Shown piece by piece: positions 1 through 64,000 of a DNA stretch of 64,000 nucleotides (position 1 is its first letter; each line of letters starts with the position of its first letter). The stretch is taken from NCBI GenBank assembly GCA_028015205.1, contig CM051511.1, positions 1,612,001 through 1,676,000 of the forward strand, written 5' to 3'. A program made the position numbers and the translations under genes. Source of the stretch: Mytilisepta virgata (taxonomy: Eukaryota > Mollusca > Bivalvia > Mytilida > Mytilidae). A model generated the notes under the pieces. That model did no database searches and had not been told where the DNA came from. It worked only from the letters and a program-made list of their open reading frames with translations.

Positions 1-499
1 ACCCTTCCCAATAACCCTGGATAAATCCCTGTATGGGTACTTCAGTTAGGGTATATTTGTACTTGAAATAACTTCTGATGTATTTAAAAAATAGTCAATT
101 TTCAACTAGAATTATTTTCAATTTTCTTTTTTCTTTTATTTGCCAAGTTAATGCACTATTAGTGCATTACTATTCACTTTTAGTGGGTTTTTTTATTTTT
201 ATCTACATTTACCGCCTTCAACAGCTCACTGACCTTTTGTTATTTATCAAACTATACATTATTGTGCCATGTGATTGTTTGGGGGGATAACAGTTTTTGT
301 TACATTTTTTATCATTTTTGTTAATTTTACCATCATCTGAGTAATTGTAAAATATTTAATTGATCTACATTCTGCTGAGAGTTTTATCTGGCACTAGAAA
401 CCACCTCAACCATCCAGTGAGGTACAAATTTTTTTTTCGTTTCCCCTATCCTAACAATTTCAGATGAAGAACAGCAGTTCTGATTGAATTTGTTGCCTG

Positions 500-785
500 T
501 TCCATGTTCATGCCCACTTATTTCTCTAATTCATAACAATTGGTTATTGATAATTATTTACAATATGCAGGAGCAATTTCAAAATTTTGTCAATGTGATT
601 TGATGAAATATTTCCTGTTTGATGTGTGCATATTACCTCATTTAGATACATACATTGTGGTTAAAAAATCTGTTCCAAACTAATAATGAATATGAAAGAG
701 ATTTAAAATTAGTCCAGGGCAGATTTTACAGCTATACTTGTATTTAATTAACCAGAAGTGTATAAACACGGCAAGGAATGTTACA
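500..785 (+). repeat. Dispersed repeat, copy 1
   Basis: About 285 bp that is recognisably similar, in direct orientation, to 32,345-32,625 inside the giant element. Shared landmarks are CCCACTTAT, TTCATAACAATTG, GATGAAAT, TTAGATACAT, a GGATTGAAA-like segment and TATTACAGC near the end. The copies are diverged, so this is an old interspersed family and not a recent duplication. No coding potential seen. Confidence 0.6.
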
Positions 786-3599
786 GCATATCACATGCTT
801 GGATTTTTCAAATAAAGCATAATAATGACAATATTGTCATTTGTTATGCATGGGAGAGATAATGATGTTTATATTTTATGTGTGAATTCATTTACCATAT
901 TCCTATTTGTGTACAGACTTGTGCGACCAGTAGACATGCACGCCCTTACCTTCGGTTTACTGGAAATTGTCTGCATCTATCAACGTTTGCTTCAAACTAA
1001 ATCTAAACAAAACTAATAAAAACTCTTTTGATGCTCATCGGAAATCAACTTTTTGCTTGTGTCATTTTCCATTAATTTTAAGGTCTGATGAAGTCGGAGT
1101 ATAACTTTTTAAATGCATGTGGCATATTTGTCATGTTTTGATGTGTTAACCTAGATGTCAAATATGATTAGCTTTGTTTACATTTCTGAACTTAAATGAG
1201 TCAGACCACCCTCAATGCAATGTTTTTAAACTATTTGTGCCGACTGCGCAAGCCCATCAGATATGGATGGTCGTTTCCATTCAAAACATCGGTAAGGAAT
1301 TGTTATTGTCGTTGAAAAGTGTTTCTAATCTTTATTTCAGTGTTAGTAGCAATGTCAGTAAACACTAGGGGCGCCACTGGGCGGAAACCACAGTTTGTTT
1401 ACAGTATACTGGTCTCAAAATAGGCTGGAAAAGGTTGTGAAGAAGCGGAATCCAGTTTTCAAATAACTTTCCCCAAAACAGCTCCACCTGGCATTTACTG
1501 ACATTGCTAGTGTTAGACCTTTATTAAAAAATATCTCCCTTAGGATATGTGAGCTGGTGGTACACTCAAACTGGCAAATAAATGCTTAGGTGCGAGATTC
1601 CACCAAACTGCATTGTATCAAACATATTTGTGTTGATATACTTACTGTGAAATTTTTACTTTTCTTTGGATTTTTCCTGACATTTTCTGAACAAAAGAAA
1701 AACAACATTGTTACAATACACTTAGTTATTTTAACTGAACTGTACTGGATTTTACAGACATGTTCCAATTTTAAGGGGTTATCTTACAGTATAAACTGAT
1801 AAAGAAGCAAAAGCAATGAAGAAGATATCCCCAGCCAGGGAAAAAAAAACAGAAAATGCTGAACTGGATTGGTGGCAACAATATTACAATGTGTAATAAA
1901 GAATCCATAATGGACAAATAAGGATTTCAATAAGTGGAATTCCACTAATAAACAGAATAAAATCTTCACCGAGGACAACTTTCTGGCAAGTAAATATCTT
2001 ACATGTTTGTAATAATTCAATTGATACCATTTCAATGTAACTTGTGTCCAATAATAATTTTCTTAATCAGATTTTGTCTTGAGAGTTGAGTATCCTAAAG
2101 TTTGAGACTCCACTGATTTCCTGACACATTTCAAGCTTTATGAATTAAATGTCAACAAAATAGAACTTGCAATACACAATATGCTACATATTTGGTTAAG
2201 TTTACCGAGATTTAGATGTTGTAAACCTATCATGACAAAATGCCGTTAGTTTATTCAGTCTGGAATCATAAATGCCTTTGTTTACATTTGTGTTTTGCCG
2301 CCAATTTTTCACCTGTACCGCTACTTTTACTCGACCAATGAAAAATTGGTATTGTCTGCATCTCCATATGAGAAAAAAAGATGCGGAAGACTGAAATATA
2401 TACAAACGCCTTATAAAAGATTTAATTACTTTATGAACAATATTTTTATTTTACTCTATATACTTAAAGCATAGATTTTTTATTTACTCCAATCAAATTT
2501 AAAGGCGCGCTTTTTCTCCACAAGTTGACAGGGGATGCTTGCAAAAAATGCTGAAATATGCACAAAAATAGAAAATTAAGAATATTTGTCAGAAATAAGG
2601 CAAGATATGATCCAGCATCCAAGGAATATGGCTTTCTACATGTAGACGTTGATAATTATGCTGGAACAACAATAGGAAATATAAAAGAGGTGTGAAAACG
2701 AGAACCGGAAATGGTTGTGTTTGTAAACAAACAACATGTGCTTCCACACGTTGAGCACATGGAATAAAAAGCTATAATAAACATCTGTTTATTGCTTGAT
2801 TAAAACTTAATACCTTATAAAGTTGTTTTGGTGTTATCTCACTTGCAGAATAGATAGGGTTTTTGCATCCTAACAGATAAAATCTTCAAATATATTACTT
2901 TTCCGCTATATATAAATAATTCCATTTTAATTTGCGTATGATAAAATTCAAAAATTTCATTGGTCAGAAGGGAAAAATGATAAAAGTTTATACATCGATA
3001 TTTGTAATTTCCAACACGTTCAATTGCTGGGTGTTTGTATGTAAATTTGTGTTTTATGGTTTGTCTTGGGACTAGAAACTGATCGGTCTGTTGAGATTTC
3101 ATTGTCCCGATAGCGGATTATTAATTTTTTGTTTTGATTGACAGCTTATCGTGTCACGTGGTTAATTAGCCTTCGATACATGTAAACAATTGATTTCGGC
3201 GAACATGTCAGCATGTTTATACCGTTAAAATAGGTGGATTTACAATAAAAAAATATAATTAAATGTACAAAAAATTAAAAATATATGAATTATTTAATTA
3301 TTCTGCAGATTATGACTCTCTACTGTGCTTTAGCCACGAGGAGGTTCATTAAAGTGAATTGTATAATACTATATAATGCTCAAACACTGGAACCTTTAGT
3401 ATCTACCCTTGGTGACTTCTGCACAGAAGAGACAATTGACTTTCGACTGTGCTTTAGTCACGAGGAGGTCCACTATGGTGTTTATATTTTATAGAATTAT
3501 AGACGTACACAGACAATTTATATGTAATATATGTGAAAACAAGGTCCTTTTGCATCGGCCCTTGGTCTCTTCTCCTGCTGAACAACCTGTAAAGCTTGC

Positions 3600-3835
3600 T
3601 CATCTGGATAAGGGACGAGGTGGACATAATTTATATCTTCTTTACTTTCTTTTTAAACACGCCCGTGTGGGGAGAATCACATATATATATACTGTTATTA
3701 ATCAGTATTATTGTTTAAAAAAGAAGTATTATCTGTATTTATGTATCCAATCAATGTGTTGTATTGTGTTGTCATTATATATGCCTCTTGAATGGGGCCC
3801 TTAATTGGTAATAAAAAACTTGAACTTGAACTATA
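3600..3835 (+). mobile_element. LINE 3'-end remnant with TTGAAC tail
   Basis: The segment ends in a GGCCCTTAATTGGTAATAAA-like stretch followed by a short AACTTGAACTTGAAC microsatellite. That is the 3' terminus typical of several non-LTR retrotransposons of marine invertebrates. No intact reverse transcriptase lies directly upstream. Just before it, a 35-bp phrase (CTGTGCTTTAGCCACGAGGA) occurs twice, near 3,320 and 3,450. Confidence 0.45.
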
Positions 3836-4466
3836 TGGCAGCAATAGCTGTGAAAGGCCTAATTTTGTAGTTCTGATTGTGGAACCTATTGTACATATTT
3901 TCAGGAAGTCAAATGCTCATGCCACCCGAAGACCATTACTAACCAACAAAAACCCTGATTTTACTACAAATATTGCACACATAAATAGGAGTAGGCAATT
4001 TTATAGGAGCAGTATAATTTATTTGAGCCCTGCATGTGGTTTCCGGTTGTAATGAAAAGGAGATTTATATTCCACTTTTCACTTTAAAAAGTGACAATAA
4101 AAATAGGTCAATCCAACCTGTAATCAATAAATATGATTTAACAACAAACAGAACTCACATATCTCTTTTCAATCAACAGTTATAAGAAATTTTGTAAATC
4201 ATTTTTCCCACAGCGTCCACACGATGTAATCATTCGGAAAAATTTCAACCTTTAAATGTCGGTTTTTCACATTTAAGGCAGGGTTTGGTGATTAATAACA
4301 ACTGTCAAAGATCGAAATACCTTTTATCATAATAGTAATCATGTTTACATAAAGGATTATCTTTTCAAATAACTATAAAAACAACTTATAGAAATTATGC
4401 AATCGAAGCACGCTCTTCATATCACTGTCAAAACAATATGGCGTATCGTCAAGTCTCGCGCACGTT

Positions 4467-4757
4467 TTAACGACCGTGTTGTTGAGTATAACTACACTGA
4501 TTGACGTAACAGTTTCCAGTCCCGTTAGTATAATAGTCCCAGGTTTGTCCAGCTTTATTAAATATAACCACCTTAGTTTTCTTGGTGTTTACTTTCATGC
4601 CCCAGTCTATGTAATATTGTTCTAAAGTATTCAATTTAAGCTGAAGGCCTTCTGCAAAATTTGAGAAAATGACAATATCATCTGCATACATATGCTCCGA
4701 GGTAATACACTTTCTTGATAAACATGTATTAGTGATATTAATTTGAGTACTAAGCAA
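4467..4757 (-). pseudogene. Non-LTR reverse transcriptase fragment (YADD palm motif)
   Basis: The - strand frame carries the catalytic core MYADDIVIFS followed by the usual LE.Y...WGM.VN..KTKVV spacing of LINE reverse transcriptases (about 4,547-4,700). Only about 70 residues of RT sequence are present; the fingers, thumb, endonuclease and 3' domains are missing. The flanking residues of this open frame are not RT-like. It is a dead, truncated retrotransposon copy in the 5' non-coding region of the host gene. Confidence 0.8.
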
Positions 4758-5319
4758 TCAGAATCTTATGAAACAATCTTCTTAGCCTTTCAGTTATGTA
4801 ATACATAATTGGTTAGTTTTAATCACCAAAATCCTAATAATTGTATTGCTTGTACAATTTTAAAAAAAAATTATAGCAAGGATTTTTGTTCTTCTATTTC
4901 TCAATGAGGTATTGTCTCTGTCTTTATTATTTAGAGTATATTTGTATTTTTTCAAAGAAAATCATATGAAGGGTTTAGTGTTCCCCTCTTAAATCAACCA
5001 AAATGATTTTTTCCATACATTATACACTACCACCGGTAAATATGCAAATGTAACATGCTGCCCTATCAAATCCTTTTTAAAAACAGATTCTTTTGTATCA
5101 TGAATCTGTATATATATTAGGGGCTACTTTAGAAGTCTGACCAATTTTGAGATTGCTCAAGTTTTGGTTTATGTATATTTGAATATAGGGAGGATCATGC
5201 AGGCTTTGAATGTGACTGGAAATGGTATCAAATTTTTTATTTTTTATTTAATCCTACTATTTTTCTTAATTCTGAAAGTTTAAAAATTAAAGTACAAAAT
5301 TTGATGGTTATCTATTCAG

Positions 5320-7422
5320 AGTAAAGATTTTTGCATGTACATGAATAATACATCGACTTTTGTGATAGAGAGTTGGTTGAAAGTCATTGTAAGATCTAAT
5401 GGTAAGGGTGTAGTTCTCTCTAACACTAGTTCTTAATCACATCTGTTATACTAGAAAACAAGTGAGCTGATGAATAGTTTTTTTTTTTGTTAAAAAAAGG
5501 TTTAAATAAAGAATCTGCCATATGACTGTACGGTGGTGTTTTTGTTAATATTCTTTGAAGAACATCACATGGACTGGTGAGAACTGGTTGCTTGCAAGTA
5601 GACTGTCAAATTTTGAGGTGTTTAATGGTTACAAAATACTGATAACATACTTGTAACATTTATGATTTCATTAACAAATGTATTATTTTCAGAATGTCAA
5701 GAGACAGTGCAGGAATAGTTTGAAGTTAGATGATCTTTTTCTGAATAATGAGAAACTTGCTGATGATAGGTAAGCTATATTTTAAAATTCAAAGAAAATT
5801 ATATATCAGTCAACTTTAATTAAGGCCAGTCATATGACTTCTGTACATTTGTTCTGTTACACTGTAACAAAATATTTGACCCCTCCGAAAAGTTATCCAT
5901 CAGATATAAATTCTGTGTAATTTATATCCCAGTGGATGACATACGTTTGGGATATTTCATCCCAATTACAAAATTATTATCCCTCAAGTGTATAAAAGTT
6001 TTGTTGAAATGGAGTGAAATATCTTCAATAACATGAATATTTTCATCCAGTGTCATCACATGTACTTGATCCTATGGAACCCCGATTGGATTCAATAAAT
6101 TTTACGGGAGTTATGGGACTTCAACGTTTTTGTTCATGTGACACTATGCGAACACTTTGTGGACGCAACTCCTCTGAGATTGCTTATTGGATTTCGTTCA
6201 AATTTTGTAGGATTGTTAGTCACCATTTGTACTTGATCCTATCGCACCTCGATTTGGATTCGACAAATTTTACAGGAGTTATGAGACTTAACTTTTTTCT
6301 GCATTTAACACTATAGGAACACTTTGTGGATGCAACTCTTCTGAGACCGCTGATCAGATTTTGTTCAAATTTTGTAGGATTGTTAGTCACCACATGTATT
6401 TGATCCTTTACTTGCCATTTCAATAATACACATTTTGTATATCTTGTGGGGCTTAGACTTTTTTCTGCGGCGGAGGACATATGGCAGTAGCAATCTTGTT
6501 TTTTAAGAAGTTTAATCCCGTAGGACAAAAGGAACACACAGACAAAAGTATCCCAAAGGGACAATATTTACACACTGAAATTTTATCCTAAGCAAATTAT
6601 TTTCTTAGTGAAATTATATCCATTGTTGGGATGAGAATTAAGGGATTAGGATAATATTTGTATTGACAAAATTGGATAAGTTTTCCTGAAGTATAGTTTA
6701 TCCACGAAAAATCATACTATGGAACACTTTTTCATAGGAATGATATTATTATTATATCCCACTCTAAAAGAGGCGGCTGTATTTATTCACCTTGTCCGTT
6801 CGTTTGTCGAACCATTCATTCAACAAATATTTCTGTGAGTCACGATAGACACTTTTCTCATAAACTACTGAATGGAATGACTATATTTGGTCAGCAGCTT
6901 AATAGTTATAACGTTGTTATGTGTGAGCACTTTTCAGATCTATTGGACAACTACCGGTACTTCCAGTTTGCAGATCAGATACTTTGAAATTTCAATATAT
7001 TGAATGAACTTAACATTTTTTCTCATATTGAACAGAATGACTTCATACTTGGTTGGCAGCTTGACAGTGATGAACGTGAACTTTTGAAATCTGTCAGACA
7101 CCTACGTCCTGTTTGCCAATACTTTAAATTACCAGTGGGGGTATTCTTAGCACGACATCACATGCATTCTTATAAATGTTTACAACAGGATATAAGTAAT
7201 AAACTTTTTTTTTTCCAGATCAGTAGCTCATTATAATCTGGAAGATGGTACAATATTGGAGGCTACATCTAATCCATTCTGGGTGTCATGTCTGTATATA
7301 AAACAGTATGAGGTAGACCAGACAAGAAATAATAATCCTAACGATAAAGCTATACAGACATGGACTACTAAATCATATAACAGGAAAAGAACACTGTTGT
7401 CTGTCTTACTTAATTCCAAAAA
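5320..7422 (+). CDS. Exons 1-3: N-terminal ubiquitin-like domain
   Basis: Three exons (5320-5388, 5693-5769, 7219-7422) join in phases 0 and 2. The translation shows a beta-hairpin (DFCMYMNNTSTFVIES), then VKRQC, then the Ub beta3-beta5 signature LFLNNEKLADDRSVAHYN followed by LEDGTILEA. This matches the ubiquitin pattern LIFxGKxLEDxxTLxxYNIxxxSTL. No di-glycine end follows, so it is a built-in Ubl domain and not a conjugated modifier. The rest of exon 3 continues into SNPFWVSCLYIKQYE, of unknown role. The first exon could instead start at Met 5,335 or 5,341. Confidence 0.72.
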
Positions 7423-10400
7423 GTAATGATAATTTGTCAATTGTTTATTGTTTATTTTGGGAATGAATAGAAATATGCATATATCAATGAGAAGCCAGAG
7501 TGAGTTATATTTTCCTAACCAATGTAGGTAAGGGAGATAATAAATTTGTCTCCCTTTTAGCCTCAGGACAAAAGGGAGAGAATTTAATTATCTCCCTTTC
7601 CTACATTGGTTAGGAAAAGATAATTCACTCTGGTTCCTCATTACCTACATGTGTAACTCCAATAAGTAATAGTTAATTAATGTAAATGATTACTTTGCTT
7701 AACCAGGAAAAAAATCAAACATTAGATGAAATTTGAATTTTTGCGTTCCATTTTTTGTAATAATAAACAATTGGCATTTATTTCCAAATTTACAGACCTA
7801 ATACCAGTATGTAGAATTAAGTGAATTTTGTAAAACAAAGATTTAGCAATTTCAATGAAGATACATTGTACATATCTACCGGAAATCTGAAATTAGAAAA
7901 AACTGTATATTTCATCAACATAAACAACCAAACCATCAGTGTTCCAACATTATACTTTTTGAAAAAAACAACATCATAATCTGTAATCTGTATTTCTCAT
8001 ACTGTCATGTCATTATTAATGAAAATTTATGTAATTGTAAAATGTAGCATACTATATATAATTTTTGTTGTAGTGAGTTTGGTAGCCAGCCACCACATTT
8101 TCCAACAGTGAATGACTTTGTAATTTTTTTGGAAAGATTAAACAAGAAGGGAGCCAGAATGAATCCATTATATACACAAAGAGACTTACGGGAGATGAGA
8201 GAGGATTTTGTGGCAAACTTTGTAGGACAGTATGGTGATCCGCTGGCAGCATTCATAGAACATCATGCAGTTCGGCTGGGAATCAAACAACCACGTAAGC
8301 TAGTCTGTAGTTAATTATAAAAAAAACACTCCCAACTTTATTGGCAAGTTAAGAAGTTTTTTAGTTTAAACTTATTAATTTATACTGGATTTAAAAACAA
8401 GATATACCAACTTATACTAATCTCTCTTCACTTGACGGGTGCGAGAGCGGCCCCTGTGGCAGTATATTAGCCTACTCCTTTTTCGACATCTACTGAGGAG
8501 TCTTTAACGTGCCAAGGGTGTTGCTCTCCGTTAACATGGGACAGCCCTTTTTCGTCCCCATCCGACGGGCTAGCATCTTTTACAGAAACCATCCTCACAA
8601 ATGGTGTCAATAGGGCATCGCAAATTTGATCCCTGAAATTTACATTGCAAACAGGAATCGAACCAGGGACCTTTGGCTTCATAGTCTGATGTGCTAACTA
8701 AAATACCACAGTGCCCCCTTTTGACTTACTAAATTATAAAAAGAATATGGATGTTGGTTTAATATGCATGAGTACGATTGTTTTCGAATCTTGTTTGCAC
8801 CAGAAAAAATCTTTCATTAGTACCGTAAAAGGCTGTGTATTATACGCATTTATGTATTATACGCACAGTGGATTTCTGTCTTAAAATCCTGGAAAAAACT
8901 TAGTTCGTATGGATAATACGCGGCAAGATCGGGAGCCAAGATTGAGTTGAGATCGTCATTACTGAAAGCGTATTTTCTTGATGAAGTGGTGTTTTATGTT
9001 TATCGAGTCTTTTAATCTCTTAATTAAACCCATTAATACATAAATATAATACAGAGACTTCCTATATTTGACAAAATTTAGGATTTTATTGTCGTTGGAG
9101 TTGTAAACGGAAGAACTAACTGAACGTATAAAACTTTAAACAAGTTCGGAAAAGTGACGATTTTCCGAAAATAACGACCAAGTTAGGTCTTGAATATCAA
9201 TTATTAATTTAATTTTAATTCTTTGAAAGGTAAGTACAAGTAATTATTACGTATAAGGCATTCCAAAATAAAAAAGGAAATTCTTGGATGTCCTTTTTAC
9301 CAGTATGATTTTTCAAAATCCCTTCAAAATGGCAAAAACAGCATTTAAGGTCACTTGTTTTGATTATATTGCTGTATTATTTAAGAAAAAGACCCTAAGA
9401 ATAAATTTATTCTTAAAATGAAAGAAAATACAAAATATAAACTATGATCTTTAAAAATTTATTGTAAAAATATCAATAAATTTACAACTCTGTGTAACAT
9501 CGACAAAACGACAGAATAAATTTATTCCCTGGTCACATAAAATAAAAAACCATTTGCTTCTAAAGAATAAATTTATTCCCTGTAGGATGAAAAGTTCAAC
9601 AGTCATTTGCTTTTATAGGGAATAAATTTATTCCCTGGCCCTACAATTTTATTTCTCAGAGAATACTTTATTATTAAATATTAATATATACATGTACTTC
9701 TGCTTTCCAGAGAATAAATTTATTCTCAGATCATCATTATAATATTCCACTTGTTTTCTCTAAAATTAAATTTATTCTTTATGCAATCATTATCTGCAGA
9801 GAATAAATTTATTCCAACATGCTAATTAATATACAATATGTTATGAAGAGAATAAATTTATTCTTAAAATGATGAACAGTTTAAACTTCATCCTGTGATG
9901 GGATTTTTTCTCAGAATAATAAACAGTTGGCTTACCAACTACCAGTGTACATTTATATTACTGCTAAAAGATTAGGTTCAACTACCTTTTCACTTTTTTC
10001 ATGACTATAAAAGAAACAGAAATCCTAAGAATCATGCACACAAAAGAGCTGACCAAAAAATATATACTAGTAAAAAAAAAAGTCAAATGCATGCATTTAA
10101 AAAATTCATATTAAAGCAAAATTTCTTTACAAAATTTCTTATAGCTTGATAGAACTACAATTTGTGTATACATATACAACTGTGGAAACGAGTGCTCCAG
10201 ATAAAACTCAGTTTATTATTTTTTTAAAGAAAAGAAAAACACATTGAAATTTAAAACAGAACATATGTTGTCAAATTAGTACCTGCATTTCTGGAGATGA
10301 ATCACAGAAATTAGGGGAAAGATACTTGCGTTTTAGGTAAATATGTACAAATCATTGAGAAATTCAATGACTCTTTGAATGAATACTTTATCATAACACA

Positions 10401-13400
10401 TCTAGCATCTCAGAGTATTCTAAATGTTGATACAAAGTACCAATGTTATGGTACACCGATAAAGTGCAAGTTTTTCTGTTAACATTGTGTGCATTTGTCA
10501 ATCAGCTAAACGAAAATTATCTGGAATTCTGGTAATACGATACAACACTTTCTACAATTTTTGTTTTGTTTTCAGCTGAAATAACAATTTTATTGTTTTT
10601 AATATTGCATTCAACCCTTGTTATAATATACTTTGGGTCAATAACTTGTTTGTCTTTTTTATTTAATGTGAAAGATTCTGCTTTTTCACTTAAAACAAAG
10701 TTTTTCTCTAGTTTTCCAACTGCCGCCTTTGTATATGTTAAGTTGTTATCTTCTAATATACCAAGGTACACTTTATCATTAACATATTCTACAACTGTTG
10801 CAGTCTGGAAAAAAATATGAATATAATATACATATGTTGTTAAATGAAATAAAGAATTGATAAATTTAAATTTTAAAATCAAGACTGTTATATACATGTA
10901 TGCATGAATTCTAGTGATCATATTAATATATTCATCTTCTTGAGATTGTTAAATTTGCAAACATTAAAATGAAAAGCTTGAACTAGATAATTAAGAGTTG
11001 GGAGATTCAGCTGGTGCCTATATTTCAATTTTCTACTGGCTACCCGATAACTAAGTTTGCTGATATTGTGTATATACATTCAGGACCCTATGAAAATTTC
11101 ACTTGAAGAACTTTTTACAAATCCATTTAGCCAAATGTAACCAAACGATCTCTTCAGATTCTATCAGTAACCTGGCCCAGAATGCCCAATTTGTTAAACT
11201 TTTATGTTAAATGACCTGCTACACAAATCAGGTGAATGTTAAGGTTTTTTTTAACATTTAGGTAACCAGGTAGTATACTTAAAATTCCTTGTGCATTAAT
11301 TATACCCATGTCTGAACAAAGGATGCGAAGTTTGTCCTGGTCCAATACTTTTTCCCATAAAAGATACAGTTGTTTGGACTTAGGCAATTTTTAACAAAGC
11401 TTTGTTCCATGTGTTGTCCGCAACTCATCCTACATTACTTGCATGATTCTCATGAAACTTTATGGAGTTTTAGATCACTATATGGAGATGTGCATATTGT
11501 CAGGATTTTCTGTTTGGACGAGTACTTTGAAAAATATGATTTGAACTATGCGTACGCTTCAAAACAGACATGTTGCTACTGGGGGTATTAGTCCCTTTCA
11601 GGACAGTTCTACATGTAGTTAATAACAATAGACAGGAAATTGCCATCTAACGTGGTGCAAATGGAAATTGAAAAGTAAGAAATCATAAGGAGCCAATAAA
11701 ACTATATGTTTATAATGCTAACCTTTCCATTTTCTATTTTACTTTCCTCATCCTGATTACATGAAACCTGTGTCTGACTGGTGCATCTTTTTTTCTGTAA
11801 TAAGAAATACCTTGTGTATGACAAACATTTGGTGCAACAAAATGTAGCCACAGAATCAGAAATTATCAGTTCTTAAAATTAAAGCTGTTTCTCCCTTTCT
11901 CATTTAAAAATCCTAAATAATGTACAGTAACTATTTTTTCATAAATATTTATCTTCTGAATTATTCATTCTGCATATTACTAATATTTAAAATGTCAATT
12001 TATAGTTATCAGTCTCCACATTCAGTTGTTACTGGTTTGAAAACTGTGATACAAAAAGTCATAAACAGTGCATAAGAAATATAAATTTTCAAAATTTCTT
12101 TGCAGTACTTAAGAATTTTATATTTTCAGTTGAGCATAATGAAGTTATTAAAATTTCAGTGTAAACAGAATAGTTTACAATTTTCTGCTAGAGACTTTTC
12201 AACAAGGGAAATATGCAGAGAAGTTGCACTGATCACAATTTTGTTACTTAATTTCAACTTTAAAATAAAATTAAATTTAACACCAACCTTGGCTGCTAAA
12301 ATATTTTCTTCCCCCTTTTCATCATCTGTATTTGCATTAGCTGCAACATTCTTTCGATTCTGAAAAATAATGTCCAATCATAATGAAATTTATGTTGAAT
12401 TATTTCATAGCTACATGTATACCCAATAAAACATGACTCTTATGTTTATAACTGAAACTGCATATAACTATATGTATATAATTAAATAACACTCATCATG
12501 CTTCTCTATAGCAAACCTTCCATGCAATACATTTCTTACTGACAGAGCCTGTATTGTATTTGCAATATCTATTTTATGAAATAATAAAAAATAACTATGG
12601 GTAAGATTATCTAATGAATTCAGAAATTTTGCTCTTAAATTATTTAAAGACTGGGAAATATACATCAAATCTTTAATTTCACATAATCATCATCAAAACT
12701 ATACTGGTTACCTTATTAGATTCCTTTAACTGCAACCTGGCACGGCTGGCTGCTTCCTCAGCCATGTTTACCTGCAGCTCAAGGTTCTTGATAGCTTCTT
12801 TTCGTTCATTAACTTCGTCCTGGGTAAAAAATAAGACATGGATAACAATGTGCTAATTTTTTATTGGTGAGAAGTATGAGGAATAAACCAACATCAGCCA
12901 AAGAACAGTGAAGCAACAAGATAGACAAGGAAATTAATATGATAACATAACGAATGACCAAACATACATGTATAGATGCTTACATTGTTTCCAGAGAATT
13001 ATCAGATTTATCTAATTGAGTTTAAGCCTTGGCTTTCTTACCTCACCTCCTGGATGGAAATATGACAGGTATTTCACCATATCCAATGTAATTATAGTAC
13101 AAATTATCTTGAAATTTGAATACTAATCAATAATCTCATATATTTGGTTATATTTGACTTGTGATTTACAAGGCTGGTAACAGATGCTGAACTTAAACAT
13201 GTTAAATAAATTATATTTACTTCTAAGATGTAATTATAAGTTATAATTAAAATTAATCTTTTGCAAAGCCAGATTCAAATGTATGCATTATGTGAAAATA
13301 AAAAAGTGAAATTACCTGCAATCTTTTGACTTTTTTCTCGTAGTCAACAATAACAGAGTTATCAGGTTCTTGTGAGTTCTTCAATTTCTAAAACCAGATA

Positions 13401-16400
13401 AATTCAAACAAGTCAAAATCAGTAGAAGCTCCCCAATCACATGTTTATTGAGAGAATGGAATTACTTAGCAGATATTTGGTATGATTTGAGGAACAAAGA
13501 AGTATAATGGGTAATCTCTATATTATTCATCTATGATGCAATTGTGGATGAAACTATTTTCAGAAGAATTACACCTTTGATGACAATGAATATGGTGAAA
13601 ACGTTTGGATGTAAACCCTTTTTAAATACACCGGAACATTTATAAAATGGAGGGAGTAGGGAGTATCCCAACTGACAGGGAGTAATAAAATATATACATG
13701 TATTTCATTGCAATATAACAAACAAGATCCAAATTTAAGATACCTGGAGAATACCCTCAGGGACTTACAATGTAACTAAATGAATTAGTCCTATAATGAC
13801 ATCAATTAATTAGGGGTGAAAATCTCAAAAATAACAATTCACAGTAACTATTACATGAACAAGACAGATATATGTACTTGTATAAATGGAATCAGTGACT
13901 GATTTAATGCAACTACCTGAATTTCTTGATGTAAATTGATGTTTTCAGTAACTTTCAGCTGCAATTTTTTCTGTATCGTTTTTACAGATTCAACATTTTT
14001 ATTAACTTCAGATTGTAAATCGTGAGCCTTTTCCTGTGAAGTTTTCTTCAATAGGTCTAACTCTCTCTTCAAATTCTGCAATTCATGTTGACTATCGTTA
14101 CTGAAATCAAATCAATATGTATATTAAAACTTGCACAAAAAAACAAGTGATTTGTTGACATTTAATTTATGGACTAAATAAAGAGCTCTCAACATCTTGT
14201 GTTCAATTGATCTTGTAACCCAGCCATTCATGGTATGGATCATATAATGTTTGAACAGCTAACCACCAAACAATACATTCAAAGTATGGTCTCAATGATT
14301 GCCATGTTCATCCAATGTCTTGAAATAATTTTAAAAAGAACCACTCCATCAAAGTTTGCTCTCAGTAAGTCAAAGTCCATAATTATTTCATAGTGCATTT
14401 TCATATTACATTAAGTCAAATTTTTAAAAATTGCACCAGCTCAAACTCTATAATCATTCTTTAAATCAACGTAAACTGGGAAATACCAAAATTATAGAAA
14501 ATTCTACCATTGAAAATTTTAAAAAAATCCCCCAAAATGTCTTTAAGTACTATAGTTATCTTTCACATAGCTCTAACATACTGAAATTGGGCCATTTTTA
14601 CAATCACCAAATTACAAACTTTATATTTCTGATTACAAAACTGGTTAAAATTTAGTTATTTGCTCCTTTTGCTTTATATTTTAACTAGGATACTTGAAAA
14701 AAGACTAACAGAAGTGGGGAAAATTAAAATGGAAAAAAATACACTATAAAATATGTGAACTATATTCATGGACAACGAGTTGATGCAGATTAATTGTGGT
14801 CTTGGGCCAGTTTAGTTTAAGAGAATATTTATGTATATTTGCTGCTTTTTGTCTTTTAGTAGGAGTTTCCATATTGGTCATACACAACTCGCTTGTAACA
14901 TCATCCTACATAATTTCTTTTCCTTAGAACAGAAAAAAATAAGTAATATTGTAAATTAGTACCTTCTAGGTTTTGCAGAGTTCTTTGATGTTTCTTCTTT
15001 TGACATGTCTTTCTTTTTTGTACATTGTGAAGAACTCTTAGCCTTCATTGGTCTAAAAATTCAATACAGCATATATAGACATTGTATTTAGCACAAGTGG
15101 AAAGAATAAAAAAAAAATAGAAGTTCAAGAAGTCATCAATCTCAATTTTTGAAAATTATTCTTAATCAGCATTTATCATGTTTATCAATGTTTTATTTTC
15201 TAAATGGAAAACTGTATATACTTCACTTGTATAACCATTTTCCTCTTAAAAACAATAACAGTTTTAAGTCACATTCCCTAATTATTAAGAACTAAATTAA
15301 TCAAATTTATGCTGTCTACGACTTTATTTTTCTTGGTAAAAAATGACACATCAAATTAACAAAAATAAGTATGGGGCTAATTATTTACATATTGTTTGAC
15401 ATATTTCCAAGTTTTGTATATTGAGTGTATTCTGTGAATTCCATGTACATGTATATGGCCTCATCCAAGGTCAGTTTTACACTACTTACCTTCTGGAGCA
15501 TGTTGCTTTAAATTTTGCAAATGAGATGTCTCTATTTGCCAAATTTAATAATAGCTGTTCTTTTTCATTTTTATCATGAATTCTGAATAAATTTGTCAGA
15601 TGAGTCTGCTTCATTTCAATCTTTGGTTGATTTAAAACATTTCCTTTTTGCCAAGCTTCAAACACCATTTCCAGCTTACACCAAACATCTTTTGATAAAG
15701 AGGCACAATGGAGGTGAGTCTGAAAGTGGTTCTTAACTTTGGATTTCTGGAGAGAAAAAAAGGCCAAAATAAAAAGTATATACAAAAACTAATCTGAGTC
15801 GCACATGAATGAAATGTGGGTCATAATGACCCAACTGTTGGAGAAATGAATTATAAAGTGTAACTGAAGTATCATTGATATCACAATATTGATTCTTAGG
15901 AATTGAATATGAAATTTCTGTACAGAATATATTGTATTTAACTGTTAAGAAAGTACTACATGTATTTAACTTTACCTCTTTATGCATTATCTCTGAGATT
16001 CTTGAACGCCACTCAGAAATTACAAACTTCCATGACTTCAGTGGATAATCAGACTTTACAGATTCTAGTAAGCCCCTGAACAATTTAACCTTCTCTTCAA
16101 ATGATGTCTGTTTCCCATGGTTGTGAATCTCATTGTGCAGATATCCCAGTTTTAGTGCCTGGATATCTGTCAGGCTGTAATATAAATCCATTGTAACACA
16201 AATATTTTTCTCTAGGTTTATCAGTGCCTGTTGAGTATGATACCCTCCAATCACCTCAACTCTGCCAGTTCTGGAATCTTTCAACTTGTCCACATCTTCA
16301 GTTTCATCAACAATACCAATTAATACTGTGTAAACAGATCCAATCTTTCCAATTTCAGTTTCTAGTTTTCTGACATGGTCTGCATCAAGGTCTCTTACTT

Positions 16401-19400
16401 TTCTCTGTTTTGCTGGTTCAACCAAATTAGAAATGTGAACCTGAACATTTTTTCCTGAAAAAATTTTTAGAACAAAAAAAAATGTTCTTCACTGTACTGC
16501 TCATGTAGTCAATATTCATATAAAATATAAATCTTTAGTTTTATTATTCAAATTTAAAGAAATTTTTCATAATTCCAAGGTACCTTATCACAGGTTGAAC
16601 ATAAAATACAAAATTTTTCAACCTGCACTTTTTGTATTATTTTTCATAAACAGATATCCAAATTACGACCTAGATTCATTATACTGTGAATTTTGATTAA
16701 AAGAGAAATGTTAATATAAAAAACTGCCTTTTCTGGATATTTAGACAATTTAACATATCGGTACCAAATGCTAGCTCTGTATTTCAAACAGAACTACTGG
16801 TACATCTTAATTACCAGGCAGATATGCTAGTTTCTGAATTTAACAAAACAGTTTAATTTTGACTTTCATATCAATTATAACGACTACAACGGTCTTAATC
16901 ATATGAAAACAAAAATTAATTTAACATGGGCAAATTCTTTAATCAATTTAATTTGAAAAATTTGCCGCTCCGATTATTTAACTAATGTAAATTTTAAGAA
17001 CAATTTTACTGCTGCTTCATTTTGCAAAACTGCTGAAAATTTGATCTAAATTCTTCATTTTTCAAGAAATTAAAAATAAAAATTGTCTGCCTGCTGATAA
17101 AATTTTGTAAAAATTGAGATTTTTGCACATTTTTTGCAATGTTTTAGTTGAAAAAAATGTGCGCTATTGTAATTTTGATATGTGCCCCAAAAAAACTAGT
17201 CTATGAGAAAAATAAACTGCTGCTCCTTATGCCCCTCCCCAGAAATTATGATTTTATTGTTTTTTTTTAGTGTTATGTTACTTTTTCAACAGCTTAACAT
17301 ATATAAATTATAACACTGTAACAATAAGCTAAATATCATCATTGTGAAAGCGGTTTGAAAAAATACGTCGAGGCGTACTGGAGTTAGTACATGACATGTG
17401 AATTTTTTTTTTTGGGTCTTCACAAGTCCCATAACTCTGCAATGACAAAAGTGGAAATCATCAAAAAGTATACAGACCCTCAGGCACCATTTGTAATAAT
17501 GTGTTAAAGTTTGAAGAAAATCTGTCTAGGCGTACTCGAGTTAGTGCCTGACATGTGAAAAATTGCTTTTTTGGAACAATCTAAGTCCCATAACACCAGA
17601 ATAAAAAATATTTAAAATAGTCAAAATCAAAAGGGAGCTTTCTTCTGTAAATCCTTATGTTGTGTTAAAATTTCATGAGAATTGTTTGAAGCAACTTTGA
17701 GTTATGGTACAAAGTGTTGACGGACGGACATTGGTCTATGACAAGCATATAAAAATTAAATTAGAATTTCACTTGCTCGCACCTATTTTTGCGGTCCAAA
17801 AAATTCAAAGAACTAAAAATCAATTTGGTTTCGCTTAATATAATATAAACTTACCTGCTAGATGAGCACGAATAGAACTGAAGTCTGAAGAAAGGGGAAG
17901 ATATGATCTTGAATTGTTATCCAAAATAGCATCTGAACTTTCTTTATCTTTTTCTTCATTATCAGCATTATCCTCATGACTTGTATTAAATGCATCATCC
18001 ATTGAAGAATCAGCAAAAGACTGACTAGAAGAGACTGACTGATTTCTTTGTTCATTGTGTTGTTCAGCTTGTTGTCCATCTTCATTTTGTGTTGTTTTTC
18101 CATCATCTTTATTTGTTTGTCCTTTAGCCTTCTCTGACAATACATTAGTTTCTACTATCTAAACAAGAGTCAAAAGGATTGCTAAAACAAGTACCATGTT
18201 GCAAATCTCTTGGGGAATTTGTATTTGTTCAAACAGTAAAGGTAGAAAGTGAGGTTAATTATAGATTAAAATAAGTTATAATATATATAACAACACTACA
18301 AAAGTTATTCCAATGAATTCAAAAAGTTGCAATATTTCGTTTTATAAATGGGACATAAATCAGCCTTTGAAAGAGTTAAAGTCATGATATATACCCAAAT
18401 TTAACTTGATTATAATGGTAATAAACATTGACTTGGATACAAGTTGCAAAGCATTTGGCAAAGCAAATGGATATGGGTAACACATAATAACCTAGTCATC
18501 TATGGCAGAGGCATAAAACATTTCATCATTTTGAAAAAAAAAGTTTAGGTTAAAGGAGTGCTGATCTCAATTTTTTTTTCTAGATATGTTAATATTTATT
18601 AAATAAAGAGGACAGTGACAAGCAAAGTATTTCTTCAAGTTTGTAGTATGATAACACAGAATATGAATTGTTACAGATAATAATGTGTCTATAATTAAAT
18701 CCATGAAAGCTAACCTTGTTTTCTTTCAGCCATCTTAAAAATTCTGTTCTTGATGCTCGACAGACAGGAGACAACTCCTTGCCACTACATTTGAAGTCCT
18801 TCAAGTGTAAATCAAATTTTTCCCCAGTCTCCAGAAAAACCTATAAAAGAGTGTTTATACCATAAACCTGGTTGCACCAAATATGCACAAAATGCATGGA
18901 AAATATTTAAAACAATGTTTTTATAATGTACAAACCTAGAGGATGAGATCAAAAGTTCAATGTAGGATAAAAAACTTAATTCAAATAGTTTGGGGGATGG
19001 GGGGTAAAAATCACTGCAAGTTTTGTTATTCGACATCGATTTTCGGATTGAAGTGATGTCCAAGTCAATATACAGAACAAACATACATTGTTGAGGAAAA
19101 AAGGACCCATGATACAAAAAGTATTCTCTCAAAGTATATGCCCATATAGGTCAATCAATTTTTCCCAAATTAAGTTAAGAGGGGGGTGGGGGGGGGGGGG
19201 GGGGGGGGGTCAGTGAAAAATCTATGTGATATAAGTTTTTTTATCCTACATTGAACTTTTGATCTTGTCCCCTATGACATGTAAGAGATTAAAATAAATT
19301 AAAGAACCTTTGTGTGCACGCTCACATACCCCACGTCTTCATATTGTCACTGGAGAAACAAAATCTCACTTCACAAGTAAAATGAACGCAATCAAATGCT

Positions 19401-22400
19401 TACCTTCACATATTTATCCTAATTTGAATGGCAGCATGTTGGGAAATTTAAATTCCAAGCGAGAGGAGTCAACAGTAATAGTATAGTGAGGCAAATAAGT
19501 TCAAAGGGGCGTAACTCCTGGAAAAAAAATTGAATCGTAATATCCTGTCGATATGCACATCTACGTAGTATGTCCGTATTATCTAAAAAGGTTTCGTGAA
19601 ATCCTGTTGCGTGGGGTATAAATATACAGAACTTTTGGTACATGCTGCTACACAGTTCACAAGCAGTCTTATACAGCAAATCTTATACAGAACCCTGATT
19701 TAGGAATCATATGAAATTTGCAGTTTGATTTGCCATGCAGTTTCATCAATCAATATATTCTGGCAAAGATTCCCGTGTCTGGCTTAAATGTAAGAATGTA
19801 AGTGTTGATTACACAAAAAGATACTAAATGTATTATTCAACTGTAATAAAGTCAGTTCCTGATACATTTAATATCCTTGAGAGTTTGAAACTAATTGACA
19901 GTGTGGTACTGGTGTACATCTTTTAAAGCAAGTAACTTTTGGAGATTGTTTCAAATATTTTTTTACATGAAAGTAAAAATTGTCCAGGGCATAGCCAGAA
20001 TACCCATACATCCTAATTTAATTTGAATAACTTTCCTGGAAAGCACTAAAACATCATATTCTTACAAAACTGATTACCTGATTGTTTTAAAATAAATTGT
20101 CATGCTTTATGACGTATATTTGAAATTAAATTTTCAGATATTTATGCATTGCTATAAATTTACATTAACAGTACAATAGTAGGTGGTGCAGGATTAATTA
20201 TACATGGGTTCCGAAATGACTATTTTTCGGTCCCGAATTGACTATTGGTAGTGGTGCCGATTTGACATCAATGCCAACATGTTGCGTTTAGCGAAAACCT
20301 TTATTGTTGATTGGTTGGAAAATTAGCTTTTTTATGCAGAGGAAGTTCCAAAAACAATATTTGTATGAAAAGTTTAATGATATATTAGTATTTCATAAGT
20401 GAATTTTTATTTATTACGCCAGAAAAACTCCAAAATAAACAGCAAACAGCAAGAAATTTCACCAGGAAGTATACAAAACAAACTTGTTTCAGTTCGGTTT
20501 CCGGAATGGACATAAAAAAATCCGGAAATCTTTCAGTCTTACAGAAAATCGGATTTTAAAACAAGGAGGTAAATCTGTGAATCAGTTGTAAATCTATTTT
20601 TTCCCAAAATTCAATAACAAACTGTTTTAATTTTTTTGTGTTTCTTTTTTAATCAAATTTTATCAGTGGGTTGAACAAAAATCATTAGATACAAATAGTA
20701 GCATATAGTAATTGTATTTGACTCAAGTAAAAGGTTAGAAAACTTTGAACGCAATATAAAATATGTTTATGAAATCCTACATTTAGGAGACCCAAACTCT
20801 TGATCAAATTTTAAAATCTTATGATCAGCTTTGGGCAGTCTGTCGCATGTAAAATTCTTATTTTGTATATTTTAAAAAATTCAAGTTATGTATTTATGCA
20901 TGGCGTATTCTTTTGTTCTGTCTCGCGTCCATATTCAACTTGCAGTTAGTAGATAAGGCAAAATATTCCTGTAATCAAAAGAAAACTTTTTTTCTTGATA
21001 AATGGTCAATTTCCATTTCAAAAATGACGTTTAACCTCCAGATATTGTACTAACCAAACGTATCCAATCCCTTAAAAGGCCATTTGCTTCTAATTAAAAA
21101 TTAACATATGTTTAAACTAAACCAGCTTAAATATATATTGATAACAAGAAAAATAAATGGAAATGGAGAGCTGTCAAAAGAGGCGTAAGACGACTGAAAT
21201 GTATAAAATACACCAGTCGAATAAAACCAAATATAAAATCGTAAAAAACAACAACAAACTAAATAGTAAAAAATACTCAACGTTTCGACCAATATGGTCT
21301 TGATCACGAGTGTGAAAATAAAAAATAAAAATAAATAGGTGTTAACTCTTTTTTTTAAAATATATATACATCTTATAACTTAATCCGTTACACCTTTTGA
21401 AAATCCACATATATATATATTATTTTGGAATGTGAAATTCTCATTAATGAGACCGAAGGGTCGATCTAGTTCTCAAATTCAGTTTTGTCCCATTTTTTAA
21501 TGCTAAATCCTGACTGAAGATTTTGGACGCCATTACGTTTGGAAAATGTCCGAACAATAAGTTCAGGAAAAGGGTCCTAATCCTTCATATATAGTTTTTT
21601 TTAAATATACGTAAAATATTCTAATATCCATAAGTCAAGTTTAAAAAAGTAAAGCTGATTCTCTAATAAAAAAAATCACATCGAAATGTAAAATACCGTA
21701 TCATTAACTCATTACTTAACCTAGTATTTAATAGTACTTAATATACATACCTCTATATGCCTCAATTTTAAGGAGTTCTGAATACGACTAATTTGGCTCT
21801 CATATGGATGATCTTTCACGATTAACTTTCCGTTTTTTACCGACCAAGTACACATGATTGGAAACGTTATTTTTTTTATTATTTTAAAAAACTAGTGTCC
21901 ATATAATAATGATTTGCTAACTGAATATTGCGATTAAGTCCTACAGGTCGCGTGGATTGATTGTCGTATCAATTAAGCATAATGAAACCGTGTCAAAATA
22001 AAGCATTATAATTGGTTAACGTTCGTTACGCCCACCGCGTCTATCATTTGGTCGTGTGTGCCGCGGAATGCTGTGAAAAGCGGTGTGTAACGGTTTTTAT
22101 GCAGGGTCATTAAAAAGAACACCCCCCACATACAGTTAACAAATGTGATTAAAAATTTCAGGGTTATCAGCAGTCTGTATGTGTGTCGGGAAACACCCCC
22201 ACTATTACATTGGATCATCCTAACATATAGAATTTTGTGTAAAATTTAAAATCTGATATCTTTTCAAGGATTCAATTTTAGGACATGATATTGGCATCAC
22301 TACGTGAAATTTGCATACTCGAAATAAAAAAAGGTTCGACAAAAAACAATGTGTACACTAAAGAAAATAAAACCACATTTCAGATTTATCAGAAATTTGC

Positions 22401-25400
22401 ATTCTTTGAACGTACATTATTATTTTATTTGAAAATATTCCGAAAACTGGTCAATATTCACAAATATGTGTAGTCATTTTGCGTCTTTCACACAAACCTC
22501 GATACTTTCACTAAGGTCTATGTCATAATTTGAAAATATGCCCGTTTTTCTTTAAAGTTTGATTTCCGATATATACCCGTGTTCTTGTTAGCGACATATA
22601 CTAAAATTCTAACTAATATTGAAATTTGCCTACACTACCTTTGATTAAAATAGAATTTTCTTCTTTTCTCAGATTTTATGGATGAATAGGAGTTTTTTCG
22701 ACTCAAAATGTCACACCGAGCAGACAATATAAAAAAAATACGTTAGAGGCTCACCACTATCATTTTTGAACATGATTTTAAAAGTGAACAGAAAGTTAAA
22801 ATTAAATTAGTAAAGGGTATTCAAAATTTGCATTTTAGGCCACACCAAACTGATCTTTAGTTCTTTGGATTTGCAGCTTTAAAGGGTCAATTACTTGACC
22901 TTGATGGGGGAGTGCGTTTTTTTTTATTGTAATATATTCCATTTAAAAAAGTGTATATATGCTTAAGGAGAAAGAAACTAGAGGCTCAAAGAAGTCTGTA
23001 TCGTAAGTCGATGAATGTGAACATTTTCTGCATCAAAATTGGTATCAAAGATTTTTTTTATATACTAAAAGTACTCCTGTCTACACGTTTACCCTCCAGT
23101 GAGAGTACAAAAATTAAGACGTGTTAAATTCTTAAGGGCTTTGATAATATGATCAAATCAATAGAAAATATAGGCGCTTTCCAGGGAAAAATCCTAATCC
23201 CAAAACATTTAAGCTTATCCTAATGTAATCCTTCCGACATTTTGTTGAATACTTCGTAAAATTTTAAGAAGATCGATGAAAAACGGAAGGCGATAAAGTG
23301 TAAGATTTTTTAAGTCTCCTTTCCCCAAAAAAAAAAATTCGCCGACGTTACGCACGATGTCGGTACACATTACGGAAACAAGACGTCGTCATCAGAGGCG
23401 ACAGTTTTTAAATGACTAAAGTCAAGCACGTTCTGCTCTTATAAAATTTCACGTGAAAACAATGAATGAAATATTAAAATATTACAAAACTACACTAATT
23501 AAAAGAAATAAATTTGTGTCTCATTGCCGACGACCCCAAGATAAATAAAACTGAGCCACCTATCATTTGCGCCACGGAGTCCAGGGGCGTTTCCAGGATA
23601 TTTGAAAGAGGGGCGTATAATAAAACTTTGGCCGAGCGGAACGAGGCGAAAAATTGTTTGGACCCTTTTTTTTGCTAAAAAACATAAAATAATTGTGAAA
23701 TGCACTAATGTAACGGTTCCTGACTTGGAGCATGTATATTTTAGAGTATGTGTTTAATTAATGAATATGATATAAGCAGATTACGATAGTTTTTTTTAAT
23801 TTTTATTCTTTGAAAGGGGGGGGGGGGGGGGGTCGTACGCCCATTACGCCCTCACCTGGACCCGCCCCTGGAGTCATACATCATTTGCGCCAATAATCAA
23901 ATTATATTTTCCAGGCAATTTTTACCTTTCATGCAAGTTGTTAAAACGATTTAAAAATAATATATATATATGATCACATATGATACAGCATATATGAAAT
24001 TTACCTATGCAAAATTAAAACATATCAAATGTAAAACTCATATGCATGAACAATTCTTTTAACCCGTGGGTACAAGAAGTAAGTAAGTTCGTAATCGTCC
24101 CTATATTAAAAAATGTGTGAGTCTTCCAAGTCATGTGTCACCTGCGGACATCAATTTTTACAAAAGATATTAAAATTTTCTAAAAATGAAATATATATGC
24201 ACACCTGTGCATTAAGGTTAATGCACAGAGAAAGTTTCATCAAATTCCTTTGAGCGGTTATGGGGTAGTTGGGGATAGAAGTTTTGACCCCCCCCCCCCC
24301 TTTTCAAAAAATGTCAATTTTTACACCCAAAAAAAATTAGAATCTGCTAAAAATGAAATATATATGCTCACCTTTGTATTAAGGTTAATGCACAGAGAAA
24401 GTTTCATCAAATTGCTTTGAGCGGTTATGGAGTAGTTGAGGATAGAAGTTTTGACCCCCCCCCCTTTTTTGCAAAAATGTCAATTTTTACCAAAAAAAAA
24501 TAAAATTTTCTAAAAATGAAATACATATGCACGCCTGTGCATTAAGGTTAATGCACAGAGAAAGTTTTATCAAATTCCTTTGAGCGGTTTACGAGTAGTT
24601 GAGGATAGAAGAAAAGTGTGACGCCGCAAGACGACAGATAGTGATTCCTATGTGTCGACCATGCGTTCCGCAGGCGACACAAAAAGAATGTTACGAAGAA
24701 AAATTCTAGTGATCTTTTGCTTTAGTGTATCAAGATGACATTAAAATTTCTGAGACGAATAGAGGAAAAACTGTTTAATCCGATGACCAAACCTGTAGAC
24801 TTTCCAATGTGCTAAAAACGATGACATATCATACAAATGCATCTGTTTACTTGTATTATCTGTGCAAATTACATATTTCTTTACTGCAAAAATGATATGT
24901 GCTTTGCGGCGCAAACGATATATTTTTGGACACATATGAAGGGTCGATTGGCGCAAACGATAGTCGCCGATAAAACTTTACACCCTTTTGCAAGTCATGA
25001 AGTTTTACCCCCCCCCCCCCCCCCCCCCCTTGTGTCGATTTTATAAATAGTAAATAAGACCAAACCGAACTGATTTTTAGTTATTTGAAATTTTGAATCC
25101 AACTATAATTTGACATACATTTAAGATAAATAAACTTGTTTTTATTTCGGTATTTTTAGAATTTTTCGCCTGTGTTAAACAAGCGATCAACTGATTTCTC
25201 CAAAGACCTCATATGGTCTGCTTGTAATTTATATAGTTAATCACCAATTAGTTGTTAATAAAAACTGTCACTGAAAAATAACGATCTTTACTATAGCAGC
25301 AGGAGTCGACAAGGAACGTTTAGATAAAATGTGAACCATGGCGTTATTTCATATGCCAGTTTTTCTGACAGAAGAAACAAGTTGTGCCACGTGGGTAAAA

Positions 25401-28400
25401 TGATCACACGCAAACATAAATTTTATAAATGTTACATGTCATTGATCAAGTGCTTTCATGGGAAAGTTCTTAATCGCTTTAAGACAAAATATTCAAAAGT
25501 CTTTTATTTTAGGTAGGCTTTCTGATAGATGGACCAGTCAATAATAAACAAATAAATGAATAAATGAATAAATTTATTAAAAAAGGAATTTTGTGAGAAC
25601 ATTCTTATTATATTAAATACAAATATCATACTATTATTATAAATGTTCATTTTTTCCAATTTAATCCACAGTAAAAAAACAGACTTCAGAGAAATTCATA
25701 TAAAAACATTTTACAACGATGACGGCAATTATCTTGGTATACTTTAACTCTAAATCTTTTTAAAGAACAAGAAAAGGACATTGGTGATTAAATACTTAAT
25801 GGTGTGCCCTATTGTAGAAATAAACGTATTTGTTAAAGAATTTCTTGAGTCATTACATGCATGCTTTAAATAAAATAAAATTATCTTTAAAATTTTAAAG
25901 TTCACGAATAGCTTAAAACTCGACTAATACATTAAATTGAAAAGAGAGATTTAACTAGAAGAATATCTAATCACAAGAAACATTCTTTTTTAAAGAATAG
26001 GCAGAATTTAAATTCAGAACCAGCGATCATTGTTTTACGAAAACTATGATATTTCAAAATAATTGTATAAATTCTGATTCATTCATCAGTTTTAATGATG
26101 AGAGAATTCAAAATACTTTCGAGTATAAATTTTTAGGATGCTTATTAAAAAGCAATGGTAATCTAAAGTCTAGTCTAAATGATCTAGCAAAAAAGGCAAG
26201 AAAGGTATTATTTTTACTTAGAGAAAAAGCCATGTCTATGGGGAATTTCCCAGTTAAAGTAATGAATAACTTATTTGATAAATTAATTAGACCAATTTTA
26301 ACTTATAGTTCTGAGATTTCTTTTATGGACTACTATTTGCCCTTTTATAGGGCAAAAAAGAGAGCAGCCCAGACAAATAATAGAGTAGATTATATTTCCT
26401 TTGTGGATAAAACTTCTTTAGAAAAAGTACACTTAAATTTTTGTAAGTCTTTATTAGGAACAAAGAAATCTTCTTCAAATATTGGTGTGAGAACAGAATT
26501 AGGAAGATATCCTATTGAAAACTTCATACATAGTCAATCACTTCTATATCTAGCAAGACTTCACACAAATGATATAAATCCATTGCTCAAAGAATCTTTT
26601 GAACTTACTAAAGCACTTGACAATCAAGGCACTTACAGCTGGTACACCTTCGTTAAAGATATTGTTTCAGAAGTAGAAAATGGAGACAATATTTCTAGTT
26701 GCAAGTCATTAAAGGATGTAAAACTTTTGAAATCTTCTATAAAAAATGGTGTAAATGAGAAATTTAAAAAGATATTTTTAGATAGAATAAATGGATATGA
26801 TGAAAATAGTAAATTCTATCTATATAAGAAGTTAAATCCATCTCTCAAAGGAGAGTTTTATCTTACAGATCCATTATTTTCAATTAGAAATATATTCACA
26901 AAACTGCGTATTAGTGATCACGACCTCGAAATAGAAAAAGGTCGTTATTATAAAATCCCTCGGCAAGATAGAATTTGTAAAATTTGCAAGACTATTGAAG
27001 ATGAATCTCATTTCATTTTAAAATGTAAAACTAAGAGTAAAATAAGGGAAACTTTGTTTAATAGTCTTAAGCTTTAAAATAGTGAATTTATAAACATGAC
27101 AGATGATGAAAAACTGGTCTTTTTGCTTAACCCAACAAATAATAAACATATTAGAATTGTTGGCTTCTTTTTAAAGCAGTCATTAGAACTGAGGGCAGAA
27201 GTCTCATAATTCATTTAATATGTTATAATGTCTGTTACTAATACTTATGCGTATAATATTTGGTCTCCAAATTTGCTTTATATGTATTTGTATGTCTTTG
27301 TCACAAACTATATCTTTATGTTTAATGACAAATATTAAAAAGTTCTTCTATTAATAGCAGCGGGTCGCTACAAAAATATTCCTCGAGATAAAGAATTTTG
27401 TCCCACCTGGTGGAAGACGAGACCCATTTTCTACTATACACTGTCAGATTAAGAAAACATTACGAGACAACATTTTTGATAAATTAGAATCATGTTCTTG
27501 GTCTTTTTTTTATCATTGTCATAATTCGAAACCTGAACTTGTATCTGTTGTAAGCGCCTTCATAAAACAAACAATAAAGTTTAGAAAGGTTCACGCCGGT
27601 TATAGTCATACCTTAATTTATGTTTCAATTGGATTCGGTTCCACTGTATATATAATAATAATATTAACTTTATTTGAAATGCAATTTTATACCCAGAAGG
27701 GTTGACAGCATTATTTAAACATTAAAATAACATAAATTAAACATAGAACTGAAATACATAAAAAGAAGTGTAAACAAATGCACATATTATGCAGCTGTAG
27801 ACGGAAACGTTCAACTATTCAAAAAGGATTAGGCAACCTTCTCCTGTATATAATTGTTTCACTCATAATTATTGATTTTGTAATCTTCATTATTTACCTA
27901 TTTTTTGTCTTCAATAGGCAATGCATTCTTGTGTTAACAAAAATGTTATGCGTTATTTTTAATAAGTCCGGGTTTTCTACCCCAAAGGTCGTGTATATAG
28001 GCGTTTGGGGCAGTATGTATTACTTTATGGAATATTCACAAGAAGTACATTCAGAACTAAAATCATTCTTCTGTCATATAACACTCACAAAATGAGGCGG
28101 CAAAATTTGTTTTCTTAAAATTTACATAGTTTAAAAATCGGAGCGGCAAAATCCAAAGAAGTAAAGACCTTTTTGGTTTGGCCCTATCAGCAAAACTTAA
28201 AGATATCACAAACCACGGCATACTTCCAGGGATTGTGAATAGTTTTAGGAGAAGTTTTGAAAATGGCCCTCGGAATGATCAAATTTGCCACAAGCAACCT
28301 CTTCAATGGCATAATTTGGGAAAAATGATAAAGGAGGTTACGCATAATCAAGTATTATCCGGAACTTTTTAATCTCTGTTGTAAAAATTTGTCTATTATT

Positions 28401-31400
28401 AACGTATCGTATTGTTGTTTTCATATAAGTAAAAGAGCGATTAAATCTATTTAATAAGATTTTAACAGGGGTCGAAAAATAAACGAAGTCTTCAGACAGG
28501 AAGTTGATGTGGTCCGATAACGTGTCCCACAATAAGGCGTACCCATAGAAGGCTTGTGACAAAATATCAAGCGGCTGTGATGTGTAGTTGCAGAGAAACG
28601 TGTGACGAAAAATTTTGTATTCAAAACCATAAGGTCTAAAAATAAATGAAGTCGTCAAACAGGAAGTTGATGTTGCCTTGGTCCGAAAATGTATCCCACA
28701 ATACGGCATACCTATAGAAGGCTTGTGATAAAATATCAAGCGGCTGTGATGAGTAGTTGCTGAGAAAAGTGTGACGAAAAATCATCATACGGACACACGC
28801 GGATGCGACATATAGGGATCATTATCCGTCGTCTTGCGTCGCTGTCGTTATCGTACTTCCCTGCGTCTATATCAACCAGTTCTGTCGCTCTCTAATCTCA
28901 GTATTAAGGCTTTGTGACGTATGAGTATACATTGTATATTATCAGGTTTTCTGCAAACATATATCGTAAAATATCAGCCGCGAGACACAATGTGAAGCTT
29001 TTTAGGCGAGTGAGCGAAGCGTAGGTCAACCCTTTACGATGTCACAGTGCCGAAATACATGAAATTCTGAAGGCCTTAGCAAGTCGATATAGGCACTGGG
29101 AAATACGATAAGGAGAAATTATCAGCGACAGCAGGACTTATAAGCGACGTAATAATACGAGATCAGGACTTATTAGCGAAGTCACAATGTATCAAGCTTA
29201 CCTCCAGGAGGACAACAAAGCGTAAAAAATGTCTTACTGGGCGACTAAAATGTATAGAATTTGTATGATAAACAGATTATCTGATTTTCTGCGTAAAGGT
29301 ATGTACATATTATCAGGTTTTCTGCAAACGTATATCGTATAAAATATCAGCCGCGAGACACAATGTGAAGCTTTTTCGGCGAGTGAGCGTAGCGAACGAG
29401 CCAAAAATCTTCATATTGTGTCGAGCGGCTTATATTTTACAATATTTGTTTCAAAAATATACTATGTTCCATAGGATAATTTTGAAATAGAAAAAAATCC
29501 TGTGTCACATTTTTCTCAGGAACACAGGTTAGCTTCCTGATATTTGGCACGGAGCATCAGTTTAGAGAAGTACGCAGGCGACATATGTCTTCTCTGTGAG
29601 ACAGACCATAAAGTTTTTTTCATCAGATATATTGCAAAAAATTATTTGCACGAAAACCTTTTAATTGATCTCTAAGTTTTGTTGGTCGTAAGTAATTGTA
29701 AGGCTCTTAAATATTGACCAATATTACTGGATCGGTGCTATTAGAACACGTACGGACACGTACGGACTCCTTTTAAACCTGTGGATTGATATGATAAAAA
29801 CTGAGGGTTTTCGATGTAATATTACTTAAGCGTTTCTTATATAGTTAAGTAGAAACTTAAATCGTTTTATGCATGTGATTTAAGTAAATTGCTTAGATAA
29901 GTCAATTCTTAGTAAATCTTAGTTTAACACTTAAGATGTTTTATGCATACGGGTCCTGATACCTATAATCATGTCATATCTTTATTATTGCTAAGAAATG
30001 TAACTTTTAGATCCATCATACTTGATCTATAGATATATAGTGTTTGGTGGGTGCATGTAGGGTACATGCCACTCTGAAATCTGTCTCTGGATCGTGACCT
30101 ATGCAGTTTCATGCTCGATAGACTTTTGTCAGATTATAATTAAGAGGATTAAATCCATTTCTTAGCAACTGTTATGTCTACCACTACCAAATGGGGTCTA
30201 TATATAGACTAATACTTATAGGTACGTGCCAGTTTGATGCCTGTCTACCGACCTTTACCCCATTTTCATTCTGTTTCATTTTTGTTAAGTCCATTTATCA
30301 GCAACTGTGATACATTGAATCACTCATATTTGCTCCATATAGAAAGTTCTTATGGAGACACTATGGCTCCTCACTGCCTAGCATCATGTCCAACGCCCTA
30401 TACAACTCTGTCACAGCCGCTGTATAAAATATGGCTTCACTGATCGACATGTATCTTGGGATGAACCTGTTACATGTGTAAATGCATTATTTGGTGTATA
30501 CAATTCACTTAAAGTGTCGGTCGTACGATTCTACTATTGCTATAACGATTTTCGAACATTCTCATTATTTCACAAAATAAATGTATTCCCAAATCTTAAG
30601 TGCTTATTTTAAATATTTAATACGGTAATTTTTTTTTTGCCTATTTAGTACCAAAAACTTCAAAAAGTTCCGAACTGTCAGATACTCAAGTACAAATAAT
30701 GTATTCCTTAGTTGAGGTAATGTTACGAATACCACTTAAAGATATTTCGTGAAATCTAAGTCTGTAAGGAACACTTAAGTCAGTAAGTTTATGAATACGG
30801 GCCCTGATCAGTACTTTTTAAAACTGTAAAAATGTATTTAATAAATCAATGTTTAATTCTAATGAATAACTTTCTTGACACTTTACTGGCTTATGGTCGA
30901 TTTTATACGGTTACGCGGTGATATTATAGAATAGGTGTCGATTTTTATTCCCGCACTTTCGAAGAAAGTTCGAGGATATAGCAACTGTCTCCATCCGTTC
31001 GTCACAATGTCTTGTGACATCCTCCTTCACATTTTGGTTTGGGAATCGCAAGAGGAGTTCAGGTCACAAGCTGAAATTGAATATTTCAGTGGGCTCTTAG
31101 TTTTGAAAATCAAAATGTTAAAACCTTACTGCACAGGTAATATATTGTGTATATGACAATACTGTAAAGAAATGAAATGCATAATTTGAAGAATCAAATA
31201 GGAGTTTATGTCACAAGCTTAACTTGACAATTTTAGTAAGTCAACACCTGTGGGTCCAAATTTTAGAAAATTAATATTCTAAAACTTTATTGCCCATCTA
31301 AATAGGGTGCATGGAAATACTATGTGGAAATAAAATGAATCATTGATAAATGAAATAGGAGATTACGTCACAAACTAAAATTGATAATTTTCCAAATTCG

Positions 31401-34400
31401 ACCCCTGTGTGTTCCATTTTTGAAAAAAAATCTTAAACCTTATTGCACATCTGCATATAAGGCGCATGAAAATACTGTATAGAAATAAAATGCATAAACG
31501 AAAAATAAAAGACGAGTTTCATTACAATTTAAGAAGTTCTTCCCCTGTGAGCCACAAATTAAGAAAATAAAAATTCTAAAAACGTATTGCATCTTCAGAA
31601 AGTGTGCAGCCAATCTATATGGAAATTCAATTCATAAACCCAAAAGTGAAAGACGTCACAATAGAGTTGACGGATATACGGAGACAATCGCAATATCCCT
31701 CAACTTTCCTGGAAGGTGCGGGTATAATAATTTATTTCGATTGAATATACCATTTAAATACACGCAGTGTAAAGGTAGGGACTCGTCGTTATATAAAAAA
31801 GATATGAAAGATTTCATTTAATATTTAAATATAGCACGTTGAAAATACAAACAAGTTTGCCACTTTTCGATTATTAAAAAAAAGCTTTGTTAAAACATTA
31901 AGAATCTTGAACCATGTTTTTTTCTGTGATGCAAGGGGGCTGGTTTTACGACGAAACCCATTAATACGCAACAGCGTCGCGAACGTGTGTTAAACAGGAT
32001 GGGGCCGATCGTTTGATCTGACATATGATTTAATTATTACCAATGAAATGCAGTAACAGAATGTTTCCGTCCTGTCATTGTATTTCAAATTAACCGTGGA
32101 TAATCCGGCGTATTTTCTGACAGTGCATGAAAAATTCAGATCCTGATAAATAGGAGAGAATGACATCCAGTTTACAGTAAGATTTTACGACATGTTTCTA
32201 CAAGTGCTGCCTGTGTTCCTTCTCGTATCAAAGTTATTTCAATTTTCCATTGCTCCAAATCCAGAAAAATACCACATGGTAAGTTTTTATACCTTTATAT
32301 TGTTTTAATTTTGTATTAGATTCATTAGCATAGTGTAAATTTAAGATCTATATAATCACGCCCACTTATCTTTCTTATTCATAACAATTGATTGTTGTTA
32401 AATGTTTGAGAAATTTCAAAATTTGGAGAATATATGATCGATGAAATAATTCCGTTTGATGCGTGTATATTGCCCCACTTAGATACATTCAACAATTGTT
32501 GAAAATTTTGTTACTAACTGATATATTGTCTATGAAAGGGATTGAAAATTACTTCAGAGCGGTTTAGCAGCTATATACTCGTATGATATTTACAAGAATT
32601 AAATAAACAAAGAAATATTACAGCGAACGAAATTCTTGAATTCTTGAGAGAGAAAAACGGAATAATGAGAATATTTTAGAACATTATAAATTCAATTGCT
32701 TAATACAGATAAGCAATTGTGATAGACACTTGTACCAAGGATTTATGAATAAAATTCGTAAGGTTTCCACGGAACCCAGGGTCTCGCCTGCTTTCGCTCT
32801 TGTGTATGTTTTCAGTGTTATAGTGGAATTTGTCTCCACACGTTATTTATTGATCGTGGACAAGCTTCTATCCAAGTTTGGTAAAAATCCAGAATGGTTT
32901 AAGAAAGTAATTAATGTTTTAAAAACTTTAACCACAAAGTGAATGTAAATGTTGACGACGATGGAATGTAGTCGCAGGCTCGACAAAAAATGAAATCTTG
33001 ATTACGTATGTAGGGACAACGCGTAGGTGGTCATATAAATTATTTGATAGGGAAATTTAAATTATCATGTAATAGTTTCATTTTACTAGTTTTTACTTAG
33101 CCTCTGACCAATGTTATAATTACAATGTTAAATGTTCATCATGTGTTCATTGTGCGGTTTTTATTTTCGACAGTTTTGTTTTTAAAAACACTTTTAAAAA
33201 CACAATTTAAAAAAGGTTCAATTTCAGCTGGATTTAGAAGGGGTAGATCACTTTCAAGAGAAACAGAAGATGCAATATTTTGGTTACAGGAATATTCCCA
33301 ATACAGAGGTGATCATTTACCTGTAAAAGGAATTATTGAATTACCATATAAAACACGGAAATATGACATCTACAAGAATTATGTGGAAGAACTAACAGAG
33401 AATTTAAAGGCATCAGTATCTTCATCAAATTTCTACCATATTTGGAAAAACCACTTTCCTAATTTGAAAATTAAACAAACCAACTCTTTTTCTCGTTGTT
33501 CCACCTGCACAACGCTTACAACAAGACTGGAGAAAACCAGAAACCCAGATGAAAGAGCAGAATTAAAAAAGAAAATAAGTGCTCATAACAATAGGCAAAT
33601 GTAGGTATTTTATTTGGTTTTTATATGAAAATAGATAATTCTGTTTGTGAATGTTTTAATGGAGTTGTGCTTGCTGTCTGCATAAGAGATGTATTGAGAA
33701 TGAAAATGGAAGTGATGTATTTGCCAGAAACCTACTTAAGAGATAATTAAAAGAGAATATTGTTTTTAAGACTAAATAATCTTCATTTTTCTTACCTCTT
33801 CATTTTCATTTCCTTGGTGAAAAATATGTATTATATGCTCAAGATGTTATCATTAAATCAATGAATTTTTATAGTCTCTAGCAAATATGCTGTCAACATA
33901 TTTTTCCTGCTATGATTTTTGAGATGAAAGGGATTAAAAAAGTAATGTTGCTGAATACATGTATTGTAAACTGTGTAATATATATTATAATATCCAACAC
34001 TGTTTTGGTCAAGCATGTTGGTCACACTTGTGTGTACTTCAACTGTTCACCTGTTGTCAGATATGTTGCGGTCATGTCATGCTGTGCTCAGGGAAGCGCT
34101 TTAATATTTATTATTGTTATGATATTTGCATAATGAATTTTATTTTAAGTACTAGTATATAGGTATTTTTATTGGATATGCACCAATATAGCTCTCTATC
34201 ATCTGACTTTAACACATGATTTTGATTTTAAGGGCAGAGAGGAACTACTATAAAACTAAAAGACAAAGAGCTGAACAGAACAAAAGGCAGTATATGAGTC
34301 TGATCATTGATGGAATGGACCAGTGTAAGTACAAATGTATAAAAATGAAAATTTGGGATAAGTTTTTAGTACCATACCAATATATCTTAAGAATTCATAT

Positions 34401-37400
34401 GTATGTTTAAATTGTAATACCCCAAAGGTCTTTCATTCTAACATTTGCATCATTTGGAAAACTAGAATTCATTTCTAAAATAGCGTACATCAGGGACTTT
34501 AGCAGAGAATGGAAAGATATCCAGCAACAAGTATTTACTATTTACATTATGTTTAAAACACTCAACAAGCACAATACAAATATTCCATGATACCAATTCA
34601 CAAGATGTCTACATTTTTTTTATTTATAAAACAGTTCAGATTCAAAAGCAAAAATGATGGCCAAAACCATCAATAACAGAGGTATGCATGAAAAAATACT
34701 CCTTGGTGTTCATGAAGTATAACACAATTAACAGCTGTTCTTCTTTGTCAACTAGTTAAATGGTCAGGCCACTAGTTCTCTGTCATAGGTAGTGTTTGTT
34801 CTGTCATGAACAAAGTATAATTGTGAAACTTTAAGGCTGTGGTTTGAAAAATTATTGAAATTTTAAACCTCTTTAAACTTAATATTCATGTTAAAATTAT
34901 TATTTATATTTTTTATTTTTAGCAAAAACAAACCTTCCACATTTCACTGGCAGACGTTCAAAGGTTTGTGTATTAAATATTATAACGATATGTTTAACTA
35001 CGAAAGCTGATATAAGGTATCTAACCATTTTGAAGAGATAAAATGTTTTTTCTAGCCAGAAGATTAAATACTGAAATATACATTCACTAGAAAGATTGAA
35101 AATCAGACGATATATTTTTTACTGAGGGCTTTTGTATTAAAATGAAAATATCAAAATACTCCCAGAATTAACAAACTTTTTTTTAACCTGATAGACGCAT
35201 GCTAAACAGGACCGAGGACCCATGTTCTATAATAAAAACTAGCTTCCATTCCTACCCTAAATTTATGACAAAGTACATGCACCTCAGTTAAAGCATTTTT
35301 GTGTATTTAGGTTTCTCTGGAAAAATAGCACCTAAACATTGAAAACATTCTTAAAATTAAATACACAAGGGTATTTGATTTTGGAAAGGCATAAATTGAC
35401 ATAAGGGTAGCAATGGTTTACTTTATACAGTCTTTAAAGGTCATATTTATGTATTTCCTTGAAGGACTGATATGATGGCTTTTTTTGTTTTGCAAATACG
35501 CCCTTTCCGGGATTCGAAATTGTATACTATATTTTTGCAAGTTCCTAAATTTTATCACGTGACTCTCATAAAATTTACGGCATAACATTTATTACGCTTT
35601 GAAGTGTAGATCAAATCAATTGTTTTGAATTTAATTATTTAAGATTCTGCTTTAAATCAAAATTTTTTCATTAGATTATTTTATTTAAAAAAAATCATTT
35701 TCAAGAACAATTATACCGTTATAATAATGATTTTTTAATCTGAAGGATACGTTTTTCAACGTCTATGAATAGCCGATTGAAACGATGAAAATAAACAATT
35801 TCTGAAAACTTTCACGTTATAAAAAATACATGTAATGTCCCTACTTTCTGCAATTGTCTTTCATTCCTATTAATTTTTTAAAGAAAAATACAAACTCTAA
35901 ACTAGTTTAAACACACATTTAAAGACATTTAAAAAGGATCTCTATCAAAATCAATGACCGGAAATATAGAATTGCCCTTAAAAAAGTAAGAGAACATCAT
36001 AAACTAAATACCGGGATCCCGAGAAATCGACATCCCAAAAAACGACATATTGTTTTATAATAAATTTTTTTGCAGGCCATTGATGCTGCAAACTTGTTGC
36101 AGACTCATGTTCAGGGAATTATTAACCATGGGTTGAATAGGTTTTCTACTTACATCGATATAAATGAGTATAAGCACGACTCGAATTTGGTGATGAACAC
36201 AGTACTGAAGGAGATATATTATACAAGTGTCCACATGGTAAGATTAAAACTTACAAAAAAGCAAAAAATAAAAGTATATAGCGACAACCTGCATTCAAAA
36301 ATATTTCAGTTTAATTAAAAAAGAGGATTGGATACCAGTAATTGAGAATATTTTTATCTTCATGAAAAAGTTACATGTTGCTTACTACGTTGACAGCTTC
36401 TAATATATTTAATAGCAATAATCTGATTTAAGGTATATTTTATATTTTAAAGAGTAAAGATTTTTTACTTCTTATATGGAGACTACAGCTGCTTGTTTTT
36501 TTCAGAATTCTTTTTTGCCAGATGTCCTCTATATACAGGCAGACAACTGTTTCCGAGAAAATAAGAATAGATTCATGCTTGCATTTTGTGAACTCTTAGT
36601 TAGAAATGATATCTTCAAAGAGGTAAGTTGAAAATGATTTAATTAATGAAAATACAGTAATAGCAAATCAGTATATGACCGAACCACCAAGCTAGATGAC
36701 CGCCACAAACAAAATTAGTTTAATGTAGAAGAATATGGGAATATTCTTCAGATATTTTAGTATAAAACCATTTAGTCATCATCTTGACCAAACTTATCAG
36801 ATGGGGCTCTTCTAAAACTCTATTTACAGTACTTTAAGACATGGCATGATGCTATTTTTACTATATGTATCAGATTAAAGAGAGATGCATCAAACAAGTT
36901 TTAGGTCACTATAGCCTTAATTTCAATTAACTGGTTAAATTAAGTAAGTACTATAAGAGACAGGATATTTATTGATGGTTCTACTAGTAATTGAAATGAA
37001 CTGGTGCCAAACCAATTAAGTAAAACAGACTCAAGTGAACCTCTTGTTTTAGAAGTGACAACAAGGAATTTGTTTATTATAGCCTTGAGGGTCAAGTGAA
37101 CTGTTGCTGTCACTTGGCTTCTGTGATCAATCTCAGCTGAAACAAACTTTTAACATCATTGTGGATACAACAGAGCATGCATTTTTTTTTAATCTCAAAC
37201 CAAAATGGCCACCAAATAAAGCTGATGATAGTTTAACATAGGGGAAAATCAACTAGAACTACCTATGTCAGCAATGGTGATAGGTAGTCCATTTTCAAAT
37301 TATATTTAATATTTTCAAACCAAGTGGCCATCATAAGCATGTAGTATTAAAATTTTTTTCAAACATATTAGCATATATTGTATAATTTTGGTAATAAATT

Positions 37401-40400
37401 TTTATTATAGGTCCACTTGAGTTTCTTATATGTTGGACATACGCATGAAGATATTGATGCCGGGTTCAGCAGGATATCGGAAAAATTGCGCAAGAAAGAT
37501 GCAGAAACAATGTGTCAACTATTAGATATGCTTCCAAATGCAAGAGAAACTGGGGGATTGTATAATATAAAAGAATGGTTGAAAGATTACATATTTCCAA
37601 TAACAGGACATACAAACCCTTTACACTATAAATTTTCTAGAAATGCAAATGAAAATATTTTGGTAGAATATAAAGGAAATAACCACAGACCATGGAAACA
37701 ACTGAAACGGCCACTATTAAAAAGAGTACCTCCAGGAATACCCAAAATTTTATCGTCCAAAAATTTTCACAAGTTTAATTTTGATGCATTGGGAAAAAAT
37801 ATAGAACGTTCAAGGTATTTATTTTCAGATATTGTTAAAGAAACGCAATATAGATGGTGGAAAAGATATATAGAGATGCTTAAGGACACTGCAGGAAACA
37901 AAAACAAAGCTGATTTGTATGGAAAGAAGAATGCGAGATGGTTATTGCCACTTCTGCCAAAGTCTTATAAAAGGAAGCAAAAAGGTGTTCAACTTCCAAA
38001 GGAAATTGAGGAATGGTAGACAAGGAAATAGATGATCCTGAAGCAAGTATTTTTTGAAAACCTTTATTGAAATTCAATGAACATTACTAAACTTATACAT
38101 TCATATATGTAATTTTGATATCGGTCCTTCATATGAAACATTGAGAAAATAAGACAGGTCCATATGAGCCTTATGTTTACTACAAATACATTAAAACTTT
38201 CTCTTCTGAAATAATTGAGCTAGTTGGTCCTTTCAAAATTGTTACTGAAAGTAGGAAAATTGGAAAATATATTTTAAGATATTTAAAACAATTGATACCA
38301 AACTTGTGTGGTACCCCTTTTAAATATAAATCTGACTGAGATGCTCAAACCTTTGACCAATATGTCAAATCTTGCTGAAAACAAAAAGTCAGCAAAGGAA
38401 TATTCAACTTAAAAGGTGTTTCTCCAATTAACAATTGTCCTTATGTAATTAGTAGTCTAGCTGTAGGAAATAGCTATTTATCAAAAACTGTGTTTTTAAG
38501 TTTTTAAATACATGTATAAGATGGAGAGGAATTTATATTTTGACCAACTGGTGATAACATTATATTACCGAAAGAACAAACATTGAAACTATACCAACTT
38601 CAAAAAGGGAAAAAACACCAGTGTGAGAGAGTTTTTTTAATGAAATTGTTTCATTCCTATATATGAATCTTTAAATTCAGACAAGATTAAATTTGGCTTT
38701 AGAAATAAAGTTTCTTAAGATTTAAAATGTTTATATTGACAGGTACAGATGCCAGATTTATAGAGAAAAAAGGGAAAACAAACGACGTCAAAAGTGAAAA
38801 AAGGTGGGAAAACTGTTAAAAAAGTGCAAATGAATAGAAGAGCAGCAGCTAACCACAAAGGAAAAAAGAATCAAAATAGCAGGAACCAGAATAAAATACA
38901 AACCGGAAAAAAGAAAGTCATGGGATCAGTAAGAAGATGCAATAAAAGATGCAATAGAGATGGTAATTTCATAATTTTTAAAATTTATTTAAGATCAGAC
39001 TTGTGAGATGTGGAATTTGGATATATATAAGTATTAAGATGTAATCTTACATGAATTCTGATGGACACTTTCATTGGTTGTTAATTGTTGAGCAAGTTGT
39101 AGTATATTGTATAGTGTACTTTGTGTATGTGATGTCACCAACGTCTTTAATATCCCCACAATTTCAAAGAAAGTTGGGGGATATAGTGATTGTCTCTGTA
39201 CGTCCGTCACACTCCTACTTCACTTTTGGGTTTAGGAATTTAATTTCTATATAGGATGGTTGCTTATCACCTTTAGATTAGATGCGCAACAAAGTTTTAG
39301 AATTTTGATTTTTTAAACAATAGGCCCTCAGAGGTCAAACTTTGAAAATTGATTTCAAGCTTCTGACCTAAGCTCGTCTTTCATTTTTCAATCAATGCAT
39401 TTTATTCTATACAGTATTGTCCTGCACAATATGCAGATGCACATTATAATATGCATTAGCTTAAATAAACTGTTCTAACACAGTCTTTTTTTAATTGATA
39501 TTACTCATTTTTATCTTTTTTGTACAGTGGATTTTTGCTACAAAAATATTTTCATATTTTTTAGGTAGCAAACGCAGAAAGAGAACAATATTCCATTCAT
39601 TTGTGTACTGTGATGGCTCAACATTAAAGAAGACTCAAGTGCACGTTTGGGAATTGATGATGTTGTTGGAACTTTTAATATTTTTTAATTTTTTGCAAAT
39701 TATTTCAACAAGAAATCTGCTGGAACTGATATTCTTTTATAATTTATGTATTAGACACCACATTTTAGATGAGTGTAAATGTTGTATATCAAGTTACAGT
39801 GAAGTGGAAAAAATTCTTGACTTTGATGCAAAAATATTTAGCAAATTAGTTTGTAAAAGGATCTGTCTGGATTCTGATATTCAGAGAGGGTCAGTCATTT
39901 ATTCGAAAGTACAGGGATATAGCGATTGTCTCCGTCTGTCCATCCGTCCGTCTGTCACACTTTCTTGCATACTACCTGTAGATGGGCAGTAAGGTTTTAT
40001 AATTTTGATTTTCTAAACAAGGGGCCCACAGGGGTCAAACTTTGAAAATTTTGAATTCAAGCTTGAGACCTAAAGTCTTCTTTCATTTTTCAATTTATGC
40101 ATTTAATTTCTATACTGTATTGTCATGCACCATATGCAGATGGGAAATAAGGTTTGAGAATTTCGATTTTCTAAAATTGGGGCCCACAGGGGTTGAATTT
40201 TGAAAAACTATCAATTTAAACTTGTCTTTTGTTTTTCAATTTTTTTCTTAAATTTTTTATAAAAAAATTGGAGCCCACAGGGGTCGAAATTTATTCTTAA
40301 AGAAACAGCAATATATATTCAAAACAAGTTACCTTGAATGCTGTTTTTTGCCAATTTGAAGCGATTTTGCAAATCATACTGGTAAAAGGGACATCCAAGA

Positions 40401-43400
40401 ATCCAAGAATTTCCAAATGTTTATTATTCTGAGAAAAAATCTTCACAGGGTGAAGTTAATAAACTGTTCATCATTTTAAGAATAAATTTATTCTCTTCAA
40501 AACATATTGTATATTAATTAGCATGTTGGAATAAATTTATTCTCTGCAGATAATGATTGCATAAAGAATAAATTTAATTTTAGAGAAAACAAGTGGTACA
40601 TTATAATGATGATCTGAGAATAAATTTATTCTCTGGAAAGCAGAAGTACATGTATATATTAATATTTAATAATAAAGTATTCTCTGAGAAATAAAATTGT
40701 AGGGCCAGGGAATAAATTTATTCCCTATAAAAGCAAATGACTGTTGAACTTTTCATCCTACAGGGAATAAATTTATTCTCTAGAAGCAAATGAATATTAA
40801 ATTGTTCATTGCATGGGAATAAATTTATTCTTTAGAAGCAAATGGTTTTTTATTGTATGTGACCAGGGAATAAATTTATTCTGTCGTTTTGTCGATGTTA
40901 CACAGAGTTGTAAACTTATTGATATTTTTACAATAAATTTTTAAAGATCATAGTTTATATTTTGCATTTTCTTTCATTTTAAGAATAAATTTATTCTTAG
41001 GGTCTTTTTCTTAAATAATACAGCAATATAATCAGAACAAGTGACCTTAAATGCTGTTTTTGCCATTTTGAAGGGATTTTGAAAAATCATACTGGTAAAA
41101 AGGACATCCAAGAATTTCCTTTTTTATTTTGGAATGCCTTGTATTTTAGTTACCCAAGCTAATTCTCTTGTAATTATAATTAATTAGAAAACCAATAAAG
41201 GTTAACATACCCAAGCTTCTACTTCTTTGATCAATTGTATATATGGGTTTACCCCAGCCAATACTCAAAATAGGATCAAAGGAATACATAGTAGGTTGAA
41301 CTCAGTTATGTAAACATTTATAAGAAAATAGTATATAGATTAGTATTATTATTGTTGATTGTTTAATTAGTGCTTATATAGTATGAACTTTGTTAATCAA
41401 TGACAATAAATCACATTCAATAAAAATGGAAATTGTTTTGATTGTAATTATTGTGACATGTACACAAGCCCCAGGTAATCTAAGGTCAATTTCAATTAGT
41501 CAAAGAGGGTGGTACTCATATTGGTTTATCCCCTGTAATTTCAATTCGTCTGAGAGGGGTGACAAACAAAATGGCGGTCGGCAAAGTTTATCGGTATTTA
41601 CTTTCAGCGTTTCTAATTTTATTGGGATAATATTCATTGGCAGTAAGTAAAAAACAACTTCATTACATATAAACATGAAGATTTTATTCAAAACATAAAA
41701 CAAGAACATGCATCAATAATGAAAAGATACAAAAATCGATGTCAAATAGATACGAACTTCGTGATACCGGCGCTCTGTTTCCATCCTGAAAAAAGTCTTA
41801 AATATGTTATAGTGATCTATAATACGCACCCCCATCTACAAATTATGAATTAAAGGCATAAATGTGCGTATAATACACACCGTTTTACGGTAAAAATCAC
41901 TTTTGCATTTGTTAAGCCTTATACTTCCGGTAAAGTGTTGAGCTTAGGGTTTAGATAAAGCTATATAATTTATGAAATTACAAGAAGTATAGGTTGGAAA
42001 AGTATCTCCTCTTCCTGTTCGTGAATACTGGTTATTAGTTACATGTGTAGGTACACAGGAAAAATAGCAACGTGCGTTTTACGGGCATTAGACTAAACGC
42101 CCGTAAAACGCATGGTAAACGCATGTACTTCAGGCGTTTCCTAAACATGTGTAAAACGCATGTGAATAATCATCCGTAAAACGTGTAGAAATAAACGGGT
42201 GAAATTCATATCATGTGTTTTACACCCGTTCACCAAACGTATGAAAATCATTTTACAAAAACGTCTGTATAATGTTTCAATAGGGATACTCCTGATTTAT
42301 TTTGGCACATATAACTTGTCTCCCATTTACAGAATATGCCTAATGTAAAATACAACTCCTTAAAGTACAAACTGTTACAGGAGTAACTGATTATTATCTG
42401 TTTGACGTCTTACATTTATCATAATTTATATGAACACATAACATAAGATTATTTTATCATTCCTCCTTGTCCTTGATTTGTGATCTTTGTCTTTGACTGA
42501 AGAAATTGTACATTCAACTCTCCAACCTACAGGCAACTGCAGAATACATTTAAACAGCAATGCACTGTAAGTAAAACAATTGAAACAAGCATTGCTTTAT
42601 AAATGGATTATGTTAACTCTTATTGAGACCCTTATCTTGTGGATAAACTTCGACAGTGATTCACGTTGAACCATTTGTTTTGATGGGAGACGTTTGCGCT
42701 AGGGAAAAGAACGCAGGCGGAACATAATTACATATATCCCTTTGGTATATTTCTTGACTTTACCTTACACACGAAAATAATTTTCACATTCTCGGTTCAC
42801 TGTCTTTAAGTGGTACCAATTATTCAGTCAAATTATATAATTTTCTTAAAACTTTATTAAAATTAATGCTTTTTGAAGCGGTTAGTAAGGAAAGTATTTA
42901 ACTTTTTTAAAACTGTAATGCCGTAGAGAATGGAATGAATTGTTACCAACACTAGACGACAACAAAACTGTTATCGCGAGATTGAAATTTAGGCGATATA
43001 TCCAATGACTAAAATCGGAAACCAGTCTTACATCAGTCAAACGGGAGTTCTTTCCCTTGGTATCGGAAGTTACCTTAATAACCACAGGATAGCAATTCAA
43101 AAAAATTACCAGTAATTAAAAGGGTGTTACTGTTGAAATATACATTTAAAAAAAAAACTTTTATAATGCCCTTGAACGATTTTTTGTTGCGATCCGGATT
43201 TAAACTTCGCTTCTCCGTATCAGTATCCTTTTTCCGGGCGCCTTTTTTTTTATTCGTCACTTCCGGTCATTTCGTGATTGGTGATTTCATGATTTAAAAA
43301 CAATCTAGCAAATGACTTGCAGAATATCTGAATATTGTCTATCGTTTCATTTTGGAAGACGAAAAATTGTATATATATACTCGTTATAACAATGTATGAG

Positions 43401-46400
43401 GGTGTCAGTTGATTTCCGACAGTCACAGAAAACTTGCGAACTGACGTCATCATCGTCTGCTCGTGAGCGACAAGTTGCAAATGGTTACACAGACACAGTG
43501 AACAAATTTAATGGGACAAATGTGCATAAACTTGATATTTGCCAGATCGAGTGATAGGAATACAGACAATTAACTGGAACTTGTGGAAGTGTTTGATAAT
43601 CAACAGAATTTTCGATAGCTCAGATAAGTATCCAGACAATTTTTTTCAACCCCCCCCCCCCCCCCCCCAAAAAAAAAAAATAACACCCTTCTGTATGGAA
43701 GATATTTGATTTCCAGAATTTTTGGGCTCTCAAAATATGTTGTTAAAGAATTAGAGCGAATTTCAGACATTTGACTAAATAATTAAAAAACTGAAAATTT
43801 GTGAATTTATATAGTATAAAAATCAATGACTATGGGGGGGAAATGGTGTGGTGAAATACATGTAATTAAGACCAACTATTGTACATCATCACTCATCAGT
43901 TCTTGATAAAGGGGGAAATTATATATAAATTTCAGTGAAAAAAGTTATGATTATTTAAAATTTCATAAATGTATCCACACACATACACAAAGTTGTGAAT
44001 TTTTTTTATATATATGGAAATTGATACCCTGACACACAAAATATTGGGGGATTACATAGAACATGGTGCTTTGTGTTTTCTTATTTTGTCTTTTCAGTTT
44101 AGTGTTAAAATACAGCAGAAGCAGTAGACTATAAATCCTCCAAAAACACAAAGAATTCTTATTCAACAAAGTGTCTAGATGCAAATATCAAAATTTCACC
44201 AACACACTAAGGAAGGAGTGAGTCCATACCGGTTAAGGGCAGAAATAGAAGGTTACAGTATATCATGAAAATTACTTTACACCATGACAATCCCATTATT
44301 GATTAAGTAAGTGATGATTTATTGATTTTTTCCCTATTAAAATCAAACATGTTTATATATATATAAACTAAGATGAAAATGTTCTATGTATTTGTTAAAT
44401 ATTCAGAAAAAGAAATACATGTAGAAAAAAATTGTCTGTTGCACTTTAAAATAGCAGCTGGATGGTAAAAAATTTTAAGTTTCAGCTTTGTCAAAAATTT
44501 GGGAAAACATTTCAAACATCAGTCTGTTCAAATACTTTCAGTCCCTATTTGGCAAAAAAAGGAAAAAAATTAATTGAGATTTTGGATTTTATGGAAAACA
44601 TGGAAAATGGTTAGAGAAATTGATTGAAGGCTGACAATATCACTAATCTGATGCAAGCTTTCAAAATAACAAATAACCAAGAAATATGCCAGTTTTAACA
44701 AAACATTAAGACAGAGGAGATTTTTTTTTCTTTTTTTTCAAAAAAGGGTGGGGGGAGGGGGGGGTTTGTCTGCAAATATCTTTAATTCAAGCCCAATCAT
44801 AGACTTATTGGTATTTTTAAGAAAAAGTACATGTTTAATGAGAAATAATGGACTATTTACGGATTGACCGTAATTTTTTTTCTATGATATGTTAGACGAA
44901 AAAAATGAACCAATCAAATGATGTGTTATATCCAATATTAAATTAATGTAAATTGTGAGGTCAAAACCTCTCAACCCTTTCATTAAAAAGGTCCTAGTTT
45001 ACATTTGTTTGTGTTGACATTAAACTTTAAGGGGAAAAAATCTACAAAATGCACACACAAAAAAGGAATATCCACTCTGGTGAAATACAATGTACTTAAA
45101 ATGATTATTATGCCATGTCAACGAATATGGTTTTGGCATAATTTTCTGTTGTCTGTCCAGTTTGACTAAAGTTTTTGCATTAATGATTTAGGTGTATTGA
45201 TAAAAAAAACTTGTTGGAATATATAAAAGATTTTCACAACTAAATCATCTTATAAAGTTCACCACAAATTGGCAGCATTTCAGTCACCATAACCTACATT
45301 TTATGCTTAAGTGAATTTGATTAATTTTTTGTATTTGATTTAATATCTTAGGAATCCATGATGATGTAATATCAATGATACTTCACCAATATCATCATAT
45401 TAAATTATAGAATGCATTTCTCCAACAGTTGTGTTATTATGACCCACATTTCAGCATGAGTTGCTCCTGTAAGTTTTTGCGTTTAGGTACAATTCTCATG
45501 AACCTTTTCAGGTATATATATATCAAACATATTCCATATATTCATTCATCTGATATAGTACAACAAAATTCAGCAACATTCGATCACCTATATTTTATGT
45601 TTGAGTAACTTAGGTAAAATGTTTTCATATAGGTTTATTTTTAAGGAAGTTTAAGAACCCCCACTCAAAAAAATTGAGCCACTGCGACTTACATTTTATG
45701 CTCGAGTGACTGATTTATTAAATTTTTACATTAAGGTGTACACAGTATTATTTATATTAAAAGAACCTAATACAATAATTTAAGAACAATTTTTCACAAT
45801 TAGTCATCTTGTATAGTTCAAAACAGCTCAGTTACATTTGAGTCACTTTGACCTACATTTTAAAGTTAACTTTTTTGCATTTTCTAAATAAAACTTGTGT
45901 AGATATATCAATTTGTTATAAACACAATTATCTTATTTCAACAGAGATCATAAACACAAATCCACATAACCTACATTTCATACTTGGATGATTCCATTAA
46001 ATTATAGTGTTCAGGTTTTAGAAAGTGGATTCATTATTATTAATGGGGTAGAAGTTAATGTAATCAGGATATACATTGTATTATTAAAATTTCATATAAT
46101 TAAGATGATTTCACAATGATTGAAATCCTGATATAAATAATAGATGGCGATTAGGTTTGCAAGAGGACATGGCATACATGTCTTACAGACACACAATCTC
46201 ATTTAATGTGTTATATATATGATTTTATTTTAGAATAATTGTCTTGTATTTGTATGTGATTATACATCTATGTATAACATGTATAATGACCCACATGGGT
46301 GAGATTTGCTATTAATAATTAGGTATATTAAAAGCTCATGCAACCAATTTTTTTTTCAGAATGTGATTCATGATAAAAATGATGTTTAAAGAAGACTTGG

Positions 46401-49400
46401 AATAGGAGCAGATTGACAATTTTTAAATTATCTTGAAATTTGATTTTTTTACAATCGAAAGGTGAGGTTTGCAGTCCATTATACCAGATGTCTTTGAAGA
46501 AGCACTTTCCAGAGAAACAGGTTGTTGATATGTATAATGCAATATACCAAAACCATATTGCCTAGAATGATTTAACAACATTCACATAGAGAATATAAAA
46601 GATGAGTATACATATACAATTCACATACCACATGTTATACTCATGTACAAATGTATCTGACCCATACTTAAAATTTTTGTGAAAACCCATGCTTTTGATC
46701 ATGGTACTATACATGTGTAATACGCATGTACTATACGTGCATAAACGCATGTATCTAACCTATGCGTTATACGCATGTATGTAATGCATGCGTAAAACGT
46801 ACGTTAAACATATGTTTGACGGACGTTAAAAACGCATGTCTTTCATGCGTGGTACTATACGTGCGTAATACGCATGTATTTAACCCATACGTTATACGCA
46901 TGTATGTAACCCATGCTTAAAAACGTACGTAAAACATATGTTTTACGGACGTTAAAAAACGCACGTTTTTCATGCGTGGTACTATACGTGCGTAAAACAT
47001 GCGTTAATATTCACATGTTTAACGGACGTTTTACATCCGTTAAACGCCCGTTGCTATTTTTCCTGTGTAGACTGCATGGAAATTTAATTAATACACACTG
47101 CCAAGGTGAAGGTTATTTGGTATTATTATGAGGTCTTTTCTCAAGATTCCAAACACTGGATGGGTGCTTAGTTTGTGTAATCTTCATTCATAACAGTTTA
47201 CTTTCAACATTATTGTCACTTAAAAAGTTATAATTGCACATCTAGATGTATATAGGTAAAACGTAGAAACAAGCTAAGAAGATTTATTATTTCATTTAAA
47301 CATGTTTAATCGATACTTCTACAAAAAATTTATATTTAAAAGGAAGATGAGACTTTATGTATTTGTTTTAATCAGGGAATGGTGTTATACAAAATAACAG
47401 ACTTCAAAACCAACCAGATGGCAATCCTTTAACAAACATGAATAACAAAACACCTGTCAGAAACCAGAATAACAGAGGACAACAAAGGAATGAACATGTA
47501 AATAATCCAGGACGAGCAAGAAACATCGATAATTTTGGGAATAAGCCTCAGCAGAGACAACCCCGGGCCAGAGGTAGAAAGCAAGTGAGTGGACTAATTT
47601 TAGCATTTGTGCAGAATAACATTAAATATCCCAGAACAAGTCATGTGCTAATATGTAAATGCAGCTATGATATGGTATACATATCTGGCAAATTTGATTA
47701 GTTTAAACCTCAAATGTAAACTTAATTATACATGTCTTTCTCAAGTTACATATAAAAGTTTCACGTAAAACTGTAAAACCACATATATGGTCAAATACTT
47801 AGTATGAGTGCAGGTCTCAGGTTCAATCCTTAGCCATATCAAACTTAAGACTTCAGAATTGGCATGTTGCATTTAGGAGTAAGAGCAAAGACTTGTCAGA
47901 TGAGAGTTAGAATAATTGGTCCTTGTAGAATCTTTCTGCAGACTTTTTCCTTGTGAGCAAGCATGTTAAAGATTCTTAAAATGCCACTGGACATTAAAGA
48001 TCAATCAGTCAATCACAAACTAAAAACAGCTCACCTGTAATTCAATTTTAACTTTTGATATTTTTAAGTCTAATTCAGAAATAAAAAATTTACAACAGAT
48101 TCGCTTGTGTGAGGACTGTGAAGAATCAGAGGCAGAAGTGTATTGTCCCGAGTGTCAGAATTCTATGGGCGGACAAGGCCTGGCTTTATGTGGAACCTGT
48201 TCACAGACAGTCCACAGAGGAGCTGTTAGGAGAAGACATACTCTACAAGGTAGTTCATAAATTCAGTATGATCATGTTAAATTTGAACTGAAAAGGATTC
48301 TTCAGGAGTTGTTTAATGAGAAACTTTAATGGCAAAGTTTAATAGATATAAAACATTTAAGGGATTAAATTGCAAACTCATTTCCATGATTCAAAAATCT
48401 GTGCTTACAACTTATATGTCACAAAAATTTTGAGAATAGATTTTATTGTGGGTTTTTGTTATTTATTTTATGATTTTAGATATTGACAATGCCCCAAAAC
48501 AACAAGGAAATAAACCATATGTACCACATGTAAGTATGAAATATTTAAAACATTGTTAATTGCATTAGTTTTGTGATGTAAAGTTGCATTACTATCAGTA
48601 CATCTCAGTTTGTGGACCATTTCGAGGCCCTGACCCCTGAACCTTACCTTGTTATGCTTGAATGCCATGTTTTTTGCTTTGTTTACCATATAATTGTTAT
48701 TAAATGATAAGAATTTGTTGTGTTGTATTCTTCTGTATTTTGTAATAGATTGAACATTTTACGATATATTTTGTGAATAACGGAATACACACCTTTTGTT
48801 TACATTCCTTCACTGTCCCACGTGTGATTTGGCTACTTGGGATATTCCATCTTCATGGGGGGGGGGGGGGGGGGGGGGTGTAAGGTTTAGTAGAAAACTA
48901 TTTTTAAACGTGAATGATTGAGAGATTTTTTATTTGGTTTACAAAGTTCTGCATCATTTTGGTTATATTTATTACTCCACAAAATTTTTGGTGAACGCAA
49001 CTGACTAGACTTTGAGCAAAATTGATAAAACTAAATCAATCTAGATATTAATTAGCTGCATGAAAGATCAAAGAGAATGACTTAGCGGGGAAACTGCACA
49101 AGTAATATCAATGACCTTTGTTGCATAAAACTGACACCCCCTATACAAATGAAACCATCCAAAACTTACCGACTTGTAGTACACATTTATTGACAAACAG
49201 TAAAACACTTAGGTTTATAGGGGGGGTTACAGGCACTGTTGAGACGAGAAAACACAAGAAATTGCAAAAGAAAACACTTTATTGTAGACAAATTACATTC
49301 AATTTTTTAATAACAACATATTTTCTACCAAAAAGTCATAGATCGATGCTGTAATGGCATGATCGATCATCGGATTGGCAGTCCACAAACCACCGATAAA

Positions 49401-52400
49401 TCGATGTTTCCGATGATCGGTGCACCACTATTTTACACAACTACACATCTGTTTAAACCTTAATAATTTGTGATTCATTTGGTCATGGTATAATTCTGTA
49501 CAAGTGACAGGTTTCTGGAATTTGGTATTTTTTTCATCTAAATTTCCTTTATATCACAGTTGTCTTCATTATTTCCAGTTTCTAACTACGTCTATAATTT
49601 TTCATTCATAGTCTTGTATACCAAAAGTTTTAATCATTTCTATCAGTTTTACAGTAAAAATATTCTACTTTGAATCATAATATTCTTTTATTTCAGGCAT
49701 TTAAAGCACCATTTTCAATTCTAGTAGCTCTGTACAGGTATACGTATTGTTTAATGTTTCAGATAACTTTTAGTAAAAAAAAAGATTGTTTTTTTCTGTG
49801 CACACCTTTATTGATTGTAAGTAATACATAAACAGTTGCTTATTCTTTTTTTAAACAAATTGTTTACCAGGTGAATAATTTGCATGTTATGGTCATGTTA
49901 CTGGGATTATAATAACATATAAAATAATGTTGTATTGTTTGATGGTGCAGTTTAGGTTATAAAAGCATAGTAAATTCCTAGTTGTCTTATTGGGGGAAAA
50001 AAATGCTTTTTCTGACATACTACATTGGATTCCCCATCTAATTAATGGAATATGATACAGTAGCAGGGGAGGTAATGACATTGCCAAGAGGTACATATTG
50101 TGATGTCATATTACCTCTCAAGAAAATTCCTTAAAACATCCTAAAATTTGAATTTTTTCTTAAATTTCTACATAGTATGCACATCGACCCCAACTTTCTT
50201 TTTTGCAAACATACATGCATTACTTCACGATTATTAAATTAAAATTTAAACAAAAAGTCAATAGAGGATTTTTATTTACCTGCATCTAAAGTTACAGTGT
50301 TCCTTATTTGGCATAATTTTCTAATTAGTTTTTTTTTTTTTTTATTTTTGCAACCAGTTATTTATCAGGGAACCATCTCAATGTATTTTCGAAAATATTT
50401 TACAAAAGACCTGGTTAAGATATCTTTTTGTGTAAAAGAAAGTCGCAAGTGTTTGTGAAGGTCTTCAGATATGAAAAATTAATGGTTTTGGCTCAAAAAT
50501 ACGAAATCAGTGTCAAATATGTTAAAACCTAAGTCATTAATTCAGTTTACCATGTATATACATGTATGGAAAGAATGCACAAAACTTTATCTTGTATTAA
50601 AATTTCAGCAAAACATTAGTAGAGGATTTTAAATATTGCATTAGTTTTACAAACACTTATGGAAAACTAGAGTTTTAAAGTTCCTAAGTTGATGCAAGGA
50701 CATCTCTGTCACATTAGCTACATTGTGTATTTCTGGTTGCATTCTTTCATAGACTTAATTGTAAACAGGCCCTAACCTTAAGTCAAACTTTAACACTAAC
50801 CGTTATCCTAGCTTAAGCTTACCTACCAGTTGATCCTAAATCAAACCCTAACCTAATACTTACTCTTAACTAATCTAAACCATAAAATGAACCTTAACCT
50901 AATGTCCCTTTAAGTAAAATAATGTCTGTTTATTATGATTTTCAGTGGTATGATTGAAAATCCTCCAGTTCTGAGTATGACGGAAGATGTAATTAAGGAA
51001 AAGGCACAGCCACTTACCGATACCGATCTGAGTGATAAACAGAATGGTAAAGTATTGTTAAATGTAATATTTGGACCAGATTTATGATACATGTATAAAT
51101 ATAGACTGAATCCATATCATGATTCTGTTTGACTTATCACTTTTTCACATTGTAATACACCAGTCCAGTTTCTGGAATAATAGTCCTCATTGTAAAACAT
51201 TGGCAGAACAAGACCAGCTTAATAGACCTATTCCTAAGGCTGGTATAAAGTAGTTAAACAAACAATTTTTTTAATTTGGTTAGGACCTGTATTACTTGTC
51301 AGAGTTTCAAGTTCTAGAGCACTGAACACACTACAGGAGTTTGGTTTTTTACTTAGTACTAAGTTACTCTAGCAATATTTTGTGTAGCCATGTTAATTAA
51401 TTAAATTATACATGTTGCAATATAGCTGAAGGTTTTCCCTTCAGATCTTCAAATGCTAGTGTAAAATATATTTTTTTTAAATTCAAAGTCTTTGTGCTGT
51501 TTATTGTATGATGGTTATATTGAACACTGTTACATAATTGTGGTTTAGTGATAAAATAATAAAATGTTTGTATTACAGGTCGATATGTAGGTGGATTTGG
51601 ATGTATGGAGAATTGTCTGATGGCCAAACATCTTGTACAGAGAGAGGACTCCGACAATCCAACGTAAATATTCAGATTTGAAAAATGACACACTGTGCTC
51701 TTTTTACCTTTTTAGCTCACCTGGCCAAAGGCCATGTGAGCTTTTGCCATCACTTGGCGTCCGTCGTCCGTCGTCCATAAACTTTCACATATTGATCATC
51801 TCCTCTAAAACCAAGGGAGCAAATTTAACCAAACTTTACAGGAATGATGTATGGAAGGTCCTTTACTAAGATTGCCGAAATTTTTCCGATCCGCCAAAAA
51901 ACATGGCTGCCAGAGCAGGACATAGTTTAACATTGGACCCTATGGGAAAACATGTTAAAGTTTATCTCCTCTGAAACTACTTGAGCAAATTTAACCAAAC
52001 TTTACAGGAATGATGTATGGAAGGTCCTTTACTAAGATTGCCGAAAATTTTCCGATCCACCAAAAAACATGCTGCCAGAGCAGGACATAGTTTAACATTG
52101 GACCCTATGGGAAAACATGTTAAAGTTTATCTCCTCTGAAACTGCTTGAGCAAATTTAAACAAACTTTACAGGAATGATGTATGGAAGGTCCTTTACTAA
52201 GATTGCTGAAATTTTTCCGATCTGCCCAAAAACATGGCTGCCAGAGCAGGACATAGTTTAACATTGGACCCTATGGGAAAACAGGTTAAAGTTTATCTCC
52301 TCTGAAACTACTTGAGCAAATTAACCAAACTTTACAGGAATGATGTATGGAAGGTCCTTTAATAAGATTGCCGAAATTTTTTCGATCCGCCAAAAAACAT

Positions 52401-55400
52401 GGCTGCCAGAGCAGGACATAGTTTAACATTGGACCCTATGGGAAAACATGTTAAAGTTCATCTCCTCTGAAACTACTTGAGCAAATTTAACCAAACTTTA
52501 CAGGAATGATGTATGGAAGGTCCTTTAGAGGGAGTGCTCATTTTGTTCGAATGCGACAAACATCATGGCTGACAGCAGGAACATAGTTTAACATACATGC
52601 CTATGGAAAAAAACATATTTTGATCATCTCCTCTAAAACTATAATAGCAAATTGAATAAAACTGTACTGGAATGATGTATGGAAGGTCCTTTACAAAGTT
52701 GGCTCATTATGTTTAAATCTGAGAAAAACATGGCCGCCAGAGGGGAAATACTTTTAACTTTGGACCCTATGAGAAAAATTTATTTTGATCATCTGCTCTG
52801 AAACTTTTGAAGCAAATTCAACCAAATAATTAATGGAAGTTTGTAGAAGCATTTTGTCAGGTAAGCGATACAGGCTCAGCCCACTGAGCCTCTAGTTACT
52901 AATAAGTATTATTTTAAGATTAGGTACAATGTAATCATATGCTCTTTTAACCATTTAGATAATAAGGAAAGTTGTAATCAAATACAGTTGACTCTCGTTA
53001 TCTCAAACACACTTAAGTCGAATTTCCGGATGAGTCAAATTTCGTATGTAGTCCCAAATGTTATACAATGCACTTGAGCAGCTCCTGTTAAGTCGAATTT
53101 CGTCTATCTCGAACACATTTTTGCAGTCTGAACGACTTCGAGATAACGAGAGTCGACTGTATATGGAAAATACATGTATGATGTGTGGTATTTGAGGTAC
53201 TTTTAATATTGTCAAGAATTTATTATGAAGTTATATTTAAGGTGGGCTATTTCATTTAGGCATTCCTCTGAAAATATATAACTTCGAACAGTGAAATTCC
53301 GTCATTTGTAAAAAAAGATATGTTTCTGTTAAAACATTGTCAATTTTTAGTGTTCTTCTGTTAACTTCAAATCAGCACAACTTATTTTGATAAAGGTTTA
53401 AAAATTAAAGCAGCGTTCTCTAAATAAGGTGTTTCTTTAGTTGGGGTTTTACGCCGTTTTCAGGCTATTTTGCGGTAGCCAGTTTTTATTGGTTGAGGAA
53501 GCCGAAGAGAACCACCAACCTTCGGTAGGAAATCTAAATAAAGTGAAGTAAAATGACAATGATGTTTAGAAATAATTAGGGTTAAATGTTTTGAAGGCTT
53601 AAAACTGTAGTAAAAGTTTTTATTATAGGTATGCTTTAACAGACTTGGGACATCAGTTGGCGAGAAAGTTACTCCAATATCAGCAGTCTGTACAGAGGTT
53701 CCTCAGATCTAGAGATTTTCCACAGATACCACATAACATGAGGTAAAAATCTATATTATATTAATGACAGTTATCTGAATAGTACAGTCTATTCCACTTA
53801 ATTGTAAAATTTGGTTATTTTCAAAATAATTCCAAGCACAAAACCATTTCCAATTCAAATAATGTTAAATATGGCTATTAATTACAAAGCAGTTCATATC
53901 AAAATTCGATTTATTGCAAAGAAAATTCTGGCTTAAATGAGAAAAAGTGTTGGTTATTTGCAAAATTTCCATTACATTCAGAAATATTTATAGAAAAATG
54001 TGATGGTCATTTGCGATAAATTTGGAATAATGCTGTCTTTTGAAACTAAGTTGCAATTATTTTTGTCAGTTTGTAGATCCAAGTTCTCGAATGATCAATG
54101 TTGATGGCCTAGCTTCTGACAAACTAAGACATCTTTATCAACTAAATAAAAAATGTTTGAAAATGAGTTCTCTTTGTTTTTTTCCTTTCCTGAAAGTGAA
54201 TAAAGAATGTCCTGTGTTCCTTCAGTGCCCTTCATTCCAACAGTGATTGATAAACAAAAATATGTGACTGCCATTTTATTTTTCAATGTAAATAACCACA
54301 TGCACAGGTGAAAGCAAATTTTCCCCTTCATTTCAAAGTAATTAACAGTTTTATTCAAATCTCTTAACAATTGTCACTTCAGAGTGAAATAAAAATCTAT
54401 TATATACAATGTAACACTTGTGGTGAAAAAAATAATTTAGAAACACCGATTAGAAATTGAAAAATTCACATGTAAACAAAACGTTTCTCGATCCTTTATA
54501 CACAAGGTCATTGACCTATATTGTGTCTTGATGCACAAATATCTTTTATTGATTATAAGTAAAATTTAAAAAATTATTTGTGCTGCAATTAAAATGTTTT
54601 ACTGGAATATACATGTAAGACTCTGATGAAATAAAGGATTGTTGGACTTGTAATATTACCCATAAAATATGCAAGGTGAATTTTCTGTATTTAGGTCATC
54701 TGGGTCATCAAAATAACATGTTATGCATCAAAACAAAGAAGTATATGCCATCTACAAGAAAAAAATAACAAACACTTCATTTTCATTTTTTATTTATTAA
54801 AAAGCAAAACTTTTCTTTCAACAAAATGCTTCAACACAACTCTGGTAAACTGTGGTTAACATCTGTATAATGTTGTCAGCTGATTCCAAAACTTCCAGTC
54901 TGATACACTTTCACATTATTGCAAAGGCCACTTAATTGCAAAATTTTCTCTGAGAAATAGGCTTTGCAAATAAGCAGAATCTACTAGAATTTTAGCTTAT
55001 GCTGCATATCTGCAAAGAGGAGAAAAGTTCATATCACTTTCTATAATTTGTTTCTCAGTCCACTTTACATAAGTAAGTTCGAACTATCAGAAATTAAAAA
55101 AAATTAAATGTTTCAGAAGTAACCATACTGAAATTATGAACAATATTGAATGTGTAAATCAGTAAATATAGCAATATTTTAATGGGTATCTGGGTGTTTA
55201 TTGAATTCAAATACATGTAAAATATAATTGATCTTAGGTTAAACAGTAGTTGCCCTTAATTATAAGAATATCATGGGTATATTGACTACTTCTTTAATAG
55301 TGACTCGCTGTGTTTTTGGTTTTCTTTGATTCTTGTCTTATATATGTACTTGGATGGGATAGAATAGTCTTGTCACGTTTCAAGTAGCATAAAATCTACA

Positions 55401-58400
55401 TCTGTTCTATCACAGAAAAACAGGCCAGATCACCATGGATACTACATTTTGTTGGAGTGGCAAAAACTGCAAAAATTTATGTAAGAACTCAGTAAAGTGA
55501 AAATGTCATGATGTGTTAAATTTAAATAAATTAAAAAAAACTTTATTACCAAAGTGTTTTTTAGCCAAACAAAAACAAAAATATATTATGGTTTATAGTA
55601 CAGTTTGTGGGACCAGAAAAGTTTGTCTTATCATAGATGAACAGGAGAGAGATAGAGGAAGATTTCTTCAGCTGGCTGATCAGTGGGGTATAGATGCTCA
55701 GGTCAGGGCATTACCAGCAGGGGACTACATCTGGATACTGACCCCACCCCTAAAGGGGCCTGATGTTAAGTATAATCAAAGGCAGCCATCCTTAGAAAAG
55801 GTAATTTCATTTGCATTGTTATTGGCATCTTGCACATACATTCTGACACAGAGAATCAAATTTCATATACATGTGTATACAAAGTACTGTAAATTCGGAA
55901 ATTATGGCGATTTTTTTATTATTGCGAAAAATGCGAGAGGGTTGTAATCGCAATAATTTTCACTCGCATTTTGGAATTTTTTATATGAATGAACCGGGCT
56001 TTTCTCAGTATTGCAAAAATTAAAATCGCACTTTGGTCTTAAATGACAAAGTCGCAATAATGAATGCACGCAATAATTTCTGAATTTACAGTATGTTAAA
56101 ACAGGCAATATTGCATCTAAAATGTATACATACATTACATACACATACAAGTAAGAACTGTGTGATAACAAGAATTGAACCAAATATAGGCTACAGTCAG
56201 TGTACAAGGAGAAACTACCTTAAACTCACCGCTTAATACATTGTAGCAGGATGTGATAAAAAAAACTTAGTCTATAAGAACAATTTGGTGATTGTTGGTC
56301 AGAATGTTATTTTGAAAAAAATGTGCCTGAAAAGTGTTCCTTAAGTGTTTTGTAAGAAAAATAAAAAAGTTTAAATACATGTGTAAATACCAGAAAATAC
56401 ATCATTTGCAAAACAGCATGTCAAAACATGGAAAATTGACTTTTATTATATTTAAAAAGACAGCTTAGAATAATAAGGACAAAGTAAGCTTAGAATAACG
56501 AGGATATATTTCCTATTTTCCAGGTTTTACCATTTATTGTAGAGAGGAAAGGATGGGAAGATTTAGAGGATAGTATCAGATATAAAAGGTTTCACAAACA
56601 AATTATTAGAATGTTGGTAAGAAACAAATGGTGGTGGTTTTCTAACATTGCCTGAGCCTATTACCTATGAAAATTTTATTTTTGCCTGAGACTATTACCT
56701 GTGAAAATCTCGATTGTTAACTCAGAATGACCATGAAAACTAACCAACTGAAAACAATGCTTTGAAACCAAAAATATAATATAAATAAATATGGTTTAGC
56801 ACCTGTTGTATTCTAATAACATCAAATCTGCTTTAAGGGACACTTTCATATTAATATTGAAACAATTGCTTGTGAAGAGAAGTCAATGATTTAGGTACTT
56901 TGGATATTTACCATGTGGAAACCAAAAGTCAGTACAAAATTTATATAACTGAAGTAAATCTCTACGTTTCTTTTTAAACTTTATCATTTTTTTGCAGTAA
57001 AGTATCTACAAAAGCCTTGTATGTGTCAATTTTGTGATATTACCATTATATGGTATATGAACCTGGTTTTTGTGGTGGAAGTATGTAATTAATTTTAAAA
57101 TTCCAGTAAAAGACATTCTGCCTGAATTTTTCAGGGTTGTGGAATTTCTATGAAAAGATAATTTACTTTTTTCAGGGTAGTGGAATTCCACATTGTTTTT
57201 ATCTAATGGAGGGCAGTATATCATCCCTAAGATACAGAACAGAACAACAGCAACAGAAGCTTAAGGTAAACTAGAGGCTCATCTGAGCCTGTAATATCGC
57301 TCACCTGGCTATATATTAGAAAATGTAAGCTCTGTTGTATCCACAAGGCTACAAGAAACGCAAAATGTCAAAGTGATTTTGACATTTGACCTTTGACCTA
57401 AAATAAGGTGGATCATTTGTCCTCCCATATGGGATTCTTTCCAACATCCATTACAATCTCCCCAAAGTTTCTGATCATATAAACAAAAAAAGTTCTTCTC
57501 CATAGGGCTTCCGTGGAAACTGAACAGCTCCAGCCATCGGGTGAGAGGATAAATCTTAACTTAAAGTGGATCTTTTGTTATCAATCCTGAAAAATTTTCA
57601 AAACCTTTCATAATGTAGTTTCTGGGGAGAAGAATTTTGAAAATTTGCCAATAAAAATCAACTCTGGTGGCCATGTTGTTCATCCAACCGGAACCAATGG
57701 TGGATGTCTGTAGAGGTCCTTCCATACATCATCCCTGCCGACTTTGGTTACAATCCACCAAGTAGTTGCAGAGCGGAAAGTTTACGGACAAAGGACCACG
57801 TATGCAAAGTGATGACATACGTAATCCAACATGACCAATAGGCCAGGTGAGCTAATAAATAACACTACATGTAGCTAATATTTGTTTGTAGTGAAATGAA
57901 ATTTTCAATTTTCAACATTAGTTAATTTTTCTGTTTCAAAATTTTTATATTGTGGGTGCATTGTTTTATTTTAATGTTCAAACACCAAATTTGAAATATA
58001 TTGTACATGTACATATATATTTGTTGGTTTGAATTTCATTGTCTCTTATACATTGCTGTATCATTGAAATGTACATTGTGTATCTTTATCCATATATAAA
58101 TGTCACATTTATATTGTAGGATGAGTTACAGAATATTTTTATGAATAATGGGTTTTACATAAATTACACAGCGTCCTGGTACAAGACAGCAATATGGCTG
58201 AAATGGTTTACTGTATTGTTGTCGTCTGCGACCAATAAAGGTACTGTGGATTCACAATATAATTTTGTAACAATATATATTTGTTCCTGTCTGAAAAATT
58301 GTCCATACTTTGTGACTGAAAGATTTGAATTATTTTATTTGTATGATCAGTCAATCAATGATAATGATATATTTTGTCACATGCAAATATTTGAAAGAAA

Positions 58401-61400
58401 TTATAAATTTTTTGAACATCCCTAGGGCTATTTAAAGAACATTGTCAGTCATACACAGATTATTCGAGGAAAGCCGGGGTACAGCCTAAGTCTACAGTGA
58501 TACAACAAACTGACTATAGGAGGACTACTCATACAGTGTGGCCTGCTGAACAGTTCATTGACAATATCTTTAGGTAAAAATTTTGGTTTGACCCATAACA
58601 CCAAAGTAAAAAAATCCTCGTAGATTATTCTTTTATTCATTATTCCATACTTTATACACTGCTCTCGATTCATAATATGGCATTGTTATTTTTCTGTCCA
58701 TCTGCTTTTATCCTTGTTATGAAATTCACAATATCATGCATTTTCTGTGTTTCCTTTAAAAATTCCTAATTTACAGAATAACCTAATTTTTAGCTCAACT
58801 GTCCTAAAAGGACATGCGAGCTTTTGCTATCACTTGCCGTCCGTCCGTCTTAAACTCTTTCAAAGTTCTTTCTCTCTGAAACTACTGAACAATTTTCAGC
58901 GAAACATAAGTGGAATGATCCTTAGGGTATCTAGTATAAAGTATGTGTTTTATTTTCTTAACGCTCAAGAAACATGGCCACCATGGCTAAAAACACAGGG
59001 GGTAAACTGCAGTTTTTGGCTTATACATGTATCTCAAAAACTAAAGTATTTAGAGCAAAACTGACAGGGATATAAATGTTTATCAGGTCAAGATCTACCT
59101 GCCATGAAATTGTCAGACAAATCGGTCAACCCTTTGTTGGGTTATTGCCCCTGAATTGTTAATTTTAAGGAAATTTGTCGTTTTAGGTTATTATCTTGAA
59201 TATTATTAAAGATAAAACAAACTGTAAACAGCAAAAATGTTCAACAAAATAAGATCTACAAATAAGTCAGCATTACCCTTGACCCCTTATAGGAGTTTTT
59301 GCCCTTTGTAAACTTTCAAAAATCTTCTCATCAAAAACTACAGAAACAATTTCAGCCAAACCAAGGCTGAACAATCCTTAGGGTATCTAGTGTAAAGTTT
59401 ATATTTTACTTTCTTGTCCATTGAGAAACATGGCTGCCATGGCTAAAAATAGAACTTAGGTGAAAAATGCCGTTTTTGGCTCATATCTCAAAAACTAAAG
59501 CAGTTTCAGTAAAGAAGTAAAAGAGTTTATCAGGTCAAGATCTACCTGCCATAAAATTTTCAGACGATTCGGTCAACCCATTTTCAGGTTATTGCCCCTG
59601 AATTATTAATTTTAAGGAAATTTTGCAGATGGAAATGTACTTGAATCTTAGAAAGTTTATGTTGTGATTTTATGGGCTGAAACTTTCACTATATCATACC
59701 TTCTCTTATATTTGACAGAGACAGCAGAGAGTTACAGTCAATTGTTGACAGTGTTAAAGAGGAACTATCTACACCAAAATATAAACAGATTTTATGTTTG
59801 CAGGGTTTAGAGGCATACAGTAAGGTCAGTATAATTTTTTATTTGGTCTCCCAGAACTTGCATTGAGATTTGAACAGTGAAAATTAGTGAAAATGTACCA
59901 ATTATCAACAAAATTGGTAAAAATCTCTTGATAATTTTTTGTTGCCCTCTATCATGTCTATACACACTATTTGCATGCATCACCACATCCCCTAGATGTA
60001 ATCATTTTTTTCCTGTCGTTATTTCTGTTACACTTACCCTTTATATCCTAACATTTTCATACTTCAAAAAACTTGGGAAGGATGTCATGTATTTATTTGA
60101 ATGCATTTTTTTGCCAGATAACTTTCAGCAAGTAGATGTATGTTGTCCTTTAAAATATATTTCATGTTCATATTTCATTTGTGTTTTGTAAAAATCAGAT
60201 GAGCTCTGCAGAAAAGTAATGTTTTCTTCACTTCAAAAGCTTGATATTCATATTTTGAACCACATTTCTTGAAAATGTACAAACTGTTTTAGAGACTATA
60301 AAATAGAGGCTTGGCATGCTAAAAAAAATCCACATGCAAAAAAAATTTACCTGATTTATATTTTGTTTTATTTTGTAGAGAAGACAAACATTACAGAATA
60401 AATGTCTGGAAGAAACATGTAACAATCCTCAAGATATAGAAGGTAACATACATGTAGTATTATATAGATTTATTGATTTCTTATGAGTTGGAAAATTAAA
60501 AACATTTCTATTAAATTTAAAGTGTATAAATCACAGACATTTGATGATTGTGATATACTTATTTTACTTCAATCTCTACCTCAAACTGCTTGTTTATAGA
60601 AATGAAATCTTGGCGGCTCAAACTTGGCTTGCTTGAACAACACAGAATTGTTAAACCATTTCCGAAGTCCATTAATTTTTTTTTCTATCAAAAACTTGGT
60701 TTTTTAAATGGTCTGCACAACAATAAAATCATGTAATTTCCTCTCAAAAACGGAAATTGCAATTGTCTGTTGGAAAAGGTGATGAAAGTTTACAAAAATG
60801 GAACATATTTATGTGCTTGAAAAGACAAATAAGCATGTTTTTATTTAGTATGAGAAATATTCAATGGTAGAATGACCTCAATTGAATTAGGGGTCAAATG
60901 ATTAAGATAAAGTTTACAGGAAAAAACGTACATAAACCTGGATTTTTTTACCAAATTACATGTAGTTACTCTAACAGGAATTTCTCTCATTGAAATTAAA
61001 GCTCATATACCATACATTTTTTTTTACAGATTTAGTGATTGACAAATTCAGTACTAATGCCTACAATATGGTACACTATGATATTATGTGTTACAGACAA
61101 CTTCAGATACAGGTTTTTATTATTTCTATGCTTAGAGTAAACTGAAATAGGTTGGGGGGGGAGGAGATTAAAAAATCAGACTTCCCATCTGTTTGCCCCT
61201 TCATACCTTTGTCCAGTCTTCATGAAACTTTACTCAGTAAAAGATAATTCAGTTTTTAGACTTATGACCCTCTGGACCTATCGTATTAAATATTCCAACA
61301 ATGGTTTTTAAGAAATATAGAGGTTAATCAGTGGCAATAATTTACTTAGGGTTTCTAGAGTTATGGCCCTTTTGATATGGAAGTATTGACACTTTCTGAT

Positions 61401-64000
61401 CTTAACTTTTTTTAAATTATTAATTTTACATTTTATTTTTAATGATATGATCTGTTCCAGATCTTTGCTCATGTATACATAGTGAGAACTGAGAGTAACC
61501 AAGACACAGCAAAACTTAGGGAACAAATGAATGATAATAATGGTATGTACAATGAAAAAAACAGTATAAATGGGGTGTAAGACTCTTCTACCTGTTTGGG
61601 TCATACCTCAAACTGAGAAAAAAAAGAATGAAGAAGGTGGGATAAAGAATAGTAAGGGATGTAATGTTCCTTTTATTAAAGTTTTGTCATGTGCATGTTT
61701 GAATTATTTGTCAACAATTTGTCCATCATATTCTTTTCTACCCGTTATGGACATTTGTACATAGGTCAAAAGGTTAAAAAGCTATAAGAAATATTTAAAC
61801 AAATTTAATTATAAAGATAAAAAATGAGTAAATTGAATGCAAAAATGTTACTAGTACTACCAGATCTTATAAATTCTAAAACGTGGGTTAACTGGTTAGT
61901 TTTGGCAAGCACCTGCTGTTCTATAAATAGTATCAGTCACATATTTTACAAATATAATTTAAAACTTCCTTGATTACGTTACTTTCTTAACTGGTTTAAA
62001 AGCTCTGGATATCATATAAAATTTCTTAAACTCAAGCAGAATATTTTGCAATAGGCAATACATTAGTCTTTGATATGCTTCAGTTTTGCACACAAGTACC
62101 ATTGTACCATAATTTATTGTTGCTTTTCCATATGATGAAGAGGTTACAAAAAATGAGAAAAATTTAATTTGTAAAAGATCTAACAGGAGTCATGATTGCT
62201 ATTAAAGTGGAATGGGTAGTTCGCTTAACTATTAATGATCAATAGCCTGTCAACACCGAGATAGTGAGTTTGAATCCAGTTGATGTTAGGTGTAATTGAC
62301 AAGTGTTGTCAATTTGCCTTCCGTAGATGGGTGATTTTCTCTGGGTTCTCCAACCTCCATCACCAATAAAAACTGGCCACCTTGATGTAGCCAAATGTGC
62401 TGAATGAATTAATCAATAGATCTATTGTAAGAATTTGGAAATTAGTATAGAAATTCATTTATTTTGGTAAAGCCATTTGACTGCCACACTTAAATTAAGA
62501 TAATAATTGTGTAGATCATAATTTTTTTTCTAGATTCAAGCAGTGAAAGTGGTCAGAATAAAATGGACAGTCACCATGGTGATGTAAATACAGAAGAATT
62601 CATGATTCAGCAGGTACTTATAATAATTATTTGTTGACTGTTTATTGATTTAACAGTTCTGTTCTTGATGCAATCTTCCCAGGCAAAATGACATTTGGTT
62701 AAATAGCCAAAAATTTAAAGTCTTCACTGGAACCGGAAGGTGAAGAATGGCAATAAAAGTATGGTGTCATTTTTTGCTTAGAATGATATGAAAAAAATTA
62801 GCCTACTATATGTATATAACTTTTATTGGTCTTGAAAATCTAGTTAGATCATAAACCTTGTGCCAAAAGCTAGAAGCTGCTAGAACTTTTTTTTTAAAAG
62901 TACTAATTTTCCTTTACAGTCAGTACATATGTGTCCTGTGATTTTTTACGAGCTTGAATATACATGTATCAATAAAATATAAAATAAAATTAACTAATAT
63001 TTTTTTCCAGGCATTAGCAAGAAGCAGACATGAAGTACCTAGTCCATCAACCAGTAAATACCAATCGCCAAACAAGACAATTCAAGGAAGATCAAACATT
63101 TCATCTGATTCTGGTAAAATGAGATCACCAAAGAATTCAAAACAGGACAAAAATATAGTAAACAATAGTGTCACAGACATGGAAAGTCCAGATAGCCAGG
63201 ATGAAGATTTAAAAAGAGCTCTGGAACTTAGTAAACAATGTGCCCTTGAAGTTGAGCATGCTCAGTCAAGGTCAGATGTTTTAAATAAAAATAATTGTAG
63301 ATCTGCTGAGACAACTTCAAAATATAATGGAAATATAAAGCCTTTTACTGGCAAACTTTCTGACTGCCAGGATAATGAATTACAACAAATATTGGAACAT
63401 AGCAAACAAAGCATGGAAGAAAATTTAAAACCTATGTTTAGTGATAGTCAAGATGGGGAACTTCAAAGAATTCTAGAGATTAGTAAACTTGAACAATCAG
63501 TTGTAATGGATGAACCAAAATCAGCTGACAGTGCTGCCACTTTGACTGATAGTCAGGATGAAGAACTGCAAAAAGTGTTAAGACTGAGTAAACTTGATCA
63601 AACACCATGTAAAAGTTCATCAACTTCTTTAGAATTTGGCACTTCAAATCAGGTTAATCAGAATTCATCTTTGGTGAATTTAAACAGGCATCATGGTATA
63701 TGCCTACCACTAGATGGTGCTGAGGAAATTAGATTAGCATTGACACAAAGTTTTCCTATTTCAAATGATTTTCAGTCAAAGCATGTTGAAGATTTGTCTG
63801 AAGAGGAACAGATTAAACTTGCTATTGAACAAAGTAAGCTTGATTTATCCAGTAATATCAGCTTTACTGGAATAAATGATAAAAAATGGTCTGAGGAAAC
63901 AGTTGAACAAAGCAGGGAACCAGAGATTATACTGATTGATTCACAGAGTACAGAATATGGAGATAGCTGTGTAGAGGGCTGTGAGGGAGACCGCCAGGAA
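5320..64000 (+). CDS. Ubl / B-box / winged-helix / ERCC4 nuclease / multi-UIM protein (MUS81-like), partial
   Basis: Exons by GT-AG sites and continuous frame: 5320-5388, 5693-5769, 7219-7422, 8074-8294, 47376-47584, 48099-48249, 48480-48529, 49697-49737, 50946-51046, 51579-51663, 53629-53742, 55599-55800, 56524-56616, 57176-57265, 58120-58240, 58426-58573, 59719-59824, 60379-60442, 61030-61112, 61461-61542, 62534-62613 and 63011 onward. The joined length is 3,381 nt (1,127 codons) without a stop. Domain order by residue: ubiquitin-like fold 1-62, linker 117-260, B-box 261-310, winged helix about 325-440, ERCC4 nuclease 441-660, uncharacterised helical part 660-780, UIM-rich tail 780-1,127. 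The winged helix directly before ERCC4 and the GDY...ERKxxxD motifs are MUS81-like. The ubiquitin-related modules are not part of canonical MUS81, XPF or EME1. Likely nuclear, acting on branched or crosslinked DNA (inference). The N-terminus (upstream exons or Met at 5,335 or 5,341) and the C-terminus beyond 64,000 are unresolved. Confidence 0.85.
6058..6425 (+). repeat. Diverged tandem repeat, about 168-bp unit
   Basis: Two full units and a partial third begin near 6,058, 6,226 and 6,393. Each contains ACTTGATCCTAT, GATT.GATTC, TTTTA..GGAGTTATG and CAAATTTTGTAGGATTGTTAG. It lies in the intron between exons 2 and 3. The open frames on both strands here are by-products of the repeat. Confidence 0.75.
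7484..7648. mobile_element. Fold-back MITE
   Basis: The intron between exons 3 and 4 contains two arms of about 75-80 bp that are near-perfect reverse complements around a short centre (TAGCCTCAGGAC, about 7,559-7,570). Each arm includes TTTCCTAACCAATGTAGG and GGGAGATAAT. An RNA copy would form a long hairpin. There is no coding capacity. It is best read as a palindromic MITE. Confidence 0.75.
8074..8294 (+). CDS. Exon 4 of the MUS81-like gene
   Basis: The acceptor is TTTTTGTTGTAG and the donor CCAC/GTAAGC. The exon joins phase 2 upstream and leaves one base (C), which is completed by GG at 47,376, more than 39 kb downstream. It encodes an alpha-helical segment (FPTVNDFVIFLERLNKKG, then LYTQRDLREMREDFVANF and a GDPLAAFIEHHAVRLGI stretch). 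I do not recognise a family. It could be a diverged helical domain in the place where MUS81 has its N-terminal helix-hairpin-helix, but no HhH motif is visible. Confidence 0.75.
8410..8719 (-). mobile_element. tRNA-derived SINE
   Basis: Read on the - strand the element starts GGGGGCACTGTGGTATTTTA, has an A-box-like TTAGTTAGCAC and a perfect B box GGTTCGATTCC, and continues into a conserved-looking body (CACCCTTGGCACGTTAAAGA). This is the head-plus-body layout of tRNA-related SINEs. It sits about 100 bp left of the giant element in the same intron. It is not a functional tRNA gene: the cloverleaf 3' half is absent. Confidence 0.75.
8823..8868 (+). repeat. Left terminal inverted repeat of giant element
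   Basis: Begins CCGTAAAAGGCTGTGTATTA after the TA at 8,821-8,822. The phrase GTATTATACGCA occurs twice (about 8,837 and 8,855). Matches the right terminus on the opposite strand with about two mismatches and a 2-bp gap over roughly 33 bp. Confidence 0.75.
9255..9930 (+). repeat. Left subterminal repeat with palindrome array
   Basis: About 675 bp, inverted relative to 40,413-41,140. It carries eight sites of the palindrome GAATAAATTTATTC: cores at 9399, 9514, 9565, 9620, 9712, 9764 (degenerate), 9801 and 9850. The centre-to-centre spacing is about 37-115 bp. Some sites extend to 20-bp perfect palindromes, such as AGGGAATAAATTTATTCCCT (9,617-9,636) and TAAGAATAAATTTATTCTTA (9,396-9,415). The likely role is binding of an element-encoded dimeric protein (inference). 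Confidence 0.88.
10517..10804 (-). CDS. ParB-like gene, last exon
   Basis: 96 codons including TAA at 10,517-10,519. Begins TATVVEYVNDKVYLG and contains YTKAAVGKLEKNF and a beta-rich ITRVECNIKNNKIVIS ending. It looks like a compact alpha/beta domain of unknown family. The + strand frame 10,566-10,820 is its shadow. Confidence 0.75.
   Translation of the reverse strand, partial: TATVVEYVNDKVYLGILEDNNLTYTKAAVGKLEKNFVLSEKAESFTLNKKDKQVIDPKYIITRVECNIKNNKIVISAENKTKIVESVVSYYQNSR
10517..21855 (-). CDS. ParB/sulfiredoxin-like domain coiled-coil protein (13 exons)
   Basis: Exons in transcription order: 21855-21751, 19418-19404 (15-nt microexon), 18840-18715, 18158-17855, 16454-15976, 15746-15490, 15052-14963, 14100-13917, 13387-13316, 12819-12712, 12359-12288, 11794-11723 and 10804-10517. 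All have GT-AG borders and matching phases. The joined CDS is 2,172 nt: 723 residues plus TAA. Order: N-terminal part 1-82, acidic Ser/Gln-rich linker 83-183, ParB-like domain about 187-340, helical domain 344-428, basic linker, coiled coil 459-580, acidic linker, C-terminal domain 629-723. ParB N-terminal domains bind and hydrolyse CTP in bacterial segregation proteins; whether this one does is unknown. The start ATG (21,853-21,855) is the only Met opening a frame into the first donor. The gene lies inside the giant element and ends 650 bp from the left palindrome array. Confidence 0.8.
11723..15052 (-). CDS. ParB-like gene, exons 7-12: coiled coil and linkers
   Basis: Exons 15052-14963 (Lys/Ser-rich, CTKKKDMSKEETSKN), 14100-13917 (heptads in LQNLKRELDLLKKTSQ and QKKLQLKVTENINLHQEIQ), 13387-13316, 12819-12712 (EAIKNLELQVNMAEEAA), 12359-12288 and 11794-11723. 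The coiled coil covers about residues 459-580 and would allow dimerisation. From the second of these exons on, every junction is phase 0. Three exons are exactly 72 nt and one 108 nt, so exons could be skipped without frameshift. Confidence 0.72.
15490..15746 (-). CDS. ParB-like gene, exon 6: helical domain
   Basis: Residues 344-428. Contains LSKDVWCKLEMVFEAWQKG, then MKQTHLTNLFRIHDKNEKE and ANRDISFAKFKATCSR. It sits where ParB has its helix-turn-helix DNA-binding domain. It is helical and partly basic, but I cannot identify a clear HTH. This is the best candidate for a DNA-binding part (inference). Confidence 0.65.
15976..16454 (-). CDS. ParB-like gene, exon 5: ParB/Srx-fold domain
   Basis: Residues about 184-343. 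The order of elements follows ParB N-terminal domains: a strand and Pro region (VHISNLVEPAKQRKVRDL), helix with LETEIGKIGSVYTVLI (the 'sIKxxGxlxPixV' stretch), strand plus turn VEVIGGYHTQQALI (the 'G.HRxxAA' position, about 253-260), then ALKLGYLHNE and SFEEKVKLFRGLLE (the 'N.....S..E......L' end). The Arg of the canonical GxxR box is absent (GGYHTQQA), so CTP use is uncertain. Similarity is read by eye; a profile search is needed to fix the family. Confidence 0.72.
17341..17765 (+). repeat. Interspersed repeat with two internal units
   Basis: Within an intron of the ParB-like gene. Two related units contain AGGCGTACT.GAGTTAGT..., TGACATGTGAA and AAGTCCCATAAC, and the block ends GTTGACGGACGGACATTGG. 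This is the style of mollusc tandem-bearing repeats. No coding. Confidence 0.6.
17855..18840 (-). CDS. ParB-like gene, exons 3-4 (N-terminal part and acidic linker)
   Basis: Exon 3 (18840-18715) encodes a 42-residue segment with LHLKDFKCSGKELSPVC and EFLRWLKENK, of unknown family. Exon 4 (18158-17855) is low-complexity, rich in Gln, Asn, Ser, Asp and Glu (for example NEDGQQAEQHNEQ and DNADNEEKDKESSD), and looks disordered. It ends one base into a Gly codon completed by exon 5. The two overlapping - strand frames here are alternatives; only this one keeps phase. Confidence 0.72.
18935..19280. mobile_element. Fold-back MITE with G-tract
   Basis: Inverted arms CTAGAGGATGAGATCAAAAG...TTCAATGTAGGATAAAAAACTTA (left, about 18,937) and its reverse complement (right, to about 19,278) enclose a spacer with a G-run of over 20 near 19,188-19,209. 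It is intronic to the ParB-like gene. Confidence 0.65.
19404..19418 (-). CDS. ParB-like gene, 15-nt microexon 2
   Basis: Five codons (DKYVK) between an ATTAG acceptor and AAG/GTAAGC donor. The acceptor's TAG would be an in-frame stop if the exon extended further, so the exon must begin here. It is inferred from the strong donor and phase 0 on both sides and could be skipped without a frameshift. Confidence 0.5.
19700..21750. other. First long intron of ParB-like gene
   Basis: Non-coding on both strands as far as I can see. Contains a short paired phrase (CGAAATGACTATTTTTCGG / CGAATTGACTATT near 20,215-20,245). No recognised mobile element. Confidence 0.4.
21751..21855 (-). CDS. ParB-like gene, exon 1
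   Basis: ATG at 21,855-21,853 opens 35 codons (starts MCTWSVKNGKLIVKDHPYES) ending in phase 0 at GAG/GTATGT. It joins the microexon coding DKYVK and then exon 3 without a stop. The assignment rests on frame continuity and the good donor; there is no recognisable domain. Confidence 0.6.
21860..26040. other. Central region of giant element, no gene recognised
   Basis: Lies between the divergent ParB-like and + strand genes, so the ParB-like promoter should be here. I see AT-rich sequence, G/C homopolymers near 23,816, 24,289 and 25,008, and a three-unit tandem repeat at 24.18-24.61 kb. The short open frames have no family motifs. Confidence 0.4.
24176..24615 (+). repeat. Tandem repeat, three units of about 165 bp
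   Basis: Units start near 24,176, 24,342 and 24,506. Each carries CTAAAAATGAAATA.ATATGC, TGCATTAAGGTTAATGCACAGAG, AAAGTTT.ATCAAATT and TTTGAGCGGTTA. The first two end in a poly-C run followed by CAAAAAATGTCAATTTTTA. Confidence 0.85.
26046..27077 (+). pseudogene. 5'-truncated LINE: RT thumb and C-terminal zinc knuckle
   Basis: 343 codons encode the C-terminal part of a non-LTR retrotransposon ORF2: FEYKFLGCLLKSNG (after the palm), LFDKLIRPILTYSSEI (the 'kl..PiL.YgsEiW' motif), LNFCKSLLGTKKSS, and the CxxC-x6-H-x4-C knuckle RICKICKTIEDESHFILKC near the stop. The RT palm with YADD and any endonuclease are missing, so it is a typical 5'-truncated insert. The frame is still open, suggesting a fairly young copy. 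The 3' UTR probably extends to about 27,350. Confidence 0.88.
27655..27735 (-). mobile_element. Retroelement 3'-end fragment
   Basis: On the - strand it reads ATGCTGTCAACCCTTCTGGG, then an ATAAAATTGCATTTCAAATAAAG stretch, then (ATT)n. That is a retroposon 3' terminus with a short microsatellite tail. Only the end is recognisable. Confidence 0.45.
28470..28775 (+). repeat. Tandem duplication, about 165 bp
   Basis: Two units share ACAGGAAGTTGATGT, GGTCCGA, TCCCACAATA.GGC.TACC, ATAGAAGGCTTGTGA, AAAATATCAAGCGGCTGTGA and GTGTGACGAAAAAT. They are about 85-90% alike by eye. The long - strand frame 28,338-28,739 is only this repeat. Confidence 0.85.
28930..29391 (+). repeat. Direct repeat pair of about 90 bp
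   Basis: 28,930-29,022 and 29,300-29,391 share TATTATCAGGTTTTCTGCAA, ATATCAGCCGCGAGACACAA, TGTGAAGCTTTTT and GGCGAGTGAGCG. The second copy is followed by part of its own complement (AAAATCTTCATATTGTGTCG). Confidence 0.8.
30938..31740. mobile_element. Fold-back element with internal tandem repeats
   Basis: Inverted ends of about 80 bp (left: CGCACTTTCGAAGAAAGTTC, then GAGGATATAGCAACTGTCTCC; right: its complement near 31,660-31,740) enclose four diverged units of about 145 bp. Each unit has a GTCACAA..T.AAATTGA stretch and AATACTGTA.AGAAAT.AAATG. This TIR-plus-tandem form is common in molluscs. It is inserted inside the giant element. Confidence 0.7.
32192..32942 (+). CDS. Small secreted protein of unknown family (two exons)
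   Basis: Exon 1 (32192-32278) encodes 29 residues starting MFLQVLPVFLLVSKLFQFSI, a good signal peptide, and ends phase 0 at ATG/GTAAGT. Exon 2 (32709-32942) from AATACAG/ATAAGC continues in phase 0 for 77 codons to TGA. The mature part would be about 85 residues with a single Cys (ISNCDRHLY), a hydrophobic stretch (AFALVYVFSVIVEFV) and a basic amphipathic end (NPEWFKKVINVLKTLTTK). I do not recognise the family and it lacks a cysteine framework. The intron contains the dispersed repeat also seen at 500-785. It lies inside the giant element, just upstream of the DUF7869 gene, so it may be cargo. Confidence 0.55.
32345..32625 (+). repeat. Dispersed repeat, copy 2
   Basis: Diverged direct copy of 500-785, within the intron of the small secreted-protein gene. 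One copy is inside and one outside the giant element, so the family is older than or independent of that element. Confidence 0.6.
33228..38019 (+). CDS. DUF7869-type protein, candidate DDE transposase (5' end not found)
   Basis: Exons 33228-33600, 34233-34324, 34923-34963, 36076-36237, 36506-36622 and 37411-38019 (TAG), all GT-AG and in phase, giving about 464 residues. Motifs in order: FRRGRSLSRETEDAIFWL; LPYKTRKYDIYKNY; FSRCSTCTTL; SLIIDGMDQ joined to SKTNLPHF; LPDVLYIQADNCFRENKN; LSFLYVGHTHEDIDAGFSRI. The last three blocks are the hallmark of the DUF7869 family (name from memory). Their Asp residues (DGMDQ, ADN, HEDID) look like a DDE RNase-H-fold active site. The frame runs open upstream of 33,228 but loses splice support, and the usual N-terminal Cys region is not found upstream. 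A polyadenylation signal lies at 38,704. The gene points to the right palindrome array. Confidence 0.82.
38704..38709 (+). promoter_or_regulatory. Candidate polyadenylation signal
   Basis: First AATAAA after the DUF7869 stop codon, 685 bp downstream. Plausible but not proven by anything else in the sequence. Confidence 0.35.
38764..39660 (+). pseudogene. Basic-rich exon pair resembling a DUF7869 N-terminus
   Basis: Exon 38764-38960 (after TTTATAG, donor GATG/GTAATT) encodes a Lys/Arg/Asn-rich segment ending MGSVRRCNKRCNRDG. It joins 39,565 onward in phase (GSKRRKRTIFHSFVYCDGST). The C-x3-C followed by R..IF..F is how DUF7869 proteins often begin. It lies downstream of the C-terminal exons and is cut off before the array, so it may be the start of a truncated second copy. 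It could also be an alternative 3' tail, or chance. Confidence 0.35.
39130..40284 (+). repeat. Two related interspersed repeats
   Basis: Near 39,155 and 39,900 the same start occurs (GATATAG.GATTGTCTC.GT, then GTCCGTCACAC), followed by units with CAAACTTTGAAAATT, TTCATTTTTCAAT and TATGCAGATG..CA. It is the same general family as the fold-back at 30.9-31.7 kb. Confidence 0.65.
40285..40412 (+). repeat. Direct partial duplicate of the array flank
   Basis: The sequence from TTATTCTTAAAGAAACAGCA to CCAAGAATTTCC repeats, in the same orientation, 40,984-41,118 (shared ATACTGGTAAAA, GGACATCCAAGAAT and AATGCTGTTTTT). The right array is therefore bracketed by two copies of one flank. No such second copy is seen beside the left array. 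Confidence 0.75.
40413..41140 (-). repeat. Right subterminal repeat with palindrome array
   Basis: The inverted copy of 9,255-9,930, about 50 bp longer because one unit is duplicated. Palindrome cores GAATAAATTTATTC start at 40480, 40529, 40566 (degenerate), 40618, 40710, 40765, 40817, 40868 and 40983. The 40,765 and 40,817 sites lie in near-copies of the same spacer (AGAAGCAAATG.....TTGTTCAT), showing recent unit expansion. Site sequence is kept while spacers differ in length, which argues for selection or homogenisation of the sites. Confidence 0.88.
41820..41890 (-). repeat. Right terminal inverted repeat of giant element
   Basis: On the - strand it begins CCGTAAAACGGTGTGTATTA just inside TA (41,891-41,892). 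A second GTGCGTATTATAG-like copy lies about 55 bp further in (41,820-41,832), mirroring the doubled phrase at the left end. Confidence 0.75.
45270..45990 (+). repeat. Diverged minisatellite inside second element
   Basis: About six units of roughly 110-160 bp, each with a variant of CA..CA.T..GTCAC.ATAACCTACATTTTATGCTT followed by a G.GTGA.TT..TT stretch. They are strongly diverged from each other. Confidence 0.55.
46680..47055 (+). repeat. CG-rich subterminal word array
   Basis: Two long near-copies (about 46,705-46,850 and 46,855-47,000) carry ACTATACGTGCGTAATACGC, GTTATACGCATGTATGTAA, AACGTACGTAAAACATATG and TTTCATGCGTGGTACTATAC. It is very rich in CpG and in the self-complementary words ACGT, CATG and TACGTA, in sharp contrast to the AT-rich surroundings. 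Confidence 0.8.
47376..47584 (+). CDS. Exon 5: N/Q/R-rich linker
   Basis: The acceptor is GTTTTAATCAG and the donor is CAA/GTGAGT. Phase 1 matches exon 4 across the transposon-filled intron. The translation is low-complexity and basic, rich in Asn, Gln and Arg (for example NNRGQQRNEH and QPRARGRKQ). It is probably disordered and may help nuclear import or nucleic acid binding (inference). It connects the N-terminal part to the B-box zinc finger. Confidence 0.75.
47785..48015 (+). mobile_element. Degenerate tRNA-derived SINE
   Basis: A B-box-like GGTTCAATCC at about 47,820 and a body with TTGTGAGCAAGCATGTTAAA and CCACTGGACATTAAAG suggest a decayed SINE. The A-box is not convincing. Confidence 0.35.
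48099..48249 (+). CDS. Exon 6: B-box-type zinc finger
   Basis: The exon encodes the zinc-ligand series C-x2-C-x8-C-x2-C-x11-C-x2-C-x4-H-x7-H, beginning LCEDCEESEAEVYCPEC and ending LCGTCSQTVHRG...H. The spacing and the LC..C....H ending are those of B-box fingers, which usually mediate protein-protein contacts in TRIM-type proteins. All eight ligands are present, so it should fold. No RING finger or long coiled coil is seen next to it, so this is not a TRIM ligase. Confidence 0.85.
48480..53742 (+). CDS. Exons 7-11: MUS81-type winged-helix region
   Basis: Exons 48480-48529, 49697-49737, 50946-51046, 51579-51663 and 53629-53742 join in frame. The translation contains PYVPHAFKAPFSILVALY, then TEDVIKEKAQPLTD, then the wing-like end YALTDLGHQLARKLLQYQQS. 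The PYVP...S...L.ALY start, the KEKAQPLTD segment and the YALT..G..LA+KL end resemble the winged-helix domain that precedes the nuclease domain in MUS81. Introns contain a tandem repeat (51,716-52,898) and a pogo-like MITE (52,985-53,159). Confidence 0.75.
51716..52898 (+). repeat. Tandem repeat block, about 185-bp unit
   Basis: Starts TAGCTCACCTGGCCAAAGGC and ends AGGCTCAGCCCACTGAGCCT. In between are about six units with CAGGAATGATGTATGGAAGG, TCCTTTACTAAGATTGCC, AACATGGCTGCCAGAGCAGG and ACATAGTTTAACATTGGACC. The middle units are nearly identical and the outer ones diverged. Intronic to the host gene. Confidence 0.9.
52985..53159. mobile_element. pogo/Tigger-like MITE
   Basis: 175 bp with ends CAGTTGACTCTCGTTATCTC and its complement (GAGATAACGAGAGTCGACTG), flanked by TA. 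The internal GTCGAATTT phrases are typical of pogo-type MITEs. No coding. Confidence 0.85.
55599..58573 (+). CDS. Exons 12-16: ERCC4 (XPF/MUS81-type) nuclease domain
   Basis: Exons 55599-55800, 56524-56616, 57176-57265, 58120-58240 and 58426-58573. Visible motifs are LIIDEQER (Asp about residue 454), LPAGDYIWIL (Asp 483), FIVERKGWEDLEDSI (E515, R516, K517 and D521) and RFHKQ, then CFYLMEGS. The GDx(n)ERKxxxD signature is complete, so metal-dependent endonuclease activity is expected. GDYIWIL in place of XPF-like GDY.L favours MUS81 kinship. The start of exon 12 was chosen at ATAG/TACAG because only that acceptor restores phase; the open frame extends further upstream but does not splice in frame. 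I see no tandem helix-hairpin-helix right after the domain. Confidence 0.88.
55887..56091. mobile_element. TA-flanked MITE
   Basis: 205 bp with inverted ends CTGTAAATTCGGAAATTATG and CAATAATTTCTGAATTTACAG, TA on both sides, and repeated CGCAATAAT / ATTGCGA words inside. It lies just downstream of exon 12 and explains the odd frames there. Confidence 0.82.
57100..57190 (+). repeat. Short duplication of an intron-exon border
   Basis: TTTTTCAGGGTTGTGGAATT at about 57,128 is a near-copy of TTTTTTCAGGGTAGTGGAATTCC at about 57,170, the real acceptor and start of exon 14. Using the first copy would not keep the exon reading frame intact. Confidence 0.55.
57266..57862 (-). repeat. Interspersed repeat of the TAGCTCACCTGGCC family
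   Basis: The right end GGCCAGGTGAGCTAA is the complement of the start of the 51.7-kb block. The left end CTAGAGGCTCATCTGAGCCTG resembles that block's end. The body differs and is not tandem. It begins at the donor of exon 14. Confidence 0.75.
58785..59645 (+). repeat. Two-unit tandem interspersed repeat
   Basis: Starts TTTAGCTCAACTGTCCTAAA with GTCCGTCCGTCTTAAACTCT. Units of about 470 bp share CCTTAGGGTATCTAGT, GAAACATGGC.GCCATGGCTA, ATCTCAAAAACTAAAG, CAGGTCAAGATCTACCTGCC and GTTATTGCCCCTGAATT. Intronic. Confidence 0.85.
59719..62613 (+). CDS. Exons 17-21: region between nuclease domain and UIM tail
   Basis: Exons 59719-59824, 60379-60442, 61030-61112, 61461-61542 and 62534-62613, all with good GT-AG borders and matching phases. 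The first two are helical (SIVDSVKEELSTPKYKQ, LQGLEAYSKRRQTLQNKCLE). A middle part reads VIDKFSTNAYNMVHYDI and IFAHVYIVRTES. It occupies the place of the MUS81 C-terminal HhH2 but shows no clear GxxGxxxA-type hairpins. The last exon starts an acidic, Ser-rich tail and the first UIM, which is split by the final intron. Confidence 0.75.
62205..62410 (+). mobile_element. tRNA-derived SINE
   Basis: The head has an A-box-like GGGTAGTTCGC and a B box GAGTTTGAATCC. The body contains TTTTCTCTGGGTTCTCC, CCTCCATCACCAATAAAAAC and TGGCCACCTTGATGTAGCC, a conserved core seen in several invertebrate SINEs. Intronic, just before exon 21. Confidence 0.75.
63011..64000 (+). CDS. Exon 22: UIM-rich tail, runs off the window
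   Basis: Open for 330 codons to the window edge. UIM-like repeats (acidic, hydrophobic-x-x-Ala-x-x-x-Ser): EEFMIQQALARSRHE across the junction with exon 21; DEDLKRALELSKQ (63,191-63,238); NELQQILEHSKQ (63,362-63,409); GELQRILEISKLE (63,442-63,489); EELQKVLRLSKLD (63,548-63,595); EEIRLALTQS (about 63,719-63,752); EEEQIKLAIEQSKLD (63,796-63,845). Repeats 2-5 share an [SC]QDxxL start, suggesting local duplication. Near 63,925 EIILIDS fits a SUMO-interacting motif. The tail is Ser/Asn-rich and likely disordered between motifs. Ubiquitin-chain binding is inferred from these motifs. Confidence 0.85.

Follow-up and report, generated by a model that had tools for sequence, protein, structure and literature searches.

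A giant cut-and-paste transposon of Mytilisepta virgata that pairs a putative DUF7869 transposase with a ParB-like protein

We have found a giant DNA transposon in the bivalve Mytilisepta virgata. The copy described here occupies positions 9255-41140 (31,886 bp) of the window, the 64,000-nucleotide stretch of contig CM051511.1 that was analyzed. Its terminal inverted repeats (TIRs), a fixed 4-bp target-site duplication (TSD) with empty sites, and near-identical dispersed copies identify it as a cut-and-paste element, and the DUF7869 protein that it encodes is very probably its DDE transposase. Our findings suggest a likely function for a domain family so far listed as being of unknown function, and extend the size of bivalve cut-and-paste transposons to 42 kb in a family that appears to have moved recently. 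They also indicate that a transposase of this kind can have a ParB-like partner that lacks the methyltransferase described for its counterpart in algal transposons. In elements of this size, the question of how such widely separated DNA ends meet, tens of kilobases from each other, becomes testable. Among the publications searched, none described a giant transposon of bivalves that carries a ParB-like protein, and none mentioned 'DUF7869'.

The preliminary description of this DNA had proposed a single 33-kb element at 8823-41890, bounded by outer TIRs and flanked by TA. The presence of a giant TIR transposon that has its own genes was borne out, but not at those borders. Inverted termini do exist at 8823 and 41890, imperfect and with TA outside both, and they are the ends of a TA-flanked dispersed repeat of ~1.18 kb whose left half (8823-9254) and right half (41145-41890) lie outside the giant element. 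Positions 8823-9300 were searched against the species' own genome (1.03 Gb in 109 contigs), the best 40 of 258 candidates being scored; of the 41 matches listed, only the window's own extended beyond query base 432 (position 9254). In 18 of 20 fetched copies the host repeat passes through the junction unbroken and GTAT is present once, which makes these copies empty sites; the alignments of the remaining two (L023 and L026) end near window position 9208, short of the junction. One copy (L010) aligns with the left flank to 630 and with the right flank from 627, a four-base overlap. Because repeat copies run uninterrupted across the junction with one GTAT, the inserted element is 9255-41140, and the GTAT at 9251-9254 and 41141-41144 is its TSD. 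The giant element thus jumped into a much smaller dispersed repeat, a nested insertion, and it is this repeat that supplies the TA flanks and the outer termini. At the giant element's own borders a TA duplication is absent and the duplication is 4 bp. The outer termini occur as the ends of an independent short repeat, the MITE-like distribution that had been named beforehand as evidence against the 33-kb unit. Empty sites in the host-repeat copies lead us to reject one 33-kb TA-flanked unit. With the inner ends also delimiting six copies of 21-42 kb that carry 4-bp TSDs, we give the reading in which everything between 8823 and 41890 moved together practically no credence. As for the intron of a conserved gene proposed as the host, we obtained a sub-threshold ERCC4 match only (55501-55947), and a PDB search with a piece of that region gave no match.

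The inner ends, on the other hand, recur as pairs. A search of the own genome with 9248-9930 (best 40 of 213 candidates scored) returned 12 full-length matches, which combine into six inverted pairs with 21-42 kb between the ends; five of the pairs lie outside the window. Besides the window copy (31.9 kb, GTAT), these are C8:26.890-26.933 Mb (42.4 kb, TATT/TATA), C4:16.988-17.029 Mb (41.2 kb, AAAT), C14:51.846-51.867 Mb (21.2 kb, GTAT), C13:1.265-1.296 Mb (30.7 kb, CTAT) and C8:35.012-35.034 Mb (22.6 kb, ATAT). Five of the six copies have a perfect 4-bp duplication; in the sixth, the 42.4-kb copy, three of four bases agree. Once the C8:35.01 copy is reoriented, identity over ~2.2 kb is 99.2-99.7% among left ends and 99.0-99.7% among right ends, and the family has apparently moved recently.

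Each end of the element begins a TIR of ~0.7 kb, at 9255-9930 (plus strand) and 40413-41140 (minus strand), the first bases being AAGGCATTCCAAAATAAAAAAGGAAATTC. The two longest blocks are 97-98% complementary, in agreement with the long subterminal inverted repeats reported previously. The left TIR contains seven copies of the palindrome GAATAAATTTATTC and the right TIR eight, the left having one ~52-bp unit fewer than most other ends. All 15 exact copies in the window lie within the two TIRs, and a copy with one mismatch is present at 25566; these 16 occurrences with up to one mismatch compare with 0.15 expected in the window, far beyond chance. The palindrome occupies the identical eight positions in nine of the 12 ends of the six copies. 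The exceptions are the window's left end, which lacks one palindrome, an end of the C4:17.0 copy that is shifted by one base, and an end of the C8:35.01 copy with seven exact palindromes. Between the left and right ends of the 42.4-kb copy, 0 of 128 palindrome positions and 10 of 595 spacer positions differ, which is not a significant difference in conservation (P = 0.22). A further 18 fetched ends have the first ~180 bp in common at ~85% identity, and in them 6-15 palindromes were counted when two mismatches were allowed; no partner end (tip with up to four substitutions) was found inside their ~3.2-kb loci.

Two outward-facing multi-exon genes lie between the TIRs, as previously noted. On the plus strand, the six 3' exons of the DUF7869 gene (33228-33600, 34233-34324, 34923-34963, 36076-36237, 36506-36622 and 37411-38019) encode 463 aa to the stop codon over 33228-38019, the 5' exons being deleted in the window copy. 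The protein matches Pfam PF25273 with an E-value of 4.5e-67. Its predicted structure resembles DDE integrases, with conserved acidic residues; the RNase H fold and acidic triad are predictions from the model and from residue conservation. Mos1 and Metnase transposases and the catalytic domains of retroviral integrases share 5-14% identity with it among the matches listed, and none of these was among the matches listed in a profile search of PDB sequences. From this predicted fold, the DUF7869 protein is most likely the DDE transposase of the giant element. The preliminary description had also asked whether other copies carry both genes, and most do. In the own-genome search, five of the six copies matched the DUF7869 protein, with 96-99% identity for the long exons and 89-96% for the short ones; the C13 copy gave no match. 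One exon is matched in two pieces in the C8:26.9 copy, and an additional stop lies inside the last-exon match of the C4:17.0 copy. The nearest locus outside the six copies, at C7:18.34 Mb, is 77-91% identical per exon and contains stops.

Comparison of the copies suggests how the window copy lost its 5' exons. Two blocks of the window, 9513-20273 and 33204-40225, have collinear counterparts in the C14 copy (94.9-99.5% per block); between those blocks the C14 copy lacks the middle of the element (20273-33196) and has 2.3 kb coding for transposase 5' exon sequence that is absent from the window. In the 42.4-kb C8 copy, of which 13 kb was fetched, window positions 29445-33196 are followed by ~6.9 kb not in the window and then by sequence from 33204 onward, with the C14-type 5' transposase sequence before the equivalent of 33204. 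Judged against this copy, the window copy appears to be internally deleted at 33196-33204, its missing ~6.9 kb including the transposase 5' exon sequence, and it is probably non-autonomous. In the C13 copy, as far as it was fetched, 20814-33196 is retained with gaps (98.4-98.7%) and 33204-38145 is missing; the C8:35.01 copy lacks 16195-32102. Both C8 copies hold parts of the middle. For the C4:17.0 copy the structure comparison covers the ends alone. The copies look like overlapping internal deletions of a single ~42-kb element. The middle also contains a reverse-transcriptase-like fragment at 26001-27077, labeled by eye.

The deleted copies bear on an alternative in which both proteins are passengers of a non-autonomous giant element that is moved by an unrelated transposase in trans. 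In its favor, the window copy has lost 5' exons of the transposase gene, and the DUF7869 gene is missing from the C13 copy. There is also a third set of ends, ~75% alike, which coordinates and orientation group into at least six inverted pairs with spacings of 21-33 kb; inside six of these pairs there was no DUF7869 match, and no match of the first-family ParB-like protein among the matches listed. Against passenger status stand the predicted DDE-type fold with its conserved acidic residues and a second family that has other ends and yet the same gene pair at four of four loci, and we consider it improbable. In this second family, distant matches of both proteins lie 5-14 kb apart in the outward arrangement at C1:17.36-17.38, C7:30.33-30.35, C13:24.38-24.39 and C6:24.04-24.06 Mb (the ParB-like match at C6 being partial), with 28-62% protein identity to the first family and a different palindrome. 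The C1 locus encodes a transposase that retains IIDGMDQ, LQADN and VGHTHEDID and a ParB-like protein with GGNHTRVA. Both elements whose borders were checked have 4-bp duplications: C1:17352583-17385288 (32.7 kb) has TAGT twice and C7:30320530-30354947 (34.4 kb) has CTAT twice. Their inverted repeats of ~550 bp carry GGGAAATTTCCC five times on the left and six times on the right (up to one mismatch), mostly 59-60 bp apart. Their tips start AAGCTCTTC, and a TAAAAA..GGAAATTCT stretch is common to both families. The search for second-family ends (best 40 of 105 candidates scored) gave a third pair at C13:24371106-24396716 and a single end each at C6:24.03, C13:28.05 and C1:20.37 Mb. Near ParB-like matches at C1:20.39, C3:2.49 and C21:2.06 Mb, the own-genome search found no DUF7869.

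On the minus strand, 11 exons of the ParB-like gene were found at 10517-18840 (18715-18840, 17855-18158, 15976-16454, 15490-15746, 14963-15052, 13917-14100, 13316-13387, 12712-12819, 12288-12359, 11723-11794 and 10517-10804), encoding 683 aa open to the stop codon; the first exon was not found. In the own genome the protein is 90-99% identical per exon in all six copies, truncated in the C8:35.01 copy, and other matches reach at most 37% among those listed (best 65 of 161 candidates scored). The protein of the C14 copy and three database proteins share the motif GGNHTRQA without variation, and it reads GGYHTQQA in the window. We take this motif to resemble the ParB/Srx box. The PHROGs family phrog_723 (ParB) was listed for four of four ParB-like cores at a limit of E 10, with a weak best E-value of 0.0043, and its match covers the motif in the member shown. 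Because of this profile match and the motif likeness, we propose a weak kinship with ParB. Searches of Pfam, NCBIfam and PDB profiles for ParB families gave no match, tblastn of the P0122 core against phages gave none, and a search for further ParB-like proteins with the P0121 core retrieved only P0121 and P0122. An AlphaFold model of the ParB-like protein, built from three sequences, was of too low quality for use.

We hypothesize that the DUF7869 transposase acts on TIRs of ~0.55-0.73 kb, which start with AAG and bear arrays of family-specific palindromes, and that insertion of the element duplicates 4 bp. The ParB-like protein, whose gene has stayed next to that of the transposase in the outward arrangement, would be an accessory DNA-binding protein. 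It may recognize the palindrome arrays as if they were parS sites, and bridge the far-apart ends of a 20-42-kb element or mark them; we hold such binding to be an evenly balanced proposition. Copies shed internal DNA and retain their ends, and deleted ones, such as the window copy with its lost 5' exons and altered ParB motif, are probably moved in trans. More ambitiously, a giant-transposon lineage, probably of animals, may have captured a bacterial-type DNA-bridging system, in which the ParB-like protein loads on parS-like arrays and, by spreading or clamping, joins ends up to 42 kb apart for the DUF7869 transposase; this we advance tentatively and with some doubt. The likeness to bacterial ParB/parS lies in the GGNHTRQA motif and the palindrome arrays, whereas the profile match is weak. 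In a variant of our model that we rate only a little below even, the transposase itself binds the palindromes, leaving the ParB-like protein to do something else, for instance to mark the element. Large DNA transposons usually have subterminal transposase-binding repeats, and no methyltransferase domain came up when the 683-aa protein was scanned against Pfam. Nothing speaks directly against this variant, but ParB proteins bind palindromes of ~16 bp and each family here has its own palindrome.

Size alone would suit a virus-derived or fused element of the Teratorn or Polinton kind, an origin we find scarcely credible; no viral family was among the Pfam matches of the seven window ORFs scanned, other ORFs being judged by eye. 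Among known cut-and-paste systems, Sola1 and Sola2 elements make a 4-bp duplication; the giant elements have 4-bp TSDs and are at most candidate members of the Sola superfamily. Sola DDE/D transposons occur in bivalves, but the curated bivalve Sola1 elements average 5,445 bp, and no ParB-like partner is described in the part of the source available to us (PMC10294476). The nearest counterpart in gene arrangement is Sola1-1_Ec32 of the brown alga Ectocarpus, a 21.5-kb DNA transposon in which a ParB-like protein is encoded on the strand opposite to the transposase. That protein differs in its additional DNA methyltransferase domain, and according to the portion of the article available, this protein may bind and mark its own transposon (PMC12477816). 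KDZ giant transposons, in the same portion, are likewise ~30 kb and carry accessory genes in fungi (PMC12477816). In the databases, the best DUF7869 match was LOC134228510 of Saccostrea cucullata, and LOC134228509 was one of the three ParB-like matches. The two have consecutive numbers and both lie on a 41,297-bp contig, which we take to be one and the same.

At least six inverted pairs of a third set of ends, distinct from those of the giant transposon (family 1) and of the second family and paired by coordinates and orientation, were found in the M. virgata genome at a spacing of 21-33 kb, and no DUF7869 matches lay inside these pairs. Ends related to those of family 1 were fetched at 18 loci of ~3.2 kb each (L041-L058), where they are ~85% like family 1 over 180 bp and carry 6-15 palindromes per end, with up to two mismatches allowed. 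No partner ends were found inside these fetched loci. Among the matches listed, 14 places in the same genome resemble the ParB-like protein in its C-terminal ~90 residues alone, with 34-37% identity and an open frame of 101 aa at each.

The middle stretch common to the window copy and the 30.7-kb C13 copy contains a 358-aa open frame (window 26001-27077), which had no match in the Pfam scan and by eye resembles a non-LTR reverse transcriptase in its 3' portion. In the portion of the 42.4-kb copy absent from the window, an acidic open frame of 141 aa (8027-8452 of L065, the 13 kb fetched from that copy) may represent a further exon or gene.

Outside the giant transposon, an open frame at window 55501-55947 gave a below-threshold ERCC4-domain match in the Pfam scan (E 0.16), and short repeats of the TAAAACGCATG type occupy window 42093-42162, a short way to the right of the host repeat.
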